NCBI GenBank assembly: GCA_963971225.1
Contig: OZ020267.1
Coordinates: 111,060,163 to 111,124,162, forward strand
Length of the DNA stretch: 64,000 nucleotides
Direction of reading: 5' to 3'
Source: Melieria omissa
Lineage: Eukaryota; Arthropoda; Insecta; Diptera; Ulidiidae
Both the position numbers and the translations under genes were made by a program. Numbering within the stretch: position 1 is the stretch's first letter; each line of letters starts with the position of its first letter. Shown here piece by piece: positions 1-64,000 of this stretch. The notes under the pieces were generated by a model. The model did not search any database and was not told where the DNA came from. It saw nothing but the letters and a program-made list of their open reading frames with translations.

Positions 1-557
1 GAATGAAATGGAATTTTCGAAACACCTTGAAATAAACTTAAATTTGCAAAACACTATACGAAATATATATCAAGACAGCAACTTGACTAGAAATAGTGCC
101 TTGGATGATGCTATAACATTAAACTACAAGTACAGTGTCAACAAAAACATTAGTTAATAGTTTAAATAGTATTTTTTTAATATTTTTTTGATTGCAATCT
201 TAACAATTTGCAATCGTTTAGTGGTTAGTTATTAAAATTTGAGTTCGAAAACCTTTAATTTCCTTAATGCTTCACTTTGTATGCTTCATGCCTGAAGTTG
301 GTATGAGCTATGTCATCAATTCATAATCTCCAAGCCACTCCTTTGGCTTACATTGTGCTTGTTTTCCTCATTTCTCTGCTATTGCCTCTAGCTGTAACAA
401 CTTTTGCCTGAGGTGAAAATTGCGTACTGAACAAATTATTTGTAAAACCTTTAGCCTTTGGCTAGCAGAGAACACTAGCCTTCAGTACTTTGCATCGTTC
501 TACTCATAAATTACTTAAATCCCTTTAAACTTTGCCCAGCCTATGCTCCAGTCAGCG
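1..557. other. Non-coding stretch left of the Transib element
   Basis: AT-rich sequence with no credible reading frame. It begins with one copy (bases 1-23) of the dispersed element whose core is ACGAAATGGAATTTTCGAAA, here with one change. The last five bases (CAGCG, 553-557) are the left target-site duplication of the adjacent transposon. Confidence 0.6.
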
Positions 558-597
558 CACAGTGTTTCGTCTAGAACAAGCTAGCTGGACAAAAACG
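558..597 (+). repeat. Transib left terminal inverted repeat, RSS-like
   Basis: The end reads heptamer CACAGTG (558-564), then 24 bases, then ACAAAAACG (589-597). The heptamer is identical to the consensus V(D)J recombination signal heptamer. The second block matches the consensus nonamer ACAAAAACC at 8 of 9 positions. The spacer is one base longer than the 23 of a 23-RSS, or exactly 23 if the nonamer is taken one base earlier. Resemblance of Transib ends to the 23-RSS is established. How close this copy is was read directly here. Confidence 0.85.
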
Positions 598-1139
598 ACA
601 TCTTTATTTTTTGATTTTTCTGTTATATAGTCAATATAAATATTCATACATTAGGATCTATGTGAAAATAACACATCGGCACCTTTTATATAGTGAGAAA
701 TATCGCCGAATATATCGGATAACCGAAAATTTTAATAATTCCTTTGCATAGTTGGTCTGAAGTGTTTTATATAAATAAGTTCCTGTCAAAAGTCGGTGGC
801 ATTTTTCTTTATTAGGGAATCTGAGCTTAAGGGTGAGTAGTATTTTTGCAATATCTTGTATTAGCAATTAAGCTATATTTAATAGTTGTACGTGCCATGA
901 TTAAGAAGGAAAGCAATTTTTCCCCAAAATTTTTAACTTCAAAGGTGAAAAGTTAAGATGTCTCCTCATGTCACCTCTGCAATTTTTATATATATTCTTC
1001 TCATAAGTGCCTACTAAAAGATGAAACAAAAAACCATTGCGAATTTTTTGCACATCTATTTTATTTTATTTTTTATAGATATGTTTACAAGCATAACAAA
1101 ATTTATGTTTTTTGAAATTTGGTTGGAACACTCAAGTGA

Positions 1140-1634
1140 AACGAGAAACGAAGAGATAATGGAACACATTTTATCAGTGGTGACACTGATGAATTTTCAT
1201 TAAATCTCTTGCAATTGCGGGATGATGAAGGTAATATTGTTTGGCAGAATCCTCCACCGTTTTCTACCAGGTTTTGTCATCCTATAAAGTTTATTTTTTC
1301 CAAAGATTTTATTGTTTCTGAAACGAACAAAGTTTTGGAAGAGATAAGCTTTATAGTACAAAGAGCATGCTGGAAGAATTTGAAGTTTATTTCCAACATA
1401 ATATGCTTCTAACCATGATTGGGAAAGTTTGTAATGCTTTGATCGAAATGTCTTCTACTCGAAGTAAATCCAAAAATAATGAATGACGAGACACAGGAGC
1501 TTGTACCCAACCGAGAAAATCTGGGTTTTGGTTTATCCACACTGCAGGCTTGGATTAGGTGTTTTGAATGTCTGCTTCACATTAGCTACCGTCTTTATAT
1601 AAAAAAGTGGCAGCTTGAGGACGTTGATGCCTAC
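1140..1634 (+). pseudogene. Transib transposase remnant, frameshifted
   Basis: Three co-linear pieces in two frames carry protein-like sequence. Piece 1 (1140 to about 1342) contains DDEGNIVWQNPP then RFCHPIKF. Piece 2 (1343-1483) contains LLTMIGKVCNALIE. Piece 3 (1506-1634) contains GLSTLQAWIRCFECLLHI and ends at a stop at 1635. From memory of the family, this order matches the middle of Transib transposases, in which the TMIDGKV block holds the second catalytic aspartate (equivalent to the D708 region of RAG1). Here that block reads TMIGKV, so the Asp codon between 1420 and 1421 appears deleted. Upstream and downstream parts, including the other acidic residues, are not recognisable. The family is strongly supported by the element ends; the residue-level comparison is from memory. 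Confidence 0.65.
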
Positions 1635-2370
1635 TAGTGTTAATGAACCAATTGGTACCCCTGCTGTATCTAGTTTTCATGGTTCTGTGACTCATAGTAA
1701 TGACTAATTGATAAATGATTCATCCGATAACAGTGATGATAATGTCTGAGAGAATTATGAAAACTGTCCGTAGGTAATAAACTGACAAGAACTTTCTGTT
1801 GTGCTAAGACTAGATGTTAAAAAGTTTAATCTAAAACTGCTTGAACTTTACTTTTAGCGTTTTATTCACATCAATTTGCTCTGGATAACAAGCAGCTTTT
1901 GCCTTTGTAATACTATTATTTGCCGGAAATACCTTATGACCAGTTTGGACCCCACTTCCGAGTCCTTTTGAATGCATGACTAGTCGATTGGCTATCTACA
2001 TAGTATACTAAAGCTTCTTCACTACTCAAACATCTAGCACTTTGTTTCAAATTTTTTTTCGTTCAGAGATTCTTGAGTTTCACTTTTCGCAGTTTTGATA
2101 ACACTTGCTGAATTTCTCCAATGGACAACCGTACAGATATCTACGCAGCATAAATCAACTTATCAGTATATCTGGTATGTTTTAGGTCATCTATTTTTCT
2201 CCGTTTAGTCCTCAGACTGGAACTATTAAATTCCTTAATATATATATGCATATATATGTATATGTACATACATTCCTATATGTATATAGTTATCAAAAAA
2301 CCATATAAAACTAAAAAAATATATGTATCTGAAATAATAAGCCGCATATAAAACGAAAAATCCTGAAAAA

Positions 2371-2410
2371 TATTTTTGTCCAGCTAGCTTGTTCTACACG
2401 AAACACTGTG
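2371..2410 (-). repeat. Transib right terminal inverted repeat, RSS-like
   Basis: Reverse complement of the left end: CACAGTG (2404-2410 read on the minus strand), a spacer differing from the left end by one base, then an A-rich block ACAAAAATA. The 3' flank CAGCG (2411-2415) repeats the left flank. Confidence 0.85.
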
Positions 2411-5400
2411 CAGCGGCGCAAAAATATTTGTTTGCCTTTTCAATAGATTTTGCTTACCAGTACACAAATAACTTTGCTCTTGTACACATACATATGTCTT
2501 GTTTAGATGTATATGTGTGCTTGAATGTGTTTTTGTTGGTGTACCGGCACAAAACTAAAACTTATTTCATTTCATACTTATCCTTGCGCAAGAGCACACA
2601 CAATCAAATCCCTTTTGGCTTGTTTATTTGCTCGGTTACAAAGCCAGCCGTAACAATAACAACAACAACAATAAGCACAATTTCACAAATAGCAATAACA
2701 ACAATAATGCAAGCAACAACAACGAAAACATCATCATTTTCAAAAATCGTAACAAACCACAAAGTTTTCCTATGCTTTTCTTGCACAGCCAAAGGTTTGA
2801 GTCGCTGTCTCTGCATTCATGTGAGCGTGTGTGTGTGTGTGTGTGTTTGTGCGTCCTTTGTTGATTTTGTAGTTTGTCGAATTGTTACGAGAGTAAGCGG
2901 CTGAGCTGAGCGAGTTTCTGTACAACAAATGTTGCGTGCAAAATGTACGCCCGAAATAATCAATCAAATCGTTAACTAACGAAACCATTCAATGCTTCAA
3001 TGGGCGCTTTTGTGCCGTTTGCTCTTGTTGCTGTTAGAGTTGTTGGTAGTTTTAGTATAGAACTGCATTGTCGCTTGTGTGCTATGAAAAGTGATTTGAA
3101 ATTGTGGTAAGCTATGGGACTGACGAACTGTGTTAGTGGATTGATGGAAGCGAATTTGTGGGTGTTGGTTAGTGACGGCAGTTTTGGCCTAAAATGGATT
3201 TGTATTTCTGCTTGTTGAAATTACAAATTTTCGAAAAACGTTTGGGGCTCAATTTAATCGGTTTGCTTGTTTTGGCTATTGTGGTTTGGTTCGGTTTACC
3301 TCAACTGGCCGGTATCGATTTTCGTAAGTGTGCCAAAACGTAGCACAAAAGCAAATGTTTAAAGTGTGCTTTAAAAACAGGGAAAGTTAAAATTGTGGGA
3401 AAAATGTATGATAGAATTGTTTGTGGTGTATGAAGGAGTTAAATTTAGTGGTTGGAACGAAATGGAATATTCGAAACAATTAGAGGAACAAGTGAAATTT
3501 GGTGGAATATTGCATGGAAATGGCTTTAAAATTGCTTTGAGTGTGAATAAAATAGAAATAATAAGATTTTGTGCCCAAACAACAAAACAAACAACCAAAT
3601 TTTTGATCATATTTAGCCTTCAAGTTTTTTCAAGGTCTTCAACGAACATGCGAACTTATTGCCTTCCTATTTATTATATTGTGTACTCATTTATTATTTA
3701 AGCACCATTCAAATTAGTAATTAGTAGTGACCGCCACCACTTCATAACACTTTTCAATTGACTTTCAAAATCAGACTTTTCTTTTCCTGTTCATTTGTTT
3801 TCCCACGACACGTCTCAACAGCGTAGACTTTCATATATCCAGTTAATAAGTCTGAGTATCTGATAAACACCCAAGTATGCTTTACCTCCAAGCACCACTT
3901 TGCGTTTTCCCTCACCACTCTTAGCTACACAAGCGTTTTAATTATGCAACAAAAAGCATGTCCGCCTACTTTGGGCTCTCTTCAGTTTTCTTCCAACACT
4001 ATTCGCAGCATTCATATGCACACTTACGCACCCCATTGCCACTTGAGAGAGCTGCAATCTTTTTCCAAGAAGTGCAAAATAATGAAAAAAGCACACAAAT
4101 TCACTTAAAATAAATCACATAACACCACTTAAAATTCCACTTAAGCATGTCTAAGTATTCGTGATATCCCGCTTCCTGCTCGCTCGTGTGCTACGACCAC
4201 TTTTCACTTGTGCGCCGCAACTGCTCGCTTGTTTCCTCGGTTGCCAACGCTCACTGTGCGCACTTCTTGCAACACTTTACGAGTACTTGCAAAAAAAATA
4301 TTACGCTTTGCTATATTCATTTTTAGCATTTGTGCCGTGCGCCATTCTGACGTTTCACGCAGCACTGGCGCCAATCCAATGCATTTTAGTTTAGTTGCAG
4401 TGATTGGTTGAGTAACAGATGGGCGTATGTTGCACTCGAACGAAGAAAAACAAAGGAAAATCGCTGCGCCAGTCGACAGCGTTGCACTAAGTAGTGCCGG
4501 CAGGAGTCGTTGTTGTCGTGGCGGTTCTGCCGGTGGTAAGTAGCGAACGTACTTAAGACTGTATCAACAAAATGAAGCACACTCACCCATACGCACACAA
4601 ACTCGTACACTGCCTGCGCTTTCCACTTAGCAACGGAAGGAAGTGAGCGAATGCAACGTCATTCAAAACGTTTGTGTTTTTATTTCAACGCTACTTCGTT
4701 TTTAACTCGCAGAACAAACGAATGAACGAGTTGAGTTGCTCAATGTGCCCGATGGACATTTGAAAATGAAACAAAAACTGGCTTAGTGTGTTGGCACTAA
4801 AAGCGTTGTGTTTAAGTAACTAGCAGAGGATTAAAAGCGGGAAATGGTATGAGAGACTTGAGGGATGGGAGATGGGTGCAGGTTGGCTGTGTGTTCAGGT
4901 ATTGGCATAAATGCGCACACTTCCGTTCGATTTTCTGGCACTTTGCTTCGTGCAGTGTGGCTGTGATGCCACATTTAAAACCATAACAAAAATAAAACAA
5001 TAAAAAACAACAGGGGAAATGTCAGTTGAACAGTGAATGAAACAAGAGTGCAAGTAGTGCAACTATGAAGTACGTTAGTGACACTTTAGCAAACAAACAC
5101 AGACTCAAACTCACACACACACACACACATACGCACAAGACTCAACTGAAACCTGTCTGCTGAAAACAAACAGCTGGATATCGAATGCGGCAACAGTGCG
5201 CATTGCTAGCTCGGCAATTGCATTTATTTGTCGTTGTTCATTTCTTTCAGCAGCTGAAGAAAGCACACAGCAAATTGATGAACGTTTTTTAAAATGCCAG
5301 CAAGACATAATAGACGCTACTACGGAAATCATTACGCGCTTATCCGATTACATGAACTGAAATTGAATGGAAAAAGTACGCTGTCAGTGTTGTTGAAAAT

Positions 5401-5536
5401 GATGATAAATGGCTGCTTGCGCTGGCGTATTAAATTTCATAAGAATTAAAAGTACCTTTGCATGTTAAAATGCTATGCATAATTTATAAAATACAGACCA
5501 ACTTTTCTGCAATTAGAGTGCAAATTCTTGCTTTTG
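2411..5536. other. Non-coding stretch with microsatellites
   Basis: No gene is supported. Contains CAA/CAN-rich runs (2650-2730), a TG run (2826-2848), one dispersed-element copy at 3455-3477 and a CA run (5112-5130). Open frames here are fragments of simple repeats or lack any protein-like pattern. Confidence 0.6.
3455..3477 (+). repeat. Copy of the ~23-bp ACGAAATGGAATTTTCGAAA element
   Basis: One mismatch to the consensus (GAATATTCG in place of GAATTTTCG). Same strand as the other six copies (1-23, 5537-5559, 5640-5662, 5750-5772, 7502-7524, 7719-7741). Function unknown. Confidence 0.6.
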
Positions 5537-5775
5537 AAACGAAATGGAATTTTCGAAACATACGAAAAACGACAGCCTCTGTTGCTGCCAACATTCCTAA
5601 AACACCATAATGTATAAAAATATGACATTAGTTTATCCGGAACGAAATGGAACTTTCGAAACATACGAAAACATTACAGCCTCCGAAATTTGTTGCTGCC
5701 AACATACCTAAAACACCATAATGTAAACAAATATGGTATTAGTTTATGGGAACGAAATGGAATTTTCGAAACACC
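5537..5775 (+). repeat. Tandem repeat of 103-110 bp units led by the 23-bp element
   Basis: Two full units and the start of a third. Each begins with the 23-bp element (5537, 5640, 5750). Each full unit continues through CATACGAAAA, then TTGCTGCCAACAT, then CCTAAAACACCATAATGTA, and ends near TTAGTTTATGGG. No reading frame is conserved between units. Confidence 0.85.
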
Positions 5776-7460
5776 CACAAGAACAAAGTCAAACTCTCTC
5801 TAAAACTGCATTTCAACCTTAATGCAGTTAATTTGAACAGTAAAATATTTTTCCTCTTTTAAAATATATGGTGTTCGCACCAACAATACACACAAATTAG
5901 TCTCAATTAAACCTTGAACGACTTTCCCATCCTCTACTTCAAATTACTGCACTCCCAGCCACACTGTAATTACTTTAAAAAAAATTAATACTAATTTCTT
6001 TCTTAAAACACACTCACGTTCTGTTCTCCGTGCAATGCTATTTCGAGCACATATTTACAAACATACAACTTCATTTTCTTATCTGCTTCATCACGCCGTT
6101 GACGTTGATAAATTTTATCGCAAACAATATTCCCGCAACACACAAACGTTTGCAAATGAAATATCAAAAAAAAAGCACAAGGCAACTGACTGTACATGGA
6201 TCGTAAAAGAGAGGGAGCGAGCGCATGCTATCTTTTTCGGTGTGACCAACAGTAATACCAAAAACAACAATGTCGCAAATGGCGACACATTTACGCACAC
6301 ACACACACCCACACAACAACAATAACAATGTTCGCACAAGAGCCAACCGCAATGGGACGAAGTTGCCATCAACTACCTTCACATAAAATAATAATAACGC
6401 TTTATTTTTATTACCATGTCACTTGACGGCAATGACTACAAAAACAACAAGTAGCCAAGCAACAGCAGCACAGGCTCGCCAACATGTTTTCGAGCAATTG
6501 CTCGTTTTCGTCGCAGTGCAACAGCCAAGCGGCCATCGCACTCATATTCGCATCTTGGGCATATCACATAAATATCTTAATAGTTTCGTTGAAGGCAATT
6601 ACTTTGATAAAGTTTTTCCGGTTTTTCATCATTCGCGCCATGGCATTTCCATTCTATTGGTACACTGCTCTCTTCTCTTCTTCTTCTCTCCTGTCTTTGT
6701 TTTGTTTTGCTTATGGCCACACTTTACTTTCACAAAAGTGGAAGCGGCCGCTGTTTGCAATGAGCTGTCTCAATGAGCGTCGCTATTTGAATGTATGAAC
6801 AGCTATCGTCGTCAACCTGCCATGCCTCTGCCTTCATTTTCGTGCCCCTAAGTCTGTATGCGGCGAACTTTTTTTCTCCGAGTTTAATTTTTTCCCCCCC
6901 CCACACAATATGCGGTCCGTGCGAGGACGAATGGAGCACGAAGCAAATGCTGATGTCACACGAGCATCTATGAAAACCACAACAACAACAACACAACCAA
7001 TGCTGATGACCACTCAACGTGGTATGAAGCGCTCACTCCTGTAATTATGCTTCGGTTATATGCTGTTGTTGTATGATATAGTTGTCTGTACGTGTAGTCG
7101 TTCGTATGATTTGTGGGGCAGAGCAGTGTTATAACAACAACAACGATAACAACGACCAGGAAAAATTAAGGCAAGTGGCCTCCAATGCAAGATTACGTCA
7201 TTATTTAAATATGACCGCCGAGAGTTTTATGAGATGGTCAATGTTTTATAGCTTAGGGAACATTGAAGTTGTGCGAGAAATAATAATTTTGTTAGGCAGT
7301 AAACGAAAAATGAGTCAAAGAACTAATGTGCATAGTTGGGTTAACTTAATTTTCTAGCCAAAGGTCACATAGAAGTTTAGATTTAGGTTAGTTACTTAAT
7401 TTATGATGTGAAAGTGTGAGTGAGCCAAGAAATATTCTTTAACACTTTAGGTTATGATAT
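5776..7460. other. Non-coding stretch
   Basis: No supported gene. Contains CAA-type runs, a short CA repeat (6296-6310) and a poly-C tract near 6893-6902. Open frames on both strands here overlap one another and lack protein-like composition. Confidence 0.55.
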
Positions 7461-7462
7461 TT

Positions 7463-7892
7463 TGTGTACAGAAGTAGAGAAAATGTAATATTTTGGATGC
7501 GGAACGAAATGGAATTTTCGAAACATGCATTGAAATGAAATGGGATTTCCAGAGTATAGTTTAGAAATGTTGATTAACATTAAACTTAAAGAGTATTTTA
7601 AGTGGAGCCATTTTTTTAAAACAGACAACCCAAAGACTCCATATAAAATAAGCACAAAGCGAAGCGTGACTGTGTACAGAAGTGTACAGAAGTAAAGAAA
7701 CTGACTTTTTTGGATGCGGAACGAGATGGAATTTTCGAAACATGCTTTGAAATGAAATGAGATTTGCAGAGCATAGTTCAAAAATGCTGTTTAACATTAA
7801 ATTTAAAGAGTATTTTAATTGAAGCGATTTTTTGACAACAGACAACCCAAAGACTCGACATGAAATAAGCACAAAGCGAAGCGTGACTGGCT
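7463..7892 (+). repeat. Two-unit tandem repeat of ~217 bp containing the 23-bp element
   Basis: Units carry the 23-bp element at 7502 and 7719, spaced 217 bp. Both units share TGTACAGAAGT upstream, TTTTGGATGCGGAACGA at the element, AACATTAAA in the middle, and CAGACAACCCAAAGACTC followed by AAGCACAAAGCGAAGCGTGA at the end. The first 9 kb thus hold two different repeat units built on one short element. Confidence 0.85.
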
Positions 7893-8481
7893 GTGGTTTG
7901 GTTTGGAATGGAATGTTGGGTTACTTTTGTATGTTTCTGAAGGTGCTTCTAATATTTTTTATCTTCTGTTTGAGATAATTTATGTTGTCGAAATTGCAAA
8001 GTATTTGTACTAGAACTGCTTTTACTAACATTTTTTCAGTATGATTTTCCACAATTTTTCTGCTCGCCATTCCTTCTCTGACCGTATTTTTGAAAACCTT
8101 ATTAAAACGTTAAAAAAGAAATTAAAATTGCGACACCATCCTCAAAGTACACCAATATCATTCACAGTCAACTGCAACTGAAACAACACCCAACTGACCG
8201 TGCAACCAGTTGAAAATGCTGTCACTCAACTGACCCCGTCACATGGCGTGCGCGCATTGAAATTTTAGACAAACTGGCAGCACTGCACGCCACACAGCGA
8301 TACCATAAACATTAATTACAATTTTCGTGCATTCTATGCGCTTCGTTCTCTTCACCACAAATAATGCGCTGCTCATCATATCTCATCACTTCTATTCCCC
8401 TATACACACTAGCAATTCACTTGCAACACGTCAAAAGCGGCTGCCACAACGCTTCTCACATTCCACCATCAGCACTTGTGC

Positions 8482-8495
8482 GCCCAAAAGTATGC
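8482..8495 (+). repeat. 14-bp element copy (GCCCAAAAGTATGC)
   Basis: One change from GCCTAAAAGTATGC, with the favoured GCG flank. It is the first copy from the left; none was seen in bases 1-8480. Confidence 0.6.
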
Positions 8496-10599
8496 TGCCA
8501 AAATATAAAGGAAGCAGTGATACATGCCGCAAACTGATTACAAACATGTTAAACTAACGCCAGCGAGTGACGTGCACCAAAAATGCCACAACAACAAACA
8601 CCAAAGCAACAACAGCACCAGCCACTTGCCGCAGCGCAGTAAGTGGCAAAAAATATGCCACAGCTGGGTATTTCCTCTGTATTAGGTAACAGGGAGGCAG
8701 CAATGTAAGTTTTATGCTTGCAGCAACCCCAGAGCAAGCAATGTGCAACAGCAAAAAAAAATGCAGCAGCGCTTGTTAGCTGTCTTCGTGTAGATTTTGC
8801 TTCTCTCCATTTGCATTTTCTTCAGTTGAATTTAGATTTTTCTTTCGATTTTTTTTTAGTTGCGCCCAAAAATGCCTTTCAATGCAGCTGGTAGCCCTCC
8901 TCGTCTAAGAGTGACTAAGAAATTGACGCGCCTAACTGTATGCCAGGCATTGGCAGCGCCACTCCACACGAGTTTCTATGCACATTGTGAAATGTCATGC
9001 TGCAATAATTGTTGCATACTTTCAGGGCGTGCGCCCGTTTGCCTCATTAAGAGGCTGCCAACGCGTTGCAACTAGCAACATGTGCTTGCACTTTTGTGCC
9101 GCATAAATAAGTTTGTGCGGAAAATGAGTCGCGGCAACGAGGGTAACTAAAGGCAACTTTCTCTCTGTGTGTGTATGGGGTGCACATTGACAAAGGGCTG
9201 TGCTTGCATGGAGACAGTGGCAAAATGAGAGCATAGCAAAATGCCCAAGTAACCACATAATGAAATTTTCATTTGCGTACAGCAATGCTGTCGCCTCGTT
9301 CGACGTTCTTGTTTCTGTCCCTCTTTCAACTGTAGTCTTGCATTAAAAAATGAAGAAAAAAATTGCAATTAAAAAATAAAAATGAAACCGACAACTCCCT
9401 CGCAGCATGTGGGGAAAAGTTCAACGTTTTGACGACACGCTGCTGGGATGTACGAGTAGAGTTGAACTTTTTTAGTTTCGACGCTTTCATGAGACTGTGT
9501 GCTCGTCTTTTGTGCTTCCCTACACTTTTCTATACAACATTTATGTGTGAGTGTGTTGGTGCGTGTCTGTGTATATTTTGTGGCCTTAAGTGGTTTTTGG
9601 AAATTAGTCGTCGGCGTTGTTGTCGTCGTTATGGTGTGGTTTTTTGTTGGTAGATGAAAGTTTTGATTAATTAATTTTTGATGTAGGAAATAAAGTGACA
9701 ATCTGGCGCAGCTACGTTTTCTGAGTGGCAAATAGAAAGAGACTGGTAAGTGGAAGCTGATAAGTTGGAATGAAATAACTTTTCAAACTTAAGTCCAGAC
9801 AATTCGAATACTTTTTTTGATTAAGAGTACCAGAACGCATTTAGCACGACATTTTACTACCAATTTTGATTATGTTCGAAATTAACACTTAAACACATTT
9901 TCAGTTTTGGCTTAATTTTGGCGTTCAAGTTAATTTCTGAGCTTTGATGTATTCAGAGACATATAGTAGAATTTTATGACGAATATTTTTTTGGTACATT
10001 TTGTCCTTGAAAAGTCCTGTTTTACAGGACATTTTTGGCTTTTTAGAAAAAAGGGTCAAATTGACCCATACAAATAAGAGTTACAGGGTTAAAATGCTCC
10101 ACAAAAATGTTCCTTGTAGTGTTTTACACCAAATTGCTGAACACATCATATACCTAAAATGTGATGTTCCATGGTTTTCGTATGCCGATTCACCATTAGA
10201 ATGCGCTAAAAGGGGACAACTTTGACCCCCCTAAAAATAAATTCAGACGTAAACTTTCAAAACGCCAATACCCGTATATCTTTTTTTGGTCCCTTGGTCC
10301 CCTCTACCAGAATCCGTTGTCAAACCCTTGTTATTTTTTTTGTGTTGTGCAGTGTAATCAATTTTTTCGAGTCTATCTAAACTCACGTTTAAACTCATCT
10401 AGCAACACCAAACTTTTCCATTTCAAAATTAGACTCAATAATGAAAACTTTTCATATTGCTTGCAGAAAATGTGTAAAATCAAAAATTTTCATATTTAAA
10501 TTACTTAAAAAGTTTCTATGAAAATTCAAAAATGTTCAAGTTGAAATTACTTACAAAGTTTCTAGCTGAATGCCGCAAATTTCAATAAATTTCAGCCCA

Positions 10600-10870
10600 C
10601 ATTACAGTTCATCACGCGACACACTCCGTTGCCTCGGACACAAAATTTTCCACCGAAATTAACCAAATTAAGCGGTGTCACCACACAAATTCAATTTGTC
10701 ACGCTTGATTAATCAGAAATTCGTTTTCCGTTTCAATCGCGCCACGCTACAGCGCGAATAATCACACGCGCCGCTGTCGCCATTGCCACAGCCGAAGCCG
10801 ATGCCACAGCCGAAATCGAAGCCGCGCAGTGGGCCCGCGCGCATCTGGTCAGCGGCGCGTGTAGTTTTCA
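10600..10870. other. GC-rich island of unknown function
   Basis: About 270 bp of markedly higher GC than its surroundings, with many CpG, GCGCGC and GCCGAAGCC-type units and homeodomain-like AATTAA/TTAATTA sites on both sides. It could be a cis-regulatory element, or a short coding exon cannot be excluded: one frame is open through the GCC-rich part, but it has no recognisable domain. Confidence 0.3.
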
Positions 10871-11636
10871 TTTTTATGCCGCCTGCCAGAAATTCAATAA
10901 TATTTTAATGAGGTAATTAATTTTATATCATTCGCTTCATCGTTGGGCCGCACGACTTTTTCTTCGTCCTTATTATGTACGAGTAGCTGGTAGCCTGAAC
11001 CCCGCTTGTTGCCAAAGTTTTCACATTTTTCAAAAGAAATATGAATGACGTTTATTGTGTAAACGAAAGCGAAATATTTGCTTGGCAATATTTCAGCAGC
11101 TTATTGTGTGCGTTAACGATGAACATTTGTTGCGCGCGCGCGTGCGCCGTTAAGTAGGCAACGCTATTTCGCTTTGACGGGCCTCGAGTGTTACTTGAGT
11201 TGAGTTGAGCAGACACATGCACATGGAGCTTTGCTCGCCTGCGTGTGTGAAGATTGCTTATTGTGTGCGCCAGTTTGTGGTGCCTACTATCAGGCGCTGT
11301 ATATCGCTTCGCACGCTTTCTTCAAGCACACAAATGTGAGCGCCAAGCAGTGACAAGTTGAAAGTGCCAGCCACTTGTGCGAGTGCGAGGAGAATGTCTG
11401 AGTAGAATTTCTTTAATTACGTTGCGGCACGCCAACAACAAAGCATCGCACACAGACACACAGGTTGGTCAATGGAATGTAACAGGCTGGCGGTTTGTTG
11501 TCGCATCGAACCGAGTGGGACAGTTGGAGGAAAGAAAGAAAAATGAAGTATCGATAGAGTAGTGTGTTATAGATAAAAAGTTACGTGGTCGTTTTTTGTC
11601 ATTCAATGCTAATATTCTGTCTCATCTATATACATA

Positions 11637-11857
11637 CAGTCGTGTCTGGGTATAGTGAACCCCCTATATAGTGAACACCCAAATTTTGACATCGAGCCTC
11701 TAAATATAGAACAAAATTTGTAAGCAAAAAACAAAAAGTTTATTTTGAGCAAATAAAACTAGTTTTTGAACAAAAATTTTAATGTTGATATAGTGAACAA
11801 GCTCAATACAGCGATAGGGCCTTGCAATAATTAGTTCACTATATCCAGACTTCACTG
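11637..11857. mobile_element. pogo/Tigger-like MITE
   Basis: Starts CAGTCGTGTCTGGGTATAG and ends with the inverted counterpart (CAGTGAAGTCTGGATATAG on the other strand). Both ends continue into TGAAC, and TA dinucleotides flank the element (11635-11636 and 11858-11859). CAG ends and a TA target duplication fit the pogo/Tigger branch of Tc1-mariner. The 221-bp interior is AT-rich without coding, so it is a non-autonomous MITE. Confidence 0.8.
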
Positions 11858-11984
11858 TATATAAAAAAATTAACATTCTGTGTGTAGCCAGTATTCGCGA
11901 AAACGGTTCATTCTTTCGACAAAATTTTTTTTCGTGTGTGATAGTAGATGTCATTCGTTGGTTTATAGCGATATTACAGGTTTG

Positions 11985-12710
11985 TACCACAGGTGGGTGT
12001 GGTACCTCCCATACAACCTAAATTTTTAATATGGTATGTCTTCGGAATTATAAGTCGTTCAGCATTGAAATTTTGTACAGCGTCATGGCGTAGACGTGTC
12101 ATTTCACCGGTTGTATTGTATGGGCATTGGACAAGGGGCGTGGCACTTTTTAAATTCCAGTGTAACTTTGGAACTAGAGCGTTCACATCAATGACACTCG
12201 GTACAAACTTATTATTTAGTCGCGTCCTTCGACATGGGGAATGGGGGTGGGTTTTTTACAAGGGGGCGTGGCACCGCATATACAGCCCAACTTTTTAATA
12301 TGGAATATCTTCAGAATTATAAGTCGGACAGCATTGAAATTTGGTACAGAGTAATGACGTAGACGTATCGTTCCACTGGTAATTTAATGAGCGTTCAACA
12401 AAGGGTGTGGCACTTTTTAAATTCCTGTGGAACTATAGCATTCACATCAATGACACTCGGTACAAACATACGATTTAGTCGTGTCCTTCTGCAGGGGGAA
12501 TAAGGTGTATTCTGGACAAGAGGCGTAGCACCGTCCATACAACTCAATCCTTTAATATGGAATCTCCTATCGGAATCGTTAGCCGCACAGCATTGAAAGT
12601 TGGTACGAACTTTCCACTTAGTAGCACAATTCTACCAGAAGAAAGTTGTGAGCATTGGACAAGGGGGCGTGGAACCGCCTCCATGTTTTTATGCATAGAT
12701 TGTTTATCCT
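11985..12710 (+). repeat. Degenerate tandem repeat, ~245-265 bp period, ~2.7 units
   Basis: Shared blocks recur in order: CATACA..C..AATxTTTTAATATGG, CAGCATTGAAATTTGGTACA, GACGTAGACGT, GGGCATTGGACAAGGGG, CGTGGCACTTTTTAAATTCC, then TTCACATCAATGACACTCGG and TACAAAC. Unit starts are near 11985, 12250 and 12520; the third lacks part of its middle. The period and lack of coding suggest the array-like interior or end of an unidentified transposon. I do not recognise the family. Confidence 0.8.
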
Positions 12711-12839
12711 GACGGACTGACAGATTGATTGATTTATCATCGACCAGCCCAAACTGCTGAAGCTGCAAACATGAATTTTGGACCTTCGCCAAAACGGGAT
12801 TTTTTGAAATTCGGGTTCTTAAAAGGCAAAACATGGGTT

Positions 12840-13650
12840 AAAGGTTGTATGAAGAAACGTAATTAAATAAACATACCTATTGAATTTGAACTTCCTGAAA
12901 ATATTCTAGATCAAAACTTATTCGACACGTATTTTATAATTTGTTTGAGTCTTTTGACTTCAAACTTGGTTAAAATACTTCAAATGTAAAATCACTTGAT
13001 ACGCGTTTTTCATTTTTCCGAATTTTAAATCGGACGGGGTCATCGACGGGTTAAAAGTTTGTATGGAGAAACTGTGAAAAATATGTTACAAACAAATTAG
13101 CATAACAATTTCTAAAACTTTTTAAGACATTTCTAAAAAATTTTACAAAATTTGTAAAATTTTGCAACAATTTCTAAAAATATTTAGAGCCATTAAAAAA
13201 TATTAACATAATTATGTTCGAAAAACATTTACCAACCTTCAAAAATATTCAACAGAAATTCAAAGGAGATTTCAGGATTTCTAAAAATATTCCAAAAATT
13301 TCTAAAAATTATTTTTACACAAAAACTGCGTTCAGTGACTTCTTAATACACTAACAAAAAATATTTAAAAATTTTGGTAATATATATTTTTTTATTATTT
13401 ATTTTTATTGTATATTTTTTAAGTATTCAAAACTTTCTAAAAGATTTTAAAAATTTCAAAACTTCTTTATACATTAACAAAAAATATTAAACAATTTTTT
13501 TAATGCTTAAATTTTATACTTTTTATTAATTTATTTGTTTAATTCTTTGTTTTATTTTATAAATATTTTTAAATTGTTCAAAATATTAAATAAAATAATT
13601 AAAAACATTTTTCGCATATTTAATTACTTCACCGAGAAAACTTACATAAT
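12840..13650. other. Very AT-rich low-complexity stretch
   Basis: Repeated TTTCTAAAAATT and TTTTTATT-type words without a fixed period. No gene or element ends seen. Confidence 0.6.
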
Positions 13651-15656
13651 TCGTGGTACACTTTTGTAATAAAAAAGTGTCAAAGGATTTTTCTATTAAC
13701 TTCAAACGTATGCAACTACTTAGAACCCCACTAACTGCAGCATAAAATTCTTTGATGTCTCTTATGCGCTTCGCTCTTTAAACAAAACTGTAACTGAAAA
13801 GGTTGAGTTGCTGCAAGTGCACGCTTTAATTTTTGCCTCGTGCTGACAAAGCACAAAATTGCGTCATGTAACATACCACATTTTTTAATTACCCACAAAC
13901 TACTGCAGCTGAATTAAAAAATTACTCATGGCTTTGTGCTCACAAGGAAAGCGCAAGAAACTACAAAGCGACTAATGCTGGAAAAGGCGAGAAAGTGACA
14001 GAGGTGAGGTGTGCACAAAACCCTACAATGTGTGCACGAAACTTCATAGATGTACAACTTTTTATTCAACTTCAATAAGAAAAAAGCACCATAAGGAAAT
14101 TGAAAATGAAAATGAAAAAAGCAGCAGCACTTTAATCAATAAAAAGCACCAAAACAAAGCTTCTTCCAAACTTCCACATTAAAATTTCATTGCATACTTT
14201 TACGCGTTTGTGCCACTTGCCGCCGTTCTCGATTACACATTGCTACATTTATGGCCTAACAACTCTTTTTCGTTGCATATTTTTGTTGTAACATTTGTTT
14301 GCTGTTGTTGCCGTTTATGCGCATGTTGTGCCATTTTACCACTATGGTTGTTCTTGCTGTTGTTGTTATTGTGTTATGTTGGTTTCGCCGCTCAAATTAA
14401 CTTCCTCCCTTCCTGTGGCTAGAACGCATTGTTGTTATTGTAAAATGTTTTTTTTTGGCATAATTTCATTACGAGCATATAAATCAGCCGCTGCGCCTTA
14501 AAGTATGCTACTAAAAATTATAATTTGTTTTCTGTTCGTCTGCTTTTGTATACTTTTTTATTGCCATCTGGTCTCACTACGCGTTGCGTTCTAACGCTCG
14601 CGAAGGCGGAAAAAGGAAGCGGTGGGTACAAGAGGCGTGTGGGTTGAAAAAGTAGGCAGAGCGCGAAACATGCGAACGCGCAAAACAGCAACAGTAAAAC
14701 AACAACAACTTCTAGCCGCTACTTTTAGGCGTAATTACAAATGTGTTTGTGCGCGGTTGGCTGTGGCTCAGCGAAAGCGAAATAAAAAAGGCTTGTCCGG
14801 ACGGAGTTCACTGCCTTCTCCCTCTCAACACCGCCCTCGCTCCTTTTACAATCACATTCGGCCGCCTTATTGAGGCTACCGGAGCACAGCTGAGCGTGCT
14901 GTTACTTACTTGTGGCTCAACCATTTCGACGCCAATGTGCGTGTGTTGTTGTGCTATTGTAGTGTAGCAATAATTGTTGGCTACAGCTTTCGCTTCATAT
15001 GCAATATTTCATTTTTATAGCACATTGCACGCTTTTAGGCGCAAACGCACGTAAGCATTTGCGTTTTAATATTTCTCCTCGCCATAAAAACAGAAACAAA
15101 AACAAAGAACTACACCAATAACATTGTTCGAAGTTTGTTTATTGTAAACTTTTCCAAAGGGGAATAGCAAAATATTATGCAAAAACAACAACCAAAGCTA
15201 AATAAAAACATTAGCCGACACAACAACAATAACAACAAATAGAGTTGCAATGTGTGCTTAAATTTTTGTTATTAAGGAAATTTGAATGTGATTGCCAGCG
15301 CAATTGAATATTTGTGCACATTGAATACACACAAAACGCAACTGCAGCACCCGCTGTGCGTTATTTTTAATTGCCCCTAAAATTAGTATTAAATTATTTA
15401 ATTATATTGAAGTGGTTTTTTGTTTTTGTTTGGTTCAGATATTTTTGCACACAACGTGACATTTCATTGTGCAATCAGTGTGTTGTGTTTGTGTTTTGAT
15501 TTGATTTCTTTTCCAACTACGTTTTCTTTGTGAAATAAAACCACCAGCATTGCGGTATAAAGTGGTGAAAGGCGCCTAAAATCATGCTAACAGTAGTAAA
15601 TGTTTGCATTTAATTGGTCAGTGTATTAAATTAGTTACTGGCAAATCAACCACTGA
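13651..15656. other. Non-coding stretch with TTG/CAA microsatellites
   Basis: No gene supported. TGTTGTTGCC-type runs lie at 14284-14400, and two 14-bp element copies at 14495-14508 (GCCTTAAAGTATGC) and 15574-15587 (GCCTAAAATCATGC). Confidence 0.5.
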
Positions 15657-16140
15657 ACCTTTTACTTAAAGAGTGCATACATTTAGGCTTAAAGGAAAAT
15701 TAAGGAAACCAAATACTATACTTTTTACTTAAAAATGCATACATTTAGGCTTAAAGGAAAATTAAGGAAACCAAATACTATACATTTTACTTAAAGAGTG
15801 CATACATTTAGGCTTAAAAGAAAATTAAGGAAACCAAATACTATACTTTTTACTTAAAGAATGCATACATTTAGGCTTAAAGGGAAATTAAGGAAACCAA
15901 ATACTGTACTTTTTACTTAAATAATGCATACATTTAGGCTTAAAGGAAATTTTATGAAACCGAATGCTATATTTTTTACTTATAGAATGCATACATTTAG
16001 GCTTAAAGGGAATTTTAGGAAACCAAATACTATACTTTCTCTTTAAAGAATGCATACATTTAGGCTCAAATGAAAATTAAGGAAACCAAATACTATACTT
16101 TTTACTTAAAGAATGCATACATTTAGGCTTAAAGATGAAT
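15657..16140 (+). repeat. Tandem array of eight ~63-bp units built on the 14-bp element
   Basis: Eight units, each containing GCATACATTTAGGC exactly, at 15675, 15737, 15800, 15863, 15926, 15989, 16052 and 16115 (period 62-63 bp). The rest of each unit reads roughly TTTTTACTTAAAGAAT before it and TTAAAGGAAAATTAAGGAAA with CCAAATACTATAC after it. The units differ by scattered substitutions in the flanks while the 14 bases do not vary. Confidence 0.95.
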
Positions 16141-19100
16141 TTAATATTTTCCTGTTGTTATTAGATATTTGCTGATGTGTGCAAAAGAAGTAGAAAACGT
16201 AAAACGAAGGTTGCTAATGCGCTCAAATGTGTGTTTCACGCTCCAAAGCTCACATTACGTTGCTGCTCTTTTCTTTACCGATTTACCTTACAAGGTCGCC
16301 TAAGCCTTGTCACAAGCGCACTCATACACACACACACACTCATACAAATGCGAGTATATATGCTAAAAGTTGTATACATTCTGTACATTACGCAGCTTAC
16401 GGCATCTTGTGTGAGTTCAACTTGTTTATAGTTTGTCGTAAAACTTGCAGCAAACTGGCTGAAAGTGCTGAAAAATATGCCAAAGAAAAGAACAAAAATC
16501 CAGAGAAACGTAAGCTGCGCGCGTAATCAGTTCTTCTATTTCACTGCACCAAGTTGAGCGGATAAGTGCACTGAGCTGAGCATGAATGACAGCTGATGTT
16601 TGCTGCATACTTTTGTGCGCTGCACTTGGCTGCTTTATGTCATAAAATAACAAGCAGAAAAAACATAAAATTTAAACTTGAACTTAAAGGTTCTTGTGCT
16701 GTGTTTGGGTGTGTGAAGTTTTTACAAAACTTTGCGCATTTCATTTGCAAATATTTGTTATACAAAACATCAGGCAATAGTCTACTTTGAGGATATTTGA
16801 AAGAAATATTTTAATGCGCACAGGTCTTCAAAGTTTATGTGTAATTGTGTGTGTGTGTGTAGAGCGGCAGTTTGCCAAAGTGTGCGTAACAATGAAATTT
16901 ATTATCACTTTAACAAAAGTGAAAGAAAAAAATTTAAAAAAAGTAAAGTAAAAAAGTAAAAAAACGTTGAGAACGAAAAACACAAATTTGCATATATTTA
17001 TGACAAGCAAAAGTAGCAGCCAAACCCTAAAAGTATGCCAACATTTTGTAGTCGAACAGCATTGAAACACGCAATCGTCCACTCTGGGGCAGACACACGA
17101 CACGCCGCTCAGCACTCGACAGCGCACACGTGTGCCAATGTCCCAACGCATTAGTCGCCACAACGACACACGCACACACACACACACTCACACTGACACA
17201 GGCGCTGTTCACATGTTCCCATTTGCTTGGCCATCGAACGGGCGTGTAGCCCAGTGCGACCATATCTCCGGAGAGTATTAGTCAGCGACAAATGTGTCCA
17301 AAATGTAGCAAACAAAATTGACAACTTCAAGGCAGCAAAGTGCCATCAACTCGCACCGCTGTGGGCCCATTGCTCAGCGCTTAAATTTTCCGCAGACATT
17401 TTTCTGACATGTTGTCTGGCGCTGTGTCTGTGTGTGGCTTCGACTGGCTGTGTGTGCGTGTATGTATGTTTGCTTGTCGTCTGTTTGTCGTTCATATTAT
17501 TTATGCATTTACCAACACAAGCGTAAGTATACACACACATTAAAAAAAATAGTAGTTGGAAATGTGCTGGCAGCAGCTGAGAGAGGCGGCAACAACGCGC
17601 GTGTGGTTGGCAATTCTACTTGCACCACAAGTCGCTTCTTGCTCCTCTGCCATATTTGGTGATATATTTTCACACAAACCCTAAAAATATGCAACACAAA
17701 ATGAAAATCGTTGAAATGAAAAGTTTTATATGCGCACAATTGAAAAGTTGCTGACGTTGTTGGCTGGCAGAGACACACCAAAACTTAAGCGTATGTCGAA
17801 GTTTTCAAATGTAAAAAAGTCCTGCATTTTCTTTCCCCTCCCCTAACGGCACATTGCCTTTGTTGCTCCTCGCTGCTTTGCTGCCATTCAGCAGCCATTA
17901 TTGTTGGCGTTGTTCATAGTGCCGCCACACATTAGCACCCGCGCGCGCTCTCTCTCTGATTTGTCTCGTTGTTTGCCTTTTGTTTAGCATTTTTGTGTTT
18001 TTTCGCGCGCGCCTGAAAATATGCTGCTGCACTTTGCCGCACATTGTGCGGGCGCCGCAAGTGCAAGTTGTTGTCCTTTACAGTTTTCACAGTTCGTATT
18101 TTTTCATTGCCCCTTCTGTCCTCTGCATAAAGATTTCTTCAAGGACTAAAGCATATTTAAAATGAAAACAAATAATTTAAAAAGACAAATTTATTATTTA
18201 ACAACACAAAAAAACAAATGCGTAGATGAAGAATTTTTGCTCGTTTGCGCCTTAATTTTTTGTGATATTTTTTGAAAATTTTTTTGTTCGCAGTTTGTTA
18301 TTTTTTAATATTTAATGATGTGGAAATTTTTAAGCAACTGCGCTGTGTTGGGCCCCTCGCTCCATTTGAGTTTGGTTGTTGTTGCTGCTGAGTTAGTTTT
18401 ACTTGTTGTTGTTGTCTTTGTTGTTGTTATGATATATTGCAATGTATTCAATATGCTCAACATACTATGTGTGGCTGTGTTTGTGTGCAAAGTGTCAGTG
18501 CTTGATAACTTAAAGTGTATGCAGCAGTGCATACTTTTGGGCAATTCATCTTTGGCATAGTTTGAACTTTTAAACACTTTTCGAGTGCAATGATTGGGTT
18601 TTGTTGAATCTTTTTAAAGTTAAAATTGATGACTTTGATTCTTTGGGCAAAGATTTTATTTTAAAGTTGACTGGGTTAAATATTTAAGCGTGATTTTAGG
18701 CGTTCAACTAAGAAATCGTGTTTCAAATCTTAAATAATATTTTTAAACTATTTATTTAAACCTATAAAACCCATTTATTCTCTTTCACGATTCTCTGTTA
18801 AGTAAATCAGTCTAAGAATATGCTTTCGAAAATTAGCGTTTTATTTGAAAAGGATTTGTAACTGAGATTGCAGACATAGTGGGGGATTTTGAAATTTTTT
18901 GTCCACTAAAATCGGTCTTGTTGGTACACATATTCTTCCAATTCATATTCTCTATTTGGTCCATAGAATGAATTCTTATAGACTAATTAAAAATAGCGAA
19001 CAATTTAAGCTTTTTTGATATAAACTTTCAAAACCTCTTACGCATCTCTGAGAATCGTTTTTAAGTACAAAAGCAAAAGAGTTGGGTGCATACAAACTCA

Positions 19101-21650
19101 ACTGGTTTTTAAATGAATAATAAAGCTTGGCAAGTTGAGAAAAGTACATATATTTGTGATCAGAATCACGAATCAACTGAATACACGAACTAGAAATTTT
19201 TGATAGCAATGATTTTGAAAAAAGTTGAGTTATTGTACAGAAAGTCAATGGAACTGTACTGACACACCAACTAGAAACTTTACTGCCCCGCTTACTTTGA
19301 AACATGGCAGCCATACGATGTTATTTAAAGATATACTGAAGATTTTATGAATAAAAAAAGCATCTCATACACCACACAAATTTTTACAAATTATTTATTG
19401 CATACTTATTGCACTTAAGCCAATGCTTCGCAAGTGCTTTTAGCTAGTTTGTTTCGCTTCAGAGAATTTTTCAAAAAATAATTTACATACTTTTAGCTGT
19501 GAACTGCAGTGTCTAACCCACATGAAACGTTCAAAGCTAAATTTGAAATATCTTAAAAAAATTGTATCCCTTTGCACTGCACTGCCGTCGCACATAATGT
19601 GCGACACGTCGCACGTCGTCGTTCTTTTTATCGAGTGCAACAATGCACACAGGTGAGACAAAACTAACAATCGACAACTGGCAGACAATGACAGTGGCTA
19701 CTTTTGCTCGTTTGTTTTCTCTGTTGCGTTCACTTTACATCACTTCATTTCTCTTCTCTACCATACAAAGCGTACACACACACACAACATCAACGTAATG
19801 AAGTGTGAACAGCAGCACTCAGGTGTCAGCTTTGATATGCTGTTCGATACATCAATGCATGAGTGCCAACAACAACAACCATTTTCCAAAAAACGAGATA
19901 GAAAACAATTCAAAAAAATAAAAATAGAAAGTACTTAAAAAAGAAAAATGCAATTGAAATAAAAGCTAAAAAGTTGTGTGCAAAGCAATTGAAAATGTAT
20001 AGAGCAACGCCTGGTTGCACTGAGCGTTGCAACTCCGTCAAATGTCAACATGCTGTCACTGGCTGCCGGCTTGTGGCGTCTGTTGGCTTTGTTGTTGTGT
20101 TATTTTTTTCTTTTTTTGTACATTTCACGTTTGTCTGGCGGAGTAGAGCTTTGTCTGCGTTTGAATGGGATTTTTGCTAGGAATTATTATGTTGTTGTTG
20201 TTGCTGTTGGCAATGTATGCTTTGGGTTTATCTCAATAAGTATTTAGTGCTTGATTTAAATTTTGGTGACTTTAAACTAGCCATTTCCTCTCTCTTTAAA
20301 CTTTAAGCTCAAAAAGAAGAATACCCAAAGCATTGCTAAATTCTTTGGCTGCTACTTTAACAGCTAAAACTTCTACACTAACAAAAACATTAATAGCAAG
20401 AAAAGCAGCAAATTGCAAAAATACCCAAAGCATTGTCATCTGTCTGGATTTTGCATGCAATTTGCCCAGCAGAAAGCTGCCGCTTTCAACCGCCCGAACT
20501 CTCCCTTCCGTGTTCTACTCCTTTGCGCCTTTGTCTTTACACTTTGCGTTTTGCGCTCTCATTTACAATGCAAGCGAAAGTCAGCAAAAACCCTTAACAA
20601 TAACAATTTTCAGCACCAACTGCCAACAACACCTAAAAGTCGACTATAGTTTCATTCTTATTTCTTAGCTGTGCTTCCTTTTCGTTCCTTTTCCGCACAC
20701 AGTGTATATATATGTGGGTGTGTGTTTGGTGATTTTTGTGCGACTAAGTAAACTTTTGCCAGCCGCCAACGCCGCCTAAAAACACACTTCACAATGGCTA
20801 CACTTTCTTTCTGCTTTGCCTGCTTCGCTTGCAGGTCGTCGTCGCTGGTCCTCCTTGTCACATGGCACATTGCTGCGACCGCACTGTTTTTTCCTCTCCC
20901 TGCTGTTGCTGTTGTTGTGTTAGTTTATTTTTTTGTTTTTGTTGCCTGTCTCAGCTTCGTGGCTACGCTCATTTTCATGTCAAGTTGTTGCATGCGGTGC
21001 CGGTTCTCAACGCCTTTGTCGTCTTTTCGATTTCTGTTTATTTGGTCTCGTTGGTCTCGTTGTTGTTGTTGCTGCGCTTCATTTGTCTATAGCTCCCCCT
21101 CGCGAACTCGCGACAGCGCAAGCTGTGTTGTCCGTGTATTTGTGTGTGTGTGTGTGTTTGTCCTGCATGCGGTTGACACTTTTGTCTTGGCGCTGTTGCC
21201 GCGGTTGTGTTACTCAATTTTTTGCTGTTGATGTTGTTACTGTTGTTGTTGTTGTTGTTGCTGCTGTTGCTGTGCTTATTGTTCTTGTCGCTGCCATTGT
21301 CCATTCATTCAGCGCCAGTCACTGCCATGGATTTTCTCCTTAGTCACTTACAAACTGCTTTGGCTTTGGCTGTTGCGTTGTATTTATTGTTGCTGTCGCT
21401 GTTGTTAGTGTTATTGTTGTTATTGTATTTTCCTTTCTGCTAAACGTTAAACAATTTCGTTTTGCAAACAGACGTGGAGGGTGCGGTAACAGCTTACAAT
21501 CACTTTCAAAACAAAGACTCCAACTAAGCGCGCAGTTTGTGTTTAGATTTTGCTTTTATTGTTGTTGCCTTGTTTGAGATTTTCTTACGAAAGACTAGCA
21601 ATGCATTGCAGGGGGATATGTAAATATTTGCTAAATATTTATTTCTGTTT
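16141..21650. other. Non-coding stretch with scattered 14-bp elements
   Basis: No gene supported. 14-bp element copies lie at 16604 (-), 17026 (+, CCTAAAAGTATGC), 17680 (+), 18011 (+), 18529 (-) and 19485 (-, weak). There are CA runs at 16325-16340 and 17170-17190, a TG run at 16847-16860, and TTG/CTG-rich runs at 20880-21430 that create long but spurious leucine/valine-rich frames. Confidence 0.5.
17026..17038 (+). repeat. 14-bp element copy (CCTAAAAGTATGC)
   Basis: Matches the consensus over 13 bases; the base before it is C rather than G. Confidence 0.6.
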
Positions 21651-22720
21651 GGTTTGTAAAGCATGATCATTATTTAAATTGCTGTGATTTTAAAGGAATT
21701 TAAATATTCATGCTTTTGCCTAAAAGCAGGCAATGTTTGGTTTTGAAATAATTTGACAAATTACTTATCAAAAATTCATTAATGTGGCAAACTTAGTTAA
21801 ACATATTTGAGAATGAAATCATTATGTCACCAATACCGCCTAAATGTATGCTACGTTTTCTTGACATGCATATTTAAGCTTTTTTACTTGACTAACAAAT
21901 GTTTCGTCTCTGTTGATTTTGTAAAGCATGAAATTCTTAAAAGGTGTAAACAATATATCACTAAGCATGCCCCTAAATGTATGCAATAATTTCGTAATTA
22001 TTCGTTTGGTTAAATTTCAAATTTATTAAGAGAAAAATTTAGTTGAGCATAGTTTTGTGCGCAGTACAACAATAACAAACAATACAATAATAACTAAAAT
22101 CTCCTAAAAATATGCTATGCAATAGTATACTTATTCTATTTATTCTTTATTGAGCCAATATATCCTTCGCTTGGAATGTGAAGCCAAATATGTTTCTGTT
22201 TAAATTCAAAGAACAAAAATCTTCATACTTTAACCTAAAAGTAGGCCAAGTTTTTCTTGCTACAATATAGAATATTTCAATTAAAACTTACTAAATTTTA
22301 TAAGAAATTAGCTAATATTACAAATTCAATAAAAACTTTGCTGGAATGAAAAAATGTCTTAAATGCCTCCTAAATCTATGCAACATAAAAGCGTATATAT
22401 GTTTTTCACTTTTAGTAGACAAAATATTTGTTTGTGGTTTGGTTTATAGTGTGTTGAATAAATATTTTAATTTCTATGGTATTTAAGAAATTAAAATTGT
22501 ATCTGGTTGCCTAGAGGTATGCAATATTTTGTTGATAAAATATTTGGATTGAATGGCCTTACCAATTGTAGGGATTTTCTAAAAATATTTTTTTTTTAGT
22601 TTTTTATAAATTTTTTTTTACAATTGTGACATAAACGATGCTCAAAAGTATGCAACACAATAATGAATTCGAGTTATTTATCGTGGGCACAAATCGGCTT
22701 TAGTTTTTCCTCAAACCTTC
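21650..22720 (+). repeat. Strongly diverged tandem array, ~131-bp period, with conserved 14-bp core
   Basis: Eight copies of the 14-bp element, all in the same orientation, lie at 21718, 21838, 21972, 22103, 22234, 22369, 22509 and 22640 (steps 120, 134, 131, 131, 135, 140, 131). Between them only weak similarity remains, such as GTTTGGTT and TTTTGTAAAGCATGA recurring. The even spacing implies an old tandem repeat in which everything but the core has decayed. Confidence 0.75.
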
Positions 22721-24630
22721 TTTAAAATAGTAAAGCGCCTAAATTTATTCTTACTTAAATAAAAAGTATTCGCATTCATTTTCCCAAATGAATGCGAATT
22801 CAATTATTTGCAAAGTGTACAAGAAAAATTAGCTTTAAGTCTTTAAACATTTTCGTTGCACTGCTGCTACCTGTCAATGACAAACAGAAAACTTTGCTGC
22901 CAGCGCACCTGGCATCTTAGAAAATATTTACATTGCAACTTAGCCGCAGCCGGCTTTTGCCAGCATGGCAACTCATCCGCCAAATGTTGGCTTTGCCGTT
23001 TCTGTCAATTGAAACGTGACGCACGACGCAAACATGTCGTGGCGTGTTGCGTGTCGTCGGGCCAATGTCGTGTCAGCAGAAGCGCGACGATGTGAAACCT
23101 GCACCAAACCAGAACAGCCGAGTCCAGACCGCAGCCAACAGAAGCAGACTGAAGTAAACATTTTTGCGTGCTTTAACTTTGCCGTAAAAATTAGTAGAGT
23201 CTAAAGAAAATTCTATATACAAATCAATGTACATGAAAAAAATACAAAAAGTAAATAAAGACTCAGACGCAGCAACGTAAAAATTATATCGCAAGTTATG
23301 CTAATTGTTTCTTGCCGCTGCTGTGGCTGTTGTTTTGTGTTGCTCGCAGACTTTACATGCAATGAACAAAAGTTTGCACGTTACAACCAGACGACGTTTG
23401 ATTCTTTTGTGGCTTTTATTGCATGTTTGCTTTGCTTTATTTTTCATGTTTCTATTTTGAAGAAATAAGAAATATGAAGAAAATATGCCTAAAATTATGC
23501 AAAGATTTTTGATGCCACAATTTCGTATAAAATTAAACTCTTCATGGCATTTTGTTGTGTTTAATAGATTCCAAAAAAGGAATTTAATAAAACATTTTGC
23601 CGCTTGCATGTCATTTCACAACGCTCGCAGCGCGCTCTCTGTCTGCTTTTGGGTGCGGCTTGTCGCGACCGACGTAATGAACCAATTGCAAGCTAATTAA
23701 ATTTGGCTTTTAGTTGCATTAACACCTTGTCATGTTTTCATACTCATATTCTGTATGTGTGTATGTGTGTACGTCAGTGTTTATTTTGTATGTACAACTT
23801 TTGCCAGACATGTCATTATGTCAAAAGCCAAATTGCATTTTCAGCCAACTGCAAACAACTTTGGTTTGTCGGTTTGTTGCTCTTATGACTTTTAGCGGTT
23901 ACTGTTGCATACTTTTTTGCGTCCAATAAAATACATTGTGGCGCTAAAAATAATTTGCATGTTGTGCGGTTTTGCATGGACTGACTGGCTGCTGGCAACA
24001 GGCGTCAGTGTGTTATTTGACAGCGTTTGACATTTAATTTTGACACCTGCAGTCAAATGATTTTTATTTTTTTCTCCCTATTTTACGTGTTGGTTAGAGT
24101 GTTTGTTTCATAATGATAATGGAGTTGCGCCGAAAAGTGAGCGAAAATTTAATTCAATGTGAATTTATGTAGAATTTCGATTCAGTTGATGTGTTTATAT
24201 GAAAGTGAGGTTCAATTTACCGATTCAATATCGACTTTTTAGGAAAATTCTTACTAAAAAACCATGACTGATGTTCTAAAGGGGCAATGTCTGATAGATA
24301 TTTACACGAAAAACCTGTAACTGCGCTCTAACGATTTCTACAGAGGCTAAATACATAAAATAAGAGTTCTAGAAAAGTCTTCTTCTGCTTTTAAACACTT
24401 GTCCTGCAGTCTTAAGGAGAAAAAGAGCTCGTCTGGGCTACTTCCTGTTCTAAAATCTAGAGGATCTTGTTGCTGGGACACTAACCAGTTTACTCAGACT
24501 TTCCAGAAGCTAAAATTCGTCATCACCAAACTGATCTAAGTTTGAACTTCAGTGGTATCATAATAAATCTCTATGGCCCAGGTGAGCTCCCTTTGAAGCA
24601 GCCACTTTTATCTTTTTACATACCTACTGT
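22721..24630. other. Non-coding stretch
   Basis: No gene supported. 14-bp element copies at 23487-23500 (GCCTAAAATTATGC, +) and 23907-23920 (GCATACTTTTTTGC, -). The cysteine-rich open frame at 22856-23095 has no recognisable zinc-binding spacing. Confidence 0.5.
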
Positions 24631-24631
24631 T

Positions 24632-24830
24632 GGCCACGATAGCCCAGCGGGTAACGCGTTGGCTTCTCACACCAGAGGCCTTAGGTTCGATTCCTAAAAC
24701 AGTGTTGCATATACATTTAAAAAACGGGTGAAATATGGGGTATGCCAATGAATTTTTCAGGCCTCCGAGGCAGCACCATAACCTATCCTGATCCTGCTTT
24801 TCAAATACACCAACATTTCATTTGAACAGT
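24632..24830 (+). mobile_element. tRNA-derived SINE-like sequence
   Basis: Contains a good RNA polymerase III A box (TAGCCCAGCGGG, 24640-24651) and a perfect B box (GGTTCGATTCC, 24684-24694). The T arm folds as TTAGG/CCTAA around TTCGATT. An anticodon-like loop TTCTCAC (24664-24670) would give CTC, so a tRNA-Glu origin is possible. The acceptor stem does not pair, so this is not a working tRNA. A tRNA-unrelated tail follows. The 3' limit and family are uncertain. Confidence 0.6.
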
Positions 24831-24839
24831 AATAGATAT

Positions 24840-25260
24840 TGTAACGATGAGGCACTCTGTTGCTGTGCTATGCATGAATGCTTTTATGGGCATACTTTTA
24901 GGCACGCACTTTAGAGTACAGCAAACTTGCTATAATTCCGCTATGGCGAGGATGGTTCGCGAAGGTGATGGGCTGAGGTGATGGGCTGTGCTAGAACGAT
25001 CGAGATAGAGAGTATAACTGAAATGTGCAAGAAACATCGGCGCGATAGGAAAACCAGTATAAAAGCAGCAGCGTGCAGCGCAGAGGGTCGAGTCTTAGTT
25101 GAATAAGCAAATTAGTAACAAGTGTAGGTACAAGCAAAGTATAAATCTTGTTGATAAAGTGATTGTTGGTTTTTGACTGCGTTTTGCGCTGAATAATTGA
25201 AGTGGTTTTATTTTTCAAACACAATCCAGATACGAACTTAGAGAGGTCATTTTCGTAACA
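24840..25260 (+). mobile_element. Solo LTR, copy 1 (complete)
   Basis: 421 bp from TGTAACGATG to TTTCGTAACA, flanked by ATAT on both sides (24836-24839 and 25261-25264), which fits a 4-bp gypsy-type target duplication. It holds a TATA-like box TATAAAAG (25058-25065) and, about 50 bp from its start, an exact 14-bp element GCATACTTTTAGGC (24890-24903). No internal retrotransposon sequence adjoins it, so it is a solo LTR left by recombination. Three related copies lie nearby. Confidence 0.85.
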
Positions 25261-25264
25261 ATAT

Positions 25265-27200
25265 TCTATTAATCATTAAACATTGTTAGCGACGAATTTC
25301 AGTTAGTTTTGTCGTTTCCCAGCACCTAAAAGCATACCAAATATTTTGTTTCAATTATCACACGACCACGCTTTGACGTAAATTTTGCCATCAAGGCAAT
25401 TAAGCATTTGAGCATTCGACCGAATGGAAATTAGTTGCTCAATTGCAGTATGAAATGAGATATGCAAATATATACTTATGTATAGATATGTACATACATA
25501 TACATATTTGTCTCCATGGCGGCATGAATGGTTGCTGGCCATGCATAATTTGAAATTAGTCCACTCAAATGTGTGTATTCCGTTTGCGCGTTTGCTCATG
25601 CCGCACATGGACACGAGCAGCCAGTAGCATTGCGCCTACAAGTAGACTACAATAAACAGTGCTGCACTATTTGCTGTTATTTTGCGTTGTGCGCTATTTT
25701 GAAATGTTTACCTCGAACGCCAACCGCACACCGTCAAACACATAACACTTTCTATTCGTGTCTCAGTGCTTTATTTGTTTGTATGTGTAAATGAAGGGAG
25801 AGCACAACAACACCAAAAGAATATGACACGTACGGCACTTTGCTGGCCGTAACGCTGATGCAACGCGGTACATAGCTCATTGCGTTGTGTTGCAAAAAGT
25901 GTTGCCTGCATTAAGGCGCACGCGCATGCGCTCTATTCATGTCGATAGTGCAATTGCGTGAAATTATTACTTTGATGGCAAGTTTTTGAAATTGCAAAAG
26001 CAACAAGATATGCACAAAAACAACAACAAGAAATAACATTGAGGCAATTGCAACAGCAGCAAATGGCATAGAAACGCGTCAGTGCATTCGCACTCACTCA
26101 CACAGACAAACAGTTCGCGAATTGTCGCCTCTTGTGTAACCGCTGCCGCTAGCCTTCTTTTCCGTCATTGCGCGCACTGTTCAATGTACCGTAGCCGAAA
26201 GCTCACTCAATGCGTTGTGTGTGCATTAACAGCGCAATGTCGTTTCGCGTTGCACACAGACACACGTCGTGATGTTGTGTGAGCAAGCGAATTGGACTTG
26301 GTCAGCGAAAATATCTTCCGCTGCGCTCATTGCCAGTTCGCTCTGTATTTGTAGCAGTGCTGGCGTACGCTTGCGGCTGGCCGCAGTCTGCCCATTCCAA
26401 ACGCCCAGCAACATTCGGCCACCTGCCGGTGCACCAGTCGCATCCCAAATTCACAAAATATTTCATTTCAGCTATGCACACACACACACAAACATACACA
26501 GATTGGTACATATAGTCAGCAGCAGCAAGCGCACAACATTTGTAATTTGATAGCATACATTTTGGCGCATTTGTGTGCAAAACATGTGAGAAGTCGTGTA
26601 GAATTCGCTGTTACTCTAGCAAATGCCTTGTTTAGCGACGCAATGCTTGTTGTTGTTGTTATTATGCACATTGTTTTTGCCATTTGCTGTGGCTGACGTT
26701 TGGCCGTGCGTTGCCTGTCGGCCAAACGATGACGGACAGCATAAATGTTTGCTGCTTAAATTACGAACGGTGTCAGTCAAATTTAATGTGAGCCGCTTCG
26801 GTCTGAAAATTTTGACATGTTTGCCGGATTGCTCGATGTCACAGCGCTCCCAATGCTTCTAACTCTGACTACGTTAGCAGTGTAGCTGTGCATCTGTTTG
26901 GATTGCAAGCTGTGTACATATCAAAATTGCTGTGCATACATTTAGGCAGTGTGCAATTGTTTTAGTATGTAGTGTTGTCATGTAGTTTAATTTGTGTTGC
27001 CTGAGAGCACAGATATTACATTTAGTAACAAACACCACTTAAAGCAAAAAAGTATGCCATTTAATTATATTTATAATAACTGAAATAATTGATAACATAG
27101 AAATATGTTGCAGCTTTGAAGTCAAAGAGACCCATTGGCTTAGCACGATTTCTTAAAAACATATCCCTTAGAAGTACCAGTTTGGATTGTATTGTAGTAT
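25265..27200. other. Non-coding stretch
   Basis: No gene supported. 14-bp element copies at 26553 (-), 26933 (-, GCATACATTTAGGC) and 27044 (+). Short CA runs at 26476-26492. Confidence 0.5.
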
Positions 27201-27585
27201 TTGGATTGTGCTTGAAAATAAAACCACTTCAATTACTCAGCGCAAAACGCATTCCAATACCAGCAATCACTTTATTTACAAATTTATACTGGTTTGTCTT
27301 ACACTACTACTGTTGCATGTTTCCCCTTTGCTTACTCGAATCAGACTCGACCCTCTGCGCTGCACACTGCTGTTTTTTATACTTATTTTCTTATCGCGCT
27401 TATTTTTCTTGCACATTCCAGTTGAACTCTCTATCTCGATTGTTCTAGCACAGCCCATCACCTTCGCGAACCATCCTTGCCATATCGGAATTATAGCCAA
27501 CCGCCCGTACTTCAAAGTGCATGCCTAAAAGTATGCTTAGAAAAGCATTCATGCATAGCACAGCACAGAGTGCCTCATTGTTACA
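27201..27585 (-). mobile_element. Solo LTR, copy 2 (inverted, one end lost)
   Basis: Reverse-oriented relative of the 24.84 kb LTR, sharing GATTGTGCTTGAAAATAAAA, then CAATCACTTTATTTACAAA, then TCTATCTCGATTGTTCTAGC, and an exact 14-bp element at 27523-27536. It ends TTGTTACA at 27585. About 40 bp of the other end are missing or replaced, so no target duplication can be read. Confidence 0.8.
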
Positions 27586-30506
27586 ATATGTATATCTTTT
27601 CTCAAACAAAATTCATAGCAGTTCAAGTACTTCTTCATACTCTTCGTCATCCCTGCAGCTCTTGCAGATCATAAACTTTAATGAGCATATCTGAAGGCTT
27701 TGATGGTAATTCAAAAAAAGTTTAAAATACCTTCTCTTAGGCGCTGAAGAGCAAAGCCTCTTGCCACAACCTAATTCCACACTTTTGAAACATTTTTGGT
27801 TCGCCAATGTATGCTTTAAACGATCAAATAAGCAAACATTAACAAAGTGTGGTTAGACTACGCTTTGTTACTTTCTCCTTGCTGCTTTCGTTAACTGTCT
27901 TCGAACTTTTTGCTTTCGTTTTCACTCACTTCATATGTTACTTTGCCATTTTCACTTATTTCCCTTCTTATTTGCACTTCTTTTAACACCAAATGTGTAA
28001 GCAAACTTTGCTCACATCCCACATCTCGTCACTCAAACACTGCTATCTATAGCATACATTTAGGCTGCGCCAATTTCTTTAGCATAAATTCGTTGCGCCG
28101 AGTAGGCAGCCACGGTATAGTTTCAGTTATTCGCACGTCAACTAAGTGTGAACGTAAGTAAGACATAAAATTATGAACTTTACTTGCGTAAGTGCCTGTT
28201 TATCGACCACTGGATGTATGCAACAGCATGTTGCCAGCCTAATTTCAAGCAATTGAGCAACAAAAGTTTGGCGCAAAGCCGTTATTGTTGTACACAAACT
28301 TTCGACATTTGCAAGGCGTGTTGTATCGAGTCTCGAAGCCTTATCTGTCGATTGTGTACGCATGAAACTTTAGTTTGATTAAGTTAAGCCTATAAATTGG
28401 CTGAGGATATGGCGTGGCGGTTGGTTTGCAATCGATAGTTGCCGCTTTGATGTGGCATTAGGCAGCCTAAACTTTATTGGGAGGGCACAGATTCGAGAAA
28501 GTTAATGTAAATCTTTAAGTTTTAGTATAGAAAATGTTTCTTAATAAAATAATTTAATTTGCGCTTTAACTAGTCTTTTTATGTTTAACTGTTTTGGCAA
28601 ATTCCTGAACGAATGGTGTCCTAAGACCGTAGAAATCTGGCATAACTAAAGAAGCTAATAGCTAATAGCTAACTAAAAAACTGCTTGATTTTTACGTAAC
28701 TCATATCTCATCTAAAAAAAAATAAATAATAATAAGAACTGAACATTATTTCAATAAAACTCATCCTAAAAGTATGCAACAAAAGTGTCTCCTGCGAAGC
28801 AACTACCACAATTTACGACTTGAATATTATTAACAGTGACAGACAATTGCTTATTGCATACTTTTCGGCTGCATTATCAACGCAACGCCTCATCGAAAAT
28901 ACTGTCTTTCTTCATTCGGATGCAACATATTCAAATTGAGTACTTTCATTTAATTTCGTTTATAAAATATTCATGTGAAAAGAAGAAAAGCTGCGTATCG
29001 CAAGCAATACTAAGAGCTACCGAAACGACGCAGAACTTTACTTAAATAAATGAAAAAGCACACACACACGCACAGACAATTCATATGATTGGATGTGTAT
29101 AGAGGTGCGCACTGACAGTTGCACGTTGTCTGGCATTCGTATTGAGAAAATTCAATTGACAAAGCATAAAAAAAGCCAAGAACGTACGAAAAGCAGCCAT
29201 AAAAGGCACTAAACATAAGCGCGTCACAGTAAAAGAAGAACGGCATGAAAAACGAAAAGAAATACACAGCTCATGAAATTTGCAAAAATTTCGCTGTTAT
29301 AGCAAAAAGAAATTGAGTAACTGTCTGTTTCGCTGACTGACTGTCTATCTGGATGGCTAGCTGCTTGTCTGGCCCACTCTATACCTAACGACCAATCGGC
29401 GTCTGTTGTTTTTGTTTGTACATAATGTCTGTATTAGTGAACTATGTGCATGCGCCTGCAAATATGCTGCAAGGATTTATTTTTCCATCATCATTGAAAT
29501 TCATTGGGTATTAGGCGGCATATAAATCGCTCACTCAATTGCTCGTTCGCACAACATTACGGCTGGTCGAACAGTTTTATGTGACGTTATGTATGTGGCA
29601 GGTAAAGCTTTAAGCATCTCATTGAAGGTAGAGAACACTGCAGTTTGAGGCGAATGGCATGAAATCATCAGAAATGTCAATGTTTTAATGACAAGACACT
29701 GTTCAATCTGTGCACACTTGACTTTGATCTGAACAAATACAGCCTAAAAGTAGACTCTACTGTGATGAATTGTGCGCATATCTATGGTAGAGCCAAAGTG
29801 ATGCTTAGAGCTTAAGTGTAGCATACTTTTAGGTTGATTGTTATCTTAATTCTAAAGGTTTCAGGTTTAAATTTCAACTTAAACATTACTGCACATAATT
29901 CAATTGTTCGATATAAATTTCACTTCTATTTGGCGCTCAAGCGCAGTCGATTCTTCGAACTTTCCTCAGCACTTCCACCTCATCACTGTTCGTTTTTGTA
30001 TGTGTTGGCGTAATAGTTTTCCGATTTCTACACCATCATAGAAATCAAATATTAAGCTGATAGCTCAGTAATTTGATTGAAACAATATCTCATATACCGC
30101 CATGTCATAAAACCCAAATCGACAGCTCCACAAGTGGTATCAGCGTCAACTGTCAATGCCCAACTCCACATCAGCAGATCATTTGGCATTGCTGTTAGCC
30201 AACAACGGACATTCACACCAACACTGACAGCTACTGAGGATTTTGACAGCTTATTGCCGCAACGAATCGTTGCGTTGCGTTGCGTTTCGGTTTGTAACGT
30301 TTCGTTCGATTATTTGATTTGTTCCTTCATATTGATAACGTCAATGGCTCCAATGATGACCCCGAATGTAATGCAATCTAATGCATAGTTTTGTTGTTGT
30401 CTGAATATAATTTTATTGAAGGAAAGGAATAGTGAATTTGTAAGAAAAGAAGTTGGAAAAATTTAAGCAGAAAAGTTGTAAAGTTGCTCCGTTGATCATC
30501 ACAATT
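27586..30506. other. Non-coding stretch with scattered 14-bp elements
   Basis: No gene supported. 14-bp element copies at 28052 (-), 28765 (+), 28856 (-), 29453 (+), 29742 (+) and 29821 (-). The pair at 28765 and 28856 faces in opposite directions 91 bp apart, and the pair at 29742 and 29821 does so 79 bp apart. Confidence 0.5.
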
Positions 30507-30745
30507 CGATACGATACAATACGATATGATACAATACCATAAGATATGATACGATACGATACGATATGATATGATACGATACGATACGATAAGATACGGT
30601 ACGATAGGGTAGGATAAGATAGGATACGATACGATACGATACGATACCATACGATACAATACGATACGATACGATAGGATACGATACGATAGGACAGGAT
30701 AGGATAGGAAGAGAAGGGATGGGATAGGATAAGATAGGATTGGAT
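30507..30745. repeat. (GATAC)n pentanucleotide microsatellite
   Basis: About 240 bp of GATAC-like units with variants GATAT, GATAG and GATAA; it degrades towards GGATA on the right. It lies about 330 bp upstream of the retrotransposon remnant. Confidence 0.9.
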
Positions 30746-31079
30746 CCAGGGTTAAGAGCCCAACTGGGTAGGATCCAGGTTTGAGAGCTGAGGCGATCTA
30801 AAGGCCTACAAATTTCAGTCTCTTCCTGACCAGGGATAGATAGTGATACATAAAGCGTAGGTCCATTTCTCCTCTCCCCCTTTTTTTAGGGCTTACCTTA
30901 TTTTTTGCTGCATGTCTCCCCATGAGGCATCCTCACCCATTTCAAAGCAATCGAACTAAGTTTTTGAAACTCCCGTCTAATCTTAGTAGCTGTCTGGATC
31001 TATCTATAAGGTCTAAGGTTGAGAGGTATAAACCATTGGAAGAGAAACTTCTGTATTTTTGTAAATCATGGTATATACC

Positions 31080-32280
31080 ATCTCTCAGGCAAGCAATGCC
31101 CTCTGGAGTTGCAAAAGCATCTGTGGCTAAAACTGGGGACTGAGGCCGAAGTGGCTTCAAAAACTATACTCCCTGGTAGTTCTGCCGACGATGACCTACG
31201 GGACGATAGCCTGGTGGAGGAAGACCACAGAAGTAACAACTGCGACTAAGCTAAAGAAACTACAACGACTAGCAAATACCTGCATAACAGGATGTCTCAG
31301 AACGACTCCAACTGCAGCCCTTAATGTTATATTGGGGGCGATGCCGCTGGAATTCAAAATGCAAATAGCTGCAATAGCCAGCACTCACAGACTGGTGCCT
31401 AGTGGATTTAGACCGAAGGATACACAGGCAATCGGTCACTTATCTCTGCCGAGGGACAGGAGGCGAGATGGAGGCTTTTGTATGCCCCTTGATCTGATGT
31501 CTCAGAAGCACCTCTGGAATGGGCTGATAATAGAATCAGTCTGACGTGTTTGATATTGTATGGTACACTGATGGGTTCAAGACGGAAGAAGAAACAGGAC
31601 TTTCAGTCAGTCTTGGGGAAAAGGCCACAGTCTTTCAGGCTGAGATCTATGCCATTAATGAATAAACCAGGACAATACTAACACTTAACTTGAAAAGGAA
31701 GAGGATATTCATAATGTCTAGAAGTCAGGCTGCAATAAAAGCTCTGAAGTCGACGACAGTCTAAACTGGTCTGGGAGACAGTAGATGTCCCGCAAGACCT
31801 TTCCAAGGACAACCAAGTGATACTACACTGGGTACCGGCGCACTGTGGACACGATGGTAATAAGGAGGCGGACATATTGGCAAAGGAGGGGCAGCAAGAC
31901 GACCCTACGGACCTGAACCAATCATAAGTGTTAGCAAGATTCATTACAGACATTGTGTAAAATATGAATTTTTAAATAAAAACAAATGGTGGAACGCAGT
32001 AGAACAACGCTTTTTCAAGCTTTTCTTTCCACTTTACTCTGCAAAAAAATCTAATTACCTCTTGGAGGTAAGCCGAGCAGAGCTTAGATTTATGACGGGG
32101 ATCCTAAGCGGACACTGTCTGCTAAATATGCATAGAGCGCGAGGGGGAACGAACATGCAGATTTTGTATGGAAGACGAGGAGACTTCTGTACACATCATA
32201 ACGGAATGTCCCGCCCTCATACACGGAGGAAAGCGGGTACTGGGAAGGGAACTAGTATAGACAGACGATCTGTCTAAATT
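31080..32280 (+). pseudogene. Non-LTR retrotransposon 3' end (RT tail, RNase H, Cys/His tail), broken
   Basis: Reverse transcriptase tail: NALWSCKSICG, an in-frame stop at 31128-31130, then NWGLRPKW, LPTMTYGTIAWW, and KLKKLQRLANTCITG with TTPTAALNVILGAMPLEF (to about 31370). RNase H follows: YTDG at 31564, QAEIYAI near 31638, SQAAIKAL near 31723, and HWVPAHCGHDGNKEADILA around 31825-31880. A tail with RFMTGILSGHCLLN, then a Cys/His block ending in ECPALIHGGKR, follows at 32080-32240. The pieces lie in several frames with stops. Having RNase H after the RT fits the I/LOA/R1 group; I cannot assign the clade further. The 5' part of the element is absent. Confidence 0.85.
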
Positions 32281-34668
32281 TGATTTGATAGTTCAACACT
32301 GGACGCAGTGTCTCGGACAGGTGGTGCTCGACGCCCACTACCCAAATCTTAATACCAACTCTCTCTATTCATCCTATACCATCTATCTCTATCTCCATAT
32401 CTTTTAATTGAATTAGACATATCTTACTCCTAGGAAATTTTCTTTACTAAACATTTGATATGCCTAAAGAAAGATATAAAATCGTCTTGCAAATAACAAA
32501 GTAAAGGGAAACTGTCTGAATTTAAGCTTGAAAATGTCCAGGAACATATTTTATTAAAATTATCTAATACACACTTTTCTCTCTTATTCCAAAGACTCTT
32601 GACTGCCTCTTCATCTACTTTTTACTAAAACAGACAAAACCCTAAATTCCAAACTGAGTTGTATCACAAATTTACCCAAAGCTCGCTTCAATTAAGTTTA
32701 TTACTTCAGTGTTGCTCATTAAGGGGCAAAAAAATCTTCCCATATTTACGTGTTTGCGTGTTTCACTAAAATTTCGTTTCGTCGAATGCGCCGACGGGCA
32801 ATCCTTCAACAACAAAACGTATCCTAAAACAAAAATAATGTGATACAAACAAACAAAATTGCCAACAATAAAGCGAACGAAATATAGCAAACAAATTGTG
32901 TAAAAAAATTCGAGCTAATCCTTCAACATGTACACAGCCCAAATGCGTTTAGTTTATTGGCTGGTCGCATTGTCCGCCCCATCACACCACACCACACTTT
33001 CACCTTTCAATTTGTCGCATTTCACTTCGTCTCATAACTAATTCACCTGATGAATTGAATTCCACACTACGGCCAGTCATCAGCAACAGCGCCAATGCCA
33101 GTGTCAGTCCATTACCACGCGACTGTACCTGGCAATCGCTTCAGTCTTCACCCTCTCGTCGTTCACTGACAGCGGAAAGGCATTTTCTGTGTCGCCTGTC
33201 TGTCATAGACACCGGCGGCTTACCCTCCCCTACGGCCCAGTTGGGTTTTGAATTGTGTGTTGGAGTGCAACACAAAAAATGAAAAAATAAAAATAGGAAA
33301 ATAAAGCAGAAGAAAAGCGACAAACGCGCAGGAAATGACAACGAATTCGCATTCTATTAGTCGAGAGCGCATAAATGAAATGTCAACAGTAAATTTGCTG
33401 TTTTTTTCGACGGCGTTTTGTTGCTGCCTTTTTTGGTTTGGTCTCCTCGAACAATTCAATGGAATCCGAGGGAATGAAATTACATTAAAGTTGACATTTA
33501 GGCTGAGCTCTCTGGTGCTAGGAAAATGGACATAATATGTTACTGAAATGAACTTAACTGACTTATTCAACAAATGATATGCAAGAAAACAACAAAATAT
33601 TCGAGTAGAAAAGGCGACACGTTGAACAAAAAAAGTGCGTTGGAAAAATAAAAACTAAAAGAATTTTCGAAAGAGAAAAGGTTTAGCCATTCATGGCCGA
33701 TTCTTTGTAGTGCAATCCCTTTTTTGTGCTGCCTGTATGTCTGTCTGCCTTATGTCTGTCTTGTCGCACTGACGGTCAGCTATGCGTTGCCGTAGTCTTT
33801 CACTTTTTTTCCTGATTCTGCTTTTTACATGCTTTTGCTTTCTCCCAGCCCTTTTGTAACTTTCAGAACATTTTTGTGCTTTGCCTTTTTGTGCAACTGA
33901 GGAGTGGGAGGGTCGCATCTATTGTGGGCTCGAATTTTTGTGCCTTTGTTGGCATTTACCAAGACACAAAAGTGTCGCGTTCTCGCTCTTTTGACTAGAT
34001 GTGGCTTTGTAGGCGCCTTAACTTTTAAGGTTTAATGCTTACACAGCGCACAGGATTTTCATATATTTTGTACGTGTGCGTGCGTGTGTGTGTGTGTGGG
34101 GGGGTGTGTGGAGTAGCAAAGCGTAAAAGGGCGCCAAAACAGCAAAAAGCATGTTTCCTTACCTTACTTTTGTATTCCAGTTTTTTTTAGTTTTTATATT
34201 CGCTCTTTGCTTTTCTGTGATTTGTTAAGAGGATTTGCATGCAGCAAAAAAGTGATTCTAGCGAAAATTTGCTTATGTCGCTTCGAAGCACTGCAAGTGT
34301 CAAAGGCTAAAATAAAATTAACTTTGGCAGTGTGGAGTTTTAGGCGCGTGGCATTTATTATATACGTTGACATAAACTAGGAAAATGAACGAATAAAGAA
34401 TCAAAATTCGTTGACAAATGATTAAATAGAACGTTGTGTGAGACAAAAAAGTGAAAGTAATGATGATGAAAATGAAGATTGGTTCAACTGACTGATGAGA
34501 ATTTATCTGTTGACTGAGAGAGACTGTTGAGTACTGAACTACAAATGAATTTAGAGATTCTCTGAGTTAAGTCTTTAAATAGATTTAGAGAAATGGGAGT
34601 GGCTGACATGTGCCGGGGTTTGCTCATTATAGGTTAAAGAGAGACTTGTGGTAAAAAAAAATTAATGA
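32281..34668. other. Non-coding stretch
   Basis: No gene and no 14-bp element found, which makes it one of the longest gaps in the element's distribution. Contains a TG/G run (34079-34110). Confidence 0.5.
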
Positions 34669-35144
34669 ATATTTTCATTGTAGGCGTATTTCTGCTATAT
34701 ATTGTTACGAAAATTACTTCTCTAAGTTCGTTTTGGATTGTGCTTGAAAATAAAACTACTTCAATTATTCAGCGCAAAACGCAGTCAAAAACCAACAATC
34801 ACTTTATTTACAAATCTACACTTTGGTTATCTTTACACTACTACTATTGCATGTTTCTCCTTTGCTTGCTCAAAACAGACTCGACTGCACACTGCTGCTT
34901 TTATACTGGTTTTCTTATCGCGCCGAAGTTTCTTTCACATTCCAGTTGTACTTTCTATCTCGATCGTTCTAGCACAGCCTATTACCGCCGCGAACTATCC
35001 TTGCCATATCACAGTTATAGCCAACCGGCCGTACTCCAAAGTGCATGCCTAAAAGTATGCTTGGAAAAGCATTCACGCATAGCACAGCAACAGAATGCCT
35101 CATCGTTACAATATTTTCATTGTAGGCGTATTTCTGCTATATAT
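34669..35144. repeat. 34-bp direct repeat flanking a solo LTR
   Basis: An identical 34-bp stretch, starting ATATTTTCATTGTAGGCG and ending TTTCTGCTATATAT, lies at 34669-34702 and 35111-35144, directly on both sides of the LTR at 34703-35110. Confidence 0.9.
34703..35110 (-). mobile_element. Solo LTR, copy 3 (inverted, complete)
   Basis: 408 bp from TGTTACGAAAAT to CATCGTTACA, inverted relative to copy 1 and flanked by ATAT (34699-34702 and 35111-35114). It includes an exact 14-bp element at 35047-35060. The flanking identity extends to 34 bp, far more than a normal LTR target duplication. Confidence 0.85.
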
Positions 35145-35445
35145 GAACGAGCTCTGTGCTGTTTTTAGATAGAAAATTTCACATTTTAATATACAAAAAT
35201 GCATAAACGAAGAAGAAACTGTTTTTTGTTATATCCTCATGCGTTTAGAATACTTACGGGCGTGGCGAAATTATATTTTCAGCTTATCTAAAAGCCTACA
35301 GAATCGCATTCCGACAAAAAACCAGAAATAGATGCAGCAAAAGCAGAAAAACTCAACTACTGTTCATTGATGAGCATTGAATACATTTTATTATGAACTA
35401 TAAAAGATAAATTCCACTGTAAAATGCTTTCTTTCATAGCAATAG

Positions 35446-35850
35446 GAATTGCCTACTTTTAGGCGCTCAAACAAAACAATGCATCTTATTAAAAATTTCA
35501 AAACTCATAATGTAGACAAATAAAAACCACTAATTTTCTTCTTACATCAACGCACTTAGCATACTTATAGGCGCCTCAAAATACCACAAATCTCCTATAC
35601 TTTTCATTCCCGTGTTTTGTTTCTTTATTTTACTAGATATTACCTAACCTAGATATTGCATACTTTTAGGCGCTCAAACAAAACATTTCATCTTATTAAA
35701 ATGAACTGTATTGAAAATTCCCAGATTACTAATGTAGACAAATGAAAACACTAATTTGCTTCTTACATCAATGCACTTGGCATACTTATAGGCGCCTCAA
35801 AATACCACAAATCTCCTATACTTCTCATTCCTGTGTTTTGATTTTCATCT
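35446..35850 (+). repeat. ~205-bp tandem duplication with two 14-bp elements per unit
   Basis: Unit 1 (35446-35655) and unit 2 (35656-35850) align through AGGCGCTCAAACAAAACA, AATGTAGACAAAT, CTTCTTACATCAA and GCGCCTCAAAATACCACAAA. Each unit starts with one 14-bp element (35451 and 35658) and has another about 110-120 bp later (35559 and 35780, both GCATACTTATAGGC). Confidence 0.9.
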
Positions 35851-36614
35851 TCCTTTATCTCAGCCTCCCAACTTCATATTCTTTCGAGCTATTCTCACCA
35901 CCGCGCTACTCAATTACAATGTAATTTAAGTCTTCACGCTAAATTGACGCTTCCCGCACAAATTGTCAAAATCTCAAATACAACAAACATTTGCCTTAAA
36001 TACCAATGAAATACCAAAACACACAACAAACATTGTGCAATGCTGTCGTGTTGAATTTCATTGGTATTTTTATTGATATTTGGCGTTCACGCTTTGCACA
36101 TCCTCTCACATCCTTTTGCCTGTTGCGAACAGTCAAACGCCAATTTAAAGCTTCAACTTTTGCCACGTTTGTGGCTGTGAAAATGTCTGCTTTTGCAGTA
36201 AATTTTGCGCTACTTAGCTGCCTTCATGCGTAACGGCCAACAACAAACAAACAAGCACAACGTTCACAGTATCAGTCGACAGCTTCAACCATCAGCGCCG
36301 CAGCCACTTCATATACGAGTAGACCCACACAACACTTCAATTTTCGACAATTGTTTATTGTTTGCTACTTTGCTGTTGGTTTACTTCCGCTTTATGCCTG
36401 CTCCACCTCTCAGCCTTCCGCTCTATTACTCGCTCTCTCTCTCTCTCGCACACGCTCTCTGCCTGTTTTGTTCAGCCATGACGCAAATTTTCTAATCCGT
36501 TTTCAATCTATTAAGATGCTTAAACACGGATTTTCTTCTTCAGCGCTCAGTCTTCTTGTTGCTGCTGTTTTTTGTTTCTACATTCTTCTTGCTCTATTGC
36601 TATTGCACTCGCTC

Positions 36615-36649
<35 letters not shown>

Positions 36650-38840
36650 TTGGTGCTCGAGCTGGCATTGTCTTAAATTTGAAATTGCACACTGTTGACG
36701 CTTTCTTTGCTTAACTTTGCACTTTGCTGTCGTTGAGCGTTTGGCTGTTTAGTGCTTCGAGCTGTTGCTGTCGTCGTTGTTGTTGTTGTTGCAATTGTTG
36801 CTGTTGCTGATTGCTAGCTGCTCGCTGTTGCTTTCACGTGTTCGCTGCTCTGGTTGTGTGTTTGAATTGGGATTTTGTTGTTGTTTTGATAGTCGCCATA
36901 CTTTGTTATTTTCTATATTGTTATTGTTGTTGTTGTTATTGTTTTCAATTTGCAGTTTGGTTATTTTTATTGTTGTTGCTGATTTCTCCTCTATGAACTT
37001 TGCCACTTTCAAGCGTTCGATTTGTTTTTGGTTTCTTTTCACATATTTGTTGTTGTTGTTGTTTTGATAAATATTTGTATTTCCTCCTTGCTTTGACTCC
37101 AATGTTTTCCGGTTGCCGCTGCTTTGTCTTGCGGTTTTCTTCTTCTTCATATTTTTTTTATTATTATTTTTCGTTGTTGTTATTTTTGCTTTTCATGTTG
37201 TTTTTAATATTTCCGTTCAAGTTTCTTATGAGAATTTGTTTTGTTTTGCCTTGTTGAAGGAAATATTCCAGTCAGAGAAAGCTTTGTGAGAGTAGAACTC
37301 TTCCGTATTTCAACTTGAATTCTTCTAAATCTAATAAAAAAAAAGATTTCTAACTTCTTTGAAAGTTTGTCCAGTAATTTTCATACGCCAACAATTTGTT
37401 CAAATATCTGAAACCTAAATTGACAATTTTCCTCAGCAATCAACTTGGCTCGATAAGCAAATGACGCAGCCAAACAATGTCATCAATTTTATTTGCTCGA
37501 TTTAAGCAGCAAAGTTTTAGCTTCAACTGAATACATAAGAAATATAACAACAATTTTTTGGATTATTTGCTGCTGTGAGCTAAAGCAACTGTTGCTGTTG
37601 TAAATACAGCAACAAAGTAGCAACTAGTAGGGCAGCATCAAGTTTTAGTGACGCAGCGAGAATAAGTAATGCGAGCGAAATTACAACTTTACACACATAC
37701 ATACAAATATGAAAATTTGTTAGTAGTGGTGTGAGCATGTAGGAATTTATGGAAAATCTGACACTTTGTCATGCTGTGAGCAATTTTTCATTAACATTGA
37801 CCAAATAGCTGAACGCAAGATGTTTATTTATATACGCACAAAAATCGTTGTGTAGAAAAATGTCCTTGGAGAATTTAAATAAGAATAGCGTTGTTGTATT
37901 TCAATCAAAACAAACACAAAGGAACCGAATTTTAGTTTAATATTTTCCACATTAATTTTTAAGTTCTCTTCACTTTTCACACTTGACGTTTTAAATTATT
38001 GAACCATGGTGCCTAAAAGTAGGCCACAGCCATTAAACCTTAACTACTACAATCAATTTGCCTCAAGTTTGCTGTTATTCCCCATTTTTCTGATCCTTCA
38101 TTTTTTTTGCGCATTTTTTGTGAGTGTTGTTGTCTTCAGGCTTTTAAATCTGCAACGCTAAAAATCAATTATCTCCAAAGCTCAATTAGCCCCAATCAAT
38201 GAGCACTTAACGTTGTCGACCTGTTTGGGCGCCAGCGGCAAGACCAGCGCTGACCCTCGTATAACCTGTGGCGTTCAATCATTAGGAAAAAAATCAAAGA
38301 TGTAAAGTGTAACGAAGAAAAAATTGCAGGCGGTAGACAAAAAAATTGTAGCAAAACCATGTACAAAATAACGCATAAGTTGAGATGAGGGAGAGCAGCT
38401 AAAGAGAAGAGAACCAAGGAAAGTAGAAGAGCCAAAGAAAGTCGAAGAGCCAATAGAAAAGACGTACAAGTCATTGTGCAACAGTTTGTTGCAAGTTGTA
38501 GTGGCCGGTTGCTTGTGTCGCTAACTTAATTGACAGCTGGTAATTGGTTTGGCTAAAGGCTGAGAGTTGCGCATTGCATTGGTACAAAATATGCTGTCGT
38601 TGACAGGTTTTGTATTATGAAAGTGGACAACTATTTTAAAGATTTTTGTTGATTTTTAAGTGTTATATAGTTTTTTAAAAAATTATTTTTAAAAAGATTT
38701 TCAAGTTGAAGTGTGGGCCATATTCTTCAAAAAATTCCATACCTATGTGTTTTGTATGCCTCTATATTGAGATAAAAATATTGTTGCATAAGTTAAGGCG
38801 CTGCGTGTTATTATGTTTGCATTTTCTCTATTCTACATGC
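35851..38840. other. Non-coding stretch with CT-rich and TTG-rich simple repeats
   Basis: No gene supported. (CT)n runs at 36427-36455 and 36610-36650, TTG runs at 36770-37070, and one 14-bp element variant at 38011-38024 (GCCTAAAAGTAGGC, a near-palindromic form). Confidence 0.5.
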
Positions 38841-39590
38841 AGAAAATTTTAGAGTATGCAAAACGCTCTCTTTTTATTATTCTGAGAGATCGAAGAAGAC
38901 CACAAATAGTAATGCATACTTTTAGGCGCCATCAGTGGGCTATACAACACTGATAGATAATTATTTTACAAAAATAGTTTTGCATTCTTTAAAAAGCTAA
39001 ACATTATTTGTGTTACAATTCCTTTTTTTTCATGTATCGAATAAATATGCATATTTTTAGGCAGTTTCATTTATTACAATCGATATATATTGGTGGAGTA
39101 CGAAGTTTTAAATGAATATACTTTTAGAGCATGCAAAATCCTCTCTTTCTATTATTCTGAGAGAACAAAAAGTTGAAAAAAAATAGTAATACATACTTGT
39201 AGGCGCCACTGTGCTGTGCTATGCATGAATGCTTTTCCAAGCATACTTTTAGGTATGCACTTTGGAGTACGGCCGGTTGGCTATAATTCAGATATGGCAA
39301 GGATTGTTCGCGAAGGTGATGGGCTGTGTAAAGTGTAGTAAAGTAAAGTAGTAGTGTAAATTTGTAAATAAAGTGATTGTTGGTTTCTGACTGCGTTTTG
39401 CGCTGAATAATTGAAGTGGTTTTATTTTCAAGCACAATCCAGATACGAACTTAGAGAAGTCATTTTCGTAACAATATTTTACTATACAAAAATAGTTTTG
39501 GGTAGTTTTAAAAGCTACACAATATTTGTGTTGTAATTATTTTCTGTGCTCTTTTGTATATCAATTAGGTTTGCATATTTTCAGGCACTT
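38841..39590 (+). repeat. Tandem duplication, second unit interrupted by a solo LTR
   Basis: Unit A (38841-39070) and unit B (39110-39590) share CTCTCTTTxTATTATTCTGAGAGA, then AATAGTAAT, then a 14-bp element followed by GGCGCCA, ACAAAAATAGTTTTG, ATTTGTGTT and a second 14-bp element variant (39049 and 39573). In unit B the LTR at 39208-39473 lies directly after GGCGCCA. Confidence 0.8.
39208..39473 (+). mobile_element. Solo LTR, copy 4 (5' trimmed and internally deleted)
   Basis: Starts within the LTR at TGTGCTGTGCTATGCATGAA and lacks the outermost ~20 bp. It contains GCATACTTTTAGGT (39241-39254), then skips about 150 bp that include the TATA region of copy 1, and resumes at TAAATAAAGTGATTGTTGG. 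It ends TTTCGTAACA at 39473. The element loss at 39208 prevents reading a target duplication. Confidence 0.8.
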
Positions 39591-39639
39591 TAACTACTTT
39601 ATTTTTATCGACAAATATTTTTGGATTGTCCATGGACAC

Positions 39640-39965
39640 AATCACGTAAATGTTGCTGTCTATTAGAGCTCCGCCTTCCCCTTGACTAGCAAATGACCGA
39701 GCTGGCAACTACTCGAAGTAGATCTGGTTAACCCTAATGTTGAGTCATTCTGCAGTCTTCAATGGGTAAACCTTATGGATACCTTCTAACCGTTTTATCG
39801 CTTTTTAAAGCCTAGGATGCCCAACTAGCTTGAGTTCCAGTAGCTCATCATGCGGTAGAACCATTCTGCCGAAGCTAATGTGCTCAGAACGCTCGAAAGC
39901 TGGGCATTTACTTATGCACTCTCATTATCCTCCCGAATCATGTCCCAAGTTTATGTTCTTATGGA
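39640..39965 (-). pseudogene. Possible C-terminal remnant of a second non-LTR retrotransposon
   Basis: On the minus strand, ECISKCPAFERSEHISFGR and then MVLPHDELLELKLV resembles the closing Cys/His tail (CPAF, LG-like, then a leucine-rich helix) of RNase H-bearing non-LTR elements. It is followed by stops. No RT or RNase H lies beside it. Weak evidence, by pattern only. Confidence 0.4.
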
Positions 39966-41259
39966 GAAGAAATAATTATTTTCAATATTTCTTTTACATT
40001 GAAAAACATTAACTTTACAATTAAAGTACAATAGAATACAAGATTAAAGCATCTAAGCCTCTCGTTGACTCCATTTCAATTTTAATTCAATCCGTTCGCA
40101 CTTTAACATTAGCTACCTTCAGGCATCTTCTCACCTCTATTCTTTTCTCTATCCGCATTAATATTCAATTCATCAGCGCCTTGGCCATTTTGCCGCAGAG
40201 CGTATGCCGAAAATTTTGCTATACAATTACAATTGCCTGGCACGTTCCATCGTGTCCAGTAGCCAGTGGCGCCATCACACCAAATTCGCACCCTTCCCCT
40301 GCCACCCTTTTCTCATCATATTGCCATCCCTTGCCAATCACCCAAACTGTGTGTTTTCGCTGCCACCAGCATTTAACTTATGCGCTTCGTTTGCGCCTAA
40401 AATACTCGGCTGCCTTCTCGACGGCATAATAACAGCCACAGCCATCGAAGAAAGTGGCATAAGACAAAACACAAGAAAGTGAATCTAATAATTAAATATT
40501 TAACGGCCACTTTTTCCACCACTTTGACTCCAAGCCGCCACGCCATTGCTGCCTTCAACTCGTATACTACGTATTTTGTTGATTTTACCCGTTTGGCTGC
40601 GCGCGCGCGCGCTCTAAAAGTATGCAATGAAAATTTTAAGCAAAGCTTACTTTAGCACACCAATAAATAATGAGCTCGAGAGTGGAGCGCACAGTTGACT
40701 TCAAGGGTTTACTGATGGCCGGACTGAGGGGATCCATTTCACTTCGTTGCCTATCATATAATGCTCTCAAAAGTGTAGCATACTTGCGGGCGTCGGTGGG
40801 AATTTTGCTTTTTCCTTGCTTACATTGGCAGCTTGTTTTTACGTTTGATGTTTGACATTTACGCATTGCAAGTTTTTCTCTTTGCGTATACTGTGATTTT
40901 ATGAAATTTTTTTCATGCTTGTTTGTGCTTTTCCTTTAATTAGAGTGTGTTAAGTGTTGCGCGCGATTGTAGAACGAGTTGTTCTTGAACTGATGTGCAC
41001 ACTGTTGGAATTTATGTTAATTAATAAAAGCGCATTAGATGGCAGTGCCGCCAGCTGAGTGGATGGCAATCGCAGCATGCACAGTGGTGCAATTGAGAAA
41101 TGTGAGTAGTGAAATGAATGGAATGGATGAGTGGTTTAATGTTCAAGTTACTAATATTTTGAGGATGAAATGTAACCGGAAATTACTGATATATATTGAA
41201 AATGTTTTCAAATTTTTTATTAAGAATTGTTCAGTACGAAATCACAGTAGAAATTTAAA
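39966..41259. other. Non-coding stretch
   Basis: No gene supported. (GC)n run at 40600-40611 directly abutting a 14-bp element (40612-40625, CTCTAAAAGTATGC), and another copy at 40778 (-, GCATACTTGCGGGC). Confidence 0.5.
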
Positions 41260-42860
41260 CTTTTATTATATATTACAAAGAATTGTTTCACTGATAGTAA
41301 AAAGTTCAGTTTCACTTAGTAAAAGTTTCATAGTTCCAGTTCTCGGACCTTCTGTTTCATTGCTCCCAAAATTATGCTAGGAAATTTTACTTATCAGTAG
41401 AAATGTTAGGTATTTACCAGTCGACCTTTTGATTTCGTTATACAAAGAATTGTTTCTATGATAGTAAAACTTCTCCACCCAAAATTATGCTAAGAATTTT
41501 TTTTATGAAGCCTAAACTCATCTGTAGAAATCTTAGATATTCACTTAACGTTTTATTTTATTGCAAACATTGTTTCTCTAATAGTAAAACTCTTCAATAG
41601 AATTTCTACAGTTTCAGCTCTCGGACCTTATGTTTTATTACTCCCAAAATTATGCGAGAAATTGTTCTTATAAAGTCACAACTCATCAGTAGAAATCTTA
41701 AGAATTCATGAGTCAATTTTAAGATATCTTTATACAAAGAATTTTTTCTATGATATGAAACCTCCTCCGCCCAAAATTATATTAGGAATCTTTCTTAAGA
41801 AATCAAAACTCATCAGAAGAAATCTTTGAGATTCACTAGTCGATCTTAATGTTTTATTTTATTACAAAAATTTTTAGAAAACTTCCGGAATCGAATTTTT
41901 ACAGTTTCAGCTTTCGGACTTTATGTTTTATTACTCCCAAAATTATGCTGGGAATTTTTAATTATCAGTAGAAATGTTAGGGATTCACCACTCGATCTTT
42001 TGATTTCGTTATACAAAAATTATTTCTCTGATAGTAAAACCCCTTTCGCCCAAAACTGTGCTAGGAATTTTTCTTATGAAGTCAAAGCTTGTCAGTAGAA
42101 ATCTAAGGGACTTATCAGTCAATCTTAACATTGGTTTATTACAAACAATTATTTCACTGACAATAAAACTGCTCAATAAAAGTTCCACGGTTCCAGCACT
42201 TTAATTTTATTTTTCATCTCGCCCAAAATTATGCAAAGAATTTTTGCATAAAGTCAAAACTCATCACTAGAATTCCTGAGGCTATCAGTCGCTCCTCAGA
42301 TTATATTTTATTAGAAAAAAAAATTGTTTCTCTGAGAGTAAAACTTCTTATCCGAAGTTCTGTAGTCTTAAAATAAAAGTTCCACAATTTCAGCACTTTA
42401 ATTTCATTTTTCATCTCGCCCAAAATTATGCCAAGAATTTTTGCATAAAGTCAAAACTCAACACAAGAAATTCTAGGTACTATCAGTCGCTCCTCACATT
42501 GTATTTTAGTAGCCACAAATTTTTTCCTCTGAGAGTAAAACTTCTTAATCGAAAACTTCTTAGTCTTAGTACTCGAATCTCATGTTTCATGTTACCAAAA
42601 ATTATGCCAAGATTTATTCCTTTAATGTCAAAACTAATCAATAGAAATCTTAGAAATTCTTCAATCAATCTAGGTTTTTATTTTATTACAAAGAATTGTT
42701 TTTTTTATATAGTAAAACTCCTCAGTAAAAATTCCACGGTTTCAGCACTCGGAATTTATGTTTCATTTCGCCCAAAATTATGCCAAGAATTTTTCCTCTA
42801 AAGTCAAAACTCATCAATAGAAATCTTCGTAATTTATTAATCAATCTTAAGATTTTCACA
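41260..42860 (+). repeat. Diverged tandem array with CCCAAAATTATGC core
   Basis: About ten units, each with a core CCCAAAATTATGC (variants included) at 41365, 41478, 41643, 41770, 41936, 42049, 42221, 42418, 42594 and 42770. Steps alternate roughly 113-127 and 165-172, then settle at 176-197, as in a two-part higher-order repeat. Other unit words are TTGTTTCTCTGATAGTAAAA, TTCCACGGTTTCAGCACT and GTCAAAACTCATCA with AGAAATCTT. The core differs from GCCTAAAATTATGC by one base, so it is a sub-form of the 14-bp element. Confidence 0.9.
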
Positions 42861-44459
42861 GTACAAGCATTTGAATGAATTTTTCATTTTTGGTTTTTTA
42901 GTTTAATTAAAAATTTTATCAATTTCTATCTTAAAACAATGCAACTCGTCTCACTAGTGTGTCAAAATGTGTTTTCAAGTATTTGCCATCAATTTTATGC
43001 GCCAAACGCATTCGCGCGAAATGAAAACTCATTTCATATATTTGCAAACGCCAAAAAAGAAACGCAAAGTCAACTTTAAAATCCTCCAACTTCTGCCGAA
43101 ATAGATAAGAAAAAGTTGGGGGAAAAAAACTGCAGTGAGAATGAAAAATTCATTGCTGACTGCGTGCGCTCAAATTGCACAAGCGACTATTTATTAAGCT
43201 CAAAGTATGCCAGCGGCGTCGAGTGACGACTGTGCGAGCATAAAAAATGAACGAAATTTGTCATTTCGTTTAAATGCTAAAGACGTGTACTCGGAATCCA
43301 TTGCAGCCACTTGCCGCACCCCACCGCTGCTTGCCGCTAGATATTTTTTCATTTTCTTGCCGTTCTCTAATTATTTTCTTGCATACCGATCTAATTTTTA
43401 ATGCAGCACCGTCCGCCAGAAGGATAACATTATAAGTAAGGCACTTAAAAGTATGCAACACTTTTTCACTTTAGCCGCTGCCAAGCTGACTGGCACTTTT
43501 TTGCTCAGCCACTCATTTTGCCAACTTGCTGAAGCTTACAGTGTGCCGTGACGCCCGAAGGTATGCTTGGACAACTGACAGGCGCGTATTTGCGATTGTG
43601 ATTGCGATAGCGTGCCAGCGATAGCGATAACTTTCAATTTTTTACTTGCTTTTTTTTTGGTTTCGCAGCAAAAGCCAAGACGAGGCAAAGGCAAAAGTAA
43701 AGAGCACAACTCGCAAGAATTAAATAAAACTAAAGTGAAATTGTGAACAAGTGGAGAACAGCAAGTGCAAAGTTTTATACGAGTATGGCGAGCAATGTTT
43801 AAATGACAAAGTGACACGCTGCTTGGATTTTAAATTAAAATTTGCGTACAAACAAAGCGGCAGCGGCGGCGGCGGCGGCTAGTGGCGACAAAAACTCACA
43901 AGTAAATGTTCGAAAAATAAAAACCAACGAAAATACTAATAAAAGTGGAGAGCGGCGAAAAACAGTCAAGGCAAATGTGCGCGGAAACTTCAAGTTTTTG
44001 TAAGCATAAAAAATGACAGCAAACTGTGTGAAGTGAGTTGAAAGTGAGCGACTGAGAAGGGGCGGGGGAAAGCGAGAGTAAAATGGTGGTAGATTGGGCC
44101 AAGAAAAAAACAGCGCAGATAAAGTGGATAGCTGTATGAGGGACGTAAGATTCAAAGCGATAAATGGAATTTGTGGTTGGGGTACAATTGTCACACGAGC
44201 TGAGGGGAGGCGGGGCGGGAAGCTCAAAAAAATACTAAAATGCAAATAAAATGTTGGAAGCAGCAACTTTGGCAATTGTTGACATTGTAATAAATTAGGG
44301 AAATTAAATAGAAATCAAGGCATTCTTAAGCCAATGTAAGATATACTTTTCAGTTTTTTTGTTGCTCTTTTTTATTGCAAGTTTTGCAAGAGAAGCGCAC
44401 AAATACAAATGTGTGCGCGAATAGAATGTGAGCTAAAGTGACAACTAAACGTGGGTGGC
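42861..44459. other. Non-coding stretch
   Basis: No gene supported. 14-bp element copies at 43443 (+, ACTTAAAAGTATGC) and 43553 (+, GCCCGAAGGTATGC). A (GGC)n run at 43859-43879. Confidence 0.5.
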
Positions 44460-44860
44460 ATAGTTTAAGGCGTCAGTACACAATGTTTACTTTAAACGAT
44501 GAAAAACATGAACACAAAATTAATAATTGAGAGTTTTCACTGTGTTTGCATTAAATGGTTTAAGTAAAAGTGAATGTTTGACTGACTTGTAGTCTAGTTT
44601 AAGGCGCCAAAGGCAGTTTTTTTTATTTTTTACAGGTGTGGAAATATGTTATGAAAAAATAATTGCTTTTTTTTATAAAGCGGGTGGAAAACATTTGGAT
44701 AAAATATTTAATTAAATTATTCATGGCAAAATGAATGTGTACGTAACACATAACACAGTCTTAGGCGCCAGGGCAGTTTTTTTATCTTGTTTACAGGTGA
44801 TAAAGAAACATTAAGAAAATAATTGAAGATGTCCATTTTTTATCATTTAACTAGTATGGG
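44460..44860 (+). repeat. Diverged ~180-bp repeat with TTAAGGCGCCA / TTAGGCGCCA words
   Basis: Blocks AGTTTAAGGCGTCAG (near 44462), AGTTTAAGGCGCCAAAGGCAG (near 44595) and GTCTTAGGCGCCAGGGCAG (near 44759), each of the latter two followed by TTTTTT and TTACAGGTG. These look like decayed halves of the 14-bp element in a small old tandem repeat. Confidence 0.5.
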
Positions 44861-45214
44861 ATTTTATTAAAACAAAATTGTAAAAAATTGATTTTAAAAA
44901 TATTTTTGGAATATTTAAGGCTTTTCAATAAATATTAAAAATTAAAAATTAAAAAAAATAAAACAATTCAACTAAAAATGTTAAAAAATAAAAGACAAAA
45001 ATTAATTTATTATTAAGTTGTATATTAGAGTGGAATTAGTGTTGTATGGAGATTCTTAATAATGGGTTCTTGATGCTCCGCAGCCACTAATTTGATGAGG
45101 TTTGGTGAAAAAGTGCATGAGCCAAACAATTTTGGAGCTAGGGGTGGTCAAAGCGAGGTCAAAGTTCACAAAAAAGCTGGGAAATTCGACAAATTGCTCC
45201 ACAGCTGGTCAGAA

Positions 45215-45490
45215 GTTGCTCTTAGAGGGTTAAAATCTATGACCGACCCCTCTTGTTTTCCTCACTGAACATTTCTTTAGAACATACTCATCCCCTATCT
45301 CCAACCCTTAATGGGGCTCCCATACAAAATGGTCGTTTTTTTTAAATGGGCTCCCATTGCTTCCAGGTTGCCCCCAGATCTATCAAATGTATGACCGACA
45401 CCCATTCATTTTCTCTTCCGAATGTGTCTTCCAAACATACCTACCCGCTAACTCCAAGTCTTAAGGGGGCTGCCATACAAAATATACAAT
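45215..45490 (+). repeat. Two-unit ~152-bp tandem repeat
   Basis: Units share ATGACCGAC (45239 and 45391), CATACT/CATACCT with CCC, CCAA.TCTTAA/CCAACCCTTAA, GGGGCT and CCCATACAAAAT. No element ends seen. Family not recognised. Confidence 0.7.
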
Positions 45491-45660
45491 TTTCTATGCC
45501 ATTGCCACTTGTAGATGTAGTAGTTAAGTAAGCGAGAAAACATCGTAACTCGGAAACTACTGAACTGATTTAAATGATTTAATCAGCGATCGCCAACATT
45601 CTTGAGTACAAAAAATACAAAATTAATTAAGGTTCAAAAATTCACCACCATTGCAATTAA

Positions 45661-45859
45661 CACTCACGATTGCAATTATATTCAAAGTAGGGAAGTTAGT
45701 GGGGTTTGGGCAATACATCGTATGGGAGACGCTGAGCGTCTCCCATACGATCGGATTTGTGACGTTGTCAACTTTTGGGTTTATGCAAAGCAAAAATCAA
45801 AATGTATTGCCCAAACCCCACTAACTTCCCTACTTTGAATATAATTGCAATCGTGAGTG
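45661..45859. mobile_element. TTAA-flanked palindromic MITE (piggyBac-like) with nested hairpin
   Basis: 199 bp with perfect 58-bp inverted ends (45661-45718 and 45802-45859), beginning CACTCACGATTGCAATTATA. TTAA on both sides (45657-45660, 45860-45863) is the piggyBac-type target. At 45717-45751 it holds a second perfect 17-bp palindrome (ATCGTATGGGAGACGCT, a single G, then its complement). No coding inside. Perfect arms mean the insertion is young or recently homogenised. Confidence 0.85.
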
Positions 45860-45863
45860 TTAA

Positions 45864-48600
45864 GAAGAAATTATTAGATTTTTGTGAGAAAATGTGAATT
45901 TTTTATTCAGCCGATATAGGTAAGTACTCCTTGCGTAAGCATCTTGGAGTAAAACTTGTTTTCTATGTCACAAGGCGTCATTATAGTGTCTAATGATTTT
46001 CACGTCCCTTCCGACAGCATCTTTGCCCACATGTAATTTATGAACAATGAAAAACCCGTAATTTTATTCTGAGGCATCATTGCCTATTGTGAGTACCCTC
46101 TATGACTGCCAGGAGAAGGCACATCGTTCTAACTGGGGTTCTTATAAAAAGTCAAGGTGCTGTCTTTGTTAAACCATCTACTTTCTCAGATCAAATTGAG
46201 AGGTCCGATAATTTGACTATAGTTATCTCTGTAAGGCCTACGAGGAAGCGAAAACATCAAAAACTAATCCCAATGTGCTAATAAATATTTTTATGTCAAA
46301 CTTCTTTAGGTCGTGAAAAAAACTTACACAAATATTTCAAAATTTCCAAATATTTGTTTATTTAATTTTTGTTATTTTATTCTAGTTTAGTTTGGTTTTA
46401 TTATAATTTTGCAAAATACTTTAAACATTCGAGTGCTAAGAAGTTGCTCTCAACTGTTTAGGCAAGCTGCCATATTCTCAACAATTTTGGTAATTTTTTT
46501 TTGTATCAAAGACAAAGTTGTACTAAATTTTGCTGGTAGCGTTGCAAACTTAACCAGCAGCAGACACACTAAATAAGTTCGTTAACATTTCAATAGCTCG
46601 CAGTAAAACAAAATAAAGTCATCACTTGGCAGACGAGCGGTAAATGAGAAAAGACATAAATTAAGCAAGGAAATGCAACAAAAATGTAAAACACAGAAAA
46701 AAGTCGAATACATAGAGCTGAAAACAGCTAAACAACTACGCGAAACTTTTGAAGTACACAATTTGAAATATGGGATTTATTTGGCGGCGGCGAGTTGTTG
46801 GTGGTCGACTACTGGCTGTCGAATGCCTTGTTGCCGCCATGGCTGCGGAAAATCAATAAATGAAGAATGATAAGTTGAAGAAGTTTGTGGTTTTGGCATG
46901 ATGACTGATGAGTCCATAAATTGGACTACAAAAACAACAAGTATGAAGCACAGTTTAGCTGCATTTAAGCTTGAAAACAAACAAATCAAAAGCGAAAACT
47001 TTTAGCGTACAAGATAATTGCAAAGCATATGTTTAGGCGTTTTAACATATTTTGATTCATTTAGATAATACAAAATTATTTTTAAACGTATTTCAAATCT
47101 AGAAAAATTCCAACATTAAATATAAAATTTTTTTTTTCTCATTTCCTTTATAAATTCCACCTTCACATGGCCAACAATTCCCCATTCGAACGTGCAACTT
47201 TACTTGAATCTGCTTAAAAATGCGCCGTTTTGTGAGCGCGTTGTTGCTTTATTTCTTTGTAGAACACCAGAAGACGAAAAAATCAAATCTGTTGTTTATT
47301 TTATGCCACAATAAACGCCAAGCATGACCTAATTACAATGTAAATAGCAAGCAACAAGAACAAATAACAAAAACCCAAAGCAAGCCGAAGAAGTCGCACA
47401 AGCAGAAAGCAAAATTTCAACAGCGACAGCGAAACGATGGACGCAGCTCGCGCTGTAAACGCTGGCAGGTAGATGTCCCCCCTTTTTTTTGTGCTGCTGT
47501 TTATTTTGGGTGCTGCTTTGCAGTGCTTTGTCCTTGTTGCTGTGAAATTTTTACGCACTGCAAAAGCAAATAAAACCAAACGAAACGAAACGATGGAGGG
47601 GAGCGTGCAAACAAAAAAACGACCAAACAAACAGAAAAAAACTCGCGCTCGCTTTTTGGGTGCATGAGCTCATGTAAACGTGGATAATTACGATAATTAG
47701 GAAATTAATTGGGAAGTCGAAGGCAGGGCGCGCACACATACGCACGCAGACACTGACTACACACGAAAATCCCGAACAAAAAAAAATCAACATTACGCAA
47801 AGCAAATAAAAGCAGCAACAGCGGCTGCGTGAGTGGGAAGCAGCTGCACAGCGAATCAGCATAAGCAAAGGTGGCTCGTGGCAATAAAGCGAGAAAGTGC
47901 AAAGGCAGCGGGGCCCAACGGGACCGACGGGACCGGCATTCTGTCCAGCATTTCAAGCGTAACATTAAAAATAAATGTTGACGCACCATACAGCCGGGAG
48001 CGTGTGGTGCGTTTGCGTTGGGTTGAATGTTCTCTGGGTGAGGAGGAGAAGGTGGAGTTGTGAGGGGGGGGGGGTTACAAAGGCACACGCACACAGACAG
48101 CGGTACGAGACGAACGCTCAAAGGCAGGTGAAAGGCGCACGAAAAGGTGCGAATTAAATTGTTGACTTAAGTGAATTTCATTTCACCAACTGAATGGGAA
48201 CGCCACGTGCATCAACTCTGCTTGATGAAGTCATCACTGCCATGTGCCGGTCGTGTTGCTGTACTTGTGTATGTGTGTGTGTGTATGCGTGTGTTTGTGT
48301 GTGGACTTTTAATGTGTCGAATCCTGCGGCAAATGTGGCACATCATTGTAGTGTAGCAGAGATTTGAGAGATTCGAGCGCACCGGCTGAAGGGCAAATAA
48401 ACAAGTACACGTTTTATAGTTAAATCTAAACAACAACAACAGCACTAACAACACTTTAACAAAGTTTCTAAATAAAAGGCAAATGTGGCAATGCTCAAAA
48501 GCATTAAAGATGCGAGTGGGGTTAGAGAAATAAAGTCCGAGTGGCTGTTTTGACCTAACACGAGCAACAATTATGTGAACTAAACTTTTTAATAATTTGC
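45864..48600. other. Non-coding stretch
   Basis: No gene supported. One 14-bp element copy at 47025-47038 (-, GCATATGTTTAGGC). A poly-G run at 48064-48073. Confidence 0.5.
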
Positions 48601-48619
48601 TGAAAACTTAAAGGTTTTT

Positions 48620-49235
48620 TGTATTTTATTTTATTTTAAGTGATTTAATTTAATTTTATTTTATTGATTTTATTTATTTTATTTATTTAATTAATTTTAT
48701 TAATAATAAAATTAATAATTATAAAATAAATAATTAATAGTTTGTTTATTTTATTTATTTTATTTTATTTTATTTTATTTTATTTTATTTCATTTTAATT
48801 TATTTTATTTGAATTTATTTTAATTTATTTTATTTTATTTTTATTTATTTTATTTTGTTTTATATTATTTTAATTTATTTGATCTTATTTTATTTTATTT
48901 TATTTTATTTTATTTTATTTTATTTTATTTTATATTATTTTATATTATTTTATTTTGTTTTATTTTGTTTTATTTTATTTTATTTTATTTTATTTTATTT
49001 TATTTTATTTTATTTTATTTTATTTTATTTTATTTTATTTTATTTTATTTTATTTTATTTTATTTTATTTTATTTTATTTTATTTTATTTTATTTTATTT
49101 TATTTTATTTTATTTTATTTTATTTTATTTTATTTTATTTTATTTTATTTTATTGTATTTTATTTTATTTTATTTTATTTAATTTTATTTTATTTTATTT
49201 TATTTTATTTTATTTTATATTATTTTTATTTTACT
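48620..49235. repeat. (TTTTA)n pentanucleotide microsatellite 1
   Basis: About 600 bp of TTTTA units with occasional changes, most regular from 48890 to 49150. All three frames stay open as repeats of Ile-Leu-Phe-Tyr-Phe because five-base units shift frame evenly without creating stops on this strand. The open frames are therefore meaningless. Confidence 0.97.
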
Positions 49236-49393
49236 TTTTTGGTTTTTTTCTTTTACTTAATTCTAATCTTATTTTTTTATAACAGGCCTTAGCTTTAAAG
49301 TATTTATAAAACTAAAAAAGATTCTATATAACAATTTTTAAATGTTTGAAATAATTTTCTTTTAATTTTTTGAAATAATTTTTTTTACATTAA

Positions 49394-49476
49394 CCCTTTC
49401 AGTCACAATGTCCAATATATTGGACAACAGCCCATACAATTCATACAGAACGCGTTTATTTTCATGTCGGAAAGGG
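49394..49476. mobile_element. Tiny TTAA-flanked MITE (piggyBac-like)
   Basis: 83 bp starting CCCTTTC and ending GAAAGGG, with TTAA on both sides (49390-49393 and 49477-49480). CCCTTT ends and TTAA targets fit piggyBac-type elements. The interior contains CCAATATATTGG, a perfect 12-bp palindrome. Confidence 0.65.
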
Positions 49477-49480
49477 TTAA

Positions 49481-51179
49481 ATCAAACATTCCTTTTCTTC
49501 AGTTTTCTATTTGCAACCAAACCAATTTTTCCAATTTTTAAGGCAATTTAAATAAAATGTTGCATACCTTAAGGCGTTTTCGATGCAAATGAAATAATAG
49601 CATGGAAGCAGCAACTTTTGCTTACTGACAAACAAATTTTAATTTAAATAAATTTAATTTACACTCTGTTACCAACCTAACCCACGTTCCCACTCAGCCT
49701 TGGCCACAGATTCTACACAAACACGCCGCTACCATTCAGTCGTTGCACTTGTGTAAGACGTATTAGATATTTTCATAGGAAAATTGCATAATTTTGCAAT
49801 TTCTCTTTTCGAAATCATTGCTGATTGTTTTCCAACTACGGAAATACACATCCACGCTGTGCCGCCTTAAATTATGCTACATAAAAATAAAACTACAAAA
49901 CCAAACCAAGTCTACATAGCACGAACACGAAACGACGCACCGATAGGGAAAACTTAAATACTCGGCAAACATAAACATAAACAAAATGCAGTAAAAGTAG
50001 GCAACGGTGGTAGGTCGTAAAATGCAAAATAACAACAAACAATAAAAACAAAAACAGCGCAATAGTTGGGGAAATGAGTAGAGAAGTAGCAACGGAAATA
50101 CAAGGCATACTCAGGCATTTCCGCTACAGGCCGTCGGCCATGTAAAGTGCTAGAAAATACGGCAAGGAATTGACGTTGAGTGGGCGCGAGATGTGGTGTG
50201 TTGAAGGGACCGTCACAGCAGCAGTCAAGACTGCTGAGCGGGGTTGAGTTGTCTGAATGCAAGCGGCTACCAAGTTAAGTAGAATTTGCAAGTGTAGTTG
50301 TTGGGGCACTGAGAATTTTTGCAAAATTAAATTAAGTCAGCTAACAGGCTGCCAGTCAACCAAGCAGTTAGTTGGGCAGCTTGTCTGTGTAGTTGTAGTA
50401 AGTAGGCGCTGGATTTGTTGTTATTGTAATGATTGTATTATTGTTGCTTTACGAATAATGGTTGTTGTTGTTGTTGTTGTCGTTAGTTATTAATGTTAAA
50501 ATAGCAGAGGGAAGGAAATGAGAAAGTTTCTTCACGTCTGACTGGCCTCACTGCAGCCTCTAATCGCATAGTTCGTATTGGCCGCTTGTTCCTGCCAACT
50601 GCTGCTGCTGCTGCACTTTCAAGCAGCAATTGCTTCTCGCTCACTTGATACGCTAATGCGTGTCTTCTACCTTTGGTTCATGGTGCAATTTGTTCGAAAC
50701 TTCAGAAACTGCTGCAGCTTGTTGCTACTTTCTCTCTACTTTGTTTGTTTTTTCTTCATGCATTTGCATTTTTTCTGTATATATTTGTAAATTATTAAAA
50801 ATTAAAATTGCAGGAAGGCAAAATATAACAACGAGACTCAAGCAGCAACAGAAGGCAGAGCTGTATGAAATTAAAATATTTTTTGTAATATTTGTGCGCT
50901 TGAGTTATTTACAAACAATTCCAGCAGAGCGTAAAATGAAGGTAAATATGTTAGAATAGAGAAGGAAAAAATGAAAAAAAAGAAAAACAGAAAATTCAAA
51001 TCACAAAATAAAAAGTGAAGAATGCTTGATGAAATCAATGGCAAATAGAAATAGGAAATATGTGGGGAAACAAAATAGCTAAGTTAGCGTAGATAGAATG
51101 ATTCAATTTGGGTAAAATATGCTTGTTTCCCTCGTGAAACCCTCATTGCTAAACTGAAACTGGCAATTTTGAGAAAATT
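49481..51179. other. Non-coding stretch
   Basis: No gene supported. 14-bp element copies at 49562 (-, GCATACCTTAAGGC) and 49864 (+, GCCTTAAATTATGC). A TTG run at 50461-50480. Confidence 0.5.
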
Positions 51180-51189
51180 TTCTTTTGGT

Positions 51190-51440
51190 AAATATTTCAC
51201 CAGCAAGCATTTGTCATTGACAGGAACAGCTTGTAATCTCTTGATGTCAGATCTGTATTATAAAATAGATGACTAAGAATCTCCCAATTGAACTTCTGGC
51301 GAGTCACTATCGATGTGTGTGAGGCCTGCGCTGTCCTGATGAAACACAATTCCTCTCCTGTTGGCCAAAGCTGGCCGCTTCTGAGTAATTGTTTCGTTTA
51401 GACGATTCAATTGTTGACAGTACTGGTTCGAAACTCTATC
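51190..51440 (-). pseudogene. mariner transposase remnant
   Basis: On the minus strand, YCQQLNRLNETITQKRPALA then NRRGIVFHQDSAG, and further on TDLTSRDYKLFLSMTNA. These are the mariner signatures YCxQLxRL...KRP, (V/I)xFHQDNA and SPDLAPSDYHLF in order. HQD (51332-51340) holds the second catalytic aspartate, but the following residues and the rest of the gene are decayed, with stops between the blocks. The upstream part is cut off near 51466, where the TTAA-flanked element begins. Confidence 0.8.
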
Positions 51441-51469
51441 TTATGTTCTCATAATCTGATCTCACTTAA

Positions 51470-51975
51470 CCCATTGCTGCCGGGTACCAGTTCCGCCCAT
51501 ACGATTTTGATAAAATTTCATACACGACCTGGAATTGACCCAAAATGACCCAAAAACTCATCAACTGTTCAATTTCTGCTCCCTTTCTCTGCACGTTGCT
51601 GAGATATTCATTAATGGGTATCTTGTACCCATTAGGCAGCAATGGTAAATTTTTTATCATACCTTTTAAAGTGATCAGCTAAACACGTGGACAAAAGAAG
51701 TATTGTTTACTGGTGAGTTAGGAGGCAAATTTTTGTGAGGCTCTAGGGCCACTACGTTTCTCCACATTTTCCACCTCCGAAAAATTCACAATTTACTGGT
51801 AACTCTAGCTAGATGGCGGAATTTTAGGATGACCTCCACCAGACTAAGGTAGTTCCATCTTTACCCCAACCATCCCTATCAATGATTTTGAGATATCTCT
51901 ACCACGAACATTTCTGTGATTTTTTTTTTAAGTCAGTTTTCATGGGTAAAATTTTAGCCATTAGGCAGCAGTGGG
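51470..51975. mobile_element. TTAA-flanked element (piggyBac-like), 506 bp, inserted next to the mariner remnant
   Basis: Begins CCCATTGCTGCC and ends with the inverse GGCAGCAGTGGG. TTAA lies at 51466-51469 and 51976-51979. A third inverted copy, GGCAGCAATGG, lies inside at about 51637-51647, preceded by a hairpin ATGGGTA-TCTTG-TACCCAT (51615-51633). This suggests either a composite of two elements or a nested insertion. No transposase sequence recognised. Confidence 0.65.
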
Positions 51976-51979
51976 TTAA

Positions 51980-54436
51980 ACAGTCACTCTCACATTTATT
52001 AAAAGTCCAATCGCAGCTAAAATTACTTGAATATGCGCCTAAATATAACTTAAGCTGACTTTAAATCGTTTCACGCCTAATGTTATGCTACATACATATG
52101 TGAAAAATATGAACCTCATTGAAAGTTTTAAAATTCTTTGCTATAAAGTCGCTCAAACCTCAATATTCATGGCCATCACATGCACCGCTTTCGTTTATGT
52201 TCACATTTTTACAACATTTTTCGCGCTCCTAAAATCACACTAAAATTTGCTTCATAGAAAAGTCGCTTTTAAAGCAACACTGAGTTATTAGAAGAACCAA
52301 GAAAACATCACGCTGTTTCCTACTTTCTGTATTTCCTACACCGTTTCAGGCTTTATGCGCTTTCAATGCTTTTTTTTTACAATTTTACCGCATAACCACA
52401 CCACACACACATATGCGCAAATGTCAGTGTGCGTGTGTGTGTGTTTGTAATATTTCTTGCGCCTTTTTGTCTTTCAGTAAATTACGAGGCGCATGTGGCC
52501 TGGCGGCCATGGCGCGTCATCGCCATCATCATCATCAGCAACAGCAACGGCAACGGCAGCGCCGCGTCTGCAGCACAATTTTTCGCACGCCCTGTGCGCA
52601 CGGCCCCACTGTCTGCTGGCAGGCTTGGCAGGTTGGCAGTTCGGCACGTCAGCACTTTACATTTTTACAATTTCGCTCTAAACAAGATTTATGGTTCACT
52701 AGCGTTGCCATTGCGCGCGAATCATGACCGTAATGGGGCGTGTGGCAAGCATGGCCGTTACCATTGCTTAACCAACTGCAAGGCCCAAGTTGTTCCACAC
52801 ATTAGTGCACTTCTCAAAACAACGTTGAACTGATGCAATATTGGCATTGCTGCAACACTTGCAACATTCGCGGGCAGCGCCCCAACTAGCAAAAGCGGCC
52901 TCAACTTGTGCAGAAGCGGCACGTTTCCGTCATGCACTAAGCCCCTCACTGCTGCTTAGCGTTGGTTGTATGAGTGTTGATGTTGTTGCCCACTGCCAGT
53001 TTTATTTCTCGCTGTGCTCTACGTTACTTTGCGCCTACAAATATGCAATAAAAGTTCAACATTACAATTGAGTACATTTCGCAAAAAACCGCAGTACATG
53101 CAGTTAACAGTTGCATGATAGCCACCGGCAACGCAGCGAGCAGTGAAAAAACCTGCCGCAACAACAACAACAACACCATCAAGAACTGAAAAGTTATTTG
53201 CACGTTCGTACATACTCGCAGACGACACAGTTGACGGCAAACGGCCGCACATGTGCAGCAATCGTAAATTTTTCAAACGCTTCGCTAATATACGAAGCAC
53301 AACACAACCACACACACACACAAGTGAACATTTCCTCTGTCGCTCTCTCTCTCTCTCTCCCTCTTTGTCAGCCTGCTAGCCTCAGCGAACTCACACACAC
53401 TTGAGCACTTTTCAGCGCCCTGTTCCCTCATGGCGCCGCACATGTAAACAATCCGGCCTCTACTTCCTACAATAAACATTCCTCTTCGACTGGGCCTCCT
53501 CCTTTACCTCGCCTCGTTTTCCTATCATAAATATTCGAATGGCAATCGCTCTGCCATTTCTGTTGCGCGCCTTCAATCCTTTGGCGCCCGGCCGTTGCTG
53601 GTTTGCTTTTCTGTCTTGTTGAGTTTTTGATTCGCTTGCCAGACAGTCATTTCCGTTTTAGGCCTTCATGTAATTACCACTTGTTTCCCGCTAGACGTTG
53701 TAGCATTCCCACTTCATCTCTCTCTTTCTCCCTCTCTCGTTTTCTTTCTTCTGAAAAAAAATAAATGTTTTTTCGCGTTCTGAAAATTTTGCAAAATTTT
53801 TCTCAACTCGTTGCCTTTGTCACTTTGCAGCCGTTTGCCAGCTTTTGTGGCAATTATCTGACTTCTATTGTTTTTGTTGTTGTTGCCATTGACGTGTTCA
53901 AGTGTGTAGACGTGCCAACAACAACTGACTTGACTTCGAAACGTAGTGCATAAAGTGTTGCATAACTTCAGGCATTTCTAACGAGCTGATGACTTCTTAA
54001 ATGCTCAATTCGCGTCGTGGCTCTCGTCAAATTCGTGCACCTTTGTTGTTGCTGTTTTCTTTGTTTTATTGTTTCATTTGTGTCTGATTTTAATTGCTTA
54101 ACGAATTGTTGCCATGACTGACGTTGTCGTGGCACGTCAAGCTGCACTTTAAGCGAGACTTTTTCGACTTTCAGCAAGTGTGTTGTCAGTGTTGAGTTGA
54201 CTCTGACACACACATATCCGCCATAAGGGAGTTGTGTGATTTTTAGCATTTAAAGGGAGGTTTTTGTTTTTTTGCAAAGTAAGAATGGGCAGAGGGAAGC
54301 CACAAATCTCGACTAAGCACTTAAAAGGACAATGCATTAATTGTCAACTTCTCCAAGAGTTTTCAGTCGTCCGCCACTGTTCGGGTCTAATTAGAGCCTA
54401 GTTTTAGAGTTTTAATCTGGTTTTGAGGCAGTACGA
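51980..54436. other. Non-coding stretch
   Basis: No gene supported. 14-bp element copies at 52075 (+, GCCTAATGTTATGC), 53033 (+, GCCTACAAATATGC) and 53960 (-, GCATAACTTCAGGC). A histidine/glutamine-rich frame at 52493-52681 comes from CATCATCATCAGCAACAG-type simple sequence. Confidence 0.5.
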
Positions 54437-54860
54437 GTCTAGGAGAGTCTAGTCTAGTCTAGACTTGTCTAGTCTAAGCTAGTCTTGTTCTAGTCGAATC
54501 TAGTCTAGTCTAGTTCAAGTCGAATTCAAGTCTAGTTCCAGGCTAGTCTAGTCTAGTCTAGTCTAGTCTAGTCTAGTCTAGTCTAGTCTAGTCTAGTCTA
54601 GTCTAGTCTAGTCTAGTCTAGTCTAGTCTAAACTAACCTTGTTCTAGTCTAGTCTAGTCTAGTCTAGTCTAGTCTAGTCTAGTCTAGTCTAGTCTAGTCT
54701 AGTCTAGTCTAGTCTAGTCTAGTCTAGTCTAGTCTAGTCTAGTCTAGTCTAGTCTAGTCTAGTCTAGTCTAGTCTAGTCTAGTCTAGTCTAGTCTAGTCT
54801 AGTCTAGTCTAGTCTAGTCTAGTCTAGTCTAGTCTAGTCTAGTCTAGTCTAGTCTTGTTC
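54437..54860. repeat. (TCTAG)n pentanucleotide microsatellite
   Basis: About 420 bp of AGTCT/CTAGT units, very regular from 54545 to 54850 with a few interruptions near 54630, fading into similar words to about 54925. The unit contains a TAG in the reading order, so no open frame forms on the plus strand. Confidence 0.97.
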
Positions 54861-54925
54861 TGCCTTAGTTTTGTCTAATTCTGGTCTAGTTTTAGTCGCG
54901 TCTAGCCTAGTTTAGCCGTTCTAGT

Positions 54926-57870
54926 CTGGTTTTAGTTTATTCTCTTTGGTATAATTTCAGTAAATTATCTTCCTGTCAAACGGCAAATATTTGTCTTTAA
55001 AATATTTTCCCGCATCTCCTGCGCCCAACTACACATTCATTCAAGTAAATATCATCGTAGATGAGTGTTCGCATGAAAGCAACTACAACACACAGCACAC
55101 ATTTAATGCTCTTTGCATAACTTCGTAACCATTTAATCGCCCACTATTGCACAACTCTGTTTTAACTCTATTTTAGCGATCTTTTAAGTAAATTCATAAA
55201 AGTCTGTTCAATGTGCGCTGCTTGTCGCTGCTAAACTTCTTGTTATGCCACGCAAATAAGCGCTCAAGTTTCCTCATTAAAATTATTTAACATTGAAAAC
55301 TTTGGCGGTAGCAATGCCAGGCAACAACAATAGCAACGGCAATTGTCATGCGCTCGCAGCACGCAGTCGCAATCAATCCGCCAGCGCGCATATTGCCATC
55401 CTACAGGAGGAAACTTTTCAATTGCACCAACTTATGCGACACGACTCGACGTAGCACCCATATTTGCTGGCAATAATTTCTGTGTCTCGCCATCAGTCAC
55501 GGCACGGCGTCGCGTCGGTTGTCGGCTCGATGCACAGTGAATGTGGCTGTCTAAGTGCAGCATTGTGCGTCACTGTGTTTGTGTCTGTTTTATGAGCATG
55601 CAATTTATTTGCACAAAATGACAGGATAATGTGATAGCGCGTCGTGTATTGCATTGCCAGTGTCTGTTTGGCTGTCTGTCTGTCTGCCTGGTTGCTATGT
55701 TGTTGTATTGCCTGAAGTTTGTGTGTGTGTGTGCGTGTGTGCTCAACTGCGCATCGTCAAGCTGGCTTCTACATTTTACATGCATGCCGCCAACTTGCGA
55801 CAGCTTTGCCTAACTCACACAAGCACAAACTCACATACAACTCACACACACACACAGTTGCACACTCATGCGTTGCGAGGTGCCGCTGTGAAGGCGCACA
55901 TTGCGGTAGAACGGCTTTTTCTAAGCCAATCCTACTCCAACTCCAGTGCGCTGCAATCATTTCAATGATACTCGTCGAGTTTATTTGCAATGCCATAAAT
56001 CCTGCATGCACACAACAACAACGACACACGCATACATTTGCACATATGTTATTGTCTGTGCGTTCGTCTGTCTAGCCGTCTGTCATTGCGCCATGCAGCG
56101 CATTTGTGCGTTTCGCTGACATTTCAGCGCACAATACGAATTCGAGGCATACTTTTGGGCACTGCAGTTGCCGAAAAAATAATCACAACGCTCTGTTGGC
56201 CTAATGCAGCAGCGCTCTGCAAAACAATGGCCCAACTACAACAACTGCAATCATATGCAAGCAAGCAACAGCAACAACAACTGTCAGCTGTACACCATAT
56301 TCGAAGCGTTTGCTGGCCCAATTTGTCGTTCAAAATGTGCATTGTTTGTTTTATTAATGCTACACAAGCGCAATTGTATTCGTAACCGGATCTTGTTGGC
56401 CATTGTTGGCGTTTAAAGCATATTTTATTAATAAATTCGGGATTTTTCGGTGCTTTGGTGCTACTAATTTTTGTCAGTCGCTGAAACAATTTGCATATTA
56501 AATGCTTTTTCGGTTATTATTTGTAAAGAGGTGACGAAATTGGGGCTTCATTGAGTGCAATATCAATACAGTTATATAAGTCGGTGCTGCTGTGGTATAC
56601 TTTTAGGCTGTGCTGTGGTTTATTTTTTAACTGTAGAGCAATTATATTTGAATGTTTGCCATTAGAGAAAGTTTCTATGAACAAATAAGTAAATCTGTAA
56701 GTAAATCTAAGAATGTTCAGTTGAACTTAGGTTACTAAAAAAATTATCGAAATGAATTGTTTAATTATGGTCTCTCTTCATTCCTAAAGTATGCACTCTA
56801 GATGCTTTTGTATTTTTGTATACTAAAACACACACGATACATGAAAATATATATTTTAAAACTTGTTTTCCTAAAAATGGTTATTTCAAATTAATTATTT
56901 AATGACATGACTTTTAATTTATAATTTAAAAAAAAATTCTAATTTACTCTGCCGTCAAGTCAAACGCTCACAGATTAGTATTTTCCATTAATAGTAAATA
57001 ATAAACAGCAAAACTGTTGGCTTTTGTTGTTTTATTTCATTACATCGAAAGCATAGCAAATTGACGCTCACAGGCAAATCATTTAAATTAGCCAATTATG
57101 CGCTTTTGACTCGTTGGCCACAATGCATCGTTAAATCAACAAAACTTGTTTGCATCAACACACACACACACACAAACAACCACATGCAATGTTTTTTGTT
57201 GTTCCAAAAACCACCCAAAAAAGGCCAATAATTGGTTTTATTTAATTTTGTAATTAAATTTTGTTGACATTACAAATGCATTAGGTGTGTATTTATTTAT
57301 TTAATTTCGATATTTCCATTAATTTGCGTTAAAAAATATAATTTAGTGCATTTATTTGCGGCGCGTTTATTTGTATGGGTTTGACTGTGTGTTTTTTGTC
57401 GTTATTGGAATTTTTCCCTACATTTTTCTATACTAAAAATTTTTTTATTCTATTAAACGTTTCTTTGAATATTGTAAACTTAAAATTTGTTGATTTCAAA
57501 TGTTTGATTTTGCATTTAAAATGCAATTAATTTGCATATTGTAAACAAAAATATCTCTTAAGTTATGATATAAAATTATTAAATATTTTCTAGATTTAAT
57601 GTCGCTAAAGTCAGCAGCCAAACCAATTCAGTACGAAGATGGTCTGAAAAGTTTTTATATCGACGAAAATACAAGTCATATGTTCTTCAAATTAGCTTTA
57701 TTTTTCCATCTAGTCGCCTTAAAAGACTTTGAGAGACTTTGCTCATCTATTTAACTAGTCATAGCAAAGCGTTGGAAATGTTCATTAGAACACAATTTTA
57801 GGTCTAAAGTAAGCAAACGTGCCACACGCTTAGGCTTTGTTTTACCTACATTTTTATTCAGGCATTCAGG
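54926..57870. other. Non-coding stretch
   Basis: No gene supported. 14-bp element copies at 56147 (-, GCATACTTTTGGGC), 56595 (-, GTATACTTTTAGGC) and 56783 (+, CCTAAAGTATGC). A GATGGTCTGAAAAG word at about 57640 recalls some mariner ends but no partner end was found. Confidence 0.5.
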
Positions 57871-57876
57871 TGACAC

Positions 57877-58500
57877 GAATCATATGTGATTCGTCTGGCA
57901 GCCAACCGCTTTAATGATGATTTTTTTGCCTGTTTTTTTTTTGTTTTTATCATTTAAACCCATTTTTTTGCATTGTCCTCAGCAGCATATTCCATTTCCA
58001 CCTCCTGCTTCTTGTCCCAACCACAAAAATTCAAATCTCTCTATAATCCACAAAGCAGCTAAACATTTTGACGATTTTTTTACCTTAAAAAATTGCTTTT
58101 CTCTGTCTTTTCTGTAATCTAAACGTACTTTGTGCTGTTTACTTTTGCATTACCCTTTCATTTACTCACTGTTGACAGATTTCATGTGCATGCGCGAGAC
58201 ACGATGGAAAATCGTTGAATCATATGTGATTCATCTGACAGTAAACCTGTTAGTGCTGAGTTTTGTGCCTGTTTGTGTTTGATTGATAATTTAAACCCAC
58301 TCTTTACCATTTCCTCAGTTGTGTCTCCCATTTCTACTTTACGTCTCAACTAGTTCAAATCTTTCTTCAAACCATTTATTCAAGTATTTCTCTCTCAAGT
58401 CTTACCAAATTTGTTTTACTGTTTTGTTGAAAGACAGCTTTCTTGCAGTCTAAACGTTTGTTGGTCACATTCACTCACTTTTGACAGATTTCGCTTTGAG
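57877..58500 (+). repeat. ~340-bp tandem duplication
   Basis: Both units start at GAATCATATGTGATTC (57877 and 58217) and share TCTGxCAG, TGCCTGTTT, ATTTAAACCCA, CCTCAG, TTCAAATCTxTCT, TCTAAACGT and GACAGATTT. The second unit is shorter, ending about 309 bp after its counterpart in unit 1. Confidence 0.8.
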
Positions 58501-61500
58501 TTGCTGGCGCTTTTTGTGTGCAACCTGATTCTGAGAAAACCAAAGTCAACGAAATCCAACTGCTTAGAAGCTATACTGTTCTATGCACGCAGCTTTCCTT
58601 AGCATAGTTTTAGGCGCATGCATGCCAAAGCAACTGACTGCCTAAATGTGGGTGTTTTGTGTCTTCAACTGGCAGCTGCTGTCGCACGATTTCTGCTCCA
58701 TTTCCTTTAGCCATCGTTTCGTGTGTTGTATGGCGTTTTGGGGCTTTCATTTTGTTGTTGCTTAGAAGTGTGATTATTGGGTGGGCTGCATTGAAAGCAC
58801 GTTTGCATTGCATGCGATCAGGCGGCACAGCTAAGAATTTCGATTTCGCTTTGAGGTCGCTTTGACTGTCAGCACCTTTGACATGCTGCGCTATATTTAT
58901 TTGGGCTTTGGTCATATTGCTGCCAATGATTCGTATTCAGAGTGTTGTATTGTAGAGTGTTGTGCTGGTTTGGAGTCTTTAATTGACTTGAAGGGTTTTA
59001 GTCAAGTCTTTTAAATTGTAAATTGAGTTTAAGCAAAATTTAATTAAGATAATTTCTTAGTTCTATAAACGGAAATATAGTTTCTAAATGTTATTTATGT
59101 GGGATGATGATTTAAATATACTTTTTTTTTATTTTTGAGATTTTTAAATTTTTTATTTTATAAAAAACCCTACTTATGGAATTAATATTTCCACCCAATG
59201 CTTTTTCTATGCCAATCGAATTGTTTTTGTTCCTATGCTTTTAAATGTATGAGCTCAAAAAAAGCATAAATACCATAAACCTTAACAAATAAAATGAAAA
59301 TATTATGAAAATGTTTTTATGCTATTTACGTCCGTAAAAGTGTATTTGCTGTGTGAATTAATTTTGATTTATTGTCAGAAATTTCAATATAACAAACAAC
59401 ACGCTACAATGCGCATAATAGTGAAAGAGTAGCGTATTCAATTAAATTGTGCGCTTCAACACGCGCACACTTAGCCGCAAGCAAACAAAAGGGCGCCAGC
59501 ACCAAAAAAAAAAACCAAACAAATATAATAGAAAAATTAAATAGAAAAATATACTAAGCCGCAGGATAAAAATAAAAACAGAAACAAACAAACTAATGTG
59601 CACGCAACTTGCGGCAAATGCGACCAACTATTTGCAGAAGATTTTTGTATATTTTTACAACTATGATTTTCGTTGTTGTTGTTTTTGTTGTTGTTGTTGT
59701 TATTCGCATACAACTATTGTGCCGCACTACGATGCGTATACGTGATTTTGATTTCTCGTGCAATTTTCCATGCCATTACGAAAAAATCCACTTAATGCCA
59801 ATGCCAATGCCAACGATTGCCACAACAACAACAACAAAATAGTAAAATAGGCCAACTGCGGCTTATACGTTGGCCAACAAAGCAAAGTGGCTGCTAACAA
59901 AAAAAAAACACAAAAATTGGTTGGCACTCAGGTTCGATTTAGTTGAATTGCGTTGCTCAGTTGAGTTGAGTTGCAATAAAGAAAGAAAATAATAAAATGA
60001 ATACAAAGGCCACACACACATACATACAACAATGAAATCACAAAATAGTAAAATTTCGACATAAACCAATAAACACGTAAATAAGAACAACAATAACAAC
60101 AACAACAATCGAAATATAATAATAAAACAGCACAATAAATAAGAAAATAGTAAATGAGCAAAGCTGAAACTAATAAAAGTCACCCTCAGCTCTCTTTTCG
60201 AATATTGTATTGCAGCCTTTTGTATTTGTGTTGGTGTTCGTAGGGTTATTGTTCTTATTGTTGTTGTTGTTGTTGTTGTTGTTGCGTCCAATACTACCCA
60301 CTTGAAGCAACGTTTTGTGCATTAAATCTGATTGTGTATGCGTTGCGGTGCCGCACAAAAATTCAGTCGAAGCATACGAATGCGTAGAAAAGGCAAACGA
60401 ACACAACATAAAGCAGAGCTGCCAACAAGCACATCTGCATATTTGTGCGCCATAAAACGCACACACTAACATGCACTAAACTAAACACACACACACACGC
60501 ACACAAACAAAAAAGCAGCATGTCAACTATGAAGGCCACAAAGAAATCTCAGGCACATACACACACAAACAATTTTGCTATATGAGAGAACACACAAATA
60601 TGTATGTGTATGTCATGCTTTGTTGTTGCTTCTTTCGTTGAAAAATATAAAATAAAAAGAAATAAAAAAAAAATGCACTAAAAAAACTATTCACAAAAAA
60701 CTGGCACGGTTTTGCCAGCCCAAATCGGGTTTGTGTGTGTGTGTGTGTGTGTTGTGCGGTTGTCGGCGTCATGTGGCGCCTACGATAACCCAAATTCAAT
60801 TTGATCAAATTTTCAACATTGAAAATCAACGCACACACACAACGCAGTCAAATTGAATTGAAGCCTTGTTGCGGCCTTTGTTGAAGCCTTTTGCCATCGA
60901 TTCGAACATTAGGCCCGCACTAAAAATCAGCTCGTCTTGAAGGCCGTTTGCCGTTTAGCGCCAGCTCAGACCCTTTCGACAAGACTTATAACCAATGACA
61001 CATACACACTCACACATACACTCACACTCGATCCCATACATCTTTCACAGCACACATGTCTGTTTGTAAATATTTTTGAAATGGGTTAGTTTCGTTGTGC
61101 TGTCGAAATTCATTTAGACAAAAGCCAATCTGAGCCAGACTCTCATTCTTCACACGCACCCACACATACACAAGCACACTCTCACCCATTTGTTCTTATT
61201 TTTTGCTGCCTATTTCAATTTTCCATTTTTGGTATTTTGTTAACGTTACCCTTTTTCGTCTTCAATTTGGTTGCCTTTTGTTTGATTGTTCGCTTTTTTC
61301 ATGGTTTTTGTTTGTTTTATGTTTCGATAGATTTTCAGCTCTTTTGCCAAATTGAGGTATCACATTGCAGCAAATATATGCGAAAATTCACAACTACAAA
61401 CACATTTATCTGTTTACCGTTAGATATGCGTGCACACACACACACTTGCATGTTTATAAGGCTGCAGCTTAATTCAGTTTCGATTTTCTTTCACTTGTCA

Positions 61501-61524
61501 GCTGGCATACTTTTGGGCGCGTCA
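58501..61524. other. Non-coding stretch with CA/TG and CAA microsatellites
   Basis: No gene supported. 14-bp element copies at 58602 (-, GCATAGTTTTAGGC) and 61504 (-, GCATACTTTTGGGC). A TG run at 60731-60752 and TTG runs at 59670-59700 and 60258-60284. Confidence 0.5.
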
Positions 61525-61690
61525 ATGCTGTCATTGCAATTTTGTATTCTTTCTGAAAGAATCTTTTTATTAGCCAAGTTTTATTCCTTCTCCTCCTTAG
61601 GCTTTGCTAATTTGTCATTGCAATTTTGTATTTTTTCTCAAAGAATCCTTTTATGACCCAAATTTTATTTCTCCATCTTAGGCTTTCCGT
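61525..61690 (+). repeat. ~82-bp tandem duplication
   Basis: GTCATTGCAATTTTGTATTC and its near-copy GTCATTGCAATTTTGTATTT begin at 61531 and 61613. Both continue into AAAGAATC, TTTTAT, TTTATT and CTTAGGCTTT. Confidence 0.8.
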
Positions 61691-62256
61691 AACGTATCTT
61701 TTTAAGCTTCTAGTTTTTGCCTTATTTAAATTTTATATTGATTTGATTTGACAGTTTTTTACTTTTGTTTTCTATTGAAATCCGTCAACAGTGTTTAGTT
61801 CAAATTTGTGGCTAAGGGATTCTTTGGAGCTTTGGCTTATTGTTAATGTGTTGAGTAATTGAGTTTTGATATTTTGTTCCGTTGATAAAAATAGTCTTCC
61901 TTTCGGAACGACTTTTTTTTCACTTTTTGTGGTTTGGGTGTATGTGAGAAAATTCTTGAACTTTTGTAAGTTTCTATCGAATAAATATTTGGCATTTCTT
62001 GGGTTTTCAAGTGTGAAAGCCTAAACTACTGGCAACCGAAGTTTTCAAAGAGGCTCCCTGTGATTCCTTTTTGTATTCGTCCATCATATTCACCTATACA
62101 ACTGTCCCTGCATTTCCGACTGTCTCGTACTAGCAGTTTGAATCAGTGAAACAATACAGCGTATTGCTGAAGTTTAATCGATTCAATAAATTCTACTTTT
62201 GCTGCACACCTCAAACTCAAGAGATCCTTTGGCTCACTTTTGGCTCTACTCCATAG

Positions 62257-63195
62257 CGGTGTTTATTTTATTATTTATTTTATTTTATTTTATTTTATTT
62301 TATTTTATTTTATTTTTTGTTTTAGTTTATTTTGTTTTATTTTATTTTATTTTTTGATTTATTTTAATTTAATTTATTTTATTTTAGTTATTTTATTTTA
62401 TGTTATTTTATTTTATTTTATTTTATTTTATTTTATTTTATTTTATTTTATTTTATTTTATTGTATTTTAGTTTATTTTATTTTATTTTACTTGATTTTA
62501 TTTTAATTTATTTTATTTTATTTTGTTTCATTTTTTTTCAGTTTTTATTTAATTTAATTTATTTTATTTTACTTTTTTTATTTGTTTTATTTTATTTAAT
62601 TTTATTTTTTTATTTGATTAATTTTTTTTATATTTTATTTTAATTTATTTTATTTTATTGTATATTATTTGATTTTAATTTATTTTATTTTATTTTATTT
62701 TATTTTATTTTATTTTATTTTATTGTATTTTATGTTATTTTATTTTATTTTATTTGTTCTGTTTTATTTTATTTTATTTGGTTTATTTTATTTTATTTAT
62801 TTTATTTTATTTTATTTTATTTTATTTTATTTTATTTTATTTTATTTTATTTTATTTTATTTTATTTTATTTTATTTTATTTTATTTTATTTTATTTTAT
62901 TTTATTTTATGTTATTTTGTTTTATTTTATTTTATTTTATTTTATTTTATTTTATTTTATTTTATTTTATTTTATTTTATTTTATTTTATTTTATTTTAT
63001 TTTATTTTATTTTATTTTATTTTATTTTATTTTATTTTATTTTATTTTATTTTATTTTATTTTATTTTATTTTATTGTATATTGTTTTATTTTATATTGT
63101 TTTATTTATTTTAAATTATTTTTTTATTTTTTTAATTTTATTTTATTTTTTTTTTTTATTTTATTTTATTTATTTTATTTTATTTTTTATTTTAA
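62257..63195. repeat. (TTTTA)n pentanucleotide microsatellite 2
   Basis: About 940 bp of TTTTA units, most regular at 62790-63075. Same unit and same strand as the 48.6 kb array 13.6 kb away. Its long Phe/Ile/Leu/Tyr frames are artefacts of the repeat. Confidence 0.97.
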
Positions 63196-64000
63196 TTCTT
63201 TCAAAACCAACGCAATTTTCTTCGCCTTATTATGTTCAACACTTCGGTTATCATTAAAAAAATAACTTTCAGTCCAACTCTTTCCAATTTTAAAAGTTTT
63301 AGAAAAAGCGTCAATATGCTGTTATCAAATATTCGACCTTTTTATCATTAAACCAACTGAAAATGTATTGTGATATGTAAATATCAACTAATCCCCTTCT
63401 TCTCCTTGCAACTTCTTCTTCAACTTGTCAACTATAACTCATTCACTCTTCACACTGTCCTCAAGTGCCACATCGGCTCCAACAAGACAATGTCTACCTT
63501 CACGATTGCAACCATTCCTTCACTTCACTTTTCTCGTTCATAAATTCAACCGACCAGCAGCATCAGCAACACTGAGTGTTGCTGTAAACTATGAGCGCCC
63601 GTTGATTGCACCATTCCGTCGTACCTGCACGCTTGAGTACGCAGCCAGCCTACCTGGGCTTGTTTGCCTAAGCAACAACAACAATTTCCACCCCTAATGA
63701 CAAATTAAAAACAAGGCAAAATCACCATACCACATGCCACAACGCAGACATTGCAGACCATTTCGGTCGAACCCATACACCAAATAGGGAATTCTGAATT
63801 CCCATGTAGCCTGAGTGAGAGTTGAGCTCCTGTTGAATGACTCCACCTGGACCAATGGGCGATGGATAGCAAAAGGAAGAGAACAATTTGCGCCTTAAAT
63901 GATGCAAAGCGTAATGCAAAAGATTTGAGCCTTGAAAGTGATGCCACTGATGTCAGCTGTAAACTGTGGGGGGTGCGAGTGTTTGTGTGTGTGTGTGTGT
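63196..64000. other. Non-coding end of window
   Basis: No gene supported; ends in a TG run (63984-64000) cut by the window edge. Confidence 0.5.

Follow-up and report, generated by a model that had tools for sequence, protein, structure and literature searches.

A domain dense in Su(Hw) insulator-protein motifs, likely within a long Lar intron, in the fly Melieria omissa

A 64,000-nucleotide stretch of the Melieria omissa genome (contig OZ020267.1, positions 111,060,163 to 111,124,162; hereafter, the window) carries a 14-bp element that recurs dozens of times, which raises the question of what this element is and how it came to be so abundant. An earlier note on this DNA listed about 50 dispersed copies, called the element undescribed, and interpreted it as either a protein-binding site (for an insulator or architectural factor) or a relic seeded by repeats. 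All 49 listed positions were checked, and the coordinates are correct to a few bases: 5 copies match exactly, 20 differ at one position, 17 at two, 6 at three, and one (56783) at four. The list is real but incomplete, omitting, for example, copies at 8930, 14192, 15027, 44458 and 11143. The whole window contains 5, 35, 64 and 94 copies of the 14-mer with at most 0, 1, 2 and 3 mismatches, respectively, compared to means of 0, 0.04, 0.83 and 8.0 (maxima 0, 1, 3 and 16) in 100 dinucleotide shuffles. At a tolerance of two mismatches or fewer, the counts far exceed chance; a single copy with three or four does not stand out from it.

Identity of the repeated element

Judged by its sequence, the element is the known Su(Hw) insulator-protein motif, arranged in a new and extreme way, an identity that upholds and sharpens the protein-binding interpretation. 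The reverse complement of the element, GTTGCATACTTTTAGGCGC, fits the published 20-bp Su(Hw) site. The consensus TGT(T/A)GC(A/C)TACTTTT(G/A/C)GG(C/G)..., which is the reverse complement of the extended form recorded in the earlier note, was already in print in 2007 (PMC2374998), so that the element cannot be called undescribed. Compared with the Drosophila profile, the base profile of the listed sites (48 of the 49, the four-mismatch one being left out) gives a correlation of r = 0.907, the best of 20000 column permutations reaching 0.574, and the agreement extends to columns beyond the 14-mer (1-3 and 18-19). The extended form recurs: in the sites of the window and in those of the surrounding 264 kb, information content spans about 20 positions and then ends. 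The Su(Hw) site has been described as three modules, AT-rich upstream, central, and GC-rich downstream (PMC5825117); in the motifs analyzed here, the central module and the GC-rich side are clear, and the upstream A/T preference is only slight.

For scanning, a position weight matrix (PWM) was made solely from 15 published D. melanogaster Su(Hw) sites, with a cut-off score of at least 9. The window contains 66 matches, compared to a mean of 1.56 in shuffled sequence (maximum 5 of 100 shuffles) and 1.1 for column-permuted matrices (maximum 8 of 200), so that the counts are far from equal to those in shuffled sequence, a comparison that the earlier note had proposed as a check. Both the matrix scan and the profile comparison thus recover the 20-bp consensus of in vivo Su(Hw) sites. 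Among the matches, 38 lie outside masked repeats, in both orientations (21 and 17) and without common flanks (mean flank identity 0.27, maximum 0.41), as the earlier note had claimed for its copies.

An ortholog of su(Hw) is present in the same genome (C1:40683218-40686051, best E 6e-75), in colinear pieces with 47-79% identity between query residues 83 and 891, residues 538-591 being unmatched. The Drosophila query sequence scans as 12 fingers, the number reported for Su(Hw) (PMC5825117). The DNA-contact fingers are conserved, and in fingers 6 to 9 the recognition helices have hardly changed.

Table 1. Su(Hw) motifs and motif-bearing repeats in the window (isolated motifs: PWM scan plus masking of repeats)
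Feature	Position	Strand	Basis or score
Isolated motif	8479..8498	-	PWM 19.4
Isolated motif	8642..8661	-	PWM 10.4
Isolated motif	9011..9030	+	PWM 13.1
Isolated motif	11143..11162	-	PWM 15.5
Isolated motif	11279..11298	+	PWM 12.1
Isolated motif	14189..14208	+	PWM 12.3
Isolated motif	14492..14511	-	PWM 16.5
Isolated motif	15024..15043	+	PWM 12.0
Isolated motif	15571..15590	-	PWM 11.2
Isolated motif	16602..16621	+	PWM 17.4
Isolated motif	17022..17041	-	PWM 14.4
Isolated motif	17676..17695	-	PWM 12.5
Isolated motif	18526..18545	+	PWM 13.8
Isolated motif	23484..23503	-	PWM 11.7
Isolated motif	23904..23923	+	PWM 16.2
Isolated motif	25321..25340	-	PWM 10.4
Isolated motif	25631..25650	-	PWM 12.0
Isolated motif	25901..25920	+	PWM 12.7
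Isolated motif	26550..26569	+	PWM 15.4
Isolated motif	26931..26950	+	PWM 11.2
Isolated motif	27041..27060	-	PWM 12.8
Isolated motif	28049..28068	+	PWM 12.0
Isolated motif	28761..28780	-	PWM 15.6
Isolated motif	28853..28872	+	PWM 15.9
Isolated motif	29739..29758	-	PWM 10.6
Isolated motif	29818..29837	+	PWM 15.5
Isolated motif	38008..38027	-	PWM 16.1
Isolated motif	38783..38802	+	PWM 10.0
Isolated motif	40775..40794	+	PWM 13.0
Isolated motif	43440..43459	-	PWM 14.6
Isolated motif	44455..44474	+	PWM 10.7
Isolated motif	49559..49578	+	PWM 12.0
Isolated motif	49861..49880	-	PWM 12.4
Isolated motif	53030..53049	-	PWM 9.7
Isolated motif	56144..56163	+	PWM 16.1
Motif classed as isolated but within a 47-bp two-copy tandem row (56588-56634, TRF)	56592..56611	+	PWM 13.7
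Isolated motif	58599..58618	+	PWM 12.5
Isolated motif	61502..61521	+	PWM 13.3
Tandem array, 63-bp unit x 7.6, eight motifs	15660..16134	+	TRF
Regularly spaced row, eight like-oriented Su(Hw)-like motifs, diverged spacers	21715..22656	-	spacing test
Local duplication with four motifs (35448, 35556, 35655, 35777)	35448..35843	+	repeat comparison, PWM
Motif within short local repeat	38911..38930	+	PWM 15.0
Old tandem array, units with motif variant GCATAATTTTGGG; six motifs score at least 9	41255..42860	-	TRF, PWM
Motif in inverted repeat	45764..45783	+	PWM 10.2
Repeat E copy, exact 14-mer at 24890 (PWM 10.8; sole E site above 9)	24836..25264	-	
Repeat E copy, exact 14-mer at 27523 (PWM below 9)	27200..27589	+	
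Repeat E copy, exact 14-mer at 35047 (PWM below 9), flanked by 35-bp direct repeat	34699..35114	+	
Broken repeat E copy, one-mismatch 14-mer at 39241 (PWM below 9)	39212..39477	-	

Tandem arrays, dispersed repeats and the core

The tandem arrays reported to carry the motif are real (Table 1). In the 63-bp array, with motif starts at 15672, 15734, 15797, 15860, 15923, 15986, 16049 and 16112, no other 14-column window is as well conserved as the motif (identity 1.00 vs 0.88 for the next best); in the old array at 41255..42860, its lead is slight (0.88 vs 0.83). The motifs of the regular row start at 21715, 21835, 21968, 22099, 22230, 22365, 22506 and 22637 (those at 22099 and 22506 score below 9), and one oppositely oriented motif lies among them at 22044. 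Their spacing of 120-141 bp (CV 0.044) was equalled in regularity by none of 200000 random placements. The test left aside one more match, the ninth and a weaker one, which starts at 22734, 97 bp further on.

Dispersed repeats carry the core as well. Three of the five exact 14-mers in the window lie within copies of one such repeat, E, a 33-base piece of which is found at 4,153 places genome-wide with at most 3 mismatches. The exact 14-mer occurs 6,613 times in the genome, compared to a single occurrence of the reversed pattern; among the first 8 exact genomic loci, three are in repeat E and three in another repeat (L001, L002 and L004, by eye). Repeats helped to disperse the bare 14-mer across the genome, and many exact copies are repeat-borne. 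The earlier suggestion of a relic seeded by repeats is borne out insofar as copies are present in the arrays and in two or more dispersed repeats, but the copies do not all share flanks and do not all belong to one transposon family.

Where the element lies within repeats, its 14-bp core has changed less than the DNA around it, a difference that is clear in one test and modest in a stricter one. In the looser test, core identity is 0.929 vs 0.776 outside, and is higher in 29 of 30 bins, with one bin reversed. With the motif masked while alignments were sought, identity is 0.909 in the core and 0.867 outside it, the core leading in 22 of 26 bins (p = 0.006, with bins that share reciprocal alignments), and none of 8 shifted masks is significantly higher. 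Gene conversion or recent duplication could inflate core identity.

The 264-kb domain and the Lar gene

The span of 8482..61517 given in the earlier note is too short, the dense region extending at least 100 kb beyond the window on each side. Across 264 kb, window included, there are 280 matches, about one site per kb, with a median spacing of 378 bp. There are 13 runs of 4-14 sites with neighbours at most 250 bp apart, several visibly tandem and built on different units; the runs have only 18-63 bp matches in common with one another, and the middle half of the spacings within them is 90-140 bp. Repeat E contributes one of the 280 matches. For 171 sites, the flank is not repeated within the 264 kb, a test confined to this block, in which a dispersed repeat with a single copy there counts as unique, and these flanks carry zero information. 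Elsewhere, no motif match was found in eight 5-kb stretches (one low-complexity with 1019 N) or in four 2.5-kb stretches, two preceding the block by 260 and 110 kb and two following it by 76 and 176 kb (50 kb sampled in all), and two spots chosen for their clusters had 28 and 18 matches.

Lar is a neural receptor gene. Its exons lie 55 kb downstream, with 53 of 56 residues in the Ig1 exons identical to Drosophila Lar (3pxj), which makes it likely that the window and the 264-kb domain belong to a very long Lar intron. No 5' exon of Lar was found, which leaves the intronic location an inference.

The motif density is far above that reported for D. melanogaster. The endogenous sites of that species share with those described here the 20-bp consensus, the non-coding location and the unconserved flanks (Adryan et al. 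2007, PMC2374998). However, they are reported as mostly single, with six pairs less than 1 kb apart in 3 Mb; the genome-wide prediction at P below e^-15 comprises 2,281 sites, and 63% of hits at this level show in vivo enrichment of more than 1.4-fold (PMC2374998). This pattern does not hold in the 264 kb: 30 window sites pass a comparable cut-off and 15 of 29 neighbours are within 1 kb, the density ratio being rough because our matrix is built from 15 sites and the published one from 42. The runs of four or more close sites resemble the gypsy insulator, whose 12 Su(Hw) sites fit into 340 bp (PMC2374998), in being tight rows of like sites with AT-rich spacers; unlike gypsy, the runs share only short matches, have 90-140 bp as the middle half of their spacings, and consist of sites of the longer, endogenous type, which have the GGCGC side. 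The large, silent lamina-associated domains rich in Su(Hw) that van Bemmel et al. (2010, PMC2991331) described in Drosophila are similar in having several sites per large domain, hard-coded by the motif, but the domain described here has about one site per kb over 264 kb.

Possible origins and functions of the domain

It appears probable that the window forms one part of a domain of at least 264 kb, likely in the Lar intron, the 280 motifs of which are predicted to be bound by Su(Hw) throughout. Local tandem duplication of unrelated short units would have repeatedly multiplied the sites, some being multiplied by dispersed repeats; the spacers would then have decayed, with the site itself presumably kept by selection for Su(Hw) binding. 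Many Su(Hw) molecules, together with the known partners CP190 and Mod(mdg4)-67.2, are predicted to make the long intron fold as a domain, either insulated or lamina-tuned, which may order the distant enhancers of Lar and keep the gene quiet in, for example, the ovary. It seems likely that the stretch would act as one extended platform for folding the chromosome or silencing genes. Against these roles, in Drosophila, the effects of Su(Hw) on lamina contact are only modest, genes in Su(Hw)-marked lamina domains are not preferentially misregulated, su(Hw) mutants are viable with impaired oogenesis (PMC2991331), and pooled contacts between direct Su(Hw) peaks are reported to be unchanged without Su(Hw) (PMC11106861).

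A chance or compositional origin has practically no probability: although about 8 copies with up to 3 mismatches are expected by chance, this origin is refuted by the shuffles, the permuted matrices and the reversed pattern. We consider it unlikely that the motif was multiplied by tandem duplication and mobile repeats without any use, the copies now decaying. The 13 runs, several visibly tandem, and the presence of the exact core in two dispersed repeats are what such a relic would leave, but most sites have flanks that are neither repeated in the 264 kb nor informative, the matches between runs are short, repeat E accounts for a single scoring site, the core is better conserved than the spacers, and neutral duplication gives no reason for unrelated units to center on one 20-bp site. 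Reading of the motif by another zinc-finger protein with Su(Hw)-like specificity in this lineage is highly improbable. The genome search did yield 82 C2H2 matches (the pieces of su(Hw) among them), and the sites favour A at position 14 and C at position 17 more strongly than the 15 Drosophila sites do, a preference that, in the profile of the listed sites, comes partly from the pattern used to select them; however, the fit to Drosophila Su(Hw) at the outer columns and the recognition helices of the ortholog argue against a different reader.

Within the preferred explanation, that of a Su(Hw)-bound domain, the main role might be direct tissue-specific repression of Lar, as a silencer platform, rather than insulation or folding. 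The neural nature of Lar fits this variant. So does the reported repression of neural genes by promoter-bound Su(Hw) in the Drosophila ovary (PMC6441048), but repressive sites in Drosophila are at promoters, whereas those described here fill hundreds of kb, and no promoter was located here, so that we regard this role as rather doubtful. More tentatively than the Su(Hw)-bound domain itself, we propose that some 0.3 to 0.4 Mb of chromosome spanning a neural gene might have become an "insulator satellite", in which tandem amplification of unrelated units gives birth to sites, selection keeps them and the intervening DNA decays, the number of sites, rather than any single site, being the selected trait.

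In the literature consulted, insulator sites of flies were studied as one tight cluster, in gypsy, or as single endogenous sites. Mobile and tandem repeats are able to carry and multiply the motif of an architectural protein, and a domain in which Su(Hw) motifs occur naturally by the hundreds, a large share of them in runs on unrelated units, would test whether the number of sites sets insulation, lamina contact or silencing, and would also inform on the turnover of architectural sites.

Identity of the dispersed element

The dispersed 14-bp element that the earlier note had listed at 49 positions in the window is real. All 49 positions were checked: 5 match the element exactly, and 20, 17, 6 and 1 differ from it at one, two, three and four bases, respectively. 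With two mismatches allowed, the window contains 64 copies, compared to a mean of 0.83 in 100 shuffled sequences. Read on the opposite strand, the extended form of the element is GTTGCATACTTTTAGGCGC, and a full-text literature search with TGCATACTTTT led to a paper mapping the fly binding sites of the insulator protein Su(Hw), in which the published consensus is the same site (PMC2374998). The site itself, therefore, is already known.

We built a Su(Hw) matrix from Table 1 in that paper, using 15 of its 20 rows and leaving out three starred neighbours, one row without a hit and one duplicate. This matrix yields 66, 63 and 37 matches in the window at scores of at least 9, 10 and 12, respectively; the corresponding means are 1.56, 0.77 and 0.22 for shuffled sequence, and 1.1, 0.49 and 0.1 for column-permuted matrices, which rules out chance and base composition. 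For reference, the leave-one-out scores of the 15 known Su(Hw) sites range from 8.0 to 19.4. The Drosophila profile and a profile derived from 48 of the 49 listed sites are correlated at r = 0.907, with the agreement extending to the columns beyond the 14-mer. No known structured RNA was detected in the window (no Rfam match at the gathering score), and a scan of viral and prokaryote contigs for the 19-mer found none.

A search with a Drosophila Su(Hw) query sequence identified one colinear su(Hw) locus (C1:40683218-40686051), the pieces of which are 47-79% identical to the query between residues 83 and 891. Query residues 538-591 are unmatched, whereas the C-terminal region, which is required for insulation and repression (PMC6441048), is included. 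The runner-up locus shows 42% identity over residues 410-546. Between the query and the genome, each recognition helix shows no more than two residue differences (FTRSYHLKRH/FTRAYHLKRH, FYRLDNLRSH/FFRLDNLRAH, FSALVALKKH/FPSLVALKKH, FAVKEVLNRH/FAVKEVLNRH and FIQATQLRTH/FIQATQLRGH).

Extent of the site-dense domain and its probable position at Lar

The window corresponds to C1:111060163-111124162 in an assembly of 490 Mb. The same matrix finds 66 sites within it, flanked by 103 in the preceding 100 kb and 111 in the following 100 kb; across these 264 kb, 100 column-permuted matrices gave a mean of 4.6 and a maximum of 16, and 172 sites score at least 12. Eight 5-kb stretches taken elsewhere at round coordinates (L029-L036; five on contig C1 and one each on C2, C3 and C4) contain no sites, one of them, L032, being of low complexity with 1019 N. 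Four 2.5-kb stretches farther out on both sides (L040-L043) also lack sites, so that one domain limit probably falls at 110.85-110.96 Mb and the other at 111.22-111.30 Mb, although patchiness could mislead here. Positions 1-8478 of the window are free of sites, but an edge of the domain at 8.4 kb is ruled out because 13 sites are located in the 10 kb preceding the window. Two other spots, picked for clusters, carry 28 sites in 9 kb (L037) and 18 in 9.5 kb (L038), and the present domain is therefore not the sole place of this kind. In L037, 26 Su(Hw) motifs, many about 75 bp apart, occupy 3.9 kb (L037:2383-6255, C1:5471883-5475755), in a row that is broken near 3.4-5.2 kb by a low-complexity stretch with a coding-like frame.

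Two exons in the neighbouring stretch L024 code for the first Ig domain of the receptor tyrosine phosphatase Lar (see the table), the second with 53 of 56 residues identical to Drosophila Lar (3pxj). When the top-scoring frames from a rough codon score across the 264 kb were inspected by eye, several were pieces of retroelement RNase H and none was recognised as another host exon; the 5' exon of Lar was not found. Given the downstream Lar exons and the lack of another recognised host exon, the window likely lies within a long 5' intron of Lar. Coding repeats were rejected as an explanation, since neither open frames nor the rough codon score pointed to a convincing exon in the window; when nine open frames of the window were compared with Pfam, one reached the cut-off, as RNase H (PF00075, 31757-31921). 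Around this retroelement remnant, matches scoring at least 9 are absent over about 5.6 kb. Separately, L001:2051-2917 and L036:1267-2025 each contain a long open frame that, by eye, resembles a mariner-type transposase.

Coordinates of annotated features
Feature	Location	Strand	Boundaries or units	Remarks
Lar Ig1 exons, two	~L024:5313-5444 and 5545-5706	+	splice sites by eye	55 kb downstream of the window
Copy of dispersed repeat E	window 34699-35114		begins near TGTTACG, ends near CGTTACA	35-bp direct repeat on its flanks
Long pentanucleotide arrays	window 48622-49237, 54446-54855, 62262-63186		TATTT, AGTCT, TTTAT	

Repeats, runs and conservation of the core

Genome-wide, the exact 14-mer occurs 6,613 times and its reversed pattern once; the 45 exact copies in the 264 kb amount to 12.6 times the genome mean, and the count agreed with the sequence itself in 10 of 10 cases in L037. 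The 19-mer at up to three mismatches occurs at least 5,312 times compared to 86 for the reversed pattern, a lower bound that missed one known exact copy and yields no enrichment figure. Some of the 14-mer copies are carried by E, a dispersed repeat of about 410 bp that includes the 14-bp Su(Hw) core and has a 33-base piece found at 4,153 places genome-wide within three mismatches. In the 264 kb, E accounts for 10 of the 45 exact 14-mers, yet for a single one of the 280 matrix hits, because the outer columns of E are a poor fit to the Su(Hw) matrix. Among the first eight exact 14-mer loci genome-wide, three are in E and three in a second repeat (the latter by eye). Thus, repeats may carry many of the bare 14-mers counted genome-wide, whereas the dense domain is mostly not E. 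The termini of the E copy at 34699-35114 are reminiscent of a solo LTR.

On flank comparisons within the 264 kb, an origin of the sites from one transposon family is rejected. Although 109 of the 280 sites have a flank that is repeated within the 264 kb, 171 do not, and 38 of the 66 window sites are outside masked repeats (39 by the 264-kb flank criterion; one of the 38, at 56592, sits within a two-copy 47-bp row). The 171 sites are split 86 to 85 between the strands, and their information is confined to the 20-bp site. Under a rule of at least four sites with neighbours no more than 250 bp apart, the 264 kb contain 13 runs, 8 in one orientation, 4 with a single odd site and 1 mixed; the comparison between runs also took in a manually chosen fourteenth, at 41.3-42.8 kb of the window. 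Flank identity within runs is 0.30 to 0.66, some runs are not visibly tandem, and matches shared between runs are just 18-63 bp long. A run of 14 motifs in L025 (about 7478-8579) has mixed strands, unlike the mostly one-strand runs nearby. The window also contains a CGATA/ATAGG pentanucleotide array (30507-30745); CGATA is the core of the site of the insulator protein BEAF-32.

In a 63-bp array, the motif is the sole fully conserved 14-column window (1.00; 0.88 for the runner-up), whereas in the array at 41-43 kb it is barely ahead (0.88 versus 0.83). The row at 21.7-22.7 kb combines diverged spacers (mean column identity 0.31) with eight like-oriented motifs, two of them scoring below 9, at 120-141 bp spacing; none of 200,000 random placements was as regular, a weaker ninth match 97 bp on being excluded. 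Across local repeats with enough aligned columns, core identity is 0.929 versus 0.776 outside, with gaps in the query row penalising the outside, and the core is ahead in 29 of 30 bins (0.571 versus 0.782 over 14 columns in the odd one). When motifs were masked during alignment finding and outside gaps ignored, the values became 0.909 and 0.867, and the core led in 22 of 26 bins (p = 0.006). Eight shifted masks served as controls for this stricter test; none was significantly higher and two (-50 and +50) were lower. These comparisons support selection on the core, short of proof; gene conversion may also have raised core identity.

Predicted mode of action

In the available open-licence literature, a comparable number of sites with many runs on unrelated units was not found, which is weak evidence of absence. 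In Drosophila, a strong motif match predicts Su(Hw) occupancy well (PMC2374998), and 3,166 direct ovary peaks have been reported genome-wide (PMC11106861). Su(Hw) sites are enriched within and near the borders of Drosophila lamina-associated domains, where the protein weakens lamina contact, but these effects are modest and such domains show no preferential misregulation (PMC2991331). As a further caution, contacts among direct Su(Hw) peaks, taken overall, are the same without Su(Hw) (PMC11106861). In the Drosophila ovary, Su(Hw) represses neural genes (PMC6441048). By analogy with the occupancy, lamina and repression results, the Lar domain is predicted to be coated by Su(Hw) and would act as a single architectural unit, with insulation, lamina tuning or repression, which the sequence does not rank, as the candidate outcomes at Lar.
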